From NCBI RefSeq assembly GCF_009765865.1, contig NZ_LMUQ01000052.1:107284-156853 (forward strand): DNA of 49,570 bases, read 5' to 3'. Origin of the DNA: Acidisoma sp. L85. Lineage in GTDB: Bacteria; Pseudomonadota; Alphaproteobacteria; Acetobacterales; Acetobacteraceae. This document shows positions 1-49,570 of the stretch, in pieces. The notes under the pieces are model-generated. The model did not search any database and was not told the origin of the DNA. It worked only from the letters and a program-made list of their open reading frames with translations. How positions within the stretch are numbered: position 1 is the first letter of the stretch; each line of letters opens with the position of its first letter. The position numbers were made by a program, and so were the translations under genes.

Positions 1-97
1 CCCCCTGCCGATCGCCGCCACCGGCCTTGTCGAGCCACAGCCCGAATAGCGCGAGGCCGGTGACGAAGCCGATGTTTCGCGTGAGGTTGGATGCCAA
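1..97 (-). CDS. Partial small membrane protein (5' end only)
   Basis: A TTG codon at 97-95 follows a GGAG sequence by about seven bases and opens a frame that runs off the left edge without a stop. The visible 32 residues contain a hydrophobic stretch (IGFVTGLALFGLWLD) followed by a Gly-rich turn, as at the first transmembrane helix of a small inner-membrane protein. AtpZ/AtpI-type proteins can look like this, but too little is visible to name a family. Start and function are uncertain. Confidence 0.35.
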   Translation of the reverse strand, partial: MASNLTRNIGFVTGLALFGLWLDKAGGGDRQG

Positions 98-354
98 TAG
101 ATGCTCCCCGGCCGAATGCCGGGCAAGACGCCGGCGAGACGGCTAGGGACTTGTGCCGAGGCTCTCGCCCGACAAGGCCGAACGGAGCCGCGAGCGTGTC
201 ACACGCTGGTCACGTCCCCTTGTGGTCGATCGGCGTGATGGTGTGTCGGTCGCTTGCACGGCGCGGTATTGCGAAGCCGCCACGCGAGACAAGATGAGAA
301 CTCCAAGAGACCGCCAGGACCGCGCCGGTCCCGGCATCCAACAGGAGGCATCCC

Positions 355-804
355 ATGAGCGATCAGACGACGGAAGGCACCATCAACGACCTTAAGGGCA
401 AGGTGAAGGACGCAGCTGGTGGCCTAACCGGCGACGCAGCGACCCAGGCCGAAGGGAAGGCCGATCAGGTCATCGGCAAGGCACAGGGCGCCATGGGCGA
501 CGCCGCGGAGAAAGTTTCTGGCGCCGCGAGTTCCGCCGCTGACTACGCCTCGGATCTCGCCAGCCGCGCGGGCAGCAAGCTCCACGGAACAGCGCAAACC
601 GTGAAGGAAGGCGCCGCATCGGCCGGCGGCCGCATTTATGAAGCGGGCGCGCAGGCTGGCGACTATGTCGGCTACGCCGTGGAACGCCAGCCGCTGCTTT
701 CGCTGCTAGGCGCAGCCGCGGTGGGCTACTTCATCGGCTATCTGGTGCATTCATCCTCAAGCCCCTTCGCGCCCCGCCGCTCGTTCCGCGACCGCTGGCT
801 CTAG
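355..804 (+). CDS. CsbD-like / DUF883-like stress-response protein
   Basis: The protein has 149 residues. The first ~60 (GTINDLKGKVKDAAGG, then AEGKADQVIGKAQ) match the CsbD repeat pattern of general-stress proteins. The middle is a long Ala/Gly/Ser-rich amphipathic helix. The last 50 residues resemble the C-terminus of ElaB/YqjD (DUF883) proteins: an RQPLLSLLGAAAVGYFIGYL membrane anchor followed by a basic tail. The ATG lies six bases after AGGAGG, so the start is secure. CsbD proteins accumulate under general stress; the fused anchor suggests the inner membrane. It stands alone in host DNA. No promoter could be assigned. Confidence 0.85.
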   Translation: MSDQTTEGTINDLKGKVKDAAGGLTGDAATQAEGKADQVIGKAQGAMGDAAEKVSGAASSAADYASDLASRAGSKLHGTAQTVKEGAASAGGRIYEAGAQAGDYVGYAVERQPLLSLLGAAAVGYFIGYLVHSSSSPFAPRRSFRDRWL

Positions 805-883
805 CCTTTCAGCTCGGCTGGGGTTGCCATTGGCCGAACTGCGCGACGCGGCGTGCGGGGCGAATGGCGACCAAGCCGGGTCG

Positions 884-1126
884 TTAGCCGATCCGTTTGC
901 GGAGCGAGCGTAGGCGTCCGGTGGCATAGTCCACCGGCGTTGGCCCGAGGGGATAGTCACCCCGGCCAGCCTCAAGCGCGCTCTGAATGACATCGATCGC
1001 CGCAAGCGCCTCCTGCCTTGTGAGCGCGCCCTTGGTAATCATCGCCAGAAGTGCCGCTTCAGCCACAGCACCCGCATAAAGTGCATTTCCGAGCGCGATA
1101 TGCCCGGATGCATCGAATTTCGACAT
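884..1126 (-). CDS. Small hypothetical protein
   Basis: An 80-residue protein starting MSKFDASGHIALGNALYAG; a GTG one codon upstream is the alternative start. It is rich in Ala and Leu, apparently helical, and ends in a basic segment (RLRSLRKRI). The third codon positions are strongly G+C-biased, as in neighbouring host genes, which supports real coding. No signal peptide, membrane helix or metal-binding motif is visible. I do not recognise the family. It sits alone between the CsbD-like gene and nagB. Confidence 0.55.
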   Translation of the reverse strand: MSKFDASGHIALGNALYAGAVAEAALLAMITKGALTRQEALAAIDVIQSALEAGRGDYPLGPTPVDYATGRLRSLRKRIG

Positions 1127-1296
1127 CACAATACTCTGGTTTTCTCCGAAACTGAGAATGGCATAGGATCTTGACCACGGCTCTTCGTCTTTTGTGACGC
1201 AATCTTGATGTCCAAACGTAAGCCCTGGCCTTTGCGCTGATCACCCCGCCTTCGTTTCGGGGGTGATTCGTGCAATTTCGGACATTTCGGACTGGA

Positions 1297-2016
1297 TCAT
1301 CCCCGGAGTGCGGAATCGGCCACCACGATGAGATGCGGATGGCCGATCAGCGCCGTCACTGGCCAAGCCGGGTCCGGACGGCCGGCGCGTAGCATCGCCA
1401 GGGCCTCGGCTTTCGCCACACCTGTCACCAGCAGCAGCACGCGGCGAGCCTTCCGCAGCATGCCGATACCCATGGTCAAGCCATCGCGGGGCACCGTGAA
1501 GCCATCCTCGAAATACGCCTGATTGGCGATCCGCGTGGCCTCGGTCAGGGGCACGCGGTGGGTGCCTTGGTTCCAGTCGGCGCCCGGCTCGTTGAAGGCG
1601 ATGTGGCCGTTGCCCCCAAGACCCAGGATGGCGAGGTCGAGCCCGCCCTGGGCCGCAACCGCCGCATCATGCGCCGCCGCTTCGCCCTCGAGGTCGGGCG
1701 CATCACCACGCAAGAGCCGCACCCGTGCGGGGTCGATCGCCGCACGGTCGAGGAAATGCCGATGAAGGAAAGCCGCGAAGCTATGCGAGTCGGCCTGCGG
1801 CAACCCGGCATATTCGTCCAGATTGAAGAAATGCGCGCGGTTGAGCTGCACCTCTCCTGTCGCGGCGCGCTCCACCCAACGGTCATACAGGCCGATCGGT
1901 GTTGAACCGGTAGGCAAGGCTATGGCCGCTTCAGGCATATCGTCGATGACGGCGGCAGCATGGGCCGCACCGCGCTCGGCGAATTCCTCGGGGCTATCAG
2001 TCCATTCAAACAGCAT
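1297..2016 (-). CDS. nagB: Glucosamine-6-phosphate deaminase
   Basis: A 239-residue cytosolic enzyme that converts glucosamine-6-phosphate to fructose-6-phosphate and ammonia, linking amino-sugar breakdown to glycolysis. The family motifs are present in order: the phosphate loop LPTGSTPIGLY near residue 35, the catalytic-Asp segment FNLDEYAGL near residue 85, and GLGGNGHIAFNEPG near residue 135 with the catalytic His. The length is at the short end for NagB and fits the monomeric or short bacterial form. The ATG follows AGGATGAC. A 6-phosphogluconolactonase is the nearest alternative, but the NLDEY and HIAFNEPG motifs favour NagB. No nagA is adjacent. Confidence 0.92.
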   Translation of the reverse strand: MLFEWTDSPEEFAERGAAHAAAVIDDMPEAAIALPTGSTPIGLYDRWVERAATGEVQLNRAHFFNLDEYAGLPQADSHSFAAFLHRHFLDRAAIDPARVRLLRGDAPDLEGEAAAHDAAVAAQGGLDLAILGLGGNGHIAFNEPGADWNQGTHRVPLTEATRIANQAYFEDGFTVPRDGLTMGIGMLRKARRVLLLVTGVAKAEALAMLRAGRPDPAWPVTALIGHPHLIVVADSALRG

Positions 2017-2098
2017 CTGTCATCCTCATCTGGCGGCGGCAACTTAGGCCGCCGCGCCGGTCAAGGCGAGGCGTCGGGAGTAACAAGCGCATGCTCGA

Positions 2099-2695
2099 TC
2101 AGGGAATCTCATTGCGTCGTGCCGATGACAGCGCCGCGGCAACGCGACGATCTGGAACCAACCACATCAAAGCGACCGCCGCGTAAATCAGGTAGGCAAG
2201 CGCGGGCAGCACGAACGACATCACGATGCCGCTCAGGTATAGGATCGGCGAGACTTTCCCTTTGACGTCTCGCCCAAGCGCCTGACGCAGCGGCGATTCC
2301 TCAGCTTGCGAACGGATGATTGCCGCTTGCATGATATACCAGGCTGTTGCGCAAGCCAGTAGCGAAGCACCGTAGACCGCCGTCGGGACAGCGGCCAATT
2401 CATGTTCCCCAAGCCAGGCCGTGGTGAAGGGCACCAGTGACAGCCAAAACAGGAAGTTGAGGTTCGCCCAAAGCATCGCGCCATCGACCTCGGGCGCAAG
2501 TTTGAAGAAGTGGTGATGGTTGTTCCAGTAAATCGCCACGTAAATGAATGACAATACGTAGCTCACGAACACAGGCCATAATTCCGCGAGCGCACGTAAG
2601 TCGGTGCCTTGGGGCGCTTTCATCTCAAGCACCATGATCGTGATGATGACTGCGACGACTCCGTCGGTCAGCGCCGTCAGCCGTTCAGAACCCAT
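2099..2695 (-). CDS. TMEM175-type (DUF1211) membrane protein, probable potassium channel
   Basis: A 198-residue integral membrane protein. It opens with RLTALTDGVVAVIITIMVLEM, a variant of the RxxxFSDGVxAI selectivity-helix signature of TMEM175 channels in which F and S are replaced by L and T. About six hydrophobic helices follow, with the family's YWNNHHHFF and ANLNFLFWLSLVPF segments near residues 57 and 78. Bacterial members are single-repeat proteins of about 200 residues that assemble as tetramers and conduct K+. That role is inferred from the family. The gene stands alone; the altered signature may affect selectivity. Confidence 0.85.
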   Translation of the reverse strand: MGSERLTALTDGVVAVIITIMVLEMKAPQGTDLRALAELWPVFVSYVLSFIYVAIYWNNHHHFFKLAPEVDGAMLWANLNFLFWLSLVPFTTAWLGEHELAAVPTAVYGASLLACATAWYIMQAAIIRSQAEESPLRQALGRDVKGKVSPILYLSGIVMSFVLPALAYLIYAAVALMWLVPDRRVAAALSSARRNEIP

Positions 2696-2731
2696 CTCTC
2701 ATCCGCCCCGACGTATGGCCCAGGTATCGTC

Positions 2732-3094
2732 TCAGTCGTCGTCATCGCCGGCGGCGAAGACTTCCACGTTCAAGGGCAGAACATGACCGAGCCAGGCGGC
2801 ATGGGTCGTGTGGTCCGTGAGATCGTCGCCGGTCTCCGGATGCAGCAGCACGTCGAGCCCCTCGCGATTGAGCATGAGCCACGGCGCCAGGCTCGGAAAG
2901 AGCGAGACGGGGAAAGCGATCTGATACATCGCCTCGGTATGCGGCCCGACCGGCTTGGCATGCCAACGACCGAGACGCGCCTCAGGGAACAGCGTACCGA
3001 CCGACTCCCGCAGCCGCGCCGCGGCGTCCTCGGTGACGCCCGGCTGGTAGTAGATGTGCGCGTGATACTCCGTGATCTGCGAGGGATCGGCCAT
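2732..3094 (-). CDS. DOPA 4,5-dioxygenase-like protein
   Basis: A 120-residue protein of the small DOPA 4,5-dioxygenase family. The hallmark order is visible: YHAHIYY at residues 10-16, RWHAKPVGPHTEAMYQ near residue 43, PWLMLNREGLDVLLHPETGD near residue 71, and a DHTTHAAWLG segment near residue 93. The conserved His residues fit a non-haem iron site. The fungal relative opens the catechol ring of DOPA; bacterial substrates are largely unknown, so the reaction here is inferred. It ends in an acidic GDDDD tail and lies just downstream of the interrupted glycosyltransferase on the same strand. Confidence 0.88.
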   Translation of the reverse strand: MADPSQITEYHAHIYYQPGVTEDAAARLRESVGTLFPEARLGRWHAKPVGPHTEAMYQIAFPVSLFPSLAPWLMLNREGLDVLLHPETGDDLTDHTTHAAWLGHVLPLNVEVFAAGDDDD

Positions 3095-3138
3095 GGCGAG
3101 CTCCTTTGGGTGCTTCGCCCGTAGCTTAGCGGCACGTT

Positions 3139-3669
3139 TCAGCGCCGGACAGCCGCCATCGCGATGGTCGTCGGCGCTGCGGGCCGGTCGGACCGAGCCG
3201 CCGCGGCCTCCGCCAGAATGGCGCGGCGGGTGGCCGACTGGGCCGCGAGGCTGTGCTGTCCGAGCAGCGACGCCCGTCCGGCTTTCGCCAGTTCGAGCCT
3301 ACGGGCGGGTTGCCGGATGAGCTTTGAAAGCGCGTGGAACCAGGCCGCCTCGTCGGCTGCCAGCAAGGTGCCCGGCAAAGCGGTGCCATCTGCCGCCTGG
3401 TAGGCCGGCATGTCGGAGGCGACGGTTGCAAGGCCCAGGGCTCCGTAGTCCAGCAGCTTTATCGACGATTTGCAGCGGTTAAAGTCATTGTCGGCGAGCG
3501 GTGCTATTCCGATTGCCCAAGGCCGCTGCGACTGCTGCGCCGTCAGCCAGGCGACGAAAGCCGGGTAGGAAAGCCCGGCCCGGTGCGGCACCTCCGCCCG
3601 CTTGACGAAGGGCGGCAGATCGACCGCACCGACGATGCCGACGAGTTCGATGGAGATTTGCTCCGCATT
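3139..3669 (-). pseudogene. C-terminal fragment of the interrupted giant glycosyltransferase
   Basis: The open frame between TAA at 3670-3672 and TGA at 3139 has no good start. From codon AEQIS onward it continues exactly where the minus-strand gene at 45294-48521 stops being host sequence. The fragment carries the end of a GT4-type domain: IGIAPLADNDFNRCKSSIK followed by LLDYGALGLATVASD, the donor-binding E/D-x7-like region. From the shared 15-bp core to the stop is 171 codons, in frame with the upstream part, so excision of the element would restore one protein of about 1240 residues. It is not expected to be translated as it stands; a GTG at 3591 is possible but has no clear ribosome site. 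Confidence 0.9.
3652..3666. repeat. attL core (15-bp direct repeat)
   Basis: GGAGATTTGCTCCGC, identical to 45312-45326. On the minus strand it encodes AEQIS within the glycosyltransferase. On the element side it extends to CTCCGCAT, which pairs with the ATGCGGAG on the element side of attR. Confidence 0.92.
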
Positions 3670-3676
3670 TTACAGG

Positions 3677-3696
3677 TTCCAGGCTGTTCCAGGCTG
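3677..3696. repeat. Tandem 10-bp repeats beside attL, candidate integrase arm sites
   Basis: TTCCAGGCTG occurs twice in direct succession 11 bases inside the attL core. Tyrosine integrases with an N-terminal arm-binding domain bind short repeats near the core, so these are plausible arm-type sites. That role is inferred from position only. Confidence 0.5.
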
Positions 3697-3791
3697 TCCC
3701 AAATAATCCACCTAAGCCTTTGTAAAATCATCCGGTTACGTGCCAAAGTGTGTCACGCTGTTTCCTAGTGACGTGGCCGAAAGGGTATACT

Positions 3792-3823
3792 AAAGTGCAT
3801 ACGAATTGGAGCGTATACACTTT
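3792..3823. promoter_or_regulatory. Inverted repeat at the integrase start, candidate operator
   Basis: AAAGTGCATACG (3792-3803) and CGTATACACTTT (3812-3823) are inverted copies with 11 of 12 positions matching and an eight-base spacer. The right arm ends on the preferred TTG start of the integrase and the spacer holds its GGAG ribosome site. A protein bound here could block both transcription and translation of the integrase. Confidence 0.5.
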
Positions 3824-5009
3824 GTCACTTAATAAGCTCAGCGCCCTCAAGGTTAAGAACCTCACCACTCCCGGCATGCATAGCGACGGAGGCGGGCTCT
3901 ACTTCCATGTGCGCAGTCCGACCCAGCGGGCCTGGGTTTATCGATTTAAAAGGGATGGGCGCGAATATCGCATGGGCCTCGGCTCGGTCATCGACGTATC
4001 CCTACGCGAGGCTCGGGATGCCGCCGCAGAGGCCCGCAAGCTCAACCGGCAGGGTATCAATCCCATCGAGGCTAAGAAGACCCAGCGGCTCGCGGCGGAA
4101 GCCGAGCGGGGCACGCACACGTTCGAGCAGGTCGCCCGCCTGTATATCAAAGACAACGAAGCCGCGTGGCGCAATGCGTTGCATCGTAGCCAGTGGTCCA
4201 CGAGTCTAGAGGCCCACGTCTTCCCGGAAATTGGTAACTTGCCGGTGGCGGGCATCACGGTGACCGAAGTCCTGAAGGTTCTCCAACCGATATGGCCGGA
4301 AATCTCCGAAACCGCATCACGCATCCGGGGCAGGATCGAAACCATCCTCGACTATGCGAAGGCCCGTGGCTGGCGGAAGGGGGAAAACCCCGCCCAGTGG
4401 AAGGGCAATCTCGCCAGCATTCTACCCAAGCCTTCCAAGATCAAAGCCGTTCAACACCACCCGGCGTTACCCTGGAAGGACATGGCCCCCTTTATGGCCA
4501 GCGTGAGAGAAGAGGCAGGCACCCCGGCGCTCGCCTTGCGTTTCTTAATCCTGACCGCCGCCAGACTTGGAGAGGTGCTTGGCGCTACGTGGTCTGAGGT
4601 CGACCTGGAAGAACGGGTATGGACGATTCCGGCATCTAGGATGAAGGCAAAGCGCGAGCATCGCGTGCCCCTCTCTCCCCTAGCTGTGGCACTGCTACAG
4701 GAAATGGCCCAAGCGGGAACCGAGGCGGGCGCCTTCATATTCGGTGGCCGTAAACAAGGTCGGCCGCTCAGCAACATGGCCATACAAGAACTGTTACGAC
4801 GCATGGACCGTGGCGACATCACCGCCCATGGCTTCCGTAGTTCATTCCGTGACTGGGCCGCCGAGGCCACCGATTATCCCGCCGAAGTGGCCGAGATGGC
4901 GCTAGCGCATACTGTCGGGAACAAGGTTGAGGCTGCCTATCGGCGCGGCGACATGTTCGATAAGCGGCGCGGCATCATGGAGGACTGGGCGAAGCACTGC
5001 GGCGGCTGA
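3822..5009 (+). CDS. int: P4-type tyrosine integrase
   Basis: From the TTG at 3822 (GGAG ten bases upstream; NKLSALKVKNL then SDGGGLYFHV is the usual family opening) the protein has 395 residues. The frame stays open further upstream to 3750. An N-terminal DUF4102 arm-binding domain is followed by a core-binding domain (residues ~95-200) and a catalytic domain. The catalytic residues are visible: R248 (TAARLGE), the Lys in MKAKREHRV, H336 and R339 (HGFRSSFRDW), H363 (LAHTVGN) and Tyr373 (AAYRRGD). It should catalyse recombination between attP and the 15-bp core in the glycosyltransferase gene, as expected from its place next to attL. Confidence 0.93.
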   Translation: MSLNKLSALKVKNLTTPGMHSDGGGLYFHVRSPTQRAWVYRFKRDGREYRMGLGSVIDVSLREARDAAAEARKLNRQGINPIEAKKTQRLAAEAERGTHTFEQVARLYIKDNEAAWRNALHRSQWSTSLEAHVFPEIGNLPVAGITVTEVLKVLQPIWPEISETASRIRGRIETILDYAKARGWRKGENPAQWKGNLASILPKPSKIKAVQHHPALPWKDMAPFMASVREEAGTPALALRFLILTAARLGEVLGATWSEVDLEERVWTIPASRMKAKREHRVPLSPLAVALLQEMAQAGTEAGAFIFGGRKQGRPLSNMAIQELLRRMDRGDITAHGFRSSFRDWAAEATDYPAEVAEMALAHTVGNKVEAAYRRGDMFDKRRGIMEDWAKHCGG

Positions 5010-5488
5010 CGATTCTCCGCGCGGTCAACGCCACCGCCTCCCCCATTACGAAGAGTCATCCACGTTATCCACAGCTTGTGATGAATCGTGCACCTTCAAT
5101 TTCGACGGTGGCTCGGCTTTCCAAAGGTCTGTCAGTCGAGTCGGCCCACCAGAAACATCAATGTTTTCTGTAAGTTAGCAACGGGAAGGCTCCGTAATGC
5201 CTCCGCATATCGCCATGCACTATAACTAGTTGCCCAATCGGCCTTCCGGGCGACAAGATATGGTATCGCCGCGTCGCTTGCGAGTCCGTGAGTTTCACGG
5301 ACGATACCGCTCTAAAACGAATACGACCCCAAGTTCGTAGCTTGGGGCCGTTTCATCGGGGCGGTCCTGCAATGGAGACAGCTGTCGCAGGTAAGGGTAA
5401 GGCCCCGCCGTGTTCACAACGGCAAACTAGGGGTGTGCGATTCCCTAAGTCAAGGCGGCTGTTGTGCCTGATGCCATAGGAGGACACC
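5010..5488. other. Intergenic region with a DnaA-box match and hairpins
   Basis: No convincing gene is present. TTATCCACA at 5065-5073 is a perfect match to the consensus DnaA box, with a near match (TCATCCACG) just before it. An inverted repeat GTCCGTGA/TCACGGAC with a three-base loop lies at 5284-5302, followed by the terminator-like hairpin at 5324-5353. A single DnaA box does not establish an origin. Confidence 0.5.
5324..5353 (+). terminator. Probable terminator-like hairpin
   Basis: CGACCCCAAG pairs with CTTGGGGCCG around a seven-base loop and is followed by TTTC. It separates the integrase region from the downstream operon. The T tract is short, so efficiency is uncertain. Confidence 0.5.
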
Positions 5489-5668
5489 TTGGCACCTATA
5501 CGAAAGCCTAGCCCAGACTTGCCGCCGTCCAAAGTTCCGACGATCAAGAAGCGCATCAATCGAGGTGAGTTCCTGCACCGAATCGCGGCGGACTATGACG
5601 TTAACCCTGGCCGCATTTCAGAAATAAAGACTGGAAAGCGGTATCCGGAAATCCCCGCCGCTCCGTAG
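5489..5668 (+). CDS. Small helix-turn-helix protein
   Basis: A TTG start at 5489 follows a strong AGGAGG by five bases and opens a 59-residue frame. After a Pro/Lys-rich N-terminus it contains a helix-turn-helix-like segment: EFLHRIAADYDVNPGRISEI then KTGKRYPEIP, as in small phage and toxin-antitoxin DNA-binding proteins. It is the first gene of a plus-strand run that continues with the AbiV-like gene 77 bases later, so it may regulate that run. The exact family is not recognised. The non-ATG start and short length make it easy to miss. Confidence 0.6.
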   Translation: MAPIRKPSPDLPPSKVPTIKKRINRGEFLHRIAADYDVNPGRISEIKTGKRYPEIPAAP

Positions 5669-5745
5669 CGAATGCTGACCGGTGGGTGTCGAGACAATCG
5701 GCCCCACCGGATTACGGGTCAGCAAACAGCAAGGGGATTTAGGCG

Positions 5746-6489
5746 ATGAACACTGCCACTTACCAGGGAGCCGTATCGGCGTCACAAGCAGCAGCAGGGA
5801 TGAACGCTGCACTCCGCAATTCCCGGCGCTTGCTTGGAGACGCGGAACTACTTCTGTCAGCCGAGCGCTGGGCTTCAGCAGCGTCCCTGGCAGTGCTGGG
5901 ACTGGAAGAAGCTGGCAAGATGTCCGTCATCCGAGTCTTGTGCACCACGACGGAACCTGCCGCACTCAAGAAGCAATGGAAGGACTACCATCTCCATCAG
6001 GCAAAGATGGAAGGCCCTATAGGGTTTAACCCCGATGGCAAGGTGCTGACAGCGCCGAATGACTTGAAGGCAGCCATAGCGGAACGCACTAAGCTGATAA
6101 AGCAGATCGACAAGATTAAACAGAGCGGGCTCTACACCGATTGCTATCCTGATTCATTTGGCAAGCCTTATTGGGTCGAACCGGTGACTCAGGTCACGGA
6201 AGATGCAGCGCGAGATCTTGTAGCTATCTTGTCGAAGTTGCTTTCAGATAAACCTGACGTATCCGTGCGCGAGATGGAACTTTTTCACGAGTACATCAGC
6301 CCGGCACTCGATGATTTGGATAAAAGTAAGAGACTAGTGCGGTGGATGGTGGCAATGGAAGCCGAAGGGTTGATGTCTCGTGATGAAACCGAGAACAGGT
6401 TGCGTCGCTTCTATGACGGTATATTTGGGGAGGGATGGTACGACACGTTCAACCAAAACAAGCCCTCGCCGCCACGGGTAACGCCGTGA
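5746..6489 (+). CDS. AbiV-family abortive infection protein
   Basis: A 247-residue protein whose N-terminal ~60 residues match the AbiV family: NSRRLLGDAELLLSAERWAS, then ASLAVLGLEEAGKM, the conserved (A)xxLxxLxxEExGK helix. AbiV-type proteins carry a HEPN-like fold and were first described as lactococcal phage-resistance proteins. The C-terminal half is charged and helical with no recognised motif. The ATG follows AGGCG by five bases. A HEPN-like gene starts eight bases after the stop, so they are probably co-transcribed. An antiphage role is inferred from family and island context. Confidence 0.8.
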   Translation: MNTATYQGAVSASQAAAGMNAALRNSRRLLGDAELLLSAERWASAASLAVLGLEEAGKMSVIRVLCTTTEPAALKKQWKDYHLHQAKMEGPIGFNPDGKVLTAPNDLKAAIAERTKLIKQIDKIKQSGLYTDCYPDSFGKPYWVEPVTQVTEDAARDLVAILSKLLSDKPDVSVREMELFHEYISPALDDLDKSKRLVRWMVAMEAEGLMSRDETENRLRRFYDGIFGEGWYDTFNQNKPSPPRVTP

Positions 6490-6496
6490 GTATCTG

Positions 6497-7072
6497 ATGA
6501 TCACGAAGATAGAGGCCGCACGCCGCCAACTAGAAGCCGCGATTAGACTGGTCGCCGCCGAAGAGGATGAGCTTGCTGTGCACACGCTCACCATGGCTGC
6601 ATATGGCGTACTGACTGATCTCGCCAAAGGCAATCTCACATACGAGACTGATCTAAAGCCCCATGCCACCGCACTTGGCAAAAAGACACTCTACGATACT
6701 GCCTCTTTCCTGAAGCATGCCGATCGCGATCCACAGGGCACTATTGCAGCCTTCGCGCCGGAGGAGAACGATTGGCGCATCGGTTTCTGTCTAGTGGCAT
6801 ATCGCTTCCTAGAAGGATCGTTCACGTACACAATGGCTGCTTTCCATCACTGGATGTTGATACGCCATCCAGATCACTTCCTGCTGGAATATGATGAAGA
6901 CGAAGGGCTTGAGAAGTTGTATCGAGACGCCATTGGATTCCTCCGTGAGCACGGGCGAAGCGCCGAGTTGCGTGGATTGAATTCCTTGATCGGAGCCTGC
7001 AAAGATGGGCTGCTACCACTAGACGCGAATCTATCCCGTCGCTCTGCCCCGCCTACGCAAGGTAGTGAGTAA
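6497..7072 (+). CDS. HEPN-like hypothetical protein
   Basis: A 191-residue all-helical protein. It opens TKIEAARRQLEAAIRLVAAE, continues with AVHTLTMAAYGVLTDLA near residue 27, and has the FLKHADRDPQ segment near residue 71. I associate this pattern with an unnamed proteobacterial family. The helical layout and the KHAxRDP element resemble HEPN-type nucleases or nucleotidyl-transferase partners, but no canonical RxxxxH pair can be assigned with certainty. It follows the AbiV-like gene by seven bases. A role as partner of AbiV or as an independent toxin is inference. Confidence 0.65.
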   Translation: MITKIEAARRQLEAAIRLVAAEEDELAVHTLTMAAYGVLTDLAKGNLTYETDLKPHATALGKKTLYDTASFLKHADRDPQGTIAAFAPEENDWRIGFCLVAYRFLEGSFTYTMAAFHHWMLIRHPDHFLLEYDEDEGLEKLYRDAIGFLREHGRSAELRGLNSLIGACKDGLLPLDANLSRRSAPPTQGSE

Positions 7073-7227
7073 ACTACTTTGGCAGCAGCACACGGGTACA
7101 AAGAGAAGGTCCAGGATCAACGTCACGCGCTCCTACGAGCCCGCCCATCCATGCCTTGTCTACCAGTAAGATCGTAGAGAGCCGCAGCGCGCAGTTTGGC
7201 AAACACCCCGTCGAACGAGGAGTCACG

Positions 7228-7704
7228 ATGCTACGATACCAGTGGGGCCGTCTGAACAAGCAGCAGGTCGGAGCCTACTGCGAGTACTTCGTGAAGATGG
7301 AGCTAACGATGCACGGGTTCCAAGTCTATACGACCGAGGTCGACGATAGAGGAATAGATTTTGTCTGTCGCCATGGTGCCGGCCCTTTTTTGCAAGTTCA
7401 GGTGAAATCGGCTCGCGCATTGCAAAATGTGTTCATGTTCAAATCTAAGTTTGAATTGGCCGATAACCTCTATCTCGCTCTCGGTCTTTTGCTTTCCGAC
7501 GGAGACCTACCTCAACTCTACTTCATACCGTCCACGGCTTGGCGAACGCCCGATACCTTGTTTTGCGGCAACGACTATGGTGAGGGACTAAAGAGCAAGC
7601 CAGAGTGGCGTTTGAACCTTTCTCTTCGGAACATGAAAGCGCTTGAGACATATCGATTTGAAAGCACGATCGATCGACTAGTGCTGAACGGTTGGACCAC
7701 ATGA
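7228..7704 (+). CDS. PD-(D/E)XK nuclease-like protein (DUF4365-like)
   Basis: The ATG at 7228 follows GAGGAG and gives 158 residues; the open frame reaches back to 7156. The N-terminal third has the pattern of a PD-(D/E)XK core: GAYCEYFVKMELTMHGF (Glu), then TEVDDRGIDFVCR (Asp), then FLQVQVKSAR with Q-V-K as the third motif. Relatives in the DUF4365 and intron-associated endonuclease groups share this E-D-QxK arrangement. The C-terminal half resembles the strand-rich remainder of those proteins. The next gene begins within its stop codon, so the products are probably made together. Nuclease activity is inferred from the motif. Confidence 0.7.
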   Translation: MLRYQWGRLNKQQVGAYCEYFVKMELTMHGFQVYTTEVDDRGIDFVCRHGAGPFLQVQVKSARALQNVFMFKSKFELADNLYLALGLLLSDGDLPQLYFIPSTAWRTPDTLFCGNDYGEGLKSKPEWRLNLSLRNMKALETYRFESTIDRLVLNGWTT

Positions 7705-7823
7705 ACCGGCAAATGGCCCATGCCTTCGAGCGACTCCGTGCCACACGCAGAGTTGAAGCCGACCTCTATGCGAGACGTTTCTCTAACGCCGAAATGGTGA
7801 CGACCCTTCAAGGGTTGGTGTGA
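7701..7823 (+). CDS. 40-residue linker ORF in the two-nuclease operon
   Basis: ATG overlaps the TGA of the preceding gene (ATGA) and the frame ends two bases before the next ATG at 7825. The 40-residue product is basic and helical (FERLRATRRVEADLYARRF). The exact overlap and spacing suggest translational coupling of three genes. It may be a small partner protein, or may only carry ribosomes from one gene to the next. No family is recognised. Confidence 0.5.
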   Translation: MNRQMAHAFERLRATRRVEADLYARRFSNAEMVTTLQGLV

Positions 7824-7824
7824 A

Positions 7825-9171
7825 ATGGTGAACACCGTGATTGGCGCCGGGCTCGAGGACGATGAAGACGTTTGGAAAGCGTTGGAGTGGTTTGCCATTG
7901 CAAGTGGCAAACCCAGTGTATTCACCGAGCGGCTTTCAAATGCGCAGCAAGCGTATCGGGCAGTGACTGCGGCAGCCGATTCCTTCGGGCAAGATCCAGG
8001 TCTGGAGACGATAAGCCAAGATGTTGTTGGAGCGTTCCTCGCACAAGCAAAATCGCTAATCGATGACCGTCGCTCCTATGACATTGCGCTCGGTTCACGG
8101 ATTGTCCCGTGGGTCAAACAGATTGGCAGGAACGCTCATCTGCTAAGGCAAATCCCTGGCGCAGTCGAGCGCGCGGCCCGTATGTTACGAACGAAAGCAG
8201 TAGCGCCCGATGGTGCGATGTTCGAGTTGCTGATGGCGTCGAACTATGCGGCCAATGGTTTTGACGTTGCGTTCATTCAAGAAGCCAAAGGGCAGGAAAG
8301 AACACCGGACCTGCAATTATCGCTTGCCGAGTTGACTGGAGTGGCGTCAGTGGAATGCAAGCGGCTCGGGCGTGGAAAATACGACATGCAGGAGCAGGCT
8401 ACCCACAGGGAGATATTTCGGAGCGCGGCAGCGTTGATGTACAATTGCAGGCTGTCGGTTCATCTTGATGTGACTTATACAGAAGAGCTCGAGGCGATCC
8501 CAAGCCGTTATCTAGAGGAGCGCCTGATGCGTGTTATCTCGAGCGCGATCATCACACCGAACGGATACCCTTGGAAGGATGATTTCGGGTTCGGCGTTGT
8601 AAAGCGAGCCAACCTGCCGGCGGTGCACCGAGACATACATGACAATGGCAGCCTGTACTTCGGTACAAAGCTTGCGCGGCTTCTGTGTGGGCATTCCGTG
8701 CGCGAGACTGGGTATCACCTGGCGGCTCAGGCCGATCCTGACGAACTAGACCCACGATTCATTCGTTCGATTAGCTATGGCTCAGTCGTCACTTGGCAGT
8801 GTGCCGCACCTACCGCTATTGAGAAGAAGGCCCGGTATGTCAAGACGAAATTAGTTGAAGCCGATCGGCAACTTGAGGCGCACGGCCTTGGAATCGCACA
8901 TCTGGCAATGGATATGGAATCGCAGTGTGAGTCTTCAGATCTTCGAAGGACGAGAAACATTGAGGCCATTCAAGCATTCAAACCTTCCACAGCACTCCTA
9001 GCAGTTTACCTCCATTACCTAGTCCCGAGAATATCCGAGTCCCACTCGTGGACCGTTGATGAGACGATCGACCGTTTTGGCCCGAGGCCAGATCTAGTTC
9101 CCTCTTTGGCTGTCTTTCCGGGTTCAGCGCCCATCGGCAATGACCTGCCCGCGTGGAGACAAGAGACTTAG
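7825..9171 (+). CDS. PD-(D/E)XK nuclease-like protein with large unknown domains
   Basis: A 448-residue protein. Residues ~132-185 have the pattern of a restriction-type nuclease core: MFELLMASNYAANGFDV (Glu), then RTPDLQLSL (catalytic-Asp candidate), then VASVECKRLGRG with the E-x-K pair. The helical N-terminal ~130 residues and the 260-residue C-terminal part are not recognised and could recognise a target. The ATG is one base after the preceding stop. With the upstream DUF4365-like protein it makes a unit with two different nuclease-like folds. The next gene is on the opposite strand, so the transcript probably ends here. Function is inferred from motif and island context. Confidence 0.7.
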   Translation: MVNTVIGAGLEDDEDVWKALEWFAIASGKPSVFTERLSNAQQAYRAVTAAADSFGQDPGLETISQDVVGAFLAQAKSLIDDRRSYDIALGSRIVPWVKQIGRNAHLLRQIPGAVERAARMLRTKAVAPDGAMFELLMASNYAANGFDVAFIQEAKGQERTPDLQLSLAELTGVASVECKRLGRGKYDMQEQATHREIFRSAAALMYNCRLSVHLDVTYTEELEAIPSRYLEERLMRVISSAIITPNGYPWKDDFGFGVVKRANLPAVHRDIHDNGSLYFGTKLARLLCGHSVRETGYHLAAQADPDELDPRFIRSISYGSVVTWQCAAPTAIEKKARYVKTKLVEADRQLEAHGLGIAHLAMDMESQCESSDLRRTRNIEAIQAFKPSTALLAVYLHYLVPRISESHSWTVDETIDRFGPRPDLVPSLAVFPGSAPIGNDLPAWRQET

Positions 9172-9269
9172 GATTCGTTCGTTTTTCGTTCTTTGTCTTT
9201 TACAATTAGAGTTTCTCGAAAGAATCAAATGGAGGAGTGGCACCACATCGCCGCCCGCGTGGAATATAG

Positions 9270-9386
9270 TTACGCATCCACTTGAAGCTCAATAGATAGC
9301 ACCTCCCATTCCGCCAGACCTTCGTCCTCGCCATCCGTGAAGCTTCGCGCGGTGACTGGAGCAGCAAGGTCGGGAAAGTCGCGCAG
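9270..9386 (-). pseudogene. Orphan C-terminal tail of a serine hydrolase
   Basis: This minus-strand frame of 38 residues ends at TAA 9272-9270 and has an in-frame stop just upstream at 9389-9387. Its sequence (FPDLAAPVTARSFTDGED, then EGLAEWEVLSIEL) closely resembles the tail encoded at 12494-12600 (FPNLASPVTVASFTDSVD, then EGVAEWEVLSVAL). The DNA is also recognisably similar over about 100 bases. It is a remnant of a second serine-hydrolase copy; the rest of that gene is not visible. The remaining bases between 9172 and 9689 show nothing else. Confidence 0.75.
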
Positions 9387-9689
9387 TTAGTCGATTACGC
9401 ATTGCCCGGATCGCTAACCCAAGGGCTGCGAGACCGAGATGGGTGGCAAGCGGTCGTTGACGACAACAGTCGGCATGTTTTAGCATTGGGGAGGTGGGTA
9501 CGCGCCCGTTGCTGCCATTCAACGCCAGTCTGCTCAATCCAAAATTAGTTATTGGCGACCGGTTTCGGACGTGCTTGGGAATGACAGGGCCCACAACAAC
9601 TTCGTTGGTCGGCTTCGAGGCGCGATGGCGCACAGCGGACGCTGATTCAGCAATAGTTTCAGTCAGACATGCTTAACCGGCTATAGCGA

Positions 9690-11957
9690 TCATGCTGCGT
9701 CTTGACCACCCCTCGCTACCGGAGATGCAATTTCGGTGGCCGCAAAAACCGCTATGGGCACCGGCTCAGTGCCCATCATCATGTGATAATGTGGCCCATG
9801 CCCGGTCGCTTCGAAAATGCGCCTGAAGACGCCGAGATTGGCGTCCACTGTGGCGGCATCACTGGAGACGTAGAGATCATCATGTGTGCTGTGCGAACCG
9901 TCATTCACCCATGAAAAGAGCGATGCGCAAATCACTTTATCACGGCCCTCAAACTTCTCGATGATCTTGTCCTTGTTCATGTTGCCGAGGATTTTGAAAT
10001 AGTTCTCCAGAATGCGGCGCAGCGTGTTCCGAATGGTGAGGTTGGAACGATTCTGGTTGCGCACCTCGGACCAGAGCAGCTCGTAGGATGTCTTGATCGG
10101 ATTGTGATCGAAGGATTCCAACGTCGAGACATCATCGATCTTCTTTACGATCCAGAATGTCTCGTGCGCGCGGCGCTCTCCCTTCCGGTCGGGGTCGAAC
10201 GACACCTCTTTATGGAAAAAAATGTTGTGGGTGAGCAGGAATACCTGGCGGATCAAGCTGTTTCGTGCGTGGCTCAGCTCGAACACTCGTTTGATCAGGC
10301 TGGAGACGATGAACAGGATATCGCTGTCTAGGCTCGAAACTGGATCGTCGAACACGATGACGCGGTTGCTCGTTATTCCGGATTCCGAAACGCTGCCGCG
10401 GATCAGATGGTAGAAATAAAGGAAGCTGACGAATGTCGTCTCACCCTCGCTCAGGGTCCTGACGGCATTGCTGCCGTCAAGACGGACGATCTCATACAGG
10501 CTCTCCTGGTCGCCCGCGGTGGCGAGCTTGAAGCCGCGAAAGCCGAATGACGCCAGCAGCGCATTGATCTCGGTTACGGTGGGCTGAACGCTCGTGATGC
10601 CCTTCTCGAGATCGCGCAGCGTTTGCCGCGCGATTGCAAGGTCACGACGCTTGGTTGTCAAGCTCATTTCGATGCCGCTGATTGCGGCGTCCACCGACTT
10701 CTTGCTGGCATGATAGGCATCGAGGGTGCTCTTGGCCTCTTCCAGCAGAAACCTCCAGATCTCGGCAGTGAGCATCGTCTTTTGATTGCCGATATCATTG
10801 ACGGCCCGGTTGTGTTCGGTAACAGCTGTGTTCGCAGCCTTGAGAAATTCCCCCACCTCGGCGAATAGGTCGGTGTTGTCTTCCACCGTGATGACAGCGC
10901 TCGGCTCTTTCTGCTTTCGAGCGATATGTTGCCCATTGAGCGCCAGGCGCGCGGTCACACGCTCCACAAGTCCGACTAGTTGATCCACATCAATGTAGCG
11001 TGACCCGTCCTGCAAGATGCTCATGAGCGCTTGGAGGTAGGCTGCGCTCGCCGCCTCATATCCTGCAACGAGACGCGCGATATCCGTGATGTCGCGATCG
11101 TAGGCTTCGTCGAAATAATCGCCGATGCGCTTCGCGAGATCGGCGTCGACATCCTGCTGGCAGAATGGGCACTGCGGCGTGCTTTGTTCGAAATAGCTGA
11201 CGCCTTGCTTGATCCAATCACTGTTGCCGAGGCGGTCGATCAGACCGGCGATATCGAAATCGCCCCGACCGACGACCTTTTTCGTCAGGATTGGCAACGC
11301 CTGCAGGCGGAGCAGCTCGGCACTCTCGGGCACACGAACCGTGTTTTCGCGCGCAAGCCCCTTTTCGAAGATGATGGCGACACGTTTCTTCAAGTCATAG
11401 AGCGGAAGAACCCGAGCCTGATTGGAAGCCCATTCGCTCAGGATTCTGTTGCAGAAGCTCGCCTTAGTGCCGCGTACGCCTGTGAAGGCGGACTGAAAAT
11501 CGGCATCATGGCGGTTTCTCAGCTTCCAACATTCGTTCTCGATATTCTCCCGCAACGTCGACCGCTCCCCGAGCTTGCCGCTCGCACCATCGCCTCCACC
11601 GAGCGAGGATTTGCGTGAGGTGATATCGCGCTCGATATCTAGAACCTCGCTTCGCGCCTGCTCGATCTGATCCTGCACGGTCGCGTCGTGCTCGCCCAGC
11701 GTGAAGATGCCGGGCAAGCTGGACCGGAAATTGCGCTCCACGAAGTCGGCATTATAAATGAGGCACTCGAGAGGCTGTTGATTGGCCCAGTGGATCGCGC
11801 AGGCTGGATGATCTTCGGGGGAGGCGATCACGCGTGAGATGCTGGTCTTTCCTGAGCCGTTCGCGCCGTAGATGAAGTTGATCTTGCGAAGCTGGCCAAG
11901 ACTCTGGCCTTCCGCGCTGTAGCTAGCGCATCCGGCGATTTTTATTCCTTCAATCAA
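9690..11957 (-). CDS. AAA_13-family ATPase, probable defense protein
   Basis: An SMC/RecN-like ATPase of 755 residues from the TTG at 11957 (GAGGGG upstream; IEGIKIAGCASYS is the usual family start). A GTG at 12005 would add 16 residues. Numbered from the GTG: Walker A GANGSGKT at 47-54, a CPFC zinc-hook-like motif near 279 within a coiled-coil region, the ABC signature LSEGE near 518, and Walker B VIVFDDPVSSLD near 549. A LLTHNIFF segment and an FSWVNDGSH element follow. The family includes RloC-like tRNA nucleases and other antiphage ATPases. No anticodon-nuclease motif could be confirmed. It stands alone between two serine-hydrolase copies. Confidence 0.85.
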   Translation of the reverse strand: MIEGIKIAGCASYSAEGQSLGQLRKINFIYGANGSGKTSISRVIASPEDHPACAIHWANQQPLECLIYNADFVERNFRSSLPGIFTLGEHDATVQDQIEQARSEVLDIERDITSRKSSLGGGDGASGKLGERSTLRENIENECWKLRNRHDADFQSAFTGVRGTKASFCNRILSEWASNQARVLPLYDLKKRVAIIFEKGLARENTVRVPESAELLRLQALPILTKKVVGRGDFDIAGLIDRLGNSDWIKQGVSYFEQSTPQCPFCQQDVDADLAKRIGDYFDEAYDRDITDIARLVAGYEAASAAYLQALMSILQDGSRYIDVDQLVGLVERVTARLALNGQHIARKQKEPSAVITVEDNTDLFAEVGEFLKAANTAVTEHNRAVNDIGNQKTMLTAEIWRFLLEEAKSTLDAYHASKKSVDAAISGIEMSLTTKRRDLAIARQTLRDLEKGITSVQPTVTEINALLASFGFRGFKLATAGDQESLYEIVRLDGSNAVRTLSEGETTFVSFLYFYHLIRGSVSESGITSNRVIVFDDPVSSLDSDILFIVSSLIKRVFELSHARNSLIRQVFLLTHNIFFHKEVSFDPDRKGERRAHETFWIVKKIDDVSTLESFDHNPIKTSYELLWSEVRNQNRSNLTIRNTLRRILENYFKILGNMNKDKIIEKFEGRDKVICASLFSWVNDGSHSTHDDLYVSSDAATVDANLGVFRRIFEATGHGPHYHMMMGTEPVPIAVFAATEIASPVARGGQDAA

Positions 11958-12493
11958 CGCAACCCCCTCTTTGCCACCTCCTTGCCTTGGTTGAGTGGCA
12001 GACACACAAAATACCTTCAGCTCCTATCGTTGGGCAAGGCTGGGCGAACGGTCACAGCAGTCTTTCACAGCAGTATGCTGTTTCCAGAGGCGTGCGATGG
12101 TCGATCTGGCGATTGGCACTGATAACGCATTCCGGTCGGCGTGAACCGGCTATTGATCTCGCCGACGTAAAAGCGAGGGCGCCGGAACCCCGGGACACGA
12201 AATTGGCCCGAGAACGGTCGCAGTTGGTCGGAAGGTGCCAGTAAAATCCAGGGCCAGCCATGTCCTCTCTCTCTCTATATTTGGCCCAAGGGCGGTCTGT
12301 CCGCTGTCGGCCCATGTCAAACATAGGCGGCGTTTCGTCCAATCTCGTAGGTGGGTCGAAAGCCGCCTGTCAGTCTGCAAACGAGGAACTTGGTTTGCAG
12401 CCTAACCTGGCCGGGTTCGAATGGCAGGGTGAGGAGTGCGCTTTTGTCCTGAAAATCGAAGCCCGGCAGGCCGGTCGCCTAGCCTGGTAACTA
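11958..12493. other. Non-coding region upstream of the AAA_13 gene
   Basis: About 540 bases without a convincing gene, RNA or repeat. It must contain the promoter of the minus-strand AAA_13 gene, but no clear -35/-10 pair could be chosen. Confidence 0.4.
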
Positions 12494-13389
12494 TTAGACG
12501 CCCACGCGAAGCGCAACGGATAACACTTCCCATTCCGCCACCCCTTCGTCCACGCTATCCGTGAAGCTCGCCACGGTTACCGGAGAAGCAAGGTTGGGAA
12601 AATGATAGACAGCGTTGACGCTATGCGGGCCGCGTCCGAGTGTCCAATGGCGGTGCCAGCCTCACCCATTCGTCCGGACATGACGCCAAGGCCATATGCG
12701 CAGACGGTCCAAGGCCTGCCGGGGATGGCGCCTCCCAGCTCATGCCGTTCCAGCATCTCGTCCAGGGACTCCGAGTTCAGGATCGACCCGGAAAAGAGGG
12801 CGTGGAGCAGCTTGGCCGCGTCCACCGTGGCGCCGATCAAGCACCCGTGGTAGACCCATCCAGGATGATAAAGCCTCAGAGCAGGCCAGAACACATCCGA
12901 CATATCGCTTGGCGTGACCGCGAGACGAACCGAGGAAAGTTCCAACGGCGCTATGACCAACTCCCGCAGAGCCGTCGCGAGCGGAAGGCCCGTCGCTTCC
13001 TCAATTATCTCTCGAACAAAGAGATAGCCGACGTTACTGTATGCCCACCCGGTTCCGGGCACGAAATCAAGCCGATCGCGCCCGACAGCTGCCAGCAAGT
13101 GCTCGCGTGACCATGGCGGGTCACTGTGGGCCACGGCGTCGTGGTAGGCCTTCAATGAGCCGTAGTTCGGCACACCTGCGTGATGTTGCAGAAGCTGCCG
13201 AAGCGTGTAGGGCTTGCCCGGTCGAAGCGCATCTAGCTGGAGGCGTCCGTCATCGACCAAGCGAAGGGTGCACAGGGCCAGCACAGTCTTGGTGAAACTC
13301 CACCACGGGAAGAGGGATGAGACCGATCCCTCGGAACCAACCAAACCATCGGCGGCGATCCACGCGGAATGAAAACTGGGCGTCCTCAT
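12494..13389 (-). pseudogene. Serine hydrolase (beta-lactamase fold) with C-terminal frameshift
   Basis: From ATG 13389 the frame encodes a class C beta-lactamase-like hydrolase. The nucleophile motif is SFTK near residue 25 and the YSN motif lies in WAYSNVGYLF. In the reading frame, GHSD is followed by unrelated sequence and a stop at 12577. Adding one base near 12635 gives GHSGRGPHSVNAVYHFPN and then a tail ending at TAA 12494. That tail matches the orphan copy at 9270-9386. The total length of 896 bases is one short of 299 codons, as expected for a one-base deletion. The product probably lacks the third active-site motif; a sequencing error is the alternative. Confidence 0.8.
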
Positions 13390-13543
13390 GTGAAGATGAT
13401 CGCGTCTAACGCCCGGTAGATCAATGTTCAACGTCCAAGGGAAGTGCTTCGAGCGCAGCGCAGACGAGGTGTGGCCACTTGCGCGAGTGGCGGCTGGGGC
13501 CGAATGGTATCGGCCGTCACCCAGCTTAATAGAAGGCATCCAA

Positions 13544-14404
13544 ATGTCACTAGCTGATCTATTCCAGCGACGCCTCCCGCTCAATCGCAAGGAAGTATAT
13601 TACACTGCGACCGTACTTCCTTGCATTATTTGCGCGGACGACTTTGCGCATTTTCATCGTCTCTGGCCGTTGCTAGGCATCGATGCGCCCCCGACCAGCG
13701 TGGCGCCGCATTCGACGAACATTCAATTCTTGACCGAATATAATTTCAGGGATTCGATCTATTCCGAACTGCATAGGGAACGCTTTTCCGAGGAGCTTTC
13801 AGGCGACACACCCGACATACTGATCCTGGTCGACGGACCTTCGCCTCTAATGGTCAGCATTGAGGCGAAGATGTACGACACGATCAGTGCCGGCAACCTG
13901 ATCGCCCAACTGAGGCGGCAGCGTGAGAGAGTCCTGCAGCCGATTATGAAAGCGTTTCCAGGGATGCGGCTGTTTCAAGTAGCTTTGCTCCCGGCAGGGA
14001 TACCGATCGAGCCGGATGCGCTCGCATCAGTGAAGCTGCTGCACTGGCAGCAAATCCTGGCCGCGTTTGAAGATATCGGGAGCGCGTCATATTTCCTGGG
14101 CGTGCTTCGCCTGGCACTAGAAAGCTACGAGGCTTTGCGAAACGAAAGGTTAATCTTCGGAGCCAACAAGGAGGCATCCATGACGGGTGGCGAGATCCTT
14201 AAGCATCATACCGACGGTACCCTTGAGTTCAGAACTATGGGGCGCTTGGGCGGTATCAGCGGGATACGTTTAGCACATGATCTAGCCACGGGCCGCTGGC
14301 GCGAGCAGCTTTACGAGCTGAGCATACGGGAGGAGGGGCTCACCAACTGGTTTGCCGTCGAAGACTTCGTTTCGCAGGTTCGCATGGTCCGCTCGGACGT
14401 ATGA
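13544..14404 (+). CDS. PD-(D/E)XK nuclease-like protein
   Basis: The ATG at 13544 follows GAAGG and gives 286 residues; the frame stays open upstream to 13424 without a better start. Residues ~80-125 carry a nuclease-like core: EELSGDTPDILILV (P-D), then LMVSIEAKMYDTISAG with E-A-K. The N-terminal segment KEVYYTATVLPCIIC precedes it, and a Glu in the helix before the core would complete the fold. The C-terminal ~100 residues are a separate unrecognised domain (HHTDGTLEFRTMGRLGGISG). It is a single gene in the island, divergent from the broken serine hydrolase. Nuclease activity is inferred from the motif. Confidence 0.65.
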   Translation: MSLADLFQRRLPLNRKEVYYTATVLPCIICADDFAHFHRLWPLLGIDAPPTSVAPHSTNIQFLTEYNFRDSIYSELHRERFSEELSGDTPDILILVDGPSPLMVSIEAKMYDTISAGNLIAQLRRQRERVLQPIMKAFPGMRLFQVALLPAGIPIEPDALASVKLLHWQQILAAFEDIGSASYFLGVLRLALESYEALRNERLIFGANKEASMTGGEILKHHTDGTLEFRTMGRLGGISGIRLAHDLATGRWREQLYELSIREEGLTNWFAVEDFVSQVRMVRSDV

Positions 14405-14921
14405 GGAACGCAGGCCGAACACATTTGACCGTAACTCTGGATATTGCAAACCTGCTCCCGTTAAGAAGGGCGAGGCAATGCGTACAGTTATCACAGCTAG
14501 GGGGGGACTATCCGCGGACGGGTTGTTGGCCACACCCATTGCGAACGAGCCCCTCCCACTGCCTACGCCGTAACCCCGGAGAGCGAGTGATCACCAGTTT
14601 TTAGGACCGTGGATCGAGTTCGAAGCCGCACTTGCCGCCAGTTTCCGGGCGTCCGCGTCCATCCCAGAGAGGGTGAGGGAGAAGAATGAATTGGACATTC
14701 GAGCGTGCGGCAGGTGGCTCGCCACTTGCTTTCCGCTTCGTGACTTTAGCACTCCGAGGCCCGACTGCGGGCAGTTCGCCTCCGCGAGTGTTCGAAGCCG
14801 ATGGCGTTCATCCTGACCATGGGCGTACCACTAATGCAGGATTGCAACAGTCTTAGTTTTGGTGTAGCAATCAACAATTAAGCCAGCGTATATTGATGGC
14901 CAGCGGCCTGTGGGAACTATT
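14405..14921. other. Non-coding region
   Basis: About 515 bases with no supportable gene. Short frames here lack ribosome sites and recognisable content. The last ~100 bases are AT-rich and probably hold the promoter of the HsdR-N-like gene. Confidence 0.4.
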
Positions 14922-16136
14922 ATGTCTCCTGACCTAGAAGATTTTAAGCTGCGCATGCTCGCACATGCAAAACTGGTTGCCAGTCGGGCTCCCAAAGTAG
15001 AGTCCGAGGCAAGCACCAATGCCTCCCTTGTCCAACCGTTCCTGACGACTCTCGGATATGACGTCTCGAATCCCGATGAGGTATCGCCGGAGCATCATGC
15101 CGATTTCTCCGAGAAATATCAAAATAAGGTCGACTATGCGATCCTACATCTAGGAAAGCCGGTCATAGCTATTGAATCGAAGCGCGTTGGCGCTGCAATG
15201 AGGGATGATCGAGGTCAGCTGCGCAGTTACTTTAATGCCTCTCCGACCGTTAAGCTTGGCATTCTGACTGACGGACTAAAATACGAGCTTTACGCGGACT
15301 CAGATAAGCCAAACATGATGGACGAAGTCGCTTTTCTGCGGCTGGATCTCTCGGAAATCGCTAAGTCTGGAACAGTTGATGATATAACGCTGGAGGGAAT
15401 TTCAGCGATCCGCAGCGGGCTGTTTAACCCAGAAGACGTGGGCGCGGAAGCAAAGCGAAAACTGCTGTTTGAATCAATAGTGCAGTTGATTAAGCAATTC
15501 AAAACTAAGCCGTCGGACGACTTCATACGGTTCGTGCTCGATCGCACTGAAATGGGTAGCAAGCTCAGTAAGATTACCCAGAAGATTGTCGACGCTAACC
15601 GAGATATTGTGCAATTGGCGATGGAAGCCTTTGTAGCGCGAGAGGCGCTTGCAAGGCTAGGCTTCGCACCGAAGGACGTTGTTCGTGCTCCCCCTGACCA
15701 TCACGAGCAAGCATCGGGCACAAGCGAACAACTCGCAGTGCCGGTGGCTGACGGTGGAACGCTCGCGCCAACAGAAGGTGAGGTTCGGGCACTCACCTAC
15801 GTTAAGAACAGACTCTACTACCTTGTTCGTAACGATGTACTTTTTGGGGAAATCGACAAGATTGCTTATCGTAAATCGAAGACATCGTTCCGAGTATATT
15901 ATGACAGACCGAATAGCGGATCACTGTTCGACTACCGGGAGCGTAAGGACGGTGAGGCCGTTCTGCAGTTTCCTGGTCTGGCAGTCGAAGATGTTCCCTT
16001 CGGAATCTCTCCGGCCCTAGATGATTTTCTTCTCAGGGCGTTTACCAAACGCGTCGGCGACGCCGGTGTTTCATTTGAGACACAGCCTCTCCTCAGGGCA
16101 ATCAAAGGTGGGCAGTCGGCTGCCGCGGATGCATAG
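14922..16136 (+). CDS. Stand-alone HsdR N-terminal-like nuclease
   Basis: A 404-residue protein from ATG 14922; a GTG at 14910 would add four residues. The first ~160 residues match the type I restriction R-subunit N-terminal family (HSDR_N_2): SEASTNASLVQPFLTTLGYD, then KVDYAILHLGKPVIAIESKR, with D and E-x-K forming the nuclease core. Next comes the TVKLGILTDGLKYELYAD strand pair typical of this family. There is no helicase domain and no hsdM or hsdS beside it, so it is not a type I restriction enzyme. The C-terminal ~130 residues form an unrecognised domain. A stand-alone effector role is inferred. Confidence 0.78.
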   Translation: MSPDLEDFKLRMLAHAKLVASRAPKVESEASTNASLVQPFLTTLGYDVSNPDEVSPEHHADFSEKYQNKVDYAILHLGKPVIAIESKRVGAAMRDDRGQLRSYFNASPTVKLGILTDGLKYELYADSDKPNMMDEVAFLRLDLSEIAKSGTVDDITLEGISAIRSGLFNPEDVGAEAKRKLLFESIVQLIKQFKTKPSDDFIRFVLDRTEMGSKLSKITQKIVDANRDIVQLAMEAFVAREALARLGFAPKDVVRAPPDHHEQASGTSEQLAVPVADGGTLAPTEGEVRALTYVKNRLYYLVRNDVLFGEIDKIAYRKSKTSFRVYYDRPNSGSLFDYRERKDGEAVLQFPGLAVEDVPFGISPALDDFLLRAFTKRVGDAGVSFETQPLLRAIKGGQSAAADA

Positions 16137-16381
16137 TTAGATCGTTGGATCTACATAGAAGCCTTTCCTGGCGCGAGACCAGTAGCGAACCGAAGCAGCA
16201 ACCGGGCTAGTTGAAGGGATATGTGAGCGACGGCGCTGCGCCCCCCTGTCCACATCTTCGCGTCCCGGCAACCTCCAGTTCAAGGAAGGGCCATATCGAG
16301 CGTGCGATCAAGCCTGCGCTCGGGGCGCTAAGCCAATAAGGGCAGACCCAGATGTTCTGAGAGGCTGCGGCTCCCGGTGTC

Positions 16382-16408
16382 GTTCATTGTGCAAATTGCA
16401 CAATGAAC
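16382..16408. repeat. Perfect 27-bp palindrome between convergent genes
   Basis: GTTCATTGTGCAA and its exact reverse complement flank a single central A. It lies in the 333-base gap between the convergent ends of the HsdR-N-like and Hhe-like genes; the rest of the gap shows nothing. No T tract follows on either strand, so a standard terminator is unlikely. A dyad binding site or recombination site is possible. Confidence 0.7.
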
Positions 16409-16469
16409 AATTGGCCCTTGCGTCGAGTTTATGGCCGCATACCGTCGCGGCGAGCTGCTTCACCTGAAA

Positions 16470-19400
16470 TCAAAGCGCCGCGGTGATCCTGACTTGAAGA
16501 TCAGGCCCCACGCGTCTGAACCCAAGCAGCCGCGCCGCCGTGCGGATGAGATCGGCGACTTCGCCTCCAGCGTTGTCATCCCGCGCAATCGTCAGCGCGG
16601 CCTTGATCTCAAGCATGGAGATACACGCTGCCTTTAGGGTGGCCCCGCTCTCGGCGGAGCGATCCCTGACCGGGGGCGCCCCCGACTGTTCGAGGGTGAA
16701 CCAAAACGATTCGTGCGACAGGAGGTCTCGGTCCAACGACTGCGCTCGCGAGAGCGCGGATCGTGTCGCGGCAAGGATGCGCGATCCGGCCTTGTCTTTG
16801 CCGAAGCAGGCGGCAATCCTCCGCGCAACTTCGTCCACGTGAATCGGCCCTTCGGCTGAGATGATGCGCTTCGCCAGATCAGCCAATGTCGAAACCGCAA
16901 CCTCGTGAGGTTCTTGCCAACTATTGACGGGGAAAACCGCGCGTTGATATGAGGGCATCTGCCTCGCAGCGAACTCCGGAAGTTCGAACTTAGTGACTTC
17001 TGGTTCGGCTGATAGATTGGATGTCTGCCGCGACTGGTTAGCGCCAGTTATGCGGACTCCGTGCTGCGCAGCCTCCCGAGCGTCAACTAAGGCTTTGTGC
17101 AGCCGCTCGATCTCCGCTCGTCGATTGTAAAACCAATCGGTGCTCCAAACTCGATGGAAGCACCACCCGAGATGCTCAAGCACGTCTTGCCGTAAGCGAT
17201 CTCGCTCGCGTGCCCATAGAGCACTATGATATGTTGCGCCATCGCACTCGACCGCGAGAATATATGTGCCCGGCTTCTCAGGGTGGCGAACGCCAAGGTC
17301 GATTCGGAAACCAGCCGATCCTACCTGCGGGTCAGCAAGGAAGCCGTAGCCTCTAATGACCTCCGCGACGTCCTCCTCAAAAGCGGAGTCTGCCTCAAGG
17401 CCTAACGGCGAACTCTCTTCGAGCCGCCCATTCTTTGCGAACTCGAGAAAGCGCTTGAGGATGCGAGGTCCTTCACCTTTTGTCCGGCTTACATCGATGT
17501 CGCCAGGCTCAAACGAGGCAAAGACCTCGCACCGTACGCGCGCCCGTGTAAAGAGCACATTGAGACGACGTTCACCCCCCTCTCCGTTCACAGGACCGAA
17601 TGACATGCTGGTGAGCCGACCGCCCGGGACGACCGGTCCATAGCCTACGCTGACCAGGACCACGTCCCGCTCATCGCCCTGCACGTTTTCGATGTTTTTT
17701 ATGAAGACGTCTTCAGCCTGACCTTCCCGAAGGAAAGTGTTAAGGGTAGCGTCGCTGCGGCGAGCAACCTCGAGAAGCTCGGTGATGAGGTTACGCTGGG
17801 CGAAGGAGAAAGTCACGATCCCAAGCGAGAGAGATGGATGGGCGCGGGCATGTTCCGCTACGCGGGCGACAATCGCCGCGCCCTCCCTTCGATTGTCCCG
17901 CTTTCCGCCCTTGTCATAGACGCCATCCACCTGCGTAAAGCATAGACCATACGCGGGATCCTCTTGAAGAGGGGACGGAGGTAGAACAAGACCACTCTCG
18001 TAGAACTCTCGATTCGAAACCTCAATCAGCGACGGATCGCGCGAACGATAGTGCCACGTGAGCATCCTTGAGCTTAGACCACGCGCCTCGCAAAGCGTGA
18101 GAATGCTCTCCATTGAACCCAACTTCGCCGCGCCCTCGAGCAGGTCGGCACCTGGATGTTCATCGTCTCCCTCTTTATCGTCTTCCTCGTCCGCTAGTAC
18201 CCGGTCAAAAAAGGACGAAGGTGGAAGCTGCTTCTTGTCTCCGACGACCACGATCTGATCGGCGCGTGCGATCGCCCCCAGCGCATCCTCGGGACGGACC
18301 TGTGAGGCTTCGTCGATGATCAAAAGGTCAAAGGAGATTACTCCAGGCGGCAAATATTGCGCTACGGAGATTGGGCTCATCAGCAGTACCGGCTTGATCC
18401 GCTGGACGGCCGTACCCGCTCTCTCGAACAGCTGGCGAAGCGCGATTTGCCCCCGCTTCTTTCCAATCTCTCCCCTGATGACCTTCATTTCGCCCATTGC
18501 ACCCTGCGGAACTTGGCTGAGATGTCCGGCAAGGATGCTTACTACATTGTCGATCAGACGTTGCCGCTCGAGCTCGGAGAAGGTCTTAACCAGGCCGTGC
18601 CGCTTCACCATGCTTATGTCGGCGAGCACCGGGTTTTCCTCAATAGCCAGTCTCCAGAGGTGTTCGGCTCGCGCGAAGCGCAATTCAGCGGAAGCCGCGG
18701 CGCCGTCCAGCACCCCTGCGCGCATGCGCTCGGCGAGATCCGCAACACCAGCGGCGTGAAGGGTGCCGTGCAAGCGTGCGAGCTCCGTCCACGGCTGGTA
18801 ACGGTCGATGCCCTGTGCCATCTCCCCAAAACGGGCAGCCAGGCCGACAAGATCTGAACCGTCCAGCCCCTCACGGCCCAGCACGGTTGGATCGAGGTTG
18901 AGAAGGTCGGCGGTCTCTTTTAAAGTGGGGCGCGCCGCTGATTCTGCTTCTCGCAGATCTTCGCGCAGCGTCACGAGCGATTCAGCGGCGCCAGCAAGTG
19001 ACAGCATTAAATCGCACGAGCTTTGTATCGCAGATCGTGACAAGCGAACGCACCACTCCGCAATTGACAGCAAACTTGTGAAATTCGTGCCCTCATTGCG
19101 CCACTCACTGCCTAGTGTTTGGCGGCAGTAATCGGCTTGGTTACTCCACAGGGTCTTCATCAGCGATGTGCGAGCTAGTTGATCAACAAGTTCAAGCCGC
19201 TCGCCGGCCGTCTTGGGAATTGGATTACGCAGTAGCCCTGCAAGCTCGCGAGATGCGCCGCGGTACGCCCCGCCACATCTGGCAAGGAAGGATTGTGCTC
19301 CCGCGACGAGCGGACCGCGCAAATTGGAGACAGTCGCATCAAACGCGGCGTCGACGAAGATGGTTTTGGCCTGACCGTGTGCCTCCTTCCATTTGGCTCC

Positions 19401-21173
19401 AGCTTGCAGGGTTTCTTGAAGCCGAGGCAAATCAGACGCTGACAGCATCGCGCGAGCTATCGTTTCCGCGCCAATGGGTATTCCTTCGAGACGCTCCAGA
19501 AGATCATTCAGAGGTCGTAGAGTAATCAACGCACGTGGAAGTTTCAGCGCAAGTGCCTCAAGCGGCTTATGCAAAGCGACCGAAAGCGATTCGGCGCCTC
19601 GCTTCGCCCTACCCAATAGAGGACCCAGTCGGGCAAGATCCACGGGCTGGAGATTCAGATTTCGCGTGCCGGCAAATGGATGGGCTTCCCAGCGCCCCTC
19701 AACCGCGAGAAGATGACCATATCGCTCAACGACCATGATCACTCGAGCCTCGTCCTCCTTAGTCATCGCAGCGAGAGCGTCGGTAGCCATGCTGGGAGGT
19801 GCGTGACCCGCCCCGATGTACCGGGCTTGGCGGCCGAGCACGCTATATGCTGTCTCGCCCGTGGTGCCGAGTGGTCGATGCAGGGCTTCTGCAATTACGT
19901 TCAACCGGTCCCGTACACCCGTGAGAGCGACCGGCGCGGTCGGCACTTTGGGAACCGCGCTACCTTCACTGATAGTACGCGCTAGCTCGCCAAGGACCGT
20001 CTTCTTATTCGCGGTCCTCGAATGAAGTTCCAGGCAGACGTCGCGCAGGCCAACCTTTACAAGTCGGTCATGCACTACGGACAGCGCCGCCATTTTCTCA
20101 GCCAGAAAGAGCACGCGCTTCCCGTCTTTGGTGGCCGCGGCGATGATGTTCGTGATCGTCTGCGACTTGCCCGTCCCCGGCGGCCCCTGGACGACCAGAT
20201 TGCGGCCCGCCCGGACCTCTTCGATCACCTTGGCTTGAGAAGCGTCAGCGTCCACGACATGGAAAAGCTTTTCAGGCGGCAGCACTTCGTCCAAGCGGAC
20301 GCCTTTGCCGAAAGGTTCCTCTAGGCTATCGAAGCCCTCATAAAGGAGGCCTCGCGTTAGAGCATGCGACCCCAGCGCGCCTTCTGGCCAGGAGTCGATC
20401 GCCAAGTCGCGAAACATAAGCAACTTGCTGAAACTAAAGAAGCCTAGCTGGATCGCGTTCGGCTCAATCTTCCAGCGTTGACGTTCGGCAATGACGGCGT
20501 CGACCTCCGCGAAATAGTCGCCAGGCTTCCAGTCTTCATCGACCTTGAGTTCGGGGAGATCGATTCCGAAGTCATCCTTCAGCCTCTGTTGCAGAGGAAG
20601 GTTGGTGAGCACGTCTTCGTGACGCGCACGGATGTCGTAGGTCGAAGTGCGTGCATTGCGAACCAACTCCGCAGGAAGCAAAATAAGCGGCGCCTCACGG
20701 GGAACGCTGGAGGTCTTGTCCTCGAACCAAGTAAGAAAGCCCATTGCAAGGTAGAGGATGTTAACGCCCGATTCCTCTTCAGCAGTCTGCGCCTCGCGGG
20801 CGATCTTTAGCAGCTTCTTCAGTAGCGCCTCTCGGCCTAGTCTCGTTTCGAGATGCGCGTCCGTGTAGCGCTCCTTGTCGAAGCCTTCATCCGTTGAATC
20901 AGCATAGGAGGTCCCGCTCTGTTCTTCTTCTTTTTCGCTGCCGATTGCGAGAAACCGCATCGTCTTGCCATCGGCGAGTAAGGCATGGACGTCATTTGAC
21001 TGCTCGTTCACAATGTTGAGGATATTGCCTCGGCTATTGGAGCGATTGACATGGACGAGCCTGTTCCGCGTCCCAGTCTCGACAAGGCGCCTCCGTGTTT
21101 CATCGAAGAGCCTAACTACGCTGGACCCTCCCCACTGATCTGCCGTCTTTTGCTCAACTACCGTTGTCGCCAC
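16470..21173 (-). CDS. Hhe-type defense protein: DUF4011, SF1 helicase, REase, DUF3320
   Basis: A single 1567-residue protein from GTG 21173. The N-terminal DUF4011 region (LVETGTRNRLVHV, residues ~30-300) is followed by an SF1 helicase with Walker A QGPPGTGKSQT near 330 and motif II LIIDEASQ near 950. The second helicase lobe includes NVQGDERDVVLVSVGYGP. A Vsr/MTES-type endonuclease domain follows near 1290-1370 (FRIDLGVRHP, then LAVECDGATYH). The C-terminal DUF3320 region has PSYQRAVFPVNSW. This order matches the single-gene Hhe antiphage system. It is intact, stands alone, and probably acts on invading DNA; the mechanism is not settled. Confidence 0.88.
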   Translation of the reverse strand: MATTVVEQKTADQWGGSSVVRLFDETRRRLVETGTRNRLVHVNRSNSRGNILNIVNEQSNDVHALLADGKTMRFLAIGSEKEEEQSGTSYADSTDEGFDKERYTDAHLETRLGREALLKKLLKIAREAQTAEEESGVNILYLAMGFLTWFEDKTSSVPREAPLILLPAELVRNARTSTYDIRARHEDVLTNLPLQQRLKDDFGIDLPELKVDEDWKPGDYFAEVDAVIAERQRWKIEPNAIQLGFFSFSKLLMFRDLAIDSWPEGALGSHALTRGLLYEGFDSLEEPFGKGVRLDEVLPPEKLFHVVDADASQAKVIEEVRAGRNLVVQGPPGTGKSQTITNIIAAATKDGKRVLFLAEKMAALSVVHDRLVKVGLRDVCLELHSRTANKKTVLGELARTISEGSAVPKVPTAPVALTGVRDRLNVIAEALHRPLGTTGETAYSVLGRQARYIGAGHAPPSMATDALAAMTKEDEARVIMVVERYGHLLAVEGRWEAHPFAGTRNLNLQPVDLARLGPLLGRAKRGAESLSVALHKPLEALALKLPRALITLRPLNDLLERLEGIPIGAETIARAMLSASDLPRLQETLQAGAKWKEAHGQAKTIFVDAAFDATVSNLRGPLVAGAQSFLARCGGAYRGASRELAGLLRNPIPKTAGERLELVDQLARTSLMKTLWSNQADYCRQTLGSEWRNEGTNFTSLLSIAEWCVRLSRSAIQSSCDLMLSLAGAAESLVTLREDLREAESAARPTLKETADLLNLDPTVLGREGLDGSDLVGLAARFGEMAQGIDRYQPWTELARLHGTLHAAGVADLAERMRAGVLDGAAASAELRFARAEHLWRLAIEENPVLADISMVKRHGLVKTFSELERQRLIDNVVSILAGHLSQVPQGAMGEMKVIRGEIGKKRGQIALRQLFERAGTAVQRIKPVLLMSPISVAQYLPPGVISFDLLIIDEASQVRPEDALGAIARADQIVVVGDKKQLPPSSFFDRVLADEEDDKEGDDEHPGADLLEGAAKLGSMESILTLCEARGLSSRMLTWHYRSRDPSLIEVSNREFYESGLVLPPSPLQEDPAYGLCFTQVDGVYDKGGKRDNRREGAAIVARVAEHARAHPSLSLGIVTFSFAQRNLITELLEVARRSDATLNTFLREGQAEDVFIKNIENVQGDERDVVLVSVGYGPVVPGGRLTSMSFGPVNGEGGERRLNVLFTRARVRCEVFASFEPGDIDVSRTKGEGPRILKRFLEFAKNGRLEESSPLGLEADSAFEEDVAEVIRGYGFLADPQVGSAGFRIDLGVRHPEKPGTYILAVECDGATYHSALWARERDRLRQDVLEHLGWCFHRVWSTDWFYNRRAEIERLHKALVDAREAAQHGVRITGANQSRQTSNLSAEPEVTKFELPEFAARQMPSYQRAVFPVNSWQEPHEVAVSTLADLAKRIISAEGPIHVDEVARRIAACFGKDKAGSRILAATRSALSRAQSLDRDLLSHESFWFTLEQSGAPPVRDRSAESGATLKAACISMLEIKAALTIARDDNAGGEVADLIRTAARLLGFRRVGPDLQVRITAAL

Positions 21174-22444
21174 TTATTCGCCCCCGACGACCTTGGCCGC
21201 CTCAAAATATAGCAACGCCCTAATATGTCGATCAGGCAGCAGATGAGGTTCAATCCTCAAAAGAGGCTAGATCGAGACATGTCTGTGGGGCCGCACGAGC
21301 CGGTCCCCCTCAATAAACTAAACAGCCGCCGCAGTATGCTGCCACCAAATGCTTTTCGACGCCAGCCAAACCCCATTCAGTTGCGACGAGTAGCGGTGAG
21401 CCGCCATCTTACCCGCCTCATGCGGTCACTTTCAAGATCAAGCAAAGGAAAGGGCGAAGCCTAAACAGTGAGCCGTAGAAGGAAAGCGAAGCTCCAGCCT
21501 GGTCACCGCCGTTATTTATCATCCTTAGTGTCGTTGTTCGGTTGGACAACGCCGGATGGGATAGCCACATCATTGCGGTGGGCAGGTCGCGATTAGAGAT
21601 GAGAAGCCCCTTTGGATCCCTTCAGGCTGCGCGGCTAGCAATCTAGAGGCGACATCTTCGGACCACCTCCGCGCTTGAAGCAAAAGGATACCCGCTCCTT
21701 TCTGGCGCTATCGCCTTGCGGCGTATAATGGGCTTCGCAGTGCGGCGACACCGGCCCGCATCCTCAAATCGTTGATGCGCACTTGCTGGAGGTGTTGAGA
21801 ACTCGCTTCGTCTCGAGTTGACGCGGCGCCCTGCGGTTGATCAACCTGTTGTGCGCGCCCAATTTCCCTTTCGATCGGTTTCGCGGGTTGACACTGAAAC
21901 ACGCCTGGCGCTGCCGACGTTTCCTCTCTAAACTTCGCGGTGCTCCAAAGGAGTCATCTCTCTGCTGGGCAAAGATGAGGGCATATCCAGCGCTGCGAGG
22001 GATAGGTGCCCGGGCCAAGGGCAAGCCGACAAGGCTATGTCCCATCTAAGTCTAAGGCATCGATGACTGGAAGCTGGGTCCAGGAATGACATGAAGCCGA
22101 TGCCCTGGAGAAAGAGGAGACTGCCGAACACCAGCGACACAAAAATGCGAGCGATGAGGTGGAAGAGTCCCGGTTTGCGCCATGCGGGCCGCTGGCCAAC
22201 GCTTTGTAGCTGAAACCAACGGCAACCATCCGACAGTGCTAACGATTGGTTCGAGTCCGACAAGCTCATCGGAGTCTATGCTCAGTAGCTATCTCTGAAA
22301 TAAGAAGGGACTCGGATTGGCGGCTGTGACTTGCACTTTCTATGCAGTCGGATCTGTCCTCAGAAACAGCAAAGTGTCCGACGATTCCAACAGCCAAACT
22401 CGATCCGCGGGATGTTCAGCTCGGACGCAAGAGCGGTTTCCGAG
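21174..22444. other. 1.27-kb region without a recognisable gene
   Basis: The largest gene-free stretch of the element. The scattered frames lack ribosome sites. One minus-strand frame (21928-22269) contains a membrane-helix-like segment, LFHLIARIFVSLVFGSLLFL, that could be a decayed membrane gene, but no family is recognisable. It separates the Hhe-like gene from the recombinase/ParB cassette and may hold an end of that cassette. Confidence 0.4.
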
Positions 22445-23338
22445 TCAGGCGGCGAGGCCGTGCTCTGGCGCAGCCGCGGAAACGATTTGCGAGAGTCCCT
22501 CTGCAAGTTCCGGATATTTCCTCATCAAATATCGTTCTACCTCAATATTTCTTAGGAGCTTTGCTATGTAGCCAGTCGCAACGAAGAGGTCCAGTACCGC
22601 CTCGCCGTATGAATGCTCGATGTTTCGATAGTCAGCCTGTAGCGCCTCAGATTCACGGTTCATTCGGGTAAGTTGCTCTGGGGACAACGTCTTTCTTCTC
22701 GTAGATTGGACATCTTTCAAATCAGTAGCGCGTGTGCCAGATAGCAGTGCCCGAGCGTATGTGGACGTCAAATTCCCACCCGCGATCATGAGCTCAGCCA
22801 CGGTGATCTGGCGAAGCGGCTTCATTTTTCTGAGTGAGGAGAAGACCTCCGCACCGACCATCTTGTCCTTAAGCAATTCAACCACCTCGGGACATATTCC
22901 ATTCAGCAGTTGTCGGCGCATATTTAGGCTTCTGAGATCGATATTTAATGCCGCAGCAATGCGAGATGCCTCGACGCCGCGCTCTAACGCGCGGACTATC
23001 ATCAAGTGCTCCTGAACAGTTGCGAGATGGTTGACCCTCTTATTGTAGGTAAAGCCTTCGTCTTCGGTCGCAATGAGACACCTTGCTTCTTTTCGTCCAA
23101 GTTTATGCAAAACTGCCAGTCGTATGTGACCGTCTAAGAGGAGCCACCGCTCGGGGAATCCCACGAGTGGCGAGACTACTAGCGGTTCCACCAGCCCCAC
23201 TTCCTTGAGCGATGCTTCGACCCGCCTAAACCTGGGTGAGCACCTAACTCGCGTCGTGATCTGTCGCGTAGGCAGAATCGCTTCGACTTGCAGAAGGCGG
23301 GTTCTCTTCTCAAATGTTGAGGATACCTGCTGTGTCAA
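22445..23338 (-). CDS. ParB/RepB-like protein (RepB C-terminal type)
   Basis: A 297-residue DNA-binding protein. The N-terminal half has a ParB/Srx-like fold: LKEVGLVEPLVVSP, then LLLDGHIRLAVLHKLG, where DGHIRL replaces the usual GxRR box. A helix-turn-helix region around GVEASRIAAALNIDLRSLN follows. The remainder is helical and resembles the C-terminal domain of RepB plasmid-partition proteins. It is the last gene of a three-gene minus-strand operon, three bases after the second ParB-like gene. No ParA is present, so classical partition is unlikely; it may bind element DNA or assist the recombinase. That is inference. Confidence 0.78.
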   Translation of the reverse strand: MTQQVSSTFEKRTRLLQVEAILPTRQITTRVRCSPRFRRVEASLKEVGLVEPLVVSPLVGFPERWLLLDGHIRLAVLHKLGRKEARCLIATEDEGFTYNKRVNHLATVQEHLMIVRALERGVEASRIAAALNIDLRSLNMRRQLLNGICPEVVELLKDKMVGAEVFSSLRKMKPLRQITVAELMIAGGNLTSTYARALLSGTRATDLKDVQSTRRKTLSPEQLTRMNRESEALQADYRNIEHSYGEAVLDLFVATGYIAKLLRNIEVERYLMRKYPELAEGLSQIVSAAAPEHGLAA

Positions 23339-23341
23339 CGA

Positions 23342-24223
23342 CTAAACCTCCGCCTCGTGTAGACGGTCTACTAGCTGCTTGGGCATGGTCTCTAGGTCCT
23401 CGGCTCGAAGCAGGGTCATGAAGTGTTCGTCTTTGACCAATGTCTTCATTGTGGTGAAGATTATGAGCAATCTCTTTTTAGCTAACTCAGATTGCCTCGC
23501 TAGCGCTCTTTGCCTCTGCGTCTGATCTTGATACGCCCTGATAAGTGCGGTCGCTGTTACGCGGCTCGCACGAGACTTGCCACTCGGGCTGTTGCACAGC
23601 GATCTACCGAGGGAATTGCGCGCCTCGATGATTCGACGTATGGCAACGATCTGATTGCCGGGTAAGGCTCTCGTTTCGTAGGCCTCAGCCAGAGCACGCT
23701 GAACATCTTCGTCTTTTGCCCGCATTATCTCGATCGCAATGCCGGGCGGGATAACACCTCGCTCCATTGCGGATAGAAGGCGTTCCTCCCCATTCGCAAA
23801 AAGAAGGCAAATCGCCGACACGTATTCAAGACTAAAACCGGTTTTTCGGGCAATTTCGATGGGCGCATATCCTCGCTCTACTAGTGAGCCGATCTCGCGA
23901 ACAAGTTCTAGAGGACTGTGCTTCCTTCGAGCAAGGTTTTCGACAAGGCTCATTACCAAGCAGTCGTTGAGAGTGGCGTCCACGATAAGACACGGGATGG
24001 TTGTCTGCCCCAATTGAATATAGGCCTCGAGTCTTCCTTGGCCGCAGACAAGGTCAAATCCAGAACGATCTGGACGAGAACGCACGGTTATCGGCTTTTT
24101 GAGCCCAAGTTTAGCGATACTTTCGACCAGTTCGCCAAAGGTCTTTCTGTGGCGAACTCTTGGATTCAAGACGGCGATACTAGCGATCGGCAAGTCGTGC
24201 ACGGGCAAAGAATCACCGGTCAT
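23342..24223 (-). CDS. ParB-like protein
   Basis: A 293-residue protein with a ParB N-terminal domain: LPIASIAVLNPRVRH, then ELVESIAKLGLKKPITVR, then LVCGQGRLEAYIQLGQTTIP, with GQGR in place of GERR. SLVENLARRKHSPLELVREI and a helix-turn-helix (IEIARKTGFSLEYVS) follow. The C-terminal third is helical and charged. Its ATG overlaps the end of the recombinase gene by 11 bases, so translation is coupled. It differs clearly in sequence from the next ParB-like gene, so the pair is not a recent duplication. Absence of ParA argues against chromosome-type segregation. Confidence 0.8.
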   Translation of the reverse strand: MTGDSLPVHDLPIASIAVLNPRVRHRKTFGELVESIAKLGLKKPITVRSRPDRSGFDLVCGQGRLEAYIQLGQTTIPCLIVDATLNDCLVMSLVENLARRKHSPLELVREIGSLVERGYAPIEIARKTGFSLEYVSAICLLFANGEERLLSAMERGVIPPGIAIEIMRAKDEDVQRALAEAYETRALPGNQIVAIRRIIEARNSLGRSLCNSPSGKSRASRVTATALIRAYQDQTQRQRALARQSELAKKRLLIIFTTMKTLVKDEHFMTLLRAEDLETMPKQLVDRLHEAEV

Positions 24224-25784
24224 CCTGCCTCCTGATAGGGATATGTTCTGCGATGTCGAACAGCTTGCTCATATGGTCAAATCGCAAAGCATCCAGAAAC
24301 AAGCCGTTCTTTTCTGACAGCCTGAGTTGCCCACCCCCGAGGATCCATCGAGGAAGGAAATAGAAGTCTCTCGATTCGAGGTTACCCGGCGCCATTCTTA
24401 CCGCTATTGTTAAGTCCGAAGGGAACCGAGAGTCGAGTTTCATATTCCAACGATGGCCGCCATTTGCTAAGGTGCGGCATCTCATTACGGCGACTGAAAC
24501 GGTAAACTCATCATTGATCCGCAACAAATCAGTTCCGCTATCTCTTTCAATGCTGCTTCCAGAGCTGTGAATCCCGTCTATCAACTCGGATATAATCGTT
24601 GGATGCAGAATGCGAAGGCGCTGCTTGACTTCGATGTACTGGTAGTCGCGGTCGGTATGGTATCCGATGAGCGCATACGCATTTGCCAAACCATCGAATC
24701 GTCTTCGGTAAATTGTGCTCGAAGGCATCTCCTTTTGCTCGTCTATAAGCACGCGCGAAAGACGGCCAGCTTTGTCCAGTAGCGCTCTCAGGAGCGTCAA
24801 CATTTCGTCATCCGTCCAACGTCGAGTGCGTCGACCTACAATGCTTTGAGCTCGCGAGAACATATCTGCATCGACAAGTGGCGTGAAGGCACCCGTGGCT
24901 CTTACCCAATCCTGCGGAGGATTTCGTGTCTTTTTCTGCTTCAACTTCGCGGAAGTTCTATTGTAAAGATTGTTCCCTAAGTACTTCTCGTTTGTTAGGA
25001 TCTCGTGCACAGTGGCGCGGCTCCACTGGGCCGAGTCGCCCCTTCCGACCTCTTCACTATTCAAAATCCCCGCAATTCCGCTCTCGGTTAGTCCTCCGCT
25101 TGTGAAGAGGTGGTAAATCCTTGACACCGTTTCGACCTCGATCAGAGGACCGGGAACTAACACTACGCGGTCCGTCTGAAGATGCTTCCTCTGACCACGC
25201 AGTAACTCGCCTTTAGGTACAAGGTGTTCGTCCACGAGTAGTCGACGAAGGCCATAGCCCGCAACACCCCCCTGCCGAAATCCCAGCGAAATGAGCCGGG
25301 ACGAACCGAGGAAGACTTTTTTAGACAGATCTTGACTATAGGCGCCTGACATGAAGCGCTTGAGACCTTTGATCAAGGTCGACGACATGCTACCGTCATT
25401 CTCGAATTGTTCGGCACAGTAATGTATATTGACCCCGTAACGCTTGCAGAGGTGCTCGTAGTAGGCGCTCTCGTCGGCGTCTTGAAAGCGTCCCCATCGA
25501 CTAACATCATATACGAGGACGACTGTGAAAGTTGCACGGCGACTCTCCACATCAGCAATGAGCTGCTGAAGCGCGTCTCGTCCTCCGAGATTTAGACCAC
25601 TGCGGCCTTCGTCAGCGTAGGTGCGAACAACCTCCATGCCATGACTCGCCGCGTATGCAATTAGCGCAATCTCTTGGTTCTCGGCGGAATATTTCTGCAA
25701 GTCAGTCGACATTCGCACATAGAGCGCAGCTTTGATTGCCTGGTCTAGGTTCTTCACACGTTTAGAGTTCAGCGGGCCAGACAC
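24213..25784 (-). CDS. Large serine recombinase
   Basis: A 523-residue recombinase from GTG 25784. The resolvase-type catalytic domain has the nucleophile Ser26 in YVRMSTDLQKYS, the RSGLNLGGRDALQQLI segment, and VVLVYDVSRWGR with the catalytic Arg. A recombinase domain follows (GYGLRR, then SRIYHLFTSGGLTESGIAGI, then RATVHEILTNEKYLGNNLYN). Usual zinc-ribbon cysteines are not evident. Such enzymes integrate, excise or transpose DNA without host factors. Its operon also encodes two ParB-like proteins, and a small regulator diverges from it. That grouping suggests a self-contained mobile cassette. Confidence 0.9.
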   Translation of the reverse strand: MSGPLNSKRVKNLDQAIKAALYVRMSTDLQKYSAENQEIALIAYAASHGMEVVRTYADEGRSGLNLGGRDALQQLIADVESRRATFTVVLVYDVSRWGRFQDADESAYYEHLCKRYGVNIHYCAEQFENDGSMSSTLIKGLKRFMSGAYSQDLSKKVFLGSSRLISLGFRQGGVAGYGLRRLLVDEHLVPKGELLRGQRKHLQTDRVVLVPGPLIEVETVSRIYHLFTSGGLTESGIAGILNSEEVGRGDSAQWSRATVHEILTNEKYLGNNLYNRTSAKLKQKKTRNPPQDWVRATGAFTPLVDADMFSRAQSIVGRRTRRWTDDEMLTLLRALLDKAGRLSRVLIDEQKEMPSSTIYRRRFDGLANAYALIGYHTDRDYQYIEVKQRLRILHPTIISELIDGIHSSGSSIERDSGTDLLRINDEFTVSVAVMRCRTLANGGHRWNMKLDSRFPSDLTIAVRMAPGNLESRDFYFLPRWILGGGQLRLSEKNGLFLDALRFDHMSKLFDIAEHIPIRRQDDR

Positions 25785-25861
25785 GGTTGCTCGTCACCCT
25801 TCCGACTAACGCGTTCCGCGAGCGACAATTACCCCGCCATCATCACGGAGGGACTACAGGA

Positions 25862-26233
25862 ATGTCGTTATCTAAGTTGGACCTAAAGATTCCGGGCAGC
25901 TCATCTCGGTCTACATTCGCTGGTGCGATGGCAAAGGCGCTCAGGGACGGCTACGGGCAGCACACTTCGGCAATCAAGACGGTTGCGCGCTTAACGGGCT
26001 CCCACGAGAGAGCCGTTAAGAACTGGTTTGCCGCTAAGAACGGTCCTCGCGGCGATCATCTCGTTCTTCTGCTGAAGGAATCGGATCATGTCCTCGCGGC
26101 TGTGTTGGCGCTATCAGGCAGAAAGGAAGTACTCGGAGCGCTTCAGGTAACTGCCGGGCGGGAACTCCTTCGAGACATGCTTAGGCAGCTGGACGAGCTA
26201 ACCAGTTGCAGAGCGCAAATCCCGCCGGCCTGA
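25862..26233 (+). CDS. Putative DNA-binding regulator of the recombinase cassette
   Basis: A 123-residue protein starting at ATG 25862 after ACAGGA; the open frame extends upstream to 25787. The centre reads AIKTVARLTGSHERAVKNWF then AAKNGPRGDHLVLLLKESD, the pattern of a helix-turn-helix protein in which AVKNWFAAKNGP is the recognition region. I have seen this layout in alphaproteobacterial phage and recombinase loci. It diverges from the serine recombinase across a 77-base gap, which probably contains both promoters, so autoregulation and control of the recombinase are likely. That role is inferred. Confidence 0.6.
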   Translation: MSLSKLDLKIPGSSSRSTFAGAMAKALRDGYGQHTSAIKTVARLTGSHERAVKNWFAAKNGPRGDHLVLLLKESDHVLAAVLALSGRKEVLGALQVTAGRELLRDMLRQLDELTSCRAQIPPA

Positions 26234-26526
26234 CGATCTTTCCCGCTTCGATGCCGTTGGATTTCTCTTTGGATGCAGTCTTAGCAGTGCTCTGCCGCGT
26301 CAGTCGTCAGGAATCAAACTAGCTCGATTTGCAGGGGGGAAGGTGCTCGCTACCTTCCGTAGCCGCGCGCTCATTCAGGCATCATCTCGCGGACCGTTGT
26401 GCCGTCCTGGCCAGTGTCCTGCAGATCGATAAGCGGACGCGGCGTCTTTACGCGCGAGCTGATAGGGCGTTAGGATCACCGCAGGTAGAGCAACTGCGTC
26501 AATAACCCGCAGCGGGAAGGAAACTG

Positions 26527-26775
26527 ATGAAAACGGTTGTGGGCATCGAGACACTGGAGCGCTCGGAAGCGTTTGCCCGAGCGGCGTGGTGGCTTTGGAT
26601 TGTCGCGACGGCTGCTCTCTTGGTGATGGCCTCGCTCGAGTTCGTCGCATCATTGTTGAACACTGCGAGCGTCGACAGCGGCGACGAAATGGCCCGCGCC
26701 GCAATACTCTTAGCGTCCGCCGCGCTGGTCTATGTCGGCGGACGCGCTGCACGGCACGTCATGGGTGACGACTAG
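26527..26775 (+). CDS. Small two-helix membrane protein
   Basis: An 82-residue protein with a good ribosome site (GGAAGG seven bases before ATG). Two hydrophobic helices are visible: WWLWIVATAALLVMASLEFV near residues 21-40 and AAILLASAALVYVGGRAA near residues 58-75, separated by a short polar loop (NTASVDSGDEMA). Both termini are polar. No family is recognised. It is the first of a group of small plus-strand genes between the recombinase cassette and the MarR gene. The preceding 290 bases contain nothing recognisable. Confidence 0.6.
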   Translation: MKTVVGIETLERSEAFARAAWWLWIVATAALLVMASLEFVASLLNTASVDSGDEMARAAILLASAALVYVGGRAARHVMGDD

Positions 26776-26990
26776 GCCGCCTGGTCCTGGAGCGTCCCGT
26801 CAATCTCATCCGCCATCGCCAAAATCATCTGCGCCGGGGTCGAGGCGAAAGTAAACGCGCGCCGCAAGGCTCGAAGTGACGCCGAGCGGGCGAGCGCTCT
26901 GTAGGCGCCTTGGGAACCCCGCTTATCGCTGAGGTGCCGGCCGGCCAGACCGCAACGTGGCGAGGCCGCGCAGCTGGGGTTGTCTGACAT
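26772..26990 (-). CDS. Small hypothetical protein
   Basis: A 72-residue frame convergent with, and overlapping by four bases, the preceding membrane-protein gene. Third codon positions are strongly G+C-rich, which favours coding, but the composition (Arg, Ala, Ser) is also common in shadow frames and no ribosome site is obvious. The C-terminal segment (FASTPAQMILAMADEIDGTL) looks helical. This is a weak call. Confidence 0.3.
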   Translation of the reverse strand: MSDNPSCAASPRCGLAGRHLSDKRGSQGAYRALARSASLRALRRAFTFASTPAQMILAMADEIDGTLQDQAA

Positions 26991-27069
26991 TCACACCATT
27001 GCCCAGGAAGGGCCGCAGGAGGGACAGATTCCCCTTCTACTCCTGCTCGCCTAATCAGGGGTGAACGGG

Positions 27070-27264
27070 TTGGTTGTCTACACCTTCTACCGTCTGGGTA
27101 CGGCTGGTCATGTGGTAAGCACCGGTGAAGTTGCGTGCGCCGATGACGCGTCCGCACGCGAGGTCGTTGCGCTGTCTTTAGCCCCGCAAGAGACGGCCGA
27201 ACTGTGGGAGGGCATCCGCCACGTGGGCAAAATCACGGGCGCCGAACTACCCGGTGGCGAATAG
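27070..27264 (+). CDS. Small hypothetical protein with a broken paralogue nearby
   Basis: A 64-residue protein from TTG 27070, chosen because its opening VVYTFYRLG aligns with the ATG-initiated ANYNFYRTA of the paralogue at 27917; AGGGG lies eight bases upstream. A GTG at 27061 is the alternative. It continues ADDASAREVVALSLAPQETA then ELWEGIRHVGKI, a short alpha/beta pattern. I recall similar small proteins in alphaproteobacteria but know no function. The pair shows that the family was duplicated within the element. Confidence 0.6.
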   Translation: MVVYTFYRLGTAGHVVSTGEVACADDASAREVVALSLAPQETAELWEGIRHVGKITGAELPGGE

Positions 27265-27325
27265 CTCATCCAAAAGTATTAGTCGCACGTAGGTAAGGCA
27301 GAGCCGTTCCATATGGAGCCAAGCC

Positions 27326-27559
27326 ATGCCGCGCGCCCACAATGCTCTATCCCCACAAGCCGTGCTCACCGGGCTTTTGCGATACCTGGAAGGCTCGGGT
27401 GCCCTAACCCAAGAGGAAGGGCAGGCGATCGTAGTCCGCGCCAATCTCCACCGCATTCATGAGGGAACCGATAGGACTTTAGGCGCTTCCCTGATCATCG
27501 ACAGCCTTCTTCTGAAACTCGACAGGCTTCCCATTCCTCCATCGGAAGGCTCACGATGA
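27326..27559 (+). CDS. Small hypothetical protein
   Basis: A 77-residue protein whose ATG follows GGAGCCAAGCC. It opens with PRAHNALSPQAVLTGLLRYL and has two or three predicted helices, with no membrane segment, cysteine pair or catalytic motif. It lies 61 bases after the previous small gene and may share its transcript. Codon choice resembles that of the neighbouring small genes. I do not recognise the family. Confidence 0.5.
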   Translation: MPRAHNALSPQAVLTGLLRYLEGSGALTQEEGQAIVVRANLHRIHEGTDRTLGASLIIDSLLLKLDRLPIPPSEGSR

Positions 27560-27916
27560 AGAATAATTACAGTTCAAAATATTCCTGGTCGCCATGTCAG
27601 CCACGGGGTTGGCCATCTCAGGCGTATGCGCGGTCCTCAAATCGTACGGCATGCTCTAGTAGCGCCGCCTACTCTTCTCTTAGACGGGAACTGGCATAGT
27701 TATGGGCGGATATGCTGTTGGATGGCTTCGCCCTACCGAAAGGCCTGCTAGAACTGCCGCGTAAGTCTCCGAGCAGTTGTAATTAAATACAGGCGGTGGA
27801 TCGGAACACACAGCTATGTTGCGGTCTTGTGAGAGCACCCGTTGTGCGGCGGTTACATGACGGCGCTAAGTCCGAGCGCGCGCAGATGGAAGTGCGTACA
27901 CGGGACAACAATCGGC
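27560..27916. other. Non-coding region
   Basis: About 360 bases with no supportable gene, RNA or repeat. It separates the small-gene group from the broken paralogue. Confidence 0.35.
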
Positions 27917-28129
27917 ATGGCTAATTACAATTTCTACCGCACCGCTGCGGGTGGGCGTCTCGCATTGGCGAGCGAAGTTTAGACTGCTGGTGGCGCCGAC
28001 GATGTATCGGCACGGTCGGCGGTAGCGAAGGTGTTGGCGCCACGGGAGACCGCCGAACTTTTCGATGGCAGCCGACACGTCGGTCGAATCGAAGGTGCGA
28101 AACCTCCTCGGGAAGGTGATCCCCGGTAA
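27917..28129 (+). pseudogene. Paralogue of the 27070 gene with an in-frame TAG
   Basis: ATG 27917 opens ANYNFYRTAAGGRLALASEV and reaches TAG at 27980-27982 (codon 22). Beyond it the same frame continues to TAA at 28127 with GGADDVSARSAVAKVLAPRE then TAELFDGSRHVGRI. This aligns along its length with the intact protein at 27070-27264 (ADDASAREV, LAPQETAELWEGIRHVGKI). One base change in the TAG would restore a 70-residue protein. Conservation of the rest suggests a recent loss or a read-through stop. A sequencing error is also possible. Confidence 0.75.
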
Positions 28130-28225
28130 CGCCAAGCCGTCCGAGCCGCTCCGCCGCGCTGTCGGCGGCTGTCCCCAAGGCTAACGCGGGGGGGGGGCGC
28201 CATTCGTCATCAAATCCGAACCACT

Positions 28226-28292
28226 GATCTAATTGCGGTGATTGATGCTCACGAAACTGTGAGGCGGCTCGCTAATCGGTCACAATTAGATC
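28226..28292. promoter_or_regulatory. Inverted repeat upstream of the MarR gene, candidate operator pair
   Basis: GATCTAATTG (28226-28235) and its exact complement CAATTAGATC (28283-28292) are 47 bases apart, and the similarity extends weakly into GATT on each inner side. They lie 37-103 bases before the MarR start. MarR proteins often bind inverted repeats near their own promoters, so autoregulation is likely; this is inferred from position. Confidence 0.5.
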
Positions 28293-28328
28293 ACTTAGAG
28301 GCGAACACGTTACGGAACGATACAATCC

Positions 28329-28670
28329 ATGGCCCAGCGCCCTCGCGACGAAGAGGCAACTAGCGACAAGCTTCTTTTGGGGCTGCTTAGCAGCGTCCTC
28401 GGGATGGTGCGAACGAAAGACCCCGACCTTTCTATGCGGCAGCTCGCGGTGCTTTTAACCGCCCATACCGCCGAAACGCGGCAAACCGTTCGGGGTCTCG
28501 CGGCGGCTCTTGATGTCAGCAAACCAGCAATAACGCGGGCGTTAGACAGACTTACGGAACACGCCCTGGTGCGCCGGGTCATCGATCCCGGCGATAGAAG
28601 GTCGGTGCTGGTAGACGTGACGAAAAGCGGGCACGCGCTAGCCCGCAGCCTCGGCCGCGCCTCAGTTTGA
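28329..28670 (+). CDS. MarR-family transcriptional regulator
   Basis: A 113-residue regulator with a winged helix-turn-helix core: TVRGLAAALDVSKPAITRAL then DRLTEHALVRR, followed by the wing DPGDRRSVLVDVTKSG, the standard MarR signature. It is somewhat short, with a reduced C-terminal dimerisation helix. The N-terminal helix contains LLLGLLSSVLGMVR. It probably binds the inverted repeats upstream of its own gene. No obvious target enzyme or efflux gene is adjacent; the next gene is a small zinc-ribbon-like protein. Confidence 0.85.
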   Translation: MAQRPRDEEATSDKLLLGLLSSVLGMVRTKDPDLSMRQLAVLLTAHTAETRQTVRGLAAALDVSKPAITRALDRLTEHALVRRVIDPGDRRSVLVDVTKSGHALARSLGRASV

Positions 28671-28763
28671 GGCAAATCGGACCATGATTCCCGAGATGTG
28701 ACTCCCCCGGAACGTAAGTTCCCGGTATGTTCCCCCATAAGCGAACTCATATATGTGCCGGGT

Positions 28764-29072
28764 ATGGACGATGACGCGGACGTACGAGCAGCGGAAGGCG
28801 AGCGACGCCGCAGGCGGGGCCAAGAGGCCTTGCGCGAACCTCTCGGAAAATGGTCGGGCTGGCGCATCATTGTCCAGTGCCCAAGCCCGTCATGCCCCCG
28901 GCCACGTGAGCTACCCGTCGAAGATCTGATTGAGGCGATGGGCAACGCGACCAAGGTGGGGTCAGTCGTGCGGCGGTTAGTATGTGGGAAATGCCGCGCC
29001 CGGCCGAACTGGGTTACCCTTGCGCACCACGTGGCAAGATATCCCTTGCTCGGAGATCGGCCAGCAGAATAA
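28764..29072 (+). CDS. Small zinc-ribbon-like protein
   Basis: A 102-residue protein from ATG 28764; a GTG at 28698 would add 22 residues. After an acidic-then-basic N-terminus it has two cysteine pairs, CPSPSCP near residue 52 and CGKC near residue 85, which could bind one zinc. Between them lies RELPVEDLIEAMGNATKVGS, which looks helical. Such layouts occur in small DNA-binding or adaptor proteins. No partner is evident; it follows the MarR gene on the same strand. Confidence 0.6.
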   Translation: MDDDADVRAAEGERRRRRGQEALREPLGKWSGWRIIVQCPSPSCPRPRELPVEDLIEAMGNATKVGSVVRRLVCGKCRARPNWVTLAHHVARYPLLGDRPAE

Positions 29073-29108
29073 AAACCCGCAGTCTAAGGATTTGAACCTA
29101 GCAGTCCG

Positions 29109-29133
29109 AAGTATACATGTGAGATGTATACTT
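29109..29133. promoter_or_regulatory. Perfect 10-bp inverted repeat, candidate operator
   Basis: AAGTATACAT and ATGTATACTT flank GTGAG. It lies about 150 bases before the next gene start, in an AT-rich stretch that probably holds a promoter. The GTATAC core also occurs in the inverted repeat at the integrase start, which may mean a shared regulator. Confidence 0.55.
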
Positions 29134-29281
29134 CTTGGCAGGCAATTATATTACCTCAAGTCCCGCGAGAGTCCACTACGGTCTTTCGACAATTTAGGCA
29201 TACTTAAGACCGTCTTTATAAGTATTGGGGATTGCTGCAATATCATTGCCATAGCAACCCACCAACAGTAGGAGTTATATT

Positions 29282-29587
29282 ATGTCAGACATAACAACCG
29301 CCATCACGAATCCCGCGCCCCCTCCGCCCGCCAGTCTTCTTGGCAAGGCTCTGGACGTGGTAATCGAAGCCCTTGAGTCCGGTCTGCCTCCCGACAAGGA
29401 TACTTTCGGCAAAGCATTGGATGCTGCCCTACATGCCCTGGATGCCGAGGAATATGACGATTGCCCCGCCCTCATCCCCCGGGATGGGTGGCGCATTATC
29501 GATGACTTGCAATTCGAACTTGAGCCCGCCGAGCCCACCGGGTCATGCTGCGGAGATGGCGCGACGGCGGGGAGGCTGCCGTCCTAA
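29282..29587 (+). CDS. Small acidic hypothetical protein
   Basis: A 101-residue protein with a strong ribosome site (AGGAG six bases before ATG). The N-terminus is Pro-rich (NPAPPPPASLLGKAL), followed by helical segments including DALDAALHALDAEEY. It is acidic and has a CC pair near the C-terminus. I do not recognise it; size and position fit the small early genes of phages and satellites. The next gene begins two bases after its stop, and a terminator closes the pair. Confidence 0.6.
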   Translation: MSDITTAITNPAPPPPASLLGKALDVVIEALESGLPPDKDTFGKALDAALHALDAEEYDDCPALIPRDGWRIIDDLQFELEPAEPTGSCCGDGATAGRLPS

Positions 29588-29589
29588 TC

Positions 29590-29847
29590 ATGGACGTGAC
29601 GCCTTATCCCGAAAATTCCGAGCCCGCGCGGATATGGCGGGTACTGAAACTGCCCAACACCCCGGTCATCACGAAGCGGCTGGGCAAGGCATTCTCCTGC
29701 GGTGGGCAAGCCGATGTGTGTCTGCGCTTGTCCCGTCCCCTGGATGCCTCCGAGCCGGAAGCGGTGGCGCTGCTGGATGAGCTGGACGCGATGGGTTTCC
29801 GGTGTCGGGTTATTCGGCGGCGGCGGCGCGGGGCGGTTGGCGGGTGA
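29590..29847 (+). CDS. Small hypothetical protein
   Basis: An 85-residue protein from ATG 29590, two bases after the previous stop; an ATG at 29545 is possible. It contains RIWRVLKLPNTPVITKRLGK and a very basic C-terminus (CRVIRRRRRGAVGG), which suggests nucleic-acid binding. It is followed within 30 bases by an intrinsic terminator, so the two small genes form a complete transcription unit. Confidence 0.5.
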   Translation: MDVTPYPENSEPARIWRVLKLPNTPVITKRLGKAFSCGGQADVCLRLSRPLDASEPEAVALLDELDAMGFRCRVIRRRRRGAVGG

Positions 29848-29874
29848 CCTAGACGCTAACAGCGTTCGACGTAG

Positions 29875-29900
29875 AAAAGCCGCTCGCTGAGCGGCTTTTT
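29875..29900 (+). terminator. Intrinsic terminator
   Basis: AAAAGCCGCTC pairs with GAGCGGCTTTT around GCT and ends in five T residues. It closes the two-gene unit at 29282-29847. Confidence 0.85.
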
Positions 29901-30199
29901 CGTTGAACAGGGTAATCACGCAATACGGTTGGAGTTGAGGCTACAAATCCCCGTAATCCACAAGGCGGGGCATCAAACCGCAGTACGTTAACTAACCGGA
30001 TGCCTATCTGAGGCGAATTAGGAAGTGCAATAATTGCGCATCTGCTGCGACTCGCGGCGTACTATATGTAGCTGTCAATTTGCGACTTTAGGCACAAGAT
30101 CAGGTGTTGACGGTGGTCCGCACTAGCCGGACGGCTCTTCATTTGTGAGCACGTTTTTTACCTCGCAAACCTGAATTTGAACGCGGAAGGACATCTTGC
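29901..30199. other. Promoter region of the MBL-hydrolase operon
   Basis: About 300 bases, partly AT-rich, between a terminator and the GTG start of the MBL-fold gene. No gene is supportable. It presumably holds that operon's promoter, but no clear box pair was chosen. Confidence 0.4.
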
Positions 30200-31291
30200 G
30201 TGGCCGATTTCTTCGAGATCGATTTTCTAGAAGTTCACACAGCCAAAAGTGGCGACGCAATTGGAATTAGATATGAAGTGGGTGGCAGTCTTTGCATTCA
30301 CGTGGTGGATGGAGGCTATCAGGCAACGGGCGAAAAGCTTGTTGCGCACATCAATCAGTTCTACGACAGACCAGCCTTTATAGACCACGTCGTAGTGACG
30401 CATCCCGATCAAGATCATGCAGAGGGCTTGCAGGCAGTTATTGAGAGTTTTGCAATTGGGACTCTCTGGATGCTGCTGCCTTGGAACTATGTTGATGAGT
30501 TGCTCCCTAGATTTTCCTATAGCAATCCGGAAAATCTGAAGAGACGACTACGTGAGGCATATCCTTATCTTGCGGAGTTGGAGAAGATCGCGAACCGCAG
30601 GGGTATCAAAATTTGTGAACCCCTACAGGGAGTCAGAATAGGCGAATTCACAGTCTTATCTCCCACTCGGGCACGATACCTGAACTTGGTGGCTTCATCT
30701 GCCAAAACGCCGGAGGAGACGGCTCACGACAATATGCTAGTGCGCGCCAGTCAGTTCGTCTTCGATGCCGCGAGGGCCACAACAGCGTTCATTCGAGCCT
30801 CCTGGGGGCTTGAAGTGTTTCCCCAAGATGGTACGAGCAACGAGAATGAGATGAGCGTTGTACAGTTCGCACGTCTTTGCAATCAGACCATCGTATTAAC
30901 TGCCGACACCGGTAGGGATGGGCTGACCGAAGCCGCCAACTATGCACCTGCTGTTGGCTTAACACTCCCCGGAGGCGTGAACCGTTTTCAGGTCCCGCAT
31001 CACGGCGGGCGCCATAACGTATCGACGGAAATCCTTGACCGCTGGTTTGGAGAGCGCCTGCTGAGCCCTCCGGCCTCAGGATTGGAAAGCTTCACAGCGA
31101 TTGTAAGCGCGGCAGAAGAGGACGAACAGCATCCGCGCAAGGTGGTAAAGCGGGCGTTCATACATCGGGGTGCAAAGCTCATCTCAACCGATGACGGCAG
31201 GGGCACCACGCGCACGGGCCACAACGCACCTGCCCGAGCCGGCTGGAGCGCAGCGATCCCGGTAGCTTACCCCGAAGACATGGAAGAATAG
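30200..31291 (+). CDS. ComEC-like MBL-fold hydrolase of a two-gene module
   Basis: A 363-residue protein from GTG 30200 (GGAAGGA upstream). It has a metallo-beta-lactamase fold of the ComEC/Rec2 type: VVDGGYQATGEKLV near residue 36, the metal motif HPDQDH at 68-73 (THPDQDHAEGL), TADTGRDG near 234, and VPHHGGRHN with His267-268. There is no membrane part in the protein itself. Related MBL domains cut nucleic acids or other phosphodiesters. A membrane protein starts seven bases after its stop, so the two genes form an operon. A hydrolase/membrane-effector defense pair is a reasonable inference from the setting. Confidence 0.78.
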   Translation: MADFFEIDFLEVHTAKSGDAIGIRYEVGGSLCIHVVDGGYQATGEKLVAHINQFYDRPAFIDHVVVTHPDQDHAEGLQAVIESFAIGTLWMLLPWNYVDELLPRFSYSNPENLKRRLREAYPYLAELEKIANRRGIKICEPLQGVRIGEFTVLSPTRARYLNLVASSAKTPEETAHDNMLVRASQFVFDAARATTAFIRASWGLEVFPQDGTSNENEMSVVQFARLCNQTIVLTADTGRDGLTEAANYAPAVGLTLPGGVNRFQVPHHGGRHNVSTEILDRWFGERLLSPPASGLESFTAIVSAAEEDEQHPRKVVKRAFIHRGAKLISTDDGRGTTRTGHNAPARAGWSAAIPVAYPEDMEE

Positions 31292-31297
31292 CCTTAG

Positions 31298-32026
31298 GTG
31301 GCATGGGAACAGTTTCTAACCGCGAGCGGGTTTGACCGCTACGACCGGATAGCTCGCATATCTCCAGCCCTCCTCTGTTTGTTGCCTACGTTCGTGGTCA
31401 TACTCCTCTGGCTCCCCACGGTCTGGACATTACTGGGTAGCCTTGTCTCGCTGGTCGTAGGGTGCGGATTAATCTACGGCCTTGTTCAATTCGTTCGATA
31501 CCAGGGTCGTAGAGTGGAAAAGAAGCTTGGCAACAAAGTGGGAAAGGCGAAGACCGCCGCCCTACTTAGCCACGCGGACCCGCATATTCCCGCGACGACG
31601 AAGGCTCGTTACCATAGATATTTGAGGAAGCACGGGCTAGAGGTGCCTGATCTGGAGCAGGAGAGGGCGGACCCCATTGCTGCATCGGACAGCTATCACT
31701 CTGCTGTGGATTGGCTACTTGAACACACTCGGCCAAATACCAAGAGTTCCATGCTACATAGTGAGAACATCACATATGGCTTTCGTAGGAATCTACTCGG
31801 GCTAAAGCTCGTCGCGATATTGCTGACCCTGATGGCATTGGCAGGTAACACTTACTTCATCTGCGCGCGATCTGATCAATCTCAGCTGATCGCCGGAATT
31901 ATAGTCGAACTCTTTCTGTGTGGCACGTTGAGCGGCTGGCTGTGGGTAATTAACTCCAGTTTTGTTGAAGATGCATCGCTAGCCTATGCACAACGCTTTC
32001 TAGCTCAATGCGAGAAAGCGAAATAG
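31298..32026 (+). CDS. Four-helix membrane protein paired with the MBL hydrolase
   Basis: A 242-residue protein from GTG 31298. After EQFLTASGFDRYDRIARISP come two hydrophobic helices near residues 26-70 (ALLCLLPTFVVILLWLPTVW and LLGSLVSLVVGCGLIYGLV). A cytosolic loop of about 100 charged residues follows, and two more helices lie near 175-230. A 2+2 helix arrangement with a large soluble loop is seen in membrane effectors of several defense systems. No catalytic motif is visible. It is tightly linked to the MBL gene, so the products probably act together. Confidence 0.7.
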   Translation: MAWEQFLTASGFDRYDRIARISPALLCLLPTFVVILLWLPTVWTLLGSLVSLVVGCGLIYGLVQFVRYQGRRVEKKLGNKVGKAKTAALLSHADPHIPATTKARYHRYLRKHGLEVPDLEQERADPIAASDSYHSAVDWLLEHTRPNTKSSMLHSENITYGFRRNLLGLKLVAILLTLMALAGNTYFICARSDQSQLIAGIIVELFLCGTLSGWLWVINSSFVEDASLAYAQRFLAQCEKAK

Positions 32027-32207
32027 CCTCTATAGCCATTTCGGCACGTATTGCCCGGCAGTGTGAGAAATCGATATCGCAATTACGATATATCGCGTAT
32101 TATAAGGGAAACTAGTGAGACGGAAACACTTGGATCGGCATCGGAATGGATTCGACTCCACCGTCCCGCCCGTGTATATTGGCACGGTATTAAGCGGGAG
32201 GCATTTC

Positions 32208-32651
32208 ATGAACGGCTACGACAACCACCCCAATGACCGCGAGCCAATGAACTTCGTCCAGACGTGGTTCGCATGGCGGATCGTCGCCTTGCTGTGCAGG
32301 GTGGCAGCCGGTGCGCTGGTGGTAATCTTCGGCATCTTCGCGATTATTGCCGGGGGACTCTTCGGGCAAGACGCGGAAATGGGCGTCGTCTGGGCGATGT
32401 TCGCCGCACCAGTAGCGCTCTTCGTTGGGGTATGCATCTACACATTGTGGCCGAGGGAGACATCGCGTGAGAAGTGGCTCCGTCAGCAAGCTGCCCGCCC
32501 ATGGGCACCGGAGCATGCCGAGCCGTGGAAGTCCGCGAACCCCGTGCAACTCGGCCAGCCCGCACCGCGCATGTCACCGGATGCCGCATACGACTTGAAC
32601 GAAGCCACGTGGCGGACGCGGGTCGAGCCAACCTTCACGTTGCGCCGCTGA
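32208..32651 (+). CDS. Small two-helix membrane protein
   Basis: A 147-residue protein from ATG 32208 (GGGAGG seven bases upstream); the open frame extends back to 32115. Two hydrophobic helices (residues ~25-50, LVVIFGIFAIIAGGLFG, and ~56-78, WAMFAAPVALFVGVCIYTL) are followed by a 70-residue cytosolic Pro/Trp-rich tail (RPWAPEHAEPWKSANPV). No family is recognised. It is followed by a strong intrinsic terminator, so it ends a plus-strand unit. Confidence 0.65.
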   Translation: MNGYDNHPNDREPMNFVQTWFAWRIVALLCRVAAGALVVIFGIFAIIAGGLFGQDAEMGVVWAMFAAPVALFVGVCIYTLWPRETSREKWLRQQAARPWAPEHAEPWKSANPVQLGQPAPRMSPDAAYDLNEATWRTRVEPTFTLRR

Positions 32652-32681
32652 CCTAATCGCCTACAACTGAATGCCGAACGG

Positions 32682-32708
32682 CCCGCCCTAATCGGCGGGT
32701 TTTCTTTT
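32682..32708 (+). terminator. Intrinsic terminator
   Basis: CCCGCC pairs with GGCGGG around a six-base loop and is followed by TTTTCTTTT. It closes the transcript of the 32208 gene. Confidence 0.85.
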
Positions 32709-32848
32709 ACCGGGGGACGATGGGGTTGGGCCTCTACATCGCCCCCAGGCTTTTCACCATATGGCGAAACTATCGACCCCGGGGTGAGGCCCCACCATAG
32801 TAACCGTCACCCAGGGGCTTCGCCTTTACGGCGAAGAGGATTAAGTCA

Positions 32849-33097
32849 CTACGTGGCGAGCATGTGTGCGAGCGCGTTGGAATAGATGTCCGCTGTGTCG
32901 TAGTCCATGCCTACCTCCTCCATCAGATACAGACGAAAGCCTGAAATTGATCCGCCCAGGGCTTTCCGTACACGGTTGCCGGGTTGCCGTAGCGAAGGCT
33001 GGAAGGCCTTGCGGTAGTGGGCAATCAACTGTTCCCGATTGCGTGGTCGTGGGGCGGAAGCGCAACGGATAGATCCATTGCTGAACTCTATAATCAT
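32849..33097 (-). CDS. Small protein downstream of the virion-like gene
   Basis: An 82-residue protein whose ATG follows AGGAAATTATCGAC. It reads IIEFSNGSIRCASAPRPRNR, then RKALGGSISGFRLYLMEEVG, and ends DIYSNALAHMLAT. It follows the 842-residue virion-like gene by 17 bases on the same strand, so it is probably co-transcribed and may be a small structural or assembly protein. No family is recognised. Confidence 0.6.
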   Translation of the reverse strand: MIIEFSNGSIRCASAPRPRNREQLIAHYRKAFQPSLRQPGNRVRKALGGSISGFRLYLMEEVGMDYDTADIYSNALAHMLAT

Positions 33098-33114
33098 GTC
33101 GATAATTTCCTGTA

Positions 33115-35643
33115 TTAAGCTTGCTTCGGACCGGGTCCGCGTGCCCCGCCTGGGCGGGTGAATTCTGAACTTTCGTGACCAGTCTTGAACCCGTGGAAGC
33201 CGCCACCGCCGAAGCTGTTACCGCTGGGGTGCTGAGTCCAACCCTTGTCGTGACCGCCACTAATTTCTGCCATAGCTTTTTGCACGGCGCTTGCGAATGC
33301 TGCGACAGAGTCCGACGCGGTAGCAACGTTGCCCGCAAGAGATATAACGCTGTCACCCAGGCTACCGCCGAAGGTCGCATCCGTGGTCTTGAATACCTGC
33401 TCTGCTACACCCATGTCGAGGGTCTGGGCTTTAGACAGCAAGCCATTTTGCGCGAGGTTTAAATTCCCCAGGTTATCGTATGCGGCACCCCAAAGCTGGC
33501 CATATTTACCGTTTCCACCGCCGTTGTATGCGAGCGCCGTTTGCAAGGCGCTTTTGCCGCCTTTTGATTTCTGCTTCCAGACCTCTGCACCGACTAAGGC
33601 TCCGACACGTGGGTCACTCTGCACTTGGTCCCAGGTTACATCGCGGTCGATATAGCCGTTCTTCTGGCCATCGTTGAAGGTGTCGCGGGTCACTTCGAGA
33701 ATCCCGCCGTGCCCACCTTTGCTCGCGTTCGGGTCGTTGCCGAAGTTGGACTCTACCGCTGCCGTAGCTAGCAAAGAACGTGGATCAACGCCCGTCGCCT
33801 TCGCCGCATCCATAATGGCCTGGAAGTTGTAATCGCTGATGCGCCCGTATTTCACGCTTCCGGGGACGTCTGGCAGATTGCCACCACTGGGCTGCGAAAG
33901 ATAAGCGGCGACGTCACTCACCGGCATGCCGCTCATACTGGCGATGGCAGCTGTCTGCGCGGCGCCCGTGAGCCCCATTCCACCAGTATACTGAATATCC
34001 GCATCCAGCATCTGGCTCGGTGTCAGCATACTCTTAATCGACGATGCATAAGCTAGCACGTTTCCTTGCTTCGCGGCATCTACGGCATTGGAAATAAGGT
34101 AGGATTGTTGCGGCGTGGGTGTTCCACCTATGCCCAGCTGCTTCGCAACGCCCGCCGCCGTGGATTGCATCCCGCCTTTTTGGTTAACCCAACGCTGCAA
34201 GGCCATATTGCCGATGGTATTGCCACTATAGCCGAGCGAGCTGGACTCGCCGGAGAGGCTGCTCATAGCTGAGAGGACACCCGAACCGTCACGCATATTG
34301 GCAGCACCGCTACCCGCGAGACGGCCCCATAGGTTCGCGAGCCCACCCGGATTGATATTTGCACTGCCGCTGCTCGCCGCGATTTGCAGCATCCCTTGCA
34401 TGGTGTCGGCGACCTTCGAGTGGTCGAGGCCGAGGCTCGTAGCCTTCGCCATCACCCTTTGTAGTCGGGAAAAGTACTTGTCCGTGGACGCGTTGGAGTC
34501 ACTGTCTGGGCTGTTCGTATCGGCGTCGGCACTAGCCTGGATGTAAGACGGCCCGAGCAATGTCTCGTATTGGCCGAGACCAGCGGCGTAACGAGACGCA
34601 CCCAAGCCGCCGAGATACGCCGTCTGGTCCGCCTGGGCGGAAGCGGAGACGACGCCGCGAAGCATGCCCGCGCTATCCCCCCGGTTGCCATAAGCCGAAT
34701 AAATGTCGAGTGCCGATTGTGGACCTAGCCCGTAACGCGACTCCCACGGGAGCGGCCCGGTTCGGTTGAAAAGCGAGTTGCGCAATGCATCCGCACCATA
34801 GCCACCGGCATTTCCGATAGCCGAGGTCCCACGCTGATACGCCATATATGGCGCGGCCTGTGACAGCATGTCATCGATCATGCCGGAGACCTTGCCCGGC
34901 AAATTGTAGGCTGCCTTGAGCACGTCAAAAGCCGCGAGCCCGCCGATCCCAATTGGCCCAAGGGCACCTGCCTCCAGGCCACCCGCGAGCGAACCGGCTT
35001 CACCGAACGTGCTGGCGGCACGGCCGATGCCACCTAGCCCACCGGAACGACCTTCGAGCGCACGACCCGCCTGGGACATGCCGTAGCCGAAATGCCGTCC
35101 GCGCCGATAACGTGGACCGGGCGGACCGGGACGGTTGGCGATGTCATAAGAGGTGTTATCGCGGTCCGCGTTGTAGCGCATCGCGTGATACGATGCGGCG
35201 GCACTGCGGGAGTCATACCGCGCGTTCTCACGGCTCGCAGCAGCGTATGTCTTCAGGAAATTCTGGTCGGCTTGCTGCTGTCGCTTAGTGCGGGCATCGA
35301 TGCTCTTGTTGTGGTAGTCTGCCTCTTGTCGCTGCTGGCGGCGACGCATGTTGTGGTTCTGGTCTTCCCATCGAGCTTCTACCTGCGCATGCTTCCGAAG
35401 AAGGTCGAAGTTAGCATTTTCGAGTTTTGCCTCGGCCTGGTAGTGACGCCGCACGGAATCAAAATTCTGGTTCTGCCAGGTGGCCTCTTGGCGCTGTTGG
35501 GAGCGCAGTTTGTTGTAGCTAGTTTCGATGCGACGCGAATTGTAGGCATCGATGAAATTACCGCCGCCCTGTTCGCTGCTACCGTCACCTTCGCCGCTGT
35601 TGTTGCCTTTTCCGGGATTACCCGTAATCGTGATGGCGGGCAC
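33115..35643 (-). CDS. Virion-like protein with coiled-coil repeats and lytic transglycosylase domain
   Basis: An 842-residue protein from GTG 35643. Residues ~45-125 contain four copies of a ~19-residue repeat built on QxEAxxxNxNxD, predicted to form a helical rod. A Gly/Ala-rich hydrophobic stretch near 200-240 (GLEAGALGPIGIGGLAAFDV) resembles the membrane-active part of tape-measure or ejection proteins. Residues ~595-725 form an SLT-type lytic transglycosylase domain: GVDPRSLLATAAVESNFG with the catalytic Glu, and ALAYNGGGNGKYG. Such proteins travel in virions and cut peptidoglycan during DNA entry. No capsid or tail gene is recognised beside it. Confidence 0.75.
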   Translation of the reverse strand: MPAITITGNPGKGNNSGEGDGSSEQGGGNFIDAYNSRRIETSYNKLRSQQRQEATWQNQNFDSVRRHYQAEAKLENANFDLLRKHAQVEARWEDQNHNMRRRQQRQEADYHNKSIDARTKRQQQADQNFLKTYAAASRENARYDSRSAAASYHAMRYNADRDNTSYDIANRPGPPGPRYRRGRHFGYGMSQAGRALEGRSGGLGGIGRAASTFGEAGSLAGGLEAGALGPIGIGGLAAFDVLKAAYNLPGKVSGMIDDMLSQAAPYMAYQRGTSAIGNAGGYGADALRNSLFNRTGPLPWESRYGLGPQSALDIYSAYGNRGDSAGMLRGVVSASAQADQTAYLGGLGASRYAAGLGQYETLLGPSYIQASADADTNSPDSDSNASTDKYFSRLQRVMAKATSLGLDHSKVADTMQGMLQIAASSGSANINPGGLANLWGRLAGSGAANMRDGSGVLSAMSSLSGESSSLGYSGNTIGNMALQRWVNQKGGMQSTAAGVAKQLGIGGTPTPQQSYLISNAVDAAKQGNVLAYASSIKSMLTPSQMLDADIQYTGGMGLTGAAQTAAIASMSGMPVSDVAAYLSQPSGGNLPDVPGSVKYGRISDYNFQAIMDAAKATGVDPRSLLATAAVESNFGNDPNASKGGHGGILEVTRDTFNDGQKNGYIDRDVTWDQVQSDPRVGALVGAEVWKQKSKGGKSALQTALAYNGGGNGKYGQLWGAAYDNLGNLNLAQNGLLSKAQTLDMGVAEQVFKTTDATFGGSLGDSVISLAGNVATASDSVAAFASAVQKAMAEISGGHDKGWTQHPSGNSFGGGGFHGFKTGHESSEFTRPGGARGPGPKQA

Positions 35644-35903
35644 TATCGTGCGTCCCCAGCAAGCCGTTCGGCTTTAAGCCTGGTAGCCTTAGTGTCCCAT
35701 TTAAATTGGACACAGTGGAGGCAACCATCATTCGCAATGTAGCGGAGGCCGGTATGTCCGCGAAGGCAAGTCACGTCAGAAACATACGTGGCCGTGTTGG
35801 GATCAGCGGTTTTCGCGGCAGCAATCAATTCAAGGCGATGTGCTCGCTTGCGACTGTAAATGGTCTTACGGAAAGGCTTAGCGGTATCGGTGACTTTAGG
35901 CAT
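35643..35903 (-). CDS. Small zinc-binding phage-type protein
   Basis: An 86-residue basic protein. The C-terminal half has CLRGHTGLRYIANDGCLHC, a CxxGH...CxxC pattern common in short phage proteins that bind zinc and often accompany HNH genes. The N-terminal half (KTIYSRKRAHRLELIAAAK) is strongly basic. The TAG stop overlaps the GTG start of the virion-like gene (TAGTG), which suggests translational coupling. Its function is unknown. Confidence 0.65.
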   Translation of the reverse strand: MPKVTDTAKPFRKTIYSRKRAHRLELIAAAKTADPNTATYVSDVTCLRGHTGLRYIANDGCLHCVQFKWDTKATRLKAERLAGDAR

Positions 35904-36287
35904 CGGTGAACTTCTAAATGGATGAATGGATCTTGTAGTCCTATCCCTATCATCCGCTCGTGAGCCCAGCCTATAGTTAGAAGACTTTGAGAAAACTTTA
36001 TCGTAGAAATTGCTAGAAAATTTTGGGGCCGATGTATGGGACTGGTAAATGAATTTTGTGGCAAGAAAGAGCCACTTTTAGAAGGCCGTTAAAATAGCAT
36101 TGACCAGGATTGGGGGCCTGACCCGCCTCGCAGAGGGCACCGGATCCTGCCCCACTCCATGCCCCCTGTACATACCTGACCAGCGCTTTGACCGTACCTT
36201 CACCGGATAGGGTAGCAGTACGATCGCCGGAATGCGCGTTAGGGTCTAGATGGTTTTAGAAACGTCTGACCTAACCTGAACACCTCA
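35904..36287. other. Non-coding region
   Basis: About 380 bases without a supportable gene. It includes the upstream region of the minus-strand zinc-protein/virion operon and the downstream region of the resolvase gene. No strong repeat or terminator was seen. Confidence 0.35.
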
Positions 36288-37007
36288 TCAGCCCTCAGCC
36301 TCCACACGCAAGAGCACGCGACGCACTGCGGTAGCGGTCCACATACTGCCACGAGGCGTAGCAATGCCTCGCCGTGTCAGTTCATCAGCGATGGTCTGTA
36401 GGCTGATGTCTGCACCCATTTCTGCACGTATCTCACGGATGGAGAGCACCACATTGTATGCATGTTGATTGGCAACAGCAGTGCGGGCCTCGGCGGAAGC
36501 CTTAGGACCAGCCTCGCGACCTGCGAAGCCTACGGGGCGATAGCCTCTATCACCACCAAGCTTGACACCACGGGCCTTAGCAGCAGCGAGAGCAATCTTC
36601 GTGCGGGTGCTTATCATACGCCTCTCTTGCTCGGCCAACGCGGCGTAGATGTGCAGCATGAAAGGATCCGCGTGGGGGCCGAGGTCGCAAACGAGAAAGG
36701 GCACGCCCCGCGACATTAGAGAAGAGATGAAGGCCACATCACGGGAGAGCCTATCCAACTTGGCGACCACTACCGCACAGCCGAGGCGTTTGGCGTGGGC
36801 AAGGCTAGCAGCAAGCTTCGGGCGACGTTCAATGGCGTCTGTCCCCTTGGCTGACTGCACCTCGACATACTCTGCCGCGACAGTCAAACCCTCTGCCGCA
36901 CAGAAGCGGGCGATTGCCTCACGCTGGCCCTCTAGCCCCAGGCCAGACTTGCCTTGACGGTCCGTCGAGACCCGGAGGTAAGAAACGAAACTGCGGGTCT
37001 GCAACAT
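36288..37007 (-). CDS. Small serine recombinase (resolvase/invertase type)
   Basis: A 239-residue recombinase. The catalytic domain has Ser14 in [36 protein letters not shown] with the catalytic Arg residues, and the helix segment [20 protein letters not shown]. The C-terminus ends in a helix-turn-helix ([19 protein letters not shown], then [10 protein letters not shown]). It is distinct from the larger serine recombinase at 24213. In a replicating element a resolvase may resolve multimers; inversion of a segment is the alternative. No res or inversion site was identified. Confidence 0.88.
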
Positions 37008-37401
37008 GGGATTCGCTGTCTCCGTCTTGGTGAAGGCAATTTGCTCCCATGCATGAGCTATGTCAACAGAGAATCAACGTCCGTAGGTCCTGTAGTGATA
37101 TATGACTTGATGAGCCTTGCATCCCCGCAGCCCACGCGGTTTCCCATATGGGAACGACGTAGACAGCGAGCCCGCAAAGTTCATCGGGGAGAGAAGGTAA
37201 GACGGCATAATAGTGGAACCGGCGCCGGGCCGAATAGCATGAAGTCGCGCACATAGCGTATGGAGGACCGCTCGAATTTATTTCTAAAACAGCGCTAAAA
37301 CTGTTCTCCAACTATACGAAGGGGCGCACAGGACATGCTATAAAATACTTACCGGCGCACATCAATAACGATACCGCCTTTTGCTTTTGAAAGTCTCGAC
37401 T
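37008..37401. other. Non-coding region upstream of the resolvase gene
   Basis: About 390 bases between the divergent resolvase gene and the next plus-strand gene. No convincing gene was seen. By analogy with other resolvases, a recombination (res) site could lie here, but no paired repeats were recognised by eye. Confidence 0.35.
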
Positions 37402-37782
37402 GTGCCTTACCCATCTCCAAGCTTTAACAGCCCACCCGCAAGACCCGCATTCCAAGATCAACTAGCAACCGACGTGAACTGGTTGATTCTTGCGGACATG
37501 TCCTATCCAGTTCTTTCGCAGCTGCATTGGGATGACGGAATTTCTCACACCCGCGACGGAACCAAAACAGGCGGCGTGCCAAGCATCTCGGCCGTGTGCT
37601 GGACCGGTGACTACAAGCCCACATTCAAAGTCGGCGATACCTTCAACGCGCATGTGCGTCTCAAAAGCGCGGAAGGGGGTGCTACGGTTCGTGGATACTC
37701 TCTCAAGGTCGCACACCTCGTCGATATGGGAGAACTGTTCTCCGTTCGGCTTGTAGGTCCCTACGGTTCGGTGAGGGTCTAA
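37402..37782 (+). CDS. Hypothetical protein, possibly structural
   Basis: A 126-residue protein from GTG 37402; the open frame reaches back to 37381. The N-terminus is Pro-rich (PYPSPSFNSPPARPAF), followed by mostly beta-strand-like sequence (KPTFKVGDTFNAHVRLK, then ATVRGYSLKVAHLVD). No catalytic or membrane motif is visible. The next gene starts three bases after its stop. An opposite-strand frame overlaps both genes, but the spacing, ribosome site and downstream terminator favour this strand. A structural or decoration role is speculation. Confidence 0.5.
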   Translation: MPYPSPSFNSPPARPAFQDQLATDVNWLILADMSYPVLSQLHWDDGISHTRDGTKTGGVPSISAVCWTGDYKPTFKVGDTFNAHVRLKSAEGGATVRGYSLKVAHLVDMGELFSVRLVGPYGSVRV

Positions 37783-37785
37783 ATC

Positions 37786-38127
37786 ATGAGCACGATTAAA
37801 GGTAATCTCGCGGTGCCCGGTGGCAATGGTGATTTCACATTCCCAATTTATGAGTTCGCGTGGGATCCCGGCAGCATCGGTGGTTTGATGGACCCGACGC
37901 CACGCGATGCGCTGCTGCAACTCACGATTGGCGATGGCGGACTGTATAGCTTCGCGCAGGCGACGCAGCACCGGAGTCGATTCGACCTCTTTGCGACGTT
38001 GGGGTCGCGTGGCGTGCAACTCATCGACGCATGGCTTGCTGAGCAGCCCGGTGAACGGATTTTCGGCCAATATCCAAGCGCCGCGTTTACCCTGGCGTTT
38101 GGCGCATATTATAGGAATGTGAGGTAA
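37786..38127 (+). CDS. Hypothetical protein
   Basis: A 113-residue protein whose ATG follows GAGGG by eight bases. It begins STIKGNLAVPGGNGDFTFPI and contains TPRDALLQLTIGDGGLYSFA, mixed alpha/beta with no recognised motif. It forms a two-gene unit with the preceding gene and is followed by a long terminator hairpin. Its position between the resolvase and the replication region suggests an element-specific function that I cannot name. Confidence 0.5.
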   Translation: MSTIKGNLAVPGGNGDFTFPIYEFAWDPGSIGGLMDPTPRDALLQLTIGDGGLYSFAQATQHRSRFDLFATLGSRGVQLIDAWLAEQPGERIFGQYPSAAFTLAFGAYYRNVR

Positions 38128-38160
38128 CCTAGCGCGGCGGCGCATCACGCAATTTTATCT

Positions 38161-38181
38161 ACGACGACGACGACGACGACG
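38161..38181. repeat. (ACG)7 microsatellite
   Basis: Seven tandem ACG triplets lie just after the 37786 gene and before the terminator hairpin. It is non-coding and could vary in copy number by slippage. Confidence 0.9.
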
Positions 38182-38192
38182 ATGAAAACAGA

Positions 38193-38222
38193 AAAGGCGG
38201 CTTCCGTGAGGAGGCCGCCTTT
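38193..38222. terminator. Bidirectional terminator hairpin
   Basis: AAAGGCGGCTTCC pairs with GGAGGCCGCCTTT (one G-T pair) around GTGA. The plus strand ends in TTTAAT and the minus strand in TTTTCTGTTTTC, so it can stop transcription both ways. Confidence 0.75.
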
Positions 38223-38773
38223 AATGCGTAAAAGTAAGTTTCCGGCTGAAAGCCACACCCATCATCGTCGGCGCCGCTAGGACAGCGCCGACAAGGATCA
38301 ATGTACATCGCGGCACGGATTGGTCCTAGAGATGCCGCCGTGACCTATGACTCTTCGCCACATCGGCTTCGAGATAGGGAACAAACCGGCTCAACTTGCG
38401 CCGGTTTAGTCGGCGAGTTCCGTAGTCGTCGTTCGGCATGTGGTTGGCGCGAGTCAATAATACTATACGTGATAGTAAATATCTGAATAGGATGAGGTCA
38501 GGAAGTGATTTCTCCAATTCTGGAGTGGCACGGGAGGGGCCTAGCATTTTGCAGGTATATTCGGGACCGTTTCACAGCTGCATGGTGCTAGTAGCTAACC
38601 ACACCCGCAATCGCTCGGCCATTGGTCTGTTAAATTATGACGCTCCGTCGGGGACGTCTAAGTAGGCGCTGCCACGTTCCGATTCGTCTTTTTTAGTATA
38701 CCCATCCGTAGGTGATGCGTATCCGAAATGCTATAAAGGAAGTGAAACCCTCTTGATACTTAAAGGACTATTT
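38223..38773. other. Intergenic region with short dyads
   Basis: About 550 bases with no well-supported gene. It contains a GCCGGTTT/AAACCGGC hairpin near 38381-38406 and a TACTAT/ATAGTA dyad near 38460-38476, and it becomes AT-rich towards the small regulator gene. A 37-residue minus-strand frame near 38326-38440 is possible but not supported. Confidence 0.4.
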
Positions 38774-38944
38774 ATGACTGACAGCTCCCTACGACCGACA
38801 TTTCCGGTCGACCTTGGAGATCTCGCGTACGCAGTTGATGTCTATGCGCACGCTCACCGATTTAAATGCACAACCGACGCCTTCCGCACACTTCTACAGG
38901 CCGGCCTCGACATGGCGCGAGCCAAGGCGGTAGCCCGTGGCTAA
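38774..38944 (+). CDS. Small ribbon-helix-helix-like protein
   Basis: A 56-residue protein from ATG 38774, preceded by AAAGGA; an in-frame start at 38753 is less likely. The pattern PTFPVDLGDLAYAVDVYAHA then TTDAFRTLLQAGLDMARAKA fits a ribbon-helix-helix (Arc/MetJ-type) DNA-binding fold, where a short strand is followed by two helices. Its last eight bases overlap the start of the next RHH-like gene, so the two may be made together and may even form a heterodimer. Confidence 0.55.
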   Translation: MTDSSLRPTFPVDLGDLAYAVDVYAHAHRFKCTTDAFRTLLQAGLDMARAKAVARG

Positions 38945-39137
38945 AGCCCCTAGAGCCCCCCGCACGCGGGACACGAGCCATCGTCGCGCATTGAGCGTTA
39001 ACGAACAGCTATTAGCCGATATCGATGCTTTCAAGGTTGCGGGTGGCTTCGCGTCGCGGACCAGCGCAACGAAAGAGCTTGTTCGGCTTGGCCTGGCATC
39101 TCTTACGGCACGTGACGTGCCACAACCCACAACGTAG
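38937..39137 (+). CDS. Small ribbon-helix-helix-like protein
   Basis: A 66-residue protein from GTG 38937, overlapping the preceding gene by eight bases. A basic N-terminus (APRAPRTRDTSHRR) leads into ALSVNEQLLADIDAFKVAGG then RTSATKELVRLGLASLTARD, the strand-helix-helix layout of RHH regulators. It precedes a stem-loop and a possible primase-like gene. It probably controls the replication genes or copy number; this is inferred from position. Confidence 0.65.
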   Translation: MAKAPRAPRTRDTSHRRALSVNEQLLADIDAFKVAGGFASRTSATKELVRLGLASLTARDVPQPTT

Positions 39138-39145
39138 AAATGAAA

Positions 39146-39178
39146 ATCGGCGCTAGCTCCTGCAAGAGCCGCGCCGAT
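39146..39178. terminator. Stem-loop after the RHH pair
   Basis: ATCGGCGC pairs with GCGCCGAT, with an inner CTC/GAG pair. No T tract follows on the plus strand. On the minus strand it is followed by TTTTCATTTC, so it may mainly stop antisense transcription. Confidence 0.5.
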
Positions 39179-39195
39179 ATAGTCGAGTAACCTTA

Positions 39196-39951
39196 ATGAA
39201 TGATATTTCCTATACCAATGCAGGCCAAAAGTCAAGCTCTGCGCTGAATGATTTTACCATGGCCGCCCAAAGTGGATGGCCCGCCGAATTGCTTCACGGA
39301 GAGCGCGGGGAAGATCCCGCCGTTAGTCTGCGGCTGGGTCACGCTCATCAAGGCGTGAGTTTCTGCGCCATTCTGTTGCGCACACTACTCACTCCAAACC
39401 GACCTGACACGTGGCCATCAAGGAAGGCCCGCGAGCTTGCCACGGTGGTCGAGCACAGTCTCATCGAAGCCACCGGCAGCGGGGGCCTTTGGTGCAGGCG
39501 AGACGCGGAAGGCGACTATCTCTGGCTATTCCGCACGACCAAGCCCGTTGGGGGCCGTGGGGTGGCGCATCTCCATCATCCAGCCTTCGGGCCGGTGGGC
39601 GAGCTACAGTGGCTCGGCACAGGCCACCGCGTGTTGATGAGCGGCGCACACCCCGGCTTTGGCGATTGCTGGTGGGAACGTAGCAACGCACCGGGGGAGG
39701 TCTTTACGCGGCCTGTCCTGGGTGATGGGACGCCGCTCGTTTGGCATCAGGCATTCAACGAAGAAAGCGCGGCCTTGGACCGGCATAGCTTCGTGGGCGA
39801 TTACCGCGATGCGGACCCCCAAGTTCGGCCCAGCCTCGACTTTCTGTTTTGGAATGCACTGACGGCACTGGGCGGGAGCGGCGTTGAGATCGAGACGGCA
39901 CCGGCTAAAGCGGTGGACGTGGCGGCATGGGACCGACACCGCGCGGCTTAG
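39196..39951 (+). CDS. Possible AEP (primase-polymerase)-like protein
   Basis: A 251-residue protein. The central segment GELQWLGTGHRVLMSGAHPG resembles the strand and SxH motif of archaeo-eukaryotic primase (AEP) domains, in which a ribonucleotide-binding His follows a (E)xxGxGxxVxxxGxHP pattern. Upstream, WCRRDAEGDYLWLF could supply acidic residues, but a clear DxD motif I is not visible. Other families cannot be excluded. It lies between the RHH pair and the origin, as expected for a replication protein. The link to AEP is a weak inference. Confidence 0.5.
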   Translation: MNDISYTNAGQKSSSALNDFTMAAQSGWPAELLHGERGEDPAVSLRLGHAHQGVSFCAILLRTLLTPNRPDTWPSRKARELATVVEHSLIEATGSGGLWCRRDAEGDYLWLFRTTKPVGGRGVAHLHHPAFGPVGELQWLGTGHRVLMSGAHPGFGDCWWERSNAPGEVFTRPVLGDGTPLVWHQAFNEESAALDRHSFVGDYRDADPQVRPSLDFLFWNALTALGGSGVEIETAPAKAVDVAAWDRHRAA

Positions 39952-40150
39952 CGGCGGGCTTCATACTGATCGCCAGTGGGCCGGGTATCCTCATCGATAT
40001 CCGGCCTTAATTTTGTTCGGCTTTCTGTCGCGCTTAGTTTGGCAATAGGTGGGGATGAAGTCCGCGTGGCTAAGTTTATCGAGTAAGGGCAGTGGTTGGG
40101 CCAGGATACCACTAGATGTTGTGTTCCCGTATCCTCAAAGGCCATATTCT

Positions 40151-40304
40151 GGTGAGTCTGGTGAGTCTGGTGAGTTGGTTTTCGATTACGCGTAGAGAAC
40201 TATCATTCTCATATCGTTATAAATACTACAACTGCCTTTATATGTGTTCTGCTAGTTTTCTATGTACAGTTGGAAACCAACTCACAACACTCACCAGACT
40301 CACC
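40151..40304. other. Candidate replication origin with inverted iterons
   Basis: Three direct copies of GGTGAGTCT (last copy GGTGAGTTG) at 40151-40177 face three inverted, slightly varied copies at 40277-40304. The innermost copies continue into TTGGTTTTC and GGAAACCAA. The ~90 bases between are strongly AT-rich. This is the layout of an origin with initiator-binding iterons around an unwinding region. The primase-helicase gene begins about 1 kb downstream. The rest of 39952-40650 shows no other structure. Confidence 0.8.
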
Positions 40305-40590
40305 AAACCGCGTCAAAACTGCCGCTGGCCTGGGTCGACGCGGGCCATCCCCGCGCCGATGCTTGGCTGACTTCATAGGCTGACCGCCATTCGGCTTCCC
40401 GCTCCCTACGAACAAACCGCTTGACTTCTAAAAAAGTTTTATGTTCCTTCGCAGGCGCAAGAGGCGCCATCCATGTTTTGAAGTAATTCCTCGTGTCTCC
40501 AAAGAATAAAAGTAGGCATTTAGAATCCACATGGCAGACCCACGCGCAAATCTTAAGTAACATCCGATTCTGGGCTAGGTAGTTCATCAC
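40300..40590 (-). CDS. Doubtful small hypothetical protein
   Basis: A 96-residue minus-strand frame with fairly protein-like content (TRNYFKTWMAPLAPAKEHK, then FVRREREAEWRSAYEVS). It has no clear ribosome site, and its stop overlaps the last iteron of the candidate origin. It would be the only minus-strand gene in this part of the element. It is kept only as a possibility. Confidence 0.3.
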   Translation of the reverse strand: MMNYLAQNRMLLKICAWVCHVDSKCLLLFFGDTRNYFKTWMAPLAPAKEHKTFLEVKRFVRREREAEWRSAYEVSQASARGWPASTQASGSFDAVW

Positions 40591-40650
40591 TTTGCTGGTA
40601 GATAGAATACCAGATGACTACTCAACCCCCGCTCACAGGATTTTAACATC

Positions 40651-40842
40651 ATGCTACCGCCTGGATTTACGCGCTACACCGTCAGCCTACCAGAGGTGTT
40701 CATTGACGAATTGAAGCGCCGCGCCGTTCTGAACCATACGTCGGTCGCCGAGCAGTTGCGGCAGACTCTCGTCTGCGGCTTCGAGCATACCCCCGCTCGC
40801 GGGCCGTCCTTCGTCACCGCCGCTGGTGCCCGACAGGCTTAA
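40651..40842 (+). CDS. Ribbon-helix-helix regulator
   Basis: A 63-residue protein with a clear RHH layout: TRYTVSLPEVFIDELKRRAV then HTSVAEQLRQTLVCGFE. The strand YTVSLP is followed by two helices, as in Arc-type regulators and plasmid copy-control proteins. It starts about 350 bases after the candidate origin and precedes another small regulator by four bases. Control of primase expression or copy number is the likely role, inferred from position. Confidence 0.75.
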   Translation: MLPPGFTRYTVSLPEVFIDELKRRAVLNHTSVAEQLRQTLVCGFEHTPARGPSFVTAAGARQA

Positions 40843-40846
40843 TCTC

Positions 40847-41194
40847 GTGAGTGCTGACACGCATACGGCCGAGGATACGGCCACAACTGCCCCCGCAATC
40901 GACTCCCCCGTCCAAACGTCGGAAATCGACATCGGCGACGACCCGGATACGGACGAGGATCTAGCCCCCGGCGCGCATATCTTCGCGCGACTGGGACTGA
41001 CAGCCGCGATGCGTCGCAAGTTGACGCTCGTACAACAGGTTTATCGCCTTCCGAGTGAGGCCAGCACGATCCGTGCATGTCTGTTCGCGGGATTGCCCAT
41101 CATATCGAGGGCGCCCATTCCAAAGCACCTCGCACCCAAGCCTGCGGCAAAGAAAAAGGGATTCGACGTTTTGTCGAATCCCTTAGAAGTCTAG
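40847..41194 (+). CDS. RHH-like regulator with acidic N-terminus
   Basis: A 115-residue protein from GTG 40847, four bases after the previous stop; GTG 40826 is an alternative. The first ~45 residues are acidic and Thr/Asp-rich (TSEIDIGDDPDTDEDLAPG). The centre reads RKLTLVQQVYRLPSEASTIR then ACLFAGLP, compatible with an RHH fold. The C-terminus is Pro/Lys-rich. The DNA for its last residues forms a perfect hairpin (41156-41184). The acidic tail could mimic DNA or bind a partner; this is speculation. Confidence 0.6.
   Translation: MSADTHTAEDTATTAPAIDSPVQTSEIDIGDDPDTDEDLAPGAHIFARLGLTAAMRRKLTLVQQVYRLPSEASTIRACLFAGLPIISRAPIPKHLAPKPAAKKKGFDVLSNPLEV
41156..41184 (-). terminator. Coding-embedded perfect hairpin, probable minus-strand terminator
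   Basis: AAGGGATTCGAC pairs perfectly with GTCGAATCCCTT around GTTTT, inside the 3' end of the 40847 gene. Read on the minus strand it is followed by TTTTTCTTT, so it would stop antisense transcription. On the plus strand it lacks a T tract but could still affect the primase mRNA. Confidence 0.65.
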
Positions 41195-41278
41195 CTCTCA
41201 CCACTTTTAAACCTGCCGAGGACTCCACCACGAGTTGCCTCCGCACCAATCACTATCATCCCTGAATTTGAATGACTT

Positions 41279-44173
41279 ATGAACGCCTCTCATAACACAC
41301 GAACCCCCGATCTGTCAAGCGTACGGGGCGAGAATTCCACCGGTCCCGCAATCGACGTGGATTACAACGACTACCGCGCCCTACAAGCGCACAAGCGAGC
41401 CATTATCAAGGCCGCTGCTCATCTTCTGCCACACATGCCGGCCGTTAACTGGCTTTGCTGGGGTTGGAAGAAGGACAGGAACACTGGCAAGCCTGGCAAG
41501 GTTCCGATGTTCGGATCGACGTCCAAGAACGTTGAGTCATGGCTCACCCTCGAACAGGCTGTGAAACGCATCGGTGAAACCGATCCGTACGGCAATGTCC
41601 TGTGTGTGGGTGTGGGCTATGTAGTTGTTGAGGGTATCATTAGTCTCGATCTTGACGATTGCATCGATGCCGAGACGGGCGAGATACACCCGCCCATCCA
41701 AGCAGAACTCGACAAACTGCCGAAGACTTTCACCTATAAGACGGTTAGCAAAACCGGTCTCCGCGTCGTTGGCACGGATTTATGTGGAGTGGTTACCGGT
41801 GGCAAGCGAACCTGCTACTTCCCGTCTGGCCACACGATCGAAATCTACGTGGGTCCGTGCACATTTTTTAACACGTTTAGTCCTACCGTCCTGCCAGGCC
41901 GCGATCTACCTGTCGCTGATCTTGGTTTCCAAACTCTGCGATATCTAACCGAGTTAGCCAACGATAAGGGTGTCATAGGCGGTGCCGCCGCCGTGCACGA
42001 GTATGACGGCGATGGGGCTGATTTATCCGACGAGTCGGGGGATTTATCGTCAACAACCGATATCCTGCACGCACTGGCGACCATCGTAAATCACCCGACG
42101 ATGCAGTATCCCGATTGGAACAGAATTGGCGGTGCCATATTCAACGCTACAGGTGGGAGTGCCGAAGGTCTGGCGGCTTGGGACGCATGGTCGAAAGGCC
42201 ATCCCAAGTACGCAGAGGGCACTTGCGCAGGGTGCTGGAACACCTTCAAGAACACGTCACCTTACGACAAGCTAAAGACGAACTTCGGTTCGTTGGTAAA
42301 CATGGCACGGGAAGTAGATCCGACATGGCGTGCACCAAGCTGGAATGCTAACAAGGATAACGAACCCCGCACGGAGGCGACGGATGACTTCGGCTTTACG
42401 GAGTCCACCACATCAGCGGACAATGACAATCCTGAAGCGGAAGGGTCTAGCGAGAAAGACACCGGAACCGAAACGCCGAACGGCAAGAAATCCAAGGGCA
42501 AGAAGACCAAGTACTCCGAAGGTTCCGAGCCTAACACTGAGTCCGCTCCCTATAGCGAAGCCCTACAGCGTGCCATCGATAAAGCACCGCACAAACCAGT
42601 GGTCCAGCTGCGGACCGGAGAGTATCCAGCAGCTGCAACTGCGGGTGAGCGTGCTATTATCCGTTCAACGGCACAGATCTTCCAACGTGGACAGGATATC
42701 GTTCGTCCTTGTTCGGAAGAGGTACCCGCTGCGCACAACCGCACGACTAAGACCGCTTCCCTGCATGCTCTGACATCTACCGCGATGGCTGACACTTTGG
42801 ACCAAGTAGCTTTCTGGGGTCGGTACGATGGACGGTCGAAAACCATCGCTCGTGTTGACGCCCCGAAGAAGGTCGGTGACACCATATTGAGTCGCGTAGG
42901 CATGTGGGCGTTGCCGAAGCTCAAAGGCATCATCACGTGCCCAACCATTCGACTAGATGGCACCTTGTTGTCGTCACCTGGGTATGACGCCGCTACTCAT
43001 CTCTACCATGAGAAAGACAGCAGCATTAGGCTTACCGACACGGTGTACAATCCCACTCGTGCTCATGCAGAGGCTGCGCTAGCACTGCTAGAAAACCTCA
43101 TCAGCGGATTCCCGTTCACGTCAGAGGTAGGCAAGGCTGTAGCGTTGTCGGCGATCGTAACCGCGCTGGTTCGCGGCACGATGGGTTGCGCCCCTCTTCA
43201 CGTGTTCCGAGCCAGCACACCTGGCACGGGCAAGAGCTACCTCGCGGATGTAGTTAGCGCGATTGCCACAGGTTGCGAGTGTCCCGTCATAGGGGCCAGC
43301 AGCGAGAAGGCTGAGAGTGAGAAGCGCTTAACAAGCATACTCCTTGCAGGTTACCCGATTTGCAGTTTGGACAATGTAAACGGTGAACTTGGAGGCGACT
43401 TGCTATGCCAGGCAATCGAACGCCCCATCGTGTCGCTTCGGATTATGGGGAAGACGGAAGTTGTCAAGGTTGAAAGCACCACGATGATGCTTGCGACCGG
43501 TAACAATCTACGTGTGCACGGCGATATGGTTCGAAGAGCCATCATTGGTGACCTGGATGCCAACATGGAACGCCCCGAACTGCGGGACTTCAAGTTTTAC
43601 CCCGTATCGGAAGTGGCCGAGAACCGTGGCCTGTACGTCAGTGCCGCCCTTACAATCGTCCGCGCCTACATTCTCGAAGGGCGGCCGAAGGTGCTGAAGC
43701 CACGGATCGGGTCTTTCGAGGATTGGTCGGATAACGTCAGAAGCGCGCTGGTTTGGTTGGGATGCGCGGACCCGGCTATCAGCATGGAGATGGCCCGTGA
43801 CGATGATCCCGAATTAGAAGGTATTCGCGAAGTGATGGATAATTGGCGCCTTACCCTGGGAACCGATGAAGGCTTTACCTCGAAGGATGCCATCGACACC
43901 GCTGATGAGATGGTGAAGTCCGATAACGGGATACTTGAAGGCCATAAGCATCCAGAGTGGCGGGAGTGCCTACTCAAGATTGCGGGGGAGCGTGGTCGTA
44001 TAGACGTGCGCCTTCTGGGCAACTGGCTGAGAGACAATGCCGGCAGAATTGTAGAGGGTCATCGCTTCCATAAGATTGGCACCAATCAGAGATCAGCGGT
44101 CTGGCAACTCAAGAAGGCTAAGCCCGCAGCCGACAACGTGGTCAACATAAGCGACTATCAAAACGTCGCTTAA
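41279..44173 (+). CDS. Primase-polymerase/helicase replication protein
   Basis: A 964-residue replication protein. The N-terminal AEP-like prim-pol region has motif I LDLDDC near residues 122-128, VSKTGLRVVG near 158 and the third motif IEIY near 187, as in NrS-1-type phage polymerases. A PriCT_2-like region follows at ~260-350 (WNRIGGAIFNATGG, then AWDAWSKGHPKY). After an acidic Ser/Lys-rich linker comes an AAA+/SF3-like helicase with Walker A PGTGKSYLAD near 647 and Walker B-like CSLDNVNGE near 696. It should recognise, unwind and prime the iteron origin upstream. It is the main evidence that the element replicates autonomously. Confidence 0.88.
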   Translation: MNASHNTRTPDLSSVRGENSTGPAIDVDYNDYRALQAHKRAIIKAAAHLLPHMPAVNWLCWGWKKDRNTGKPGKVPMFGSTSKNVESWLTLEQAVKRIGETDPYGNVLCVGVGYVVVEGIISLDLDDCIDAETGEIHPPIQAELDKLPKTFTYKTVSKTGLRVVGTDLCGVVTGGKRTCYFPSGHTIEIYVGPCTFFNTFSPTVLPGRDLPVADLGFQTLRYLTELANDKGVIGGAAAVHEYDGDGADLSDESGDLSSTTDILHALATIVNHPTMQYPDWNRIGGAIFNATGGSAEGLAAWDAWSKGHPKYAEGTCAGCWNTFKNTSPYDKLKTNFGSLVNMAREVDPTWRAPSWNANKDNEPRTEATDDFGFTESTTSADNDNPEAEGSSEKDTGTETPNGKKSKGKKTKYSEGSEPNTESAPYSEALQRAIDKAPHKPVVQLRTGEYPAAATAGERAIIRSTAQIFQRGQDIVRPCSEEVPAAHNRTTKTASLHALTSTAMADTLDQVAFWGRYDGRSKTIARVDAPKKVGDTILSRVGMWALPKLKGIITCPTIRLDGTLLSSPGYDAATHLYHEKDSSIRLTDTVYNPTRAHAEAALALLENLISGFPFTSEVGKAVALSAIVTALVRGTMGCAPLHVFRASTPGTGKSYLADVVSAIATGCECPVIGASSEKAESEKRLTSILLAGYPICSLDNVNGELGGDLLCQAIERPIVSLRIMGKTEVVKVESTTMMLATGNNLRVHGDMVRRAIIGDLDANMERPELRDFKFYPVSEVAENRGLYVSAALTIVRAYILEGRPKVLKPRIGSFEDWSDNVRSALVWLGCADPAISMEMARDDDPELEGIREVMDNWRLTLGTDEGFTSKDAIDTADEMVKSDNGILEGHKHPEWRECLLKIAGERGRIDVRLLGNWLRDNAGRIVEGHRFHKIGTNQRSAVWQLKKAKPAADNVVNISDYQNVA

Positions 44174-44222
44174 TCTCATCAATTTCCAATCTTATTCTAT
44201 CAATTATATCTAGAAGCTTTCA

Positions 44223-44393
44223 ATGAACATTTACCGCAACCTGCTTATCGCAGGAATCAACGAACTCGTTAGCGCCGGGGATATCACCCTGGCGGCAGTG
44301 GAGCCCCCCTTTCACGAACGCCCAGCCCGACACAAGCACGTCACATTATTTGAACGGCCAACCGTCATCCTGTGGAGAGATACGCCACCCTGA
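44223..44393 (+). CDS. 56-residue hypothetical protein
   Basis: A short frame after the primase gene, beginning NIYRNLLIAGINELVSAGDI and ending FERPTVILWRDTPP. The ribosome site is weak (AGAAG). Content looks protein-like and the strand matches its neighbours. No family is recognised. Confidence 0.4.
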   Translation: MNIYRNLLIAGINELVSAGDITLAAVEPPFHERPARHKHVTLFERPTVILWRDTPP

Positions 44394-44542
44394 AAGATTC
44401 TTCACCACGCGGCGATCACTAGACTTGACAGAGTATAGAAGCTTTATGCTTGTTCAATTTACACCAAGGCGTCTCACAAGATGCCAGGGCGTTTCAACCC
44501 GATACCTTTCACAACACTCTTTTTTCTCACTGGAATAATTCA

Positions 44543-45004
44543 ATGCCTACCTTACAACATCTCGAACACATCATTGAAGGTGTCTTCAAAACTACGATTA
44601 ACCGCATGCCCGGCTACAAGAGCGCCGCACTCGCAATGCGCGATAAAGACGGTGTGTTCCACCAGATCGCGGAATTCTTGCATTATGAAGATGACGGCCT
44701 CGATGAAGAGGCGATGGTAGATGAGCTTTGCGCCGTTATCGGTTACGTGCACGAGCGTATGGCCGAGGACGGTTTCTCAGTCGTCTCCCAGGATTACCTT
44801 CCGATTCTACGGAAGAAGGTTTTCGGCTTTCGAATGGTCGACATGACCGAGCGCATGGGCACCGCGAGCGAGATGGCCGAACGCCTCGCCATTCGCTTCA
44901 ACGATGCCGAGCCGGAATTCACATTCTGGAGGCGTGCGGCACCCCCCGCGCATATCGCCGCTACCACCGCCCGCGCCGAGCTGGTGGAGTGGATGACGCA
45001 ATGA
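44543..45004 (+). CDS. Hypothetical protein coupled to the excisionase-like gene
   Basis: A 153-residue protein from ATG 44543; the open frame reaches back to 44450, but the upstream residues look non-coding. It is acidic and helical: LEHIIEGVFKTTINRMPGYK near the start and DEEAMVDELCAVIGYVHERM in the middle. No catalytic motif is visible. Its TGA overlaps the ATG of the AlpA-like gene (ATGA), which suggests translational coupling and a shared role in maintenance or excision. I do not recognise the family. Confidence 0.6.
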   Translation: MPTLQHLEHIIEGVFKTTINRMPGYKSAALAMRDKDGVFHQIAEFLHYEDDGLDEEAMVDELCAVIGYVHERMAEDGFSVVSQDYLPILRKKVFGFRMVDMTERMGTASEMAERLAIRFNDAEPEFTFWRRAAPPAHIAATTARAELVEWMTQ

Positions 45005-45216
45005 CCGCCGCCGACAACATTAAGCCGACGCTTCTAACTCTTGCCGATGCCGCCATCGCGTCACGTGTTAGCCGCTCCACCCTCTACCGTCTCCTCGGCA
45101 AAGGGACGCTCAAAGCCAAGAAGTTGGGCAGCAGGACCCTCATCACAGCCGAGAGCCTGAATTTCTTTCTCGATAGCTTGCAGGACGCTACCTTCCAGTC
45201 ACCGACCGTCCACTAG
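45001..45216 (+). CDS. AlpA/excisionase-like helix-turn-helix protein
   Basis: A 71-residue protein of the MerR-like AlpA/Xis group: LTLADAAIASRVSRSTLYRL then LGKGTLKAKKLGSRTLITA, the usual helix-turn-helix plus wing of small excisionases (HTH_17). It is the last gene before attR and, on the circular form, would lie next to attP and the integrase. This fits a role in directing excision or activating int, as AlpA does in P4-like elements. The start overlaps the preceding stop. Excision function is inferred from family and position. Confidence 0.8.
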   Translation: MTAADNIKPTLLTLADAAIASRVSRSTLYRLLGKGTLKAKKLGSRTLITAESLNFFLDSLQDATFQSPTVH

Positions 45217-45293
45217 CGCAGCTGGTCTCTGGTGTATACGGCGGGGGATACAAGCCCGGAACTTGAGACTCTAAAACTAGCGATATCAAGATA

Positions 45294-48200
45294 TTATACG
45301 CCATTCCATGCGGAGATTTGCTCCGCGAAGGTCGCCTTCAGCCGCCCGAGGGCGGGCAGGATGAGGCCGAGATCCGCGCCATGCGTCGCCGTTCCCATGT
45401 AGAGAATGCGCGTGACGCGGCCGGTGACGCCCGCCGCCGCGAAACTCGGGCCGCCCTCCGCATGCTCGGGCGACGGCGCTGTGGACCATAGCCGCTCGTC
45501 GAGCCCGTTCGGCACGATGACAAGGGCGCCGGGCCGCGCCACCTGAGCCAGCCGGGACGCGAGTTCTGACGTCGAAACTTGCACTCCGTCGGCGCCCCTC
45601 ACCAGCGTCTCAACCACCAAGGCCTTCGGTGCCAGGCGATTGATTTCGCTGTGTTCCAGCGGCAAGTTCAGCAGGTCGTCGTCGAGATCGAAGAGAAGTT
45701 TTCCGCCACTTTCCCGCACGTGCGCGATCAAAGACTTGGCGGCCCGGGGATCCGGCACGGCATAGCGCTGCGTCACGATGAGGTCGGCGGTCAGGCCCAG
45801 CGCCTCGTCGGCGGTCGCCAGCGTGATGTCGATGCCCTCCCCGGCTTGCGGATGGGCGAGCGGCAATAGCGTGCGGATATAGGTGCAGGGGCTGAGGAGA
45901 TCGCCTTCGTCCAGCCGCTCCGGCACCAGGATGACGGCGGTGCGTCCGGGTCGCCGTAAATCCTGCACCCCGGGCCTCGACCCACGCCGTCGCGGCTGGC
46001 TTGGCTGGGTCTTGAAAGGTAACAAATAAGAGGCCGGATAAAACTGAGCCACCTGAGGCACGGGCGGGATCGTGGGCGCGGTCCGCGACTTCGCAGCTGT
46101 GAAGAGGCCTGCGCTCCATTCCTCCGCGTTTGCGCCAGGATGCAGAAGCAGGGCCTCTGGATAGGTTGCGAGCCGCTCTCGGAAGGCGCCGAGATCTGTC
46201 GCCACGATTGGCCGGCCTGAGGCGATGGCCGCCGTCAAAGTGAGGCTCCAGGTCTCGGGCCAGGGCGCGGGAAACCAGATCACCTGCGGATCAAGCCGCG
46301 CGATCAGAGCGGGGAGCGCCTTTGGCCTGTAACGGCCGGTCTCCGCGATGAGGTGGGCGAAGTGCCTGGCCAGAGGCCGCTCGGCCTCGCCTATGAGGGT
46401 GATCGCCAGGCTGCCGGGCGGTGACCGCTCCGCCACTTCCATGACGAGCGGAGCGCCCTTGTGGTCGGCGAGCATGCCGAGAATTGCGACTCTCACCGGT
46501 GCCTCCGGCCGAGAGGATACCGACGCTGTCTGGCGCGCCGCCGGAACCGGCGCCAACTCCAAGGGTGCGATTACCGCGCGGTCCGCGAGGCCGTAGCGAT
46601 CGAGGCGGCGCCGCGTGTCCTCCGTGCCGCAGAAGACGCGGTCCGCGAGACGGAACAACCAGGCGGTTTCGGAACGCCACGCCGAGATGTCATGCGCTTC
46701 GGTCGGCTCGCCCTGGTGGAGGCAGGCGTTGCAGACTTCCGGCCCCGGCTCCCCACAGTAGATAGCGTCCCGCCTCGGTAGCAGATTGACGCGCGGGCAG
46801 ATCGCGAACCAGTCATGCACCGTCACGTCGAACGGCACAGCAAGCACGGCGATCATTCGCCGGAGGTTGAGGCCCAAACCGCGCCAATGGTGGACGTGCA
46901 CCCGCGCTATCCCGACGTGCCGCAGCAGGCGAAAGATGGTTGCTTCGAGGTTTTTCGCGGGCAGGGTAATCTCAGGGTGGCCGACAGCGGCGGGTGCGCC
47001 GAGACGAAGACCTGGGCTTTCCAGGATGGAGCTGAGTAGCAGGATATTCGCCTGTCCGACGCAGGCTTCCGCCAGGTCGCGGATGTGTTGTCCGACCCCG
47101 CCGTCATGGGCGTGTTTGACCATCAGGATGGTAGGGAGACCGTTGGTGGCGAAGAATTGCAGCGTCGTTGCAAGGCGAAACGGGGCACCCTCGTCCAAGC
47201 GGATATGCACCGCAACGAGGGGGCGATAGCTCGGCCAGCGCCGGTCGAGCAGATCGGCGTTGCCCGAGAGTTCCGGCGCCCCGGCACCGAAACTCACGCT
47301 GCCGGCGTGATAGACAAAAATATCGCAGGCGAGGCGATGCTGCCACCCCGCCGCGGACGCCCGCATGCAATAGTCACTCTCCTCGCCATAGCCACGCCCG
47401 AAGGTGTCGGCATCGAAAAGGCCCAGCTCCGCATAAGCGTCGCCGCGCAGATAGAGGCAAAAACCGACTGTCGTGGGAACGCGGATTGACCGGCCCGCAT
47501 TCGCCTTGCGACAGGCTGCATCGATGCTGGCGAGGCTCGCGCCGAATGGAATGGGGCCGCCATCGATCGCCGGATAGGAACAAATTGTCGCGTTGTTCGA
47601 AAATGGCGAAACCGTCGCGACATTAGGATGCGCATAGGCGTGTGCGGCGAGACGCTGCAACCAGCCGGACGGCACCTCGGTATCGCTGTTGAGCAGCACA
47701 ACATCTCGCGCGCCGGCATGCTGTATGCCGCGATTGACGCTGGCAACGAAACCGAGATTGCGCTCGTTCTTGATCAGCGTGATCAGGCCGCGTGTGGCGA
47801 GGCGCCGCAGATAACGCGACAGGCGTGGTTCTGGCGAGGCATCATCGACCACCACGATGCGGAGTGCGGGATGGTCGGCATCGACTCCGGCGACACTTTG
47901 AGGGTCGCGCAGAAGGCTATGCAGGCAGCGGCGAGTGTCCTCAAAACCGCGAAAGACGGGGATGACGATATCGACGGCGAGATCACGCGGAGAGCGCGGC
48001 GGGGCAGTCTTGGCAGGCAAGCAGTTTTCAACGTCGAAGTGCCGCTCGGTCGGCAGTCCCAAAGCACGCCCGATCGCAAGGTGGAAAAGTAGGGGGTTGG
48101 GCGCCGACTCAGGTATTTGCGCAACGTAAAAGAGGGGATCGAAGCGTGGATGCGGTTGGCGCATCTCTTGGGCGCCGAAGCGCGCGTAATGCTGCAACGG

Positions 48201-48521
48201 GCTGAGACCCGCTTTCGCGACATCCGGATTATGCTGCAAATACCAGGAAGGGTTGAAATAAGGGCTAGGATCGCGAGCCTCGAAAGCACCCCAGCCCCGG
48301 TAGTGCTCGAGCGGATCAATACCATTGGTGCGGACATCTGGATAACGGTCGAGGTAATAAGCCGCATCGAATAACAACGCCTCGACGTCCTTGGTTTCGA
48401 GGTCCGCAAAGAGCGCGGCCGTGCCGGGGAATGCCTCGTCAGAGAGTGTCGCTCCGCGCTGCGTTTCCGAGCCTGTCCGCCGCTGTTCCGGCTGCTCTGT
48501 TCTGGCCCCGCCGGTACCCAC
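45294..48521 (-). CDS. Truncated giant glycosyltransferase (GT2 plus GT4)
   Basis: From GTG 48521 (GGAG six bases upstream; the open frame reaches back to 48569) 1075 residues remain, the last few encoded by the element. The N-terminal ~150 residues hold two repeats of a YLDRYPDVRTNGIDPLEHY-type motif found before rhamnan-type glycosyltransferases. A GT2 domain (residues ~165-430) has VDIVIPVFRG, VVVDDASPEP and the DxD-like LLNSDTEVPSGW. A GT4-like region (~460-830) has AILGMLADHKGA and GRPIVATDLGAF. A second GT4-type region, LLFDLDDDL to LYMGTATHG, is cut at the core, and its missing 171 codons are at 3139-3651. It probably builds a surface polysaccharide. Confidence 0.88.
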   Translation of the reverse strand: MGTGGARTEQPEQRRTGSETQRGATLSDEAFPGTAALFADLETKDVEALLFDAAYYLDRYPDVRTNGIDPLEHYRGWGAFEARDPSPYFNPSWYLQHNPDVAKAGLSPLQHYARFGAQEMRQPHPRFDPLFYVAQIPESAPNPLLFHLAIGRALGLPTERHFDVENCLPAKTAPPRSPRDLAVDIVIPVFRGFEDTRRCLHSLLRDPQSVAGVDADHPALRIVVVDDASPEPRLSRYLRRLATRGLITLIKNERNLGFVASVNRGIQHAGARDVVLLNSDTEVPSGWLQRLAAHAYAHPNVATVSPFSNNATICSYPAIDGGPIPFGASLASIDAACRKANAGRSIRVPTTVGFCLYLRGDAYAELGLFDADTFGRGYGEESDYCMRASAAGWQHRLACDIFVYHAGSVSFGAGAPELSGNADLLDRRWPSYRPLVAVHIRLDEGAPFRLATTLQFFATNGLPTILMVKHAHDGGVGQHIRDLAEACVGQANILLLSSILESPGLRLGAPAAVGHPEITLPAKNLEATIFRLLRHVGIARVHVHHWRGLGLNLRRMIAVLAVPFDVTVHDWFAICPRVNLLPRRDAIYCGEPGPEVCNACLHQGEPTEAHDISAWRSETAWLFRLADRVFCGTEDTRRRLDRYGLADRAVIAPLELAPVPAARQTASVSSRPEAPVRVAILGMLADHKGAPLVMEVAERSPPGSLAITLIGEAERPLARHFAHLIAETGRYRPKALPALIARLDPQVIWFPAPWPETWSLTLTAAIASGRPIVATDLGAFRERLATYPEALLLHPGANAEEWSAGLFTAAKSRTAPTIPPVPQVAQFYPASYLLPFKTQPSQPRRRGSRPGVQDLRRPGRTAVILVPERLDEGDLLSPCTYIRTLLPLAHPQAGEGIDITLATADEALGLTADLIVTQRYAVPDPRAAKSLIAHVRESGGKLLFDLDDDLLNLPLEHSEINRLAPKALVVETLVRGADGVQVSTSELASRLAQVARPGALVIVPNGLDERLWSTAPSPEHAEGGPSFAAAGVTGRVTRILYMGTATHGADLGLILPALGRLKATFAEQISAWNGV
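45312..45326. repeat. attR core (15-bp direct repeat)
   Basis: GGAGATTTGCTCCGC, identical to 3652-3666. With the preceding element bases it reads ATGCGGAG-ATTTG-CTCCGC, an inverted repeat around ATTTG. Between the last gene (45216) and this core are about 95 AT-rich bases including a GTATAC sequence. Confidence 0.92.
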
Positions 48522-48944
48522 CTTTATCTCCCAGCCTCCTCCTCCGCTTGATACTGTTGACGCGCGCAACGGATGTGCGATGGCCAGTTTAGAACACGTT
48601 TCTTGCGATTTCGCAACATACTGGATCGGCTGGCTAGCGTTGGTTTCAAAGCCTCATGCCGGTGTTCGTCAGTCGCTCGGATAACGCAGCCAAGACGGTC
48701 GGTCGCGCGTGCACGTTTCGGCTTGTACGGGCTATGCTTTACGAATTAGCGATGGCCAAATAACGTACCGACTTCTGGATCCACTTCTTTTCGGAAACGT
48801 TCCAACCAAAAACAGCTCTAATTACCTAAGAACCTAGCCCAGTACCCTTTAGCTTCACCCCCTTGCTATCATTGATATGGCCCGGTAGTAGCGGCCTGAG
48901 CAAACATCACGTTTTTGAGAGTTTGCTTCTTATCAAAGGACTTG
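48522..48944. other. Divergent intergenic region
   Basis: About 420 bases between the divergent glycosyltransferase and RTX-like genes. No gene is supportable. It presumably carries both promoters; the right part is AT-rich with no clear box pair chosen. Confidence 0.4.
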
Positions 48945-49570
48945 ATGATGGCGACGGTGACTGTTGCAGGCGGCCAATTGCTGTCGAACTTCACGGGTAG
49001 CAATGTAACTCTGCTTCAGGAGCTTGTGTCTGCAGGTTTCGGGCCGCAGTCCACGTTGTTCAACGGCGTCGGCACTGTGCCGGGCGGGGCTGGGAACAGT
49101 AGCCTGATTGTCGATGTGCTTCCTGGTACCAGCGTTATAGTGCCGTCTGGCTATAGCTCTGTTTTCGATGCCAATGGCGGCGACACGATCAATGGCGGCG
49201 ACAACAATCTCAATGTTTTCCTTGGTGCGGGGACCGCCTTCAACACGGGCGGCGGCTCTGATCTGATCCATGCGGTGGCGGATACGATTACCGCGGGATC
49301 CGGCAGCACCACGGTCGTGGGGGCGGATGACAACACCGTCTATGGCGGCTCGGGCGCGATCATTGATGATAATTCGGGCGGTGGGTCGCTGTTGTTTGTT
49401 GGTGGTTCCGGCGCCGTATCGGTGGCGGGGGGTTCGGGCGATTCAACCATGTTTGGCGGCACGGGCGCGGCGTTCAGCTATCTCCGCGCGGGTAGTGGCA
49501 ACAGCACGCTTCTCGGCGGTTCCGGTACTGGCGCATCGACGCTCATCGGCAATGGCAACGTGGTGGAGTT
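48945..49570 (+). CDS. RTX-like repeat protein, partial
   Basis: The frame opens at ATG 48945 (AAAGGA four bases upstream; a second ATG follows directly) and runs off the right edge after 208 codons. There is no N-terminal signal peptide. From about residue 75 the sequence is rich in Gly/Asn/Asp repeats, such as GGDTINGGDNNLNVFLGAG and TVYGGSGAIIDDNSGG, of the hemolysin-type calcium-binding kind, though the GGxGxDxxx nonapeptides are loose. Such proteins are usually secreted by type I systems through a C-terminal signal, not visible here. Its neighbour, the interrupted glycosyltransferase, may modify the same surface. Confidence 0.75.
   Translation, partial: MMATVTVAGGQLLSNFTGSNVTLLQELVSAGFGPQSTLFNGVGTVPGGAGNSSLIVDVLPGTSVIVPSGYSSVFDANGGDTINGGDNNLNVFLGAGTAFNTGGGSDLIHAVADTITAGSGSTTVVGADDNTVYGGSGAIIDDNSGGGSLLFVGGSGAVSVAGGSGDSTMFGGTGAAFSYLRAGSGNSTLLGGSGTGASTLIGNGNVVE

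Follow-up and report, generated by a model that had tools for sequence, protein, structure and literature searches.

Genomic islands with a P4-type integrase are reportedly found in tRNA-Ser genes, VPI-2 being one example, and Mageeney et al. in 2020 are said to have presented candidates for regulated gene integrity. Islands that split a gene are already a known kind: the SP-beta prophage splits Bacillus spsM, and the available part of the source links its excision experimentally to sporulation (PMC4191935). As far as the corresponding sources go, the second site of SGI1 is intergenic and was laboratory-selected after deletion of the first site (PMC2297512), and the PICI integrase clade targets prophage late genes, with some members residing in a tRNA-Phe gene (PMC10111431). 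We found no published description of the island in Acidisoma sp. L85 in the literature, as judged by titles and abstract openings. The evidence presented below makes it likely that this island, an integrative element whose overlap differs from that of the tRNA-Ser-type clade it belongs to, inserted into a coding gene and truncated the third module of a glycosyltransferase in a manner that is reversible in principle.

The window, i.e. the whole stretch of 49,570 nucleotides analysed here, contains the following boundary and gene features:

3652–3666, + strand: attL core, 15-bp direct repeat (repeat search; one of only two copies genome-wide)
45312–45326, + strand: attR core, 15-bp direct repeat (repeat search; the other copy)
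45312–48521, − strand: N part of the interrupted glycosyltransferase gene, GTG start, 1070 codons, with the GT2 and first GT4 modules intact
3139–3651, − strand: C part past the core, 170 codons plus the stop, a GT4-like C-terminal stretch (Pfam below cut-off)

A preliminary description of this window had proposed a 41.66-kb element bounded by a 15-bp repeat, and the core-to-core length is indeed 41,660 bp. The repeat, GGAGATTTGCTCCGC, is present in exactly two copies across the whole 6.38-Mb genome, with no further copies in the window when up to 2 mismatches were allowed; in a shuffle control the mean was 0.11 copies, and two copies were reached in 0 of 100 shuffles. Because it has just these two genome copies, the assembly (a draft of 85 contigs, with both junctions within one contig of 433,717 bases) holds no separate contig for an empty site or circular form. 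The G+C content is 56.2% in the island interior, as compared with 63.6% in the window flanks.

When the flanks were joined at the core by script, a single open frame of 1240 residues was obtained, as had been predicted. The N part, read from GTG at 48521 to 45312, has the predicted 1070 codons; the 171 codons given for the C part include its stop (3141–3139), leaving 170 coding codons. In the integrated state, the N-part frame continues five codons beyond the core and stops at 45294. The gene is a three-module glycosyltransferase gene, and the presence of the island truncates the enzyme inside the third module. Since the cut spares the GT2 module along with the first GT4 module, the enzyme may be altered rather than absent. 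The proposed loss of the end of a GT4-type domain is weakly suggested by C-part matches to PF13524 and PF13692, both under their cut-offs, and querying PDB with the final third of the related locus L004 gave no match. The function of the gene is known by domain matches alone. Restoration of the frame upon excision is to be expected of every island whose repeats recombine cleanly.

An unsplit homologue of about 1240 residues was sought in 60 related genomes. In all of the eight best-scoring loci, including four of four from the same genus, both halves were contiguous and in one frame, and at none did two separate genes stand without the element; the possibility of two neighbouring genes instead of one split gene was therefore rejected. 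L011, one of these loci, is missing an internal segment at another place. GGAGATTTGCTCCGC was present at the corresponding position in none of the eight, and none was interrupted by an island, giving no sign of recurrent use of this site. Next to the uninterrupted gene of L004 lies a counterpart of the gene that follows the C part here (72% identity; one of six loci tested). The identity of the C part to six related loci differed from that of the N part by +6.5 to −4.2 points, resembling the difference between unsplit locus pairs (+5.2 to −5.6 points), and the C part is therefore not decayed. With both halves undecayed, precise excision would rebuild the frame.

Two island genes are likely to concern recombination:

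3750–5009, + strand: P4-type tyrosine integrase with Arm-DNA-bind_3, Phage_int_M and Phage_integrase domains (Pfam, all three above cut-off); the actual start codon may be more internal
45001–45216, + strand: small HTH_17 (AlpA-like) protein, candidate excision factor (PF12728, 33.5 bits versus a cut-off of 27; phrog_66 excisionase/regulator, 9e-6)

The integrase ORF starts 84 bp past attL, the HTH gene sits at the opposite end of the island, and both proteins are presumably active. Taken with the repeat, the rejoined frame and the eight unsplit loci, the integrase domains support the view that a tyrosine-integrase element has site-specifically split a formerly continuous glycosyltransferase gene. 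We took 82 relatives of the integrase, 81 of which had readable upstream DNA. At 61 of these 81, a tRNA-Ser gene or a stretch matching the 3' end of one was found, which sharpens the earlier remark that this insertion site, against the usual habit of tyrosine integrases, is no tRNA gene: an intact tRNA-Ser lay directly upstream in 21, and 40 others had a 3'-end match within 2 mismatches (37 of them within 1), the reference set of 3' ends being drawn from the L85 genome and the same surveyed relatives. Base shuffles of 40 upstream stretches gave 2/40 within 2 mismatches and 0/40 within 1. The best such match in the window has 4 mismatches, and the window contains no tRNA gene. The clade is not exclusively tRNA-Ser, because 20 of the 81 fail the same rule; some relatives lie at other tRNA genes and one at a non-tRNA site. 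In the integrase tree, the rows nearest to the window's by path are labelled tRNA-Ser and the window row falls in no well-supported set, these labels having been assigned manually before the rule-based test (at least L040 and L062, with 3 mismatches, are "other" by the rule). A sibling island of 18.5 kb in the same genus lies in tRNA-Ser(GGA); its integrase is related to that of the window (47%), as is its primase (52% over 499 residues). The closest integrases reach 55% identity among 299 family genomes and 56% among 385 class genomes, and elsewhere 52% in plasmids, 46% in phages, 49% in a single genome_contigs match and 46% in a single viral contig.

The attachment sites can be described as follows:

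45308–45315, + strand: left arm (ATGCGGAG) of the inverted repeat in attP, lying on the island side of attR (sequence inspection)
3661–3668, + strand: right arm (CTCCGCAT) of the inverted repeat in attP, lying on the island side of attL (sequence inspection)
3676–3695, + strand: tandem GTTCCAGGCT, two copies beside attL, possible arm-type integrase sites

The attP arms form a perfect 8+5+8 repeat, or alternatively 7 bp, the overlap GATTTGC and 7 bp, so that attP reads ATGCGGA-GATTTGC-TCCGCAT. The gene site, CGATGGA-GATTTGC-TCCGCGA, has the identical 7-bp overlap and a half-site near the clade's TCCGCCA. Direct-repeat att sites and an inverted-repeat core in attP are both present, as in a P4-type island. 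The attP contains no replacement for the 3' part of the gene; the enzyme is thus truncated while the island is present, unlike in tRNA-type insertion. The overlap is absent from all four tRNA-Ser genes of L85, and the 12-mer GATTTGCTCCGC has three genome copies, namely both cores and one on a contig without a tRNA match. The island's P4-type integrase probably recombined attP with a gene site having an equal overlap and a clade-like half-site. Because no tRNA-Ser gene among the host's four carries GATTTGC, the island is best seen as a clade relative that inserted into a coding gene and whose overlap would be a change and not the ancestral state of this lineage.

The idea that a primary site already taken had driven the island to a secondary one was not supported, as no integrase-like ORF was seen by eye within about 1 kb downstream of the four tRNA-Ser genes, although islands may lie farther away; integrase matches in the L85 genome at E up to 1e-80 were the window's own only (6 of 14 first-look candidates scored). 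Nor was a different tRNA as the original target, since a strict tRNA 3'-end pattern with the GATTTGC overlap occurred in 0 of 385 class genomes. When up to 2 mismatches were allowed, the attP 21-mer was present in 2 of 397 family genomes, namely L85 itself (attR) and one site in G315, and a 17-mer occurred in six viral contigs, about as many as may be due to chance by our estimate. Because the family genomes, class genomes and viral contigs yielded neither a donor nor a primary site having this overlap, a change of overlap on arrival and a long-standing match are indistinguishable.

The remaining annotated genes of the island are as follows:

5746–6489, + strand: AbiV-like HEPN protein (PF18728, 94 bits; PADLOC AbiV match weak, 7.7e-4)
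9690–12005, − strand: AAA_13 ATPase, candidate defence protein PDC-S06 (Pfam, PADLOC)
12577–13590, − strand: serine beta-lactamase-fold (PF00144) protein, cargo (Pfam)
14910–16136, + strand: HSDR_N-domain protein, type I restriction R-subunit N-terminal (Pfam)
16470–21173, − strand: DUF4011/helicase/MTES_1575 nuclease-like protein, PDC-S37 (PADLOC), resembling the anti-phage proteins Hhe and ProA (NCBIfam scores for both under their cut-offs)
22445–25784, − strand: serine recombinase and two RepB/ParB-like genes, cargo (Pfam)
30200–31291, + strand: MBL-fold protein, candidate PDC-M48B (PADLOC)
33115–35643, − strand: 842-aa protein with a transglycosylase (SLT) domain (Pfam; weak tail-fibre PHROG match, 3.1e-6)
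36288–37007, − strand: second serine recombinase, short (Pfam)
41279–44173, + strand: primase-like replication protein, PriCT_2, 964 aa (Pfam, PHROGs)

Several of these are likely or candidate anti-phage genes, as judged by sequence. Apart from the weak tail-fibre match, no capsid, portal, terminase or tail genes were found by Pfam in 28 island ORFs or by PHROGs in 10, these scans covering the longer ORFs listed. Relatives of the PriCT_2 primase occur in 45 of 299 family genomes, L85 included, and none in the viral-contig scan.

The preliminary description had further suggested that the element switches surface sugars, and with them phage sensitivity, on and off. Such regulated gene integrity, in which conditional excision would restore the glycosyltransferase, draws on the exact repeats, the undecayed halves, the open integrase gene and the candidate excision factor. 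The locus also displays a protein gene that is split here, unsplit in relatives and restored in frame at the repeat; an attP without a gene-end replacement is an exceptional pattern usually taken as regulated gene integrity, in the available part of PMC10111431, and SP-beta in the polysaccharide gene spsM, as far as PMC4191935 describes it, is a published parallel. However, the eight uninterrupted loci do not conserve the site, only a single such insertion was observed, the assembly holds no excised form and the role of the gene is read from its domains, so the proposed switch is not supported and we regard it as unlikely. We infer that the disruption is incidental and not regulated. A stable disruption, in which an ectopic insertion no longer excises at a useful frequency and is tolerated owing to other multi-module glycosyltransferases, has a probability a little short of even: it fits the non-conserved site and the further matches to the protein in the L85 genome (e.g. 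36% over residues 184–802 at C73:35843), whereas the exact repeats, intact integrase frame and undecayed C part argue for a recent or still reversible insertion.

An artefact, either an assembly chimera or two adjacent genes mimicking a split one, might be suspected in a draft genome of so many contigs, but is very unlikely, given a single contig spanning both junctions, the gene whole in eight loci, the conserved neighbour in L004 and the composition shifts across the island ends. A broader reading, which we consider improbable, is that the defence genes and truncation of a surface glycosyltransferase that might make a phage receptor couple two layers of phage resistance, that excision trades defences for glycan with the population holding both states, and that the integrase escaped tRNA-Ser via the 7-bp overlap alone; new coding-gene targets would then be one step away for the clade.

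Our preferred reading, a relative of tRNA-Ser islands with a changed overlap, can be placed among the described systems. As in SP-beta/spsM, insofar as PMC4191935 describes it, an element splits a polysaccharide-synthesis gene whose frame is rebuilt on precise excision; unlike that prophage with its sporulation-tied excision, the L85 island has a P4-type integrase and no phage structural genes in the 28 Pfam-scanned ORFs. If excision occurs, a surface-glycan gene would join the few genes known to be kept whole or broken by a mobile element. The island shares with regulated gene integrity candidates, in the accessible part of PMC10111431, its position in a protein gene and an attP without replacement sequence, but its gene site is not conserved, and regulation or benefit is a candidate at most. 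Like SGI1, as portrayed in the available part of PMC2297512, it is a tyrosine-integrase island at a second site, reached via inverted repeats and a proposed 7-bp overlap; that second site is intergenic, whereas the L85 site is in a coding gene. As in the PICI clade, from what PMC10111431 reports in the part at hand, close integrases serve a tRNA gene in some elements and the inside of a coding gene in others, but the integrase clade is different, and PICI sites recur whereas the L85 site was observed once. With its probable integrase clade, its att layout, its island character and a same-genus sibling in tRNA-Ser, the island most resembles tRNA-Ser P4-type islands such as VPI-2, from which it differs in the overlap GATTTGC and in a target that is a coding sequence unrestored by the island. 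It offers a clear-cut example from nature of an integrase, probably of a clade that chiefly uses tRNA-Ser, residing in a coding gene, and att sites legible base by base, together with the sibling, make the step from a harmless to a disruptive site testable.

The preliminary description had placed a 15-bp repeat at both ends of the island, and these positions (3652-3666 and 45312-45326) were borne out, with no further near copy in the window. The repeat occurs exactly twice in the genome of the strain (6,376,414 bases in 85 contigs searched), the window lying within contig C73 (433,717 bases). A scripted join of the flanks at the repeat gave the single open frame that had been predicted, encoding 1240 residues: the frame starts with GTG at 48521, runs for 1070 codons to the core, and continues for 170 codons and a stop. 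In the integrated state, the frame of the N-terminal part (45312-48521, minus strand) meets a stop five codons inside the island. The G+C content is 56.2% within the island versus 63.6% in the flanks of the window.

A search for an unsplit homologue, as had been proposed, was carried out in 60 related genomes using the N-terminal part as the query, and matches were found in 41. In the eight best loci, which include all four same-genus genomes, both halves are unbroken and in one frame; in one of these loci (L011), an internal segment of the N-terminal part is missing. The 15-mer is absent at the break position in all eight, the corresponding region being a variable helix-like stretch that reads AEQIS in the window and has other residues elsewhere. 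The gene following the C-terminal part in the window also adjoins the unsplit gene in locus L004 (72% identity); the flanks of the remaining five tested loci, all short, did not show it. By eye, this neighbour resembles a DOPA-dioxygenase. The difference in identity between the C- and N-terminal parts ranged from +6.5 to -4.2 points over six loci for the split gene, and from +5.2 to -5.6 points between pairs of unsplit loci. The C-terminal part is thus as conserved as the N-terminal part, suggesting that the insertion is young or that the frame is still useful.

Pfam matches in the N-terminal part comprise a GT2 domain and a GT4 domain with its C-terminal partner. The claim that the insertion removes the end of a GT4-type domain was weakly supported: the cut falls in a third, GT4-like module, so that the truncated product would retain two modules, but Pfam matches in the C-terminal part and in the unsplit relatives lie below the cut-off. 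That the enzyme makes a surface polysaccharide was a guess of the preliminary description. Beside the split gene, two ORFs (48915-49568, plus strand, and C73:157660) resemble RTX-type surface proteins by eye; in one, the N-terminal repeat region of the glycosyltransferase is also present.

The island carries the following assigned genes; PDC names denote candidate, untested defence genes.

Left end (3750-5009, plus strand): tyrosine integrase, three P4-type domains (Pfam)
Right end: HTH_17 protein, 71 residues, weak AlpA/excisionase PHROG match
Adjoining the HTH_17 gene: PriCT_2 primase-like protein
Cargo: AbiV-like HEPN protein
Cargo: AAA_13 protein, PDC-S06
Cargo: large DUF4011/helicase/nuclease-like protein, PDC-S37; Hhe- and ProA-like, under NCBIfam cut-offs
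Cargo: MBL-fold protein, PDC-M48B

No capsid, portal, terminase or relaxase family was matched by Pfam among the 28 island ORFs, and the island looks like a non-phage type with cargo rich in candidate defence genes. Relatives of the primase-like protein, chiefly matching its C-terminal half, were found in 45 of 299 family genomes, its own included. Three further genes of the island form a compact set, namely one serine recombinase gene and a RepB/ParB-like pair (22445-25784, minus strand). Another serine recombinase (36288-37007, minus strand), short at 239 aa, has just the beginning of the Recombinase domain.

We collected 82 integrase relatives: 69 from the family search (29 with loci and 40 hand-picked down the match list, some rows skipped), 11 from the class search, and one each from genome_contigs and viral_contigs. 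As the upstream DNA of L165 was too short, 81 were scored. In 21, an intact tRNA-Ser gene ends no more than 320 bp from the integrase match; in a further 40, a 14-mer lying inside the same distance is at most two mismatches away from a tRNA-Ser 3' end (at most one in 37), as compared with two of 40 shuffled stretches at up to two mismatches and none at up to one. The remaining 20 of the 81 were negative, a real limit on the label "tRNA-Ser clade"; the far ends of three of them (L123, L047 and L124) enter, by eye, the apparent 3' part of other tRNA genes. The 12,056-bp island L053 (L170-L171, G085 C54), with a 17-bp repeat, occupies a non-tRNA site between two ORFs, near an ORF start. For L163 (G442 C1), a second island end was not found within 60 kb; an attP-like repeat there carries another overlap, GACGAAG. 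A sibling island of 18.5 kb in the same-genus genome G003 (L198-L199, C1:424669-443141) is inserted in tRNA-Ser(GGA); its integrase, with one internal TGA, is 47% identical to that of the window, and its primase 52% identical over 499 residues. In the integrase tree, the window integrase falls in no well-supported group.

The att sites of the integrase relatives have the layout TGGCGGA, 7-bp overlap, TCCGCC. The attP of the window, ATGCGGA-GATTTGC-TCCGCAT, is a perfect 7-bp inverted repeat flanking a 7-bp overlap, and the site in the glycosyltransferase gene is CGATGGA-GATTTGC-TCCGCGA. One half-site of the gene is a single substitution away from TCCGCCA, the half-site of tRNA-Ser. attP and the gene have the same overlap, unlike any of the four tRNA-Ser genes in this genome. 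For tyrosine integrases, matching overlaps matter more than any fixed overlap sequence. Probably the overlap of one member of the integrase clade changed, and its target became a coding gene in which one half-site was good. For SGI1, inverted repeats and the use of a second site are described, along with a 7-bp overlap that was proposed (PMC2297512). Among 397 family genomes, no other carrier of the window attP was found except one two-mismatch copy of the 21-bp attP repeat in another genus (L207, G315 C1:2653274), and no tRNA end with a GATTTGC overlap was found by a strict pattern in 385 class genomes; the overlap may have changed either before or with the insertion.

Regulated switching of the glycosyltransferase gene by excision of the island would fit the exact repeats, the undecayed gene halves, the open integrase frame and an attP without replacement sequence for the gene. 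However, the insertion site is not conserved, the related loci are uninterrupted and the assembly shows no excised form, and we consider such switching unlikely; its bolder extension, a switch of phage sensitivity, appears more doubtful still. Islands that split, and could restore, a protein gene are already a known kind of system, and for one of them, SP-beta in spsM, switching was established by experiment (PMC4191935). The present island is a further one, in which the probable change of target is well readable.
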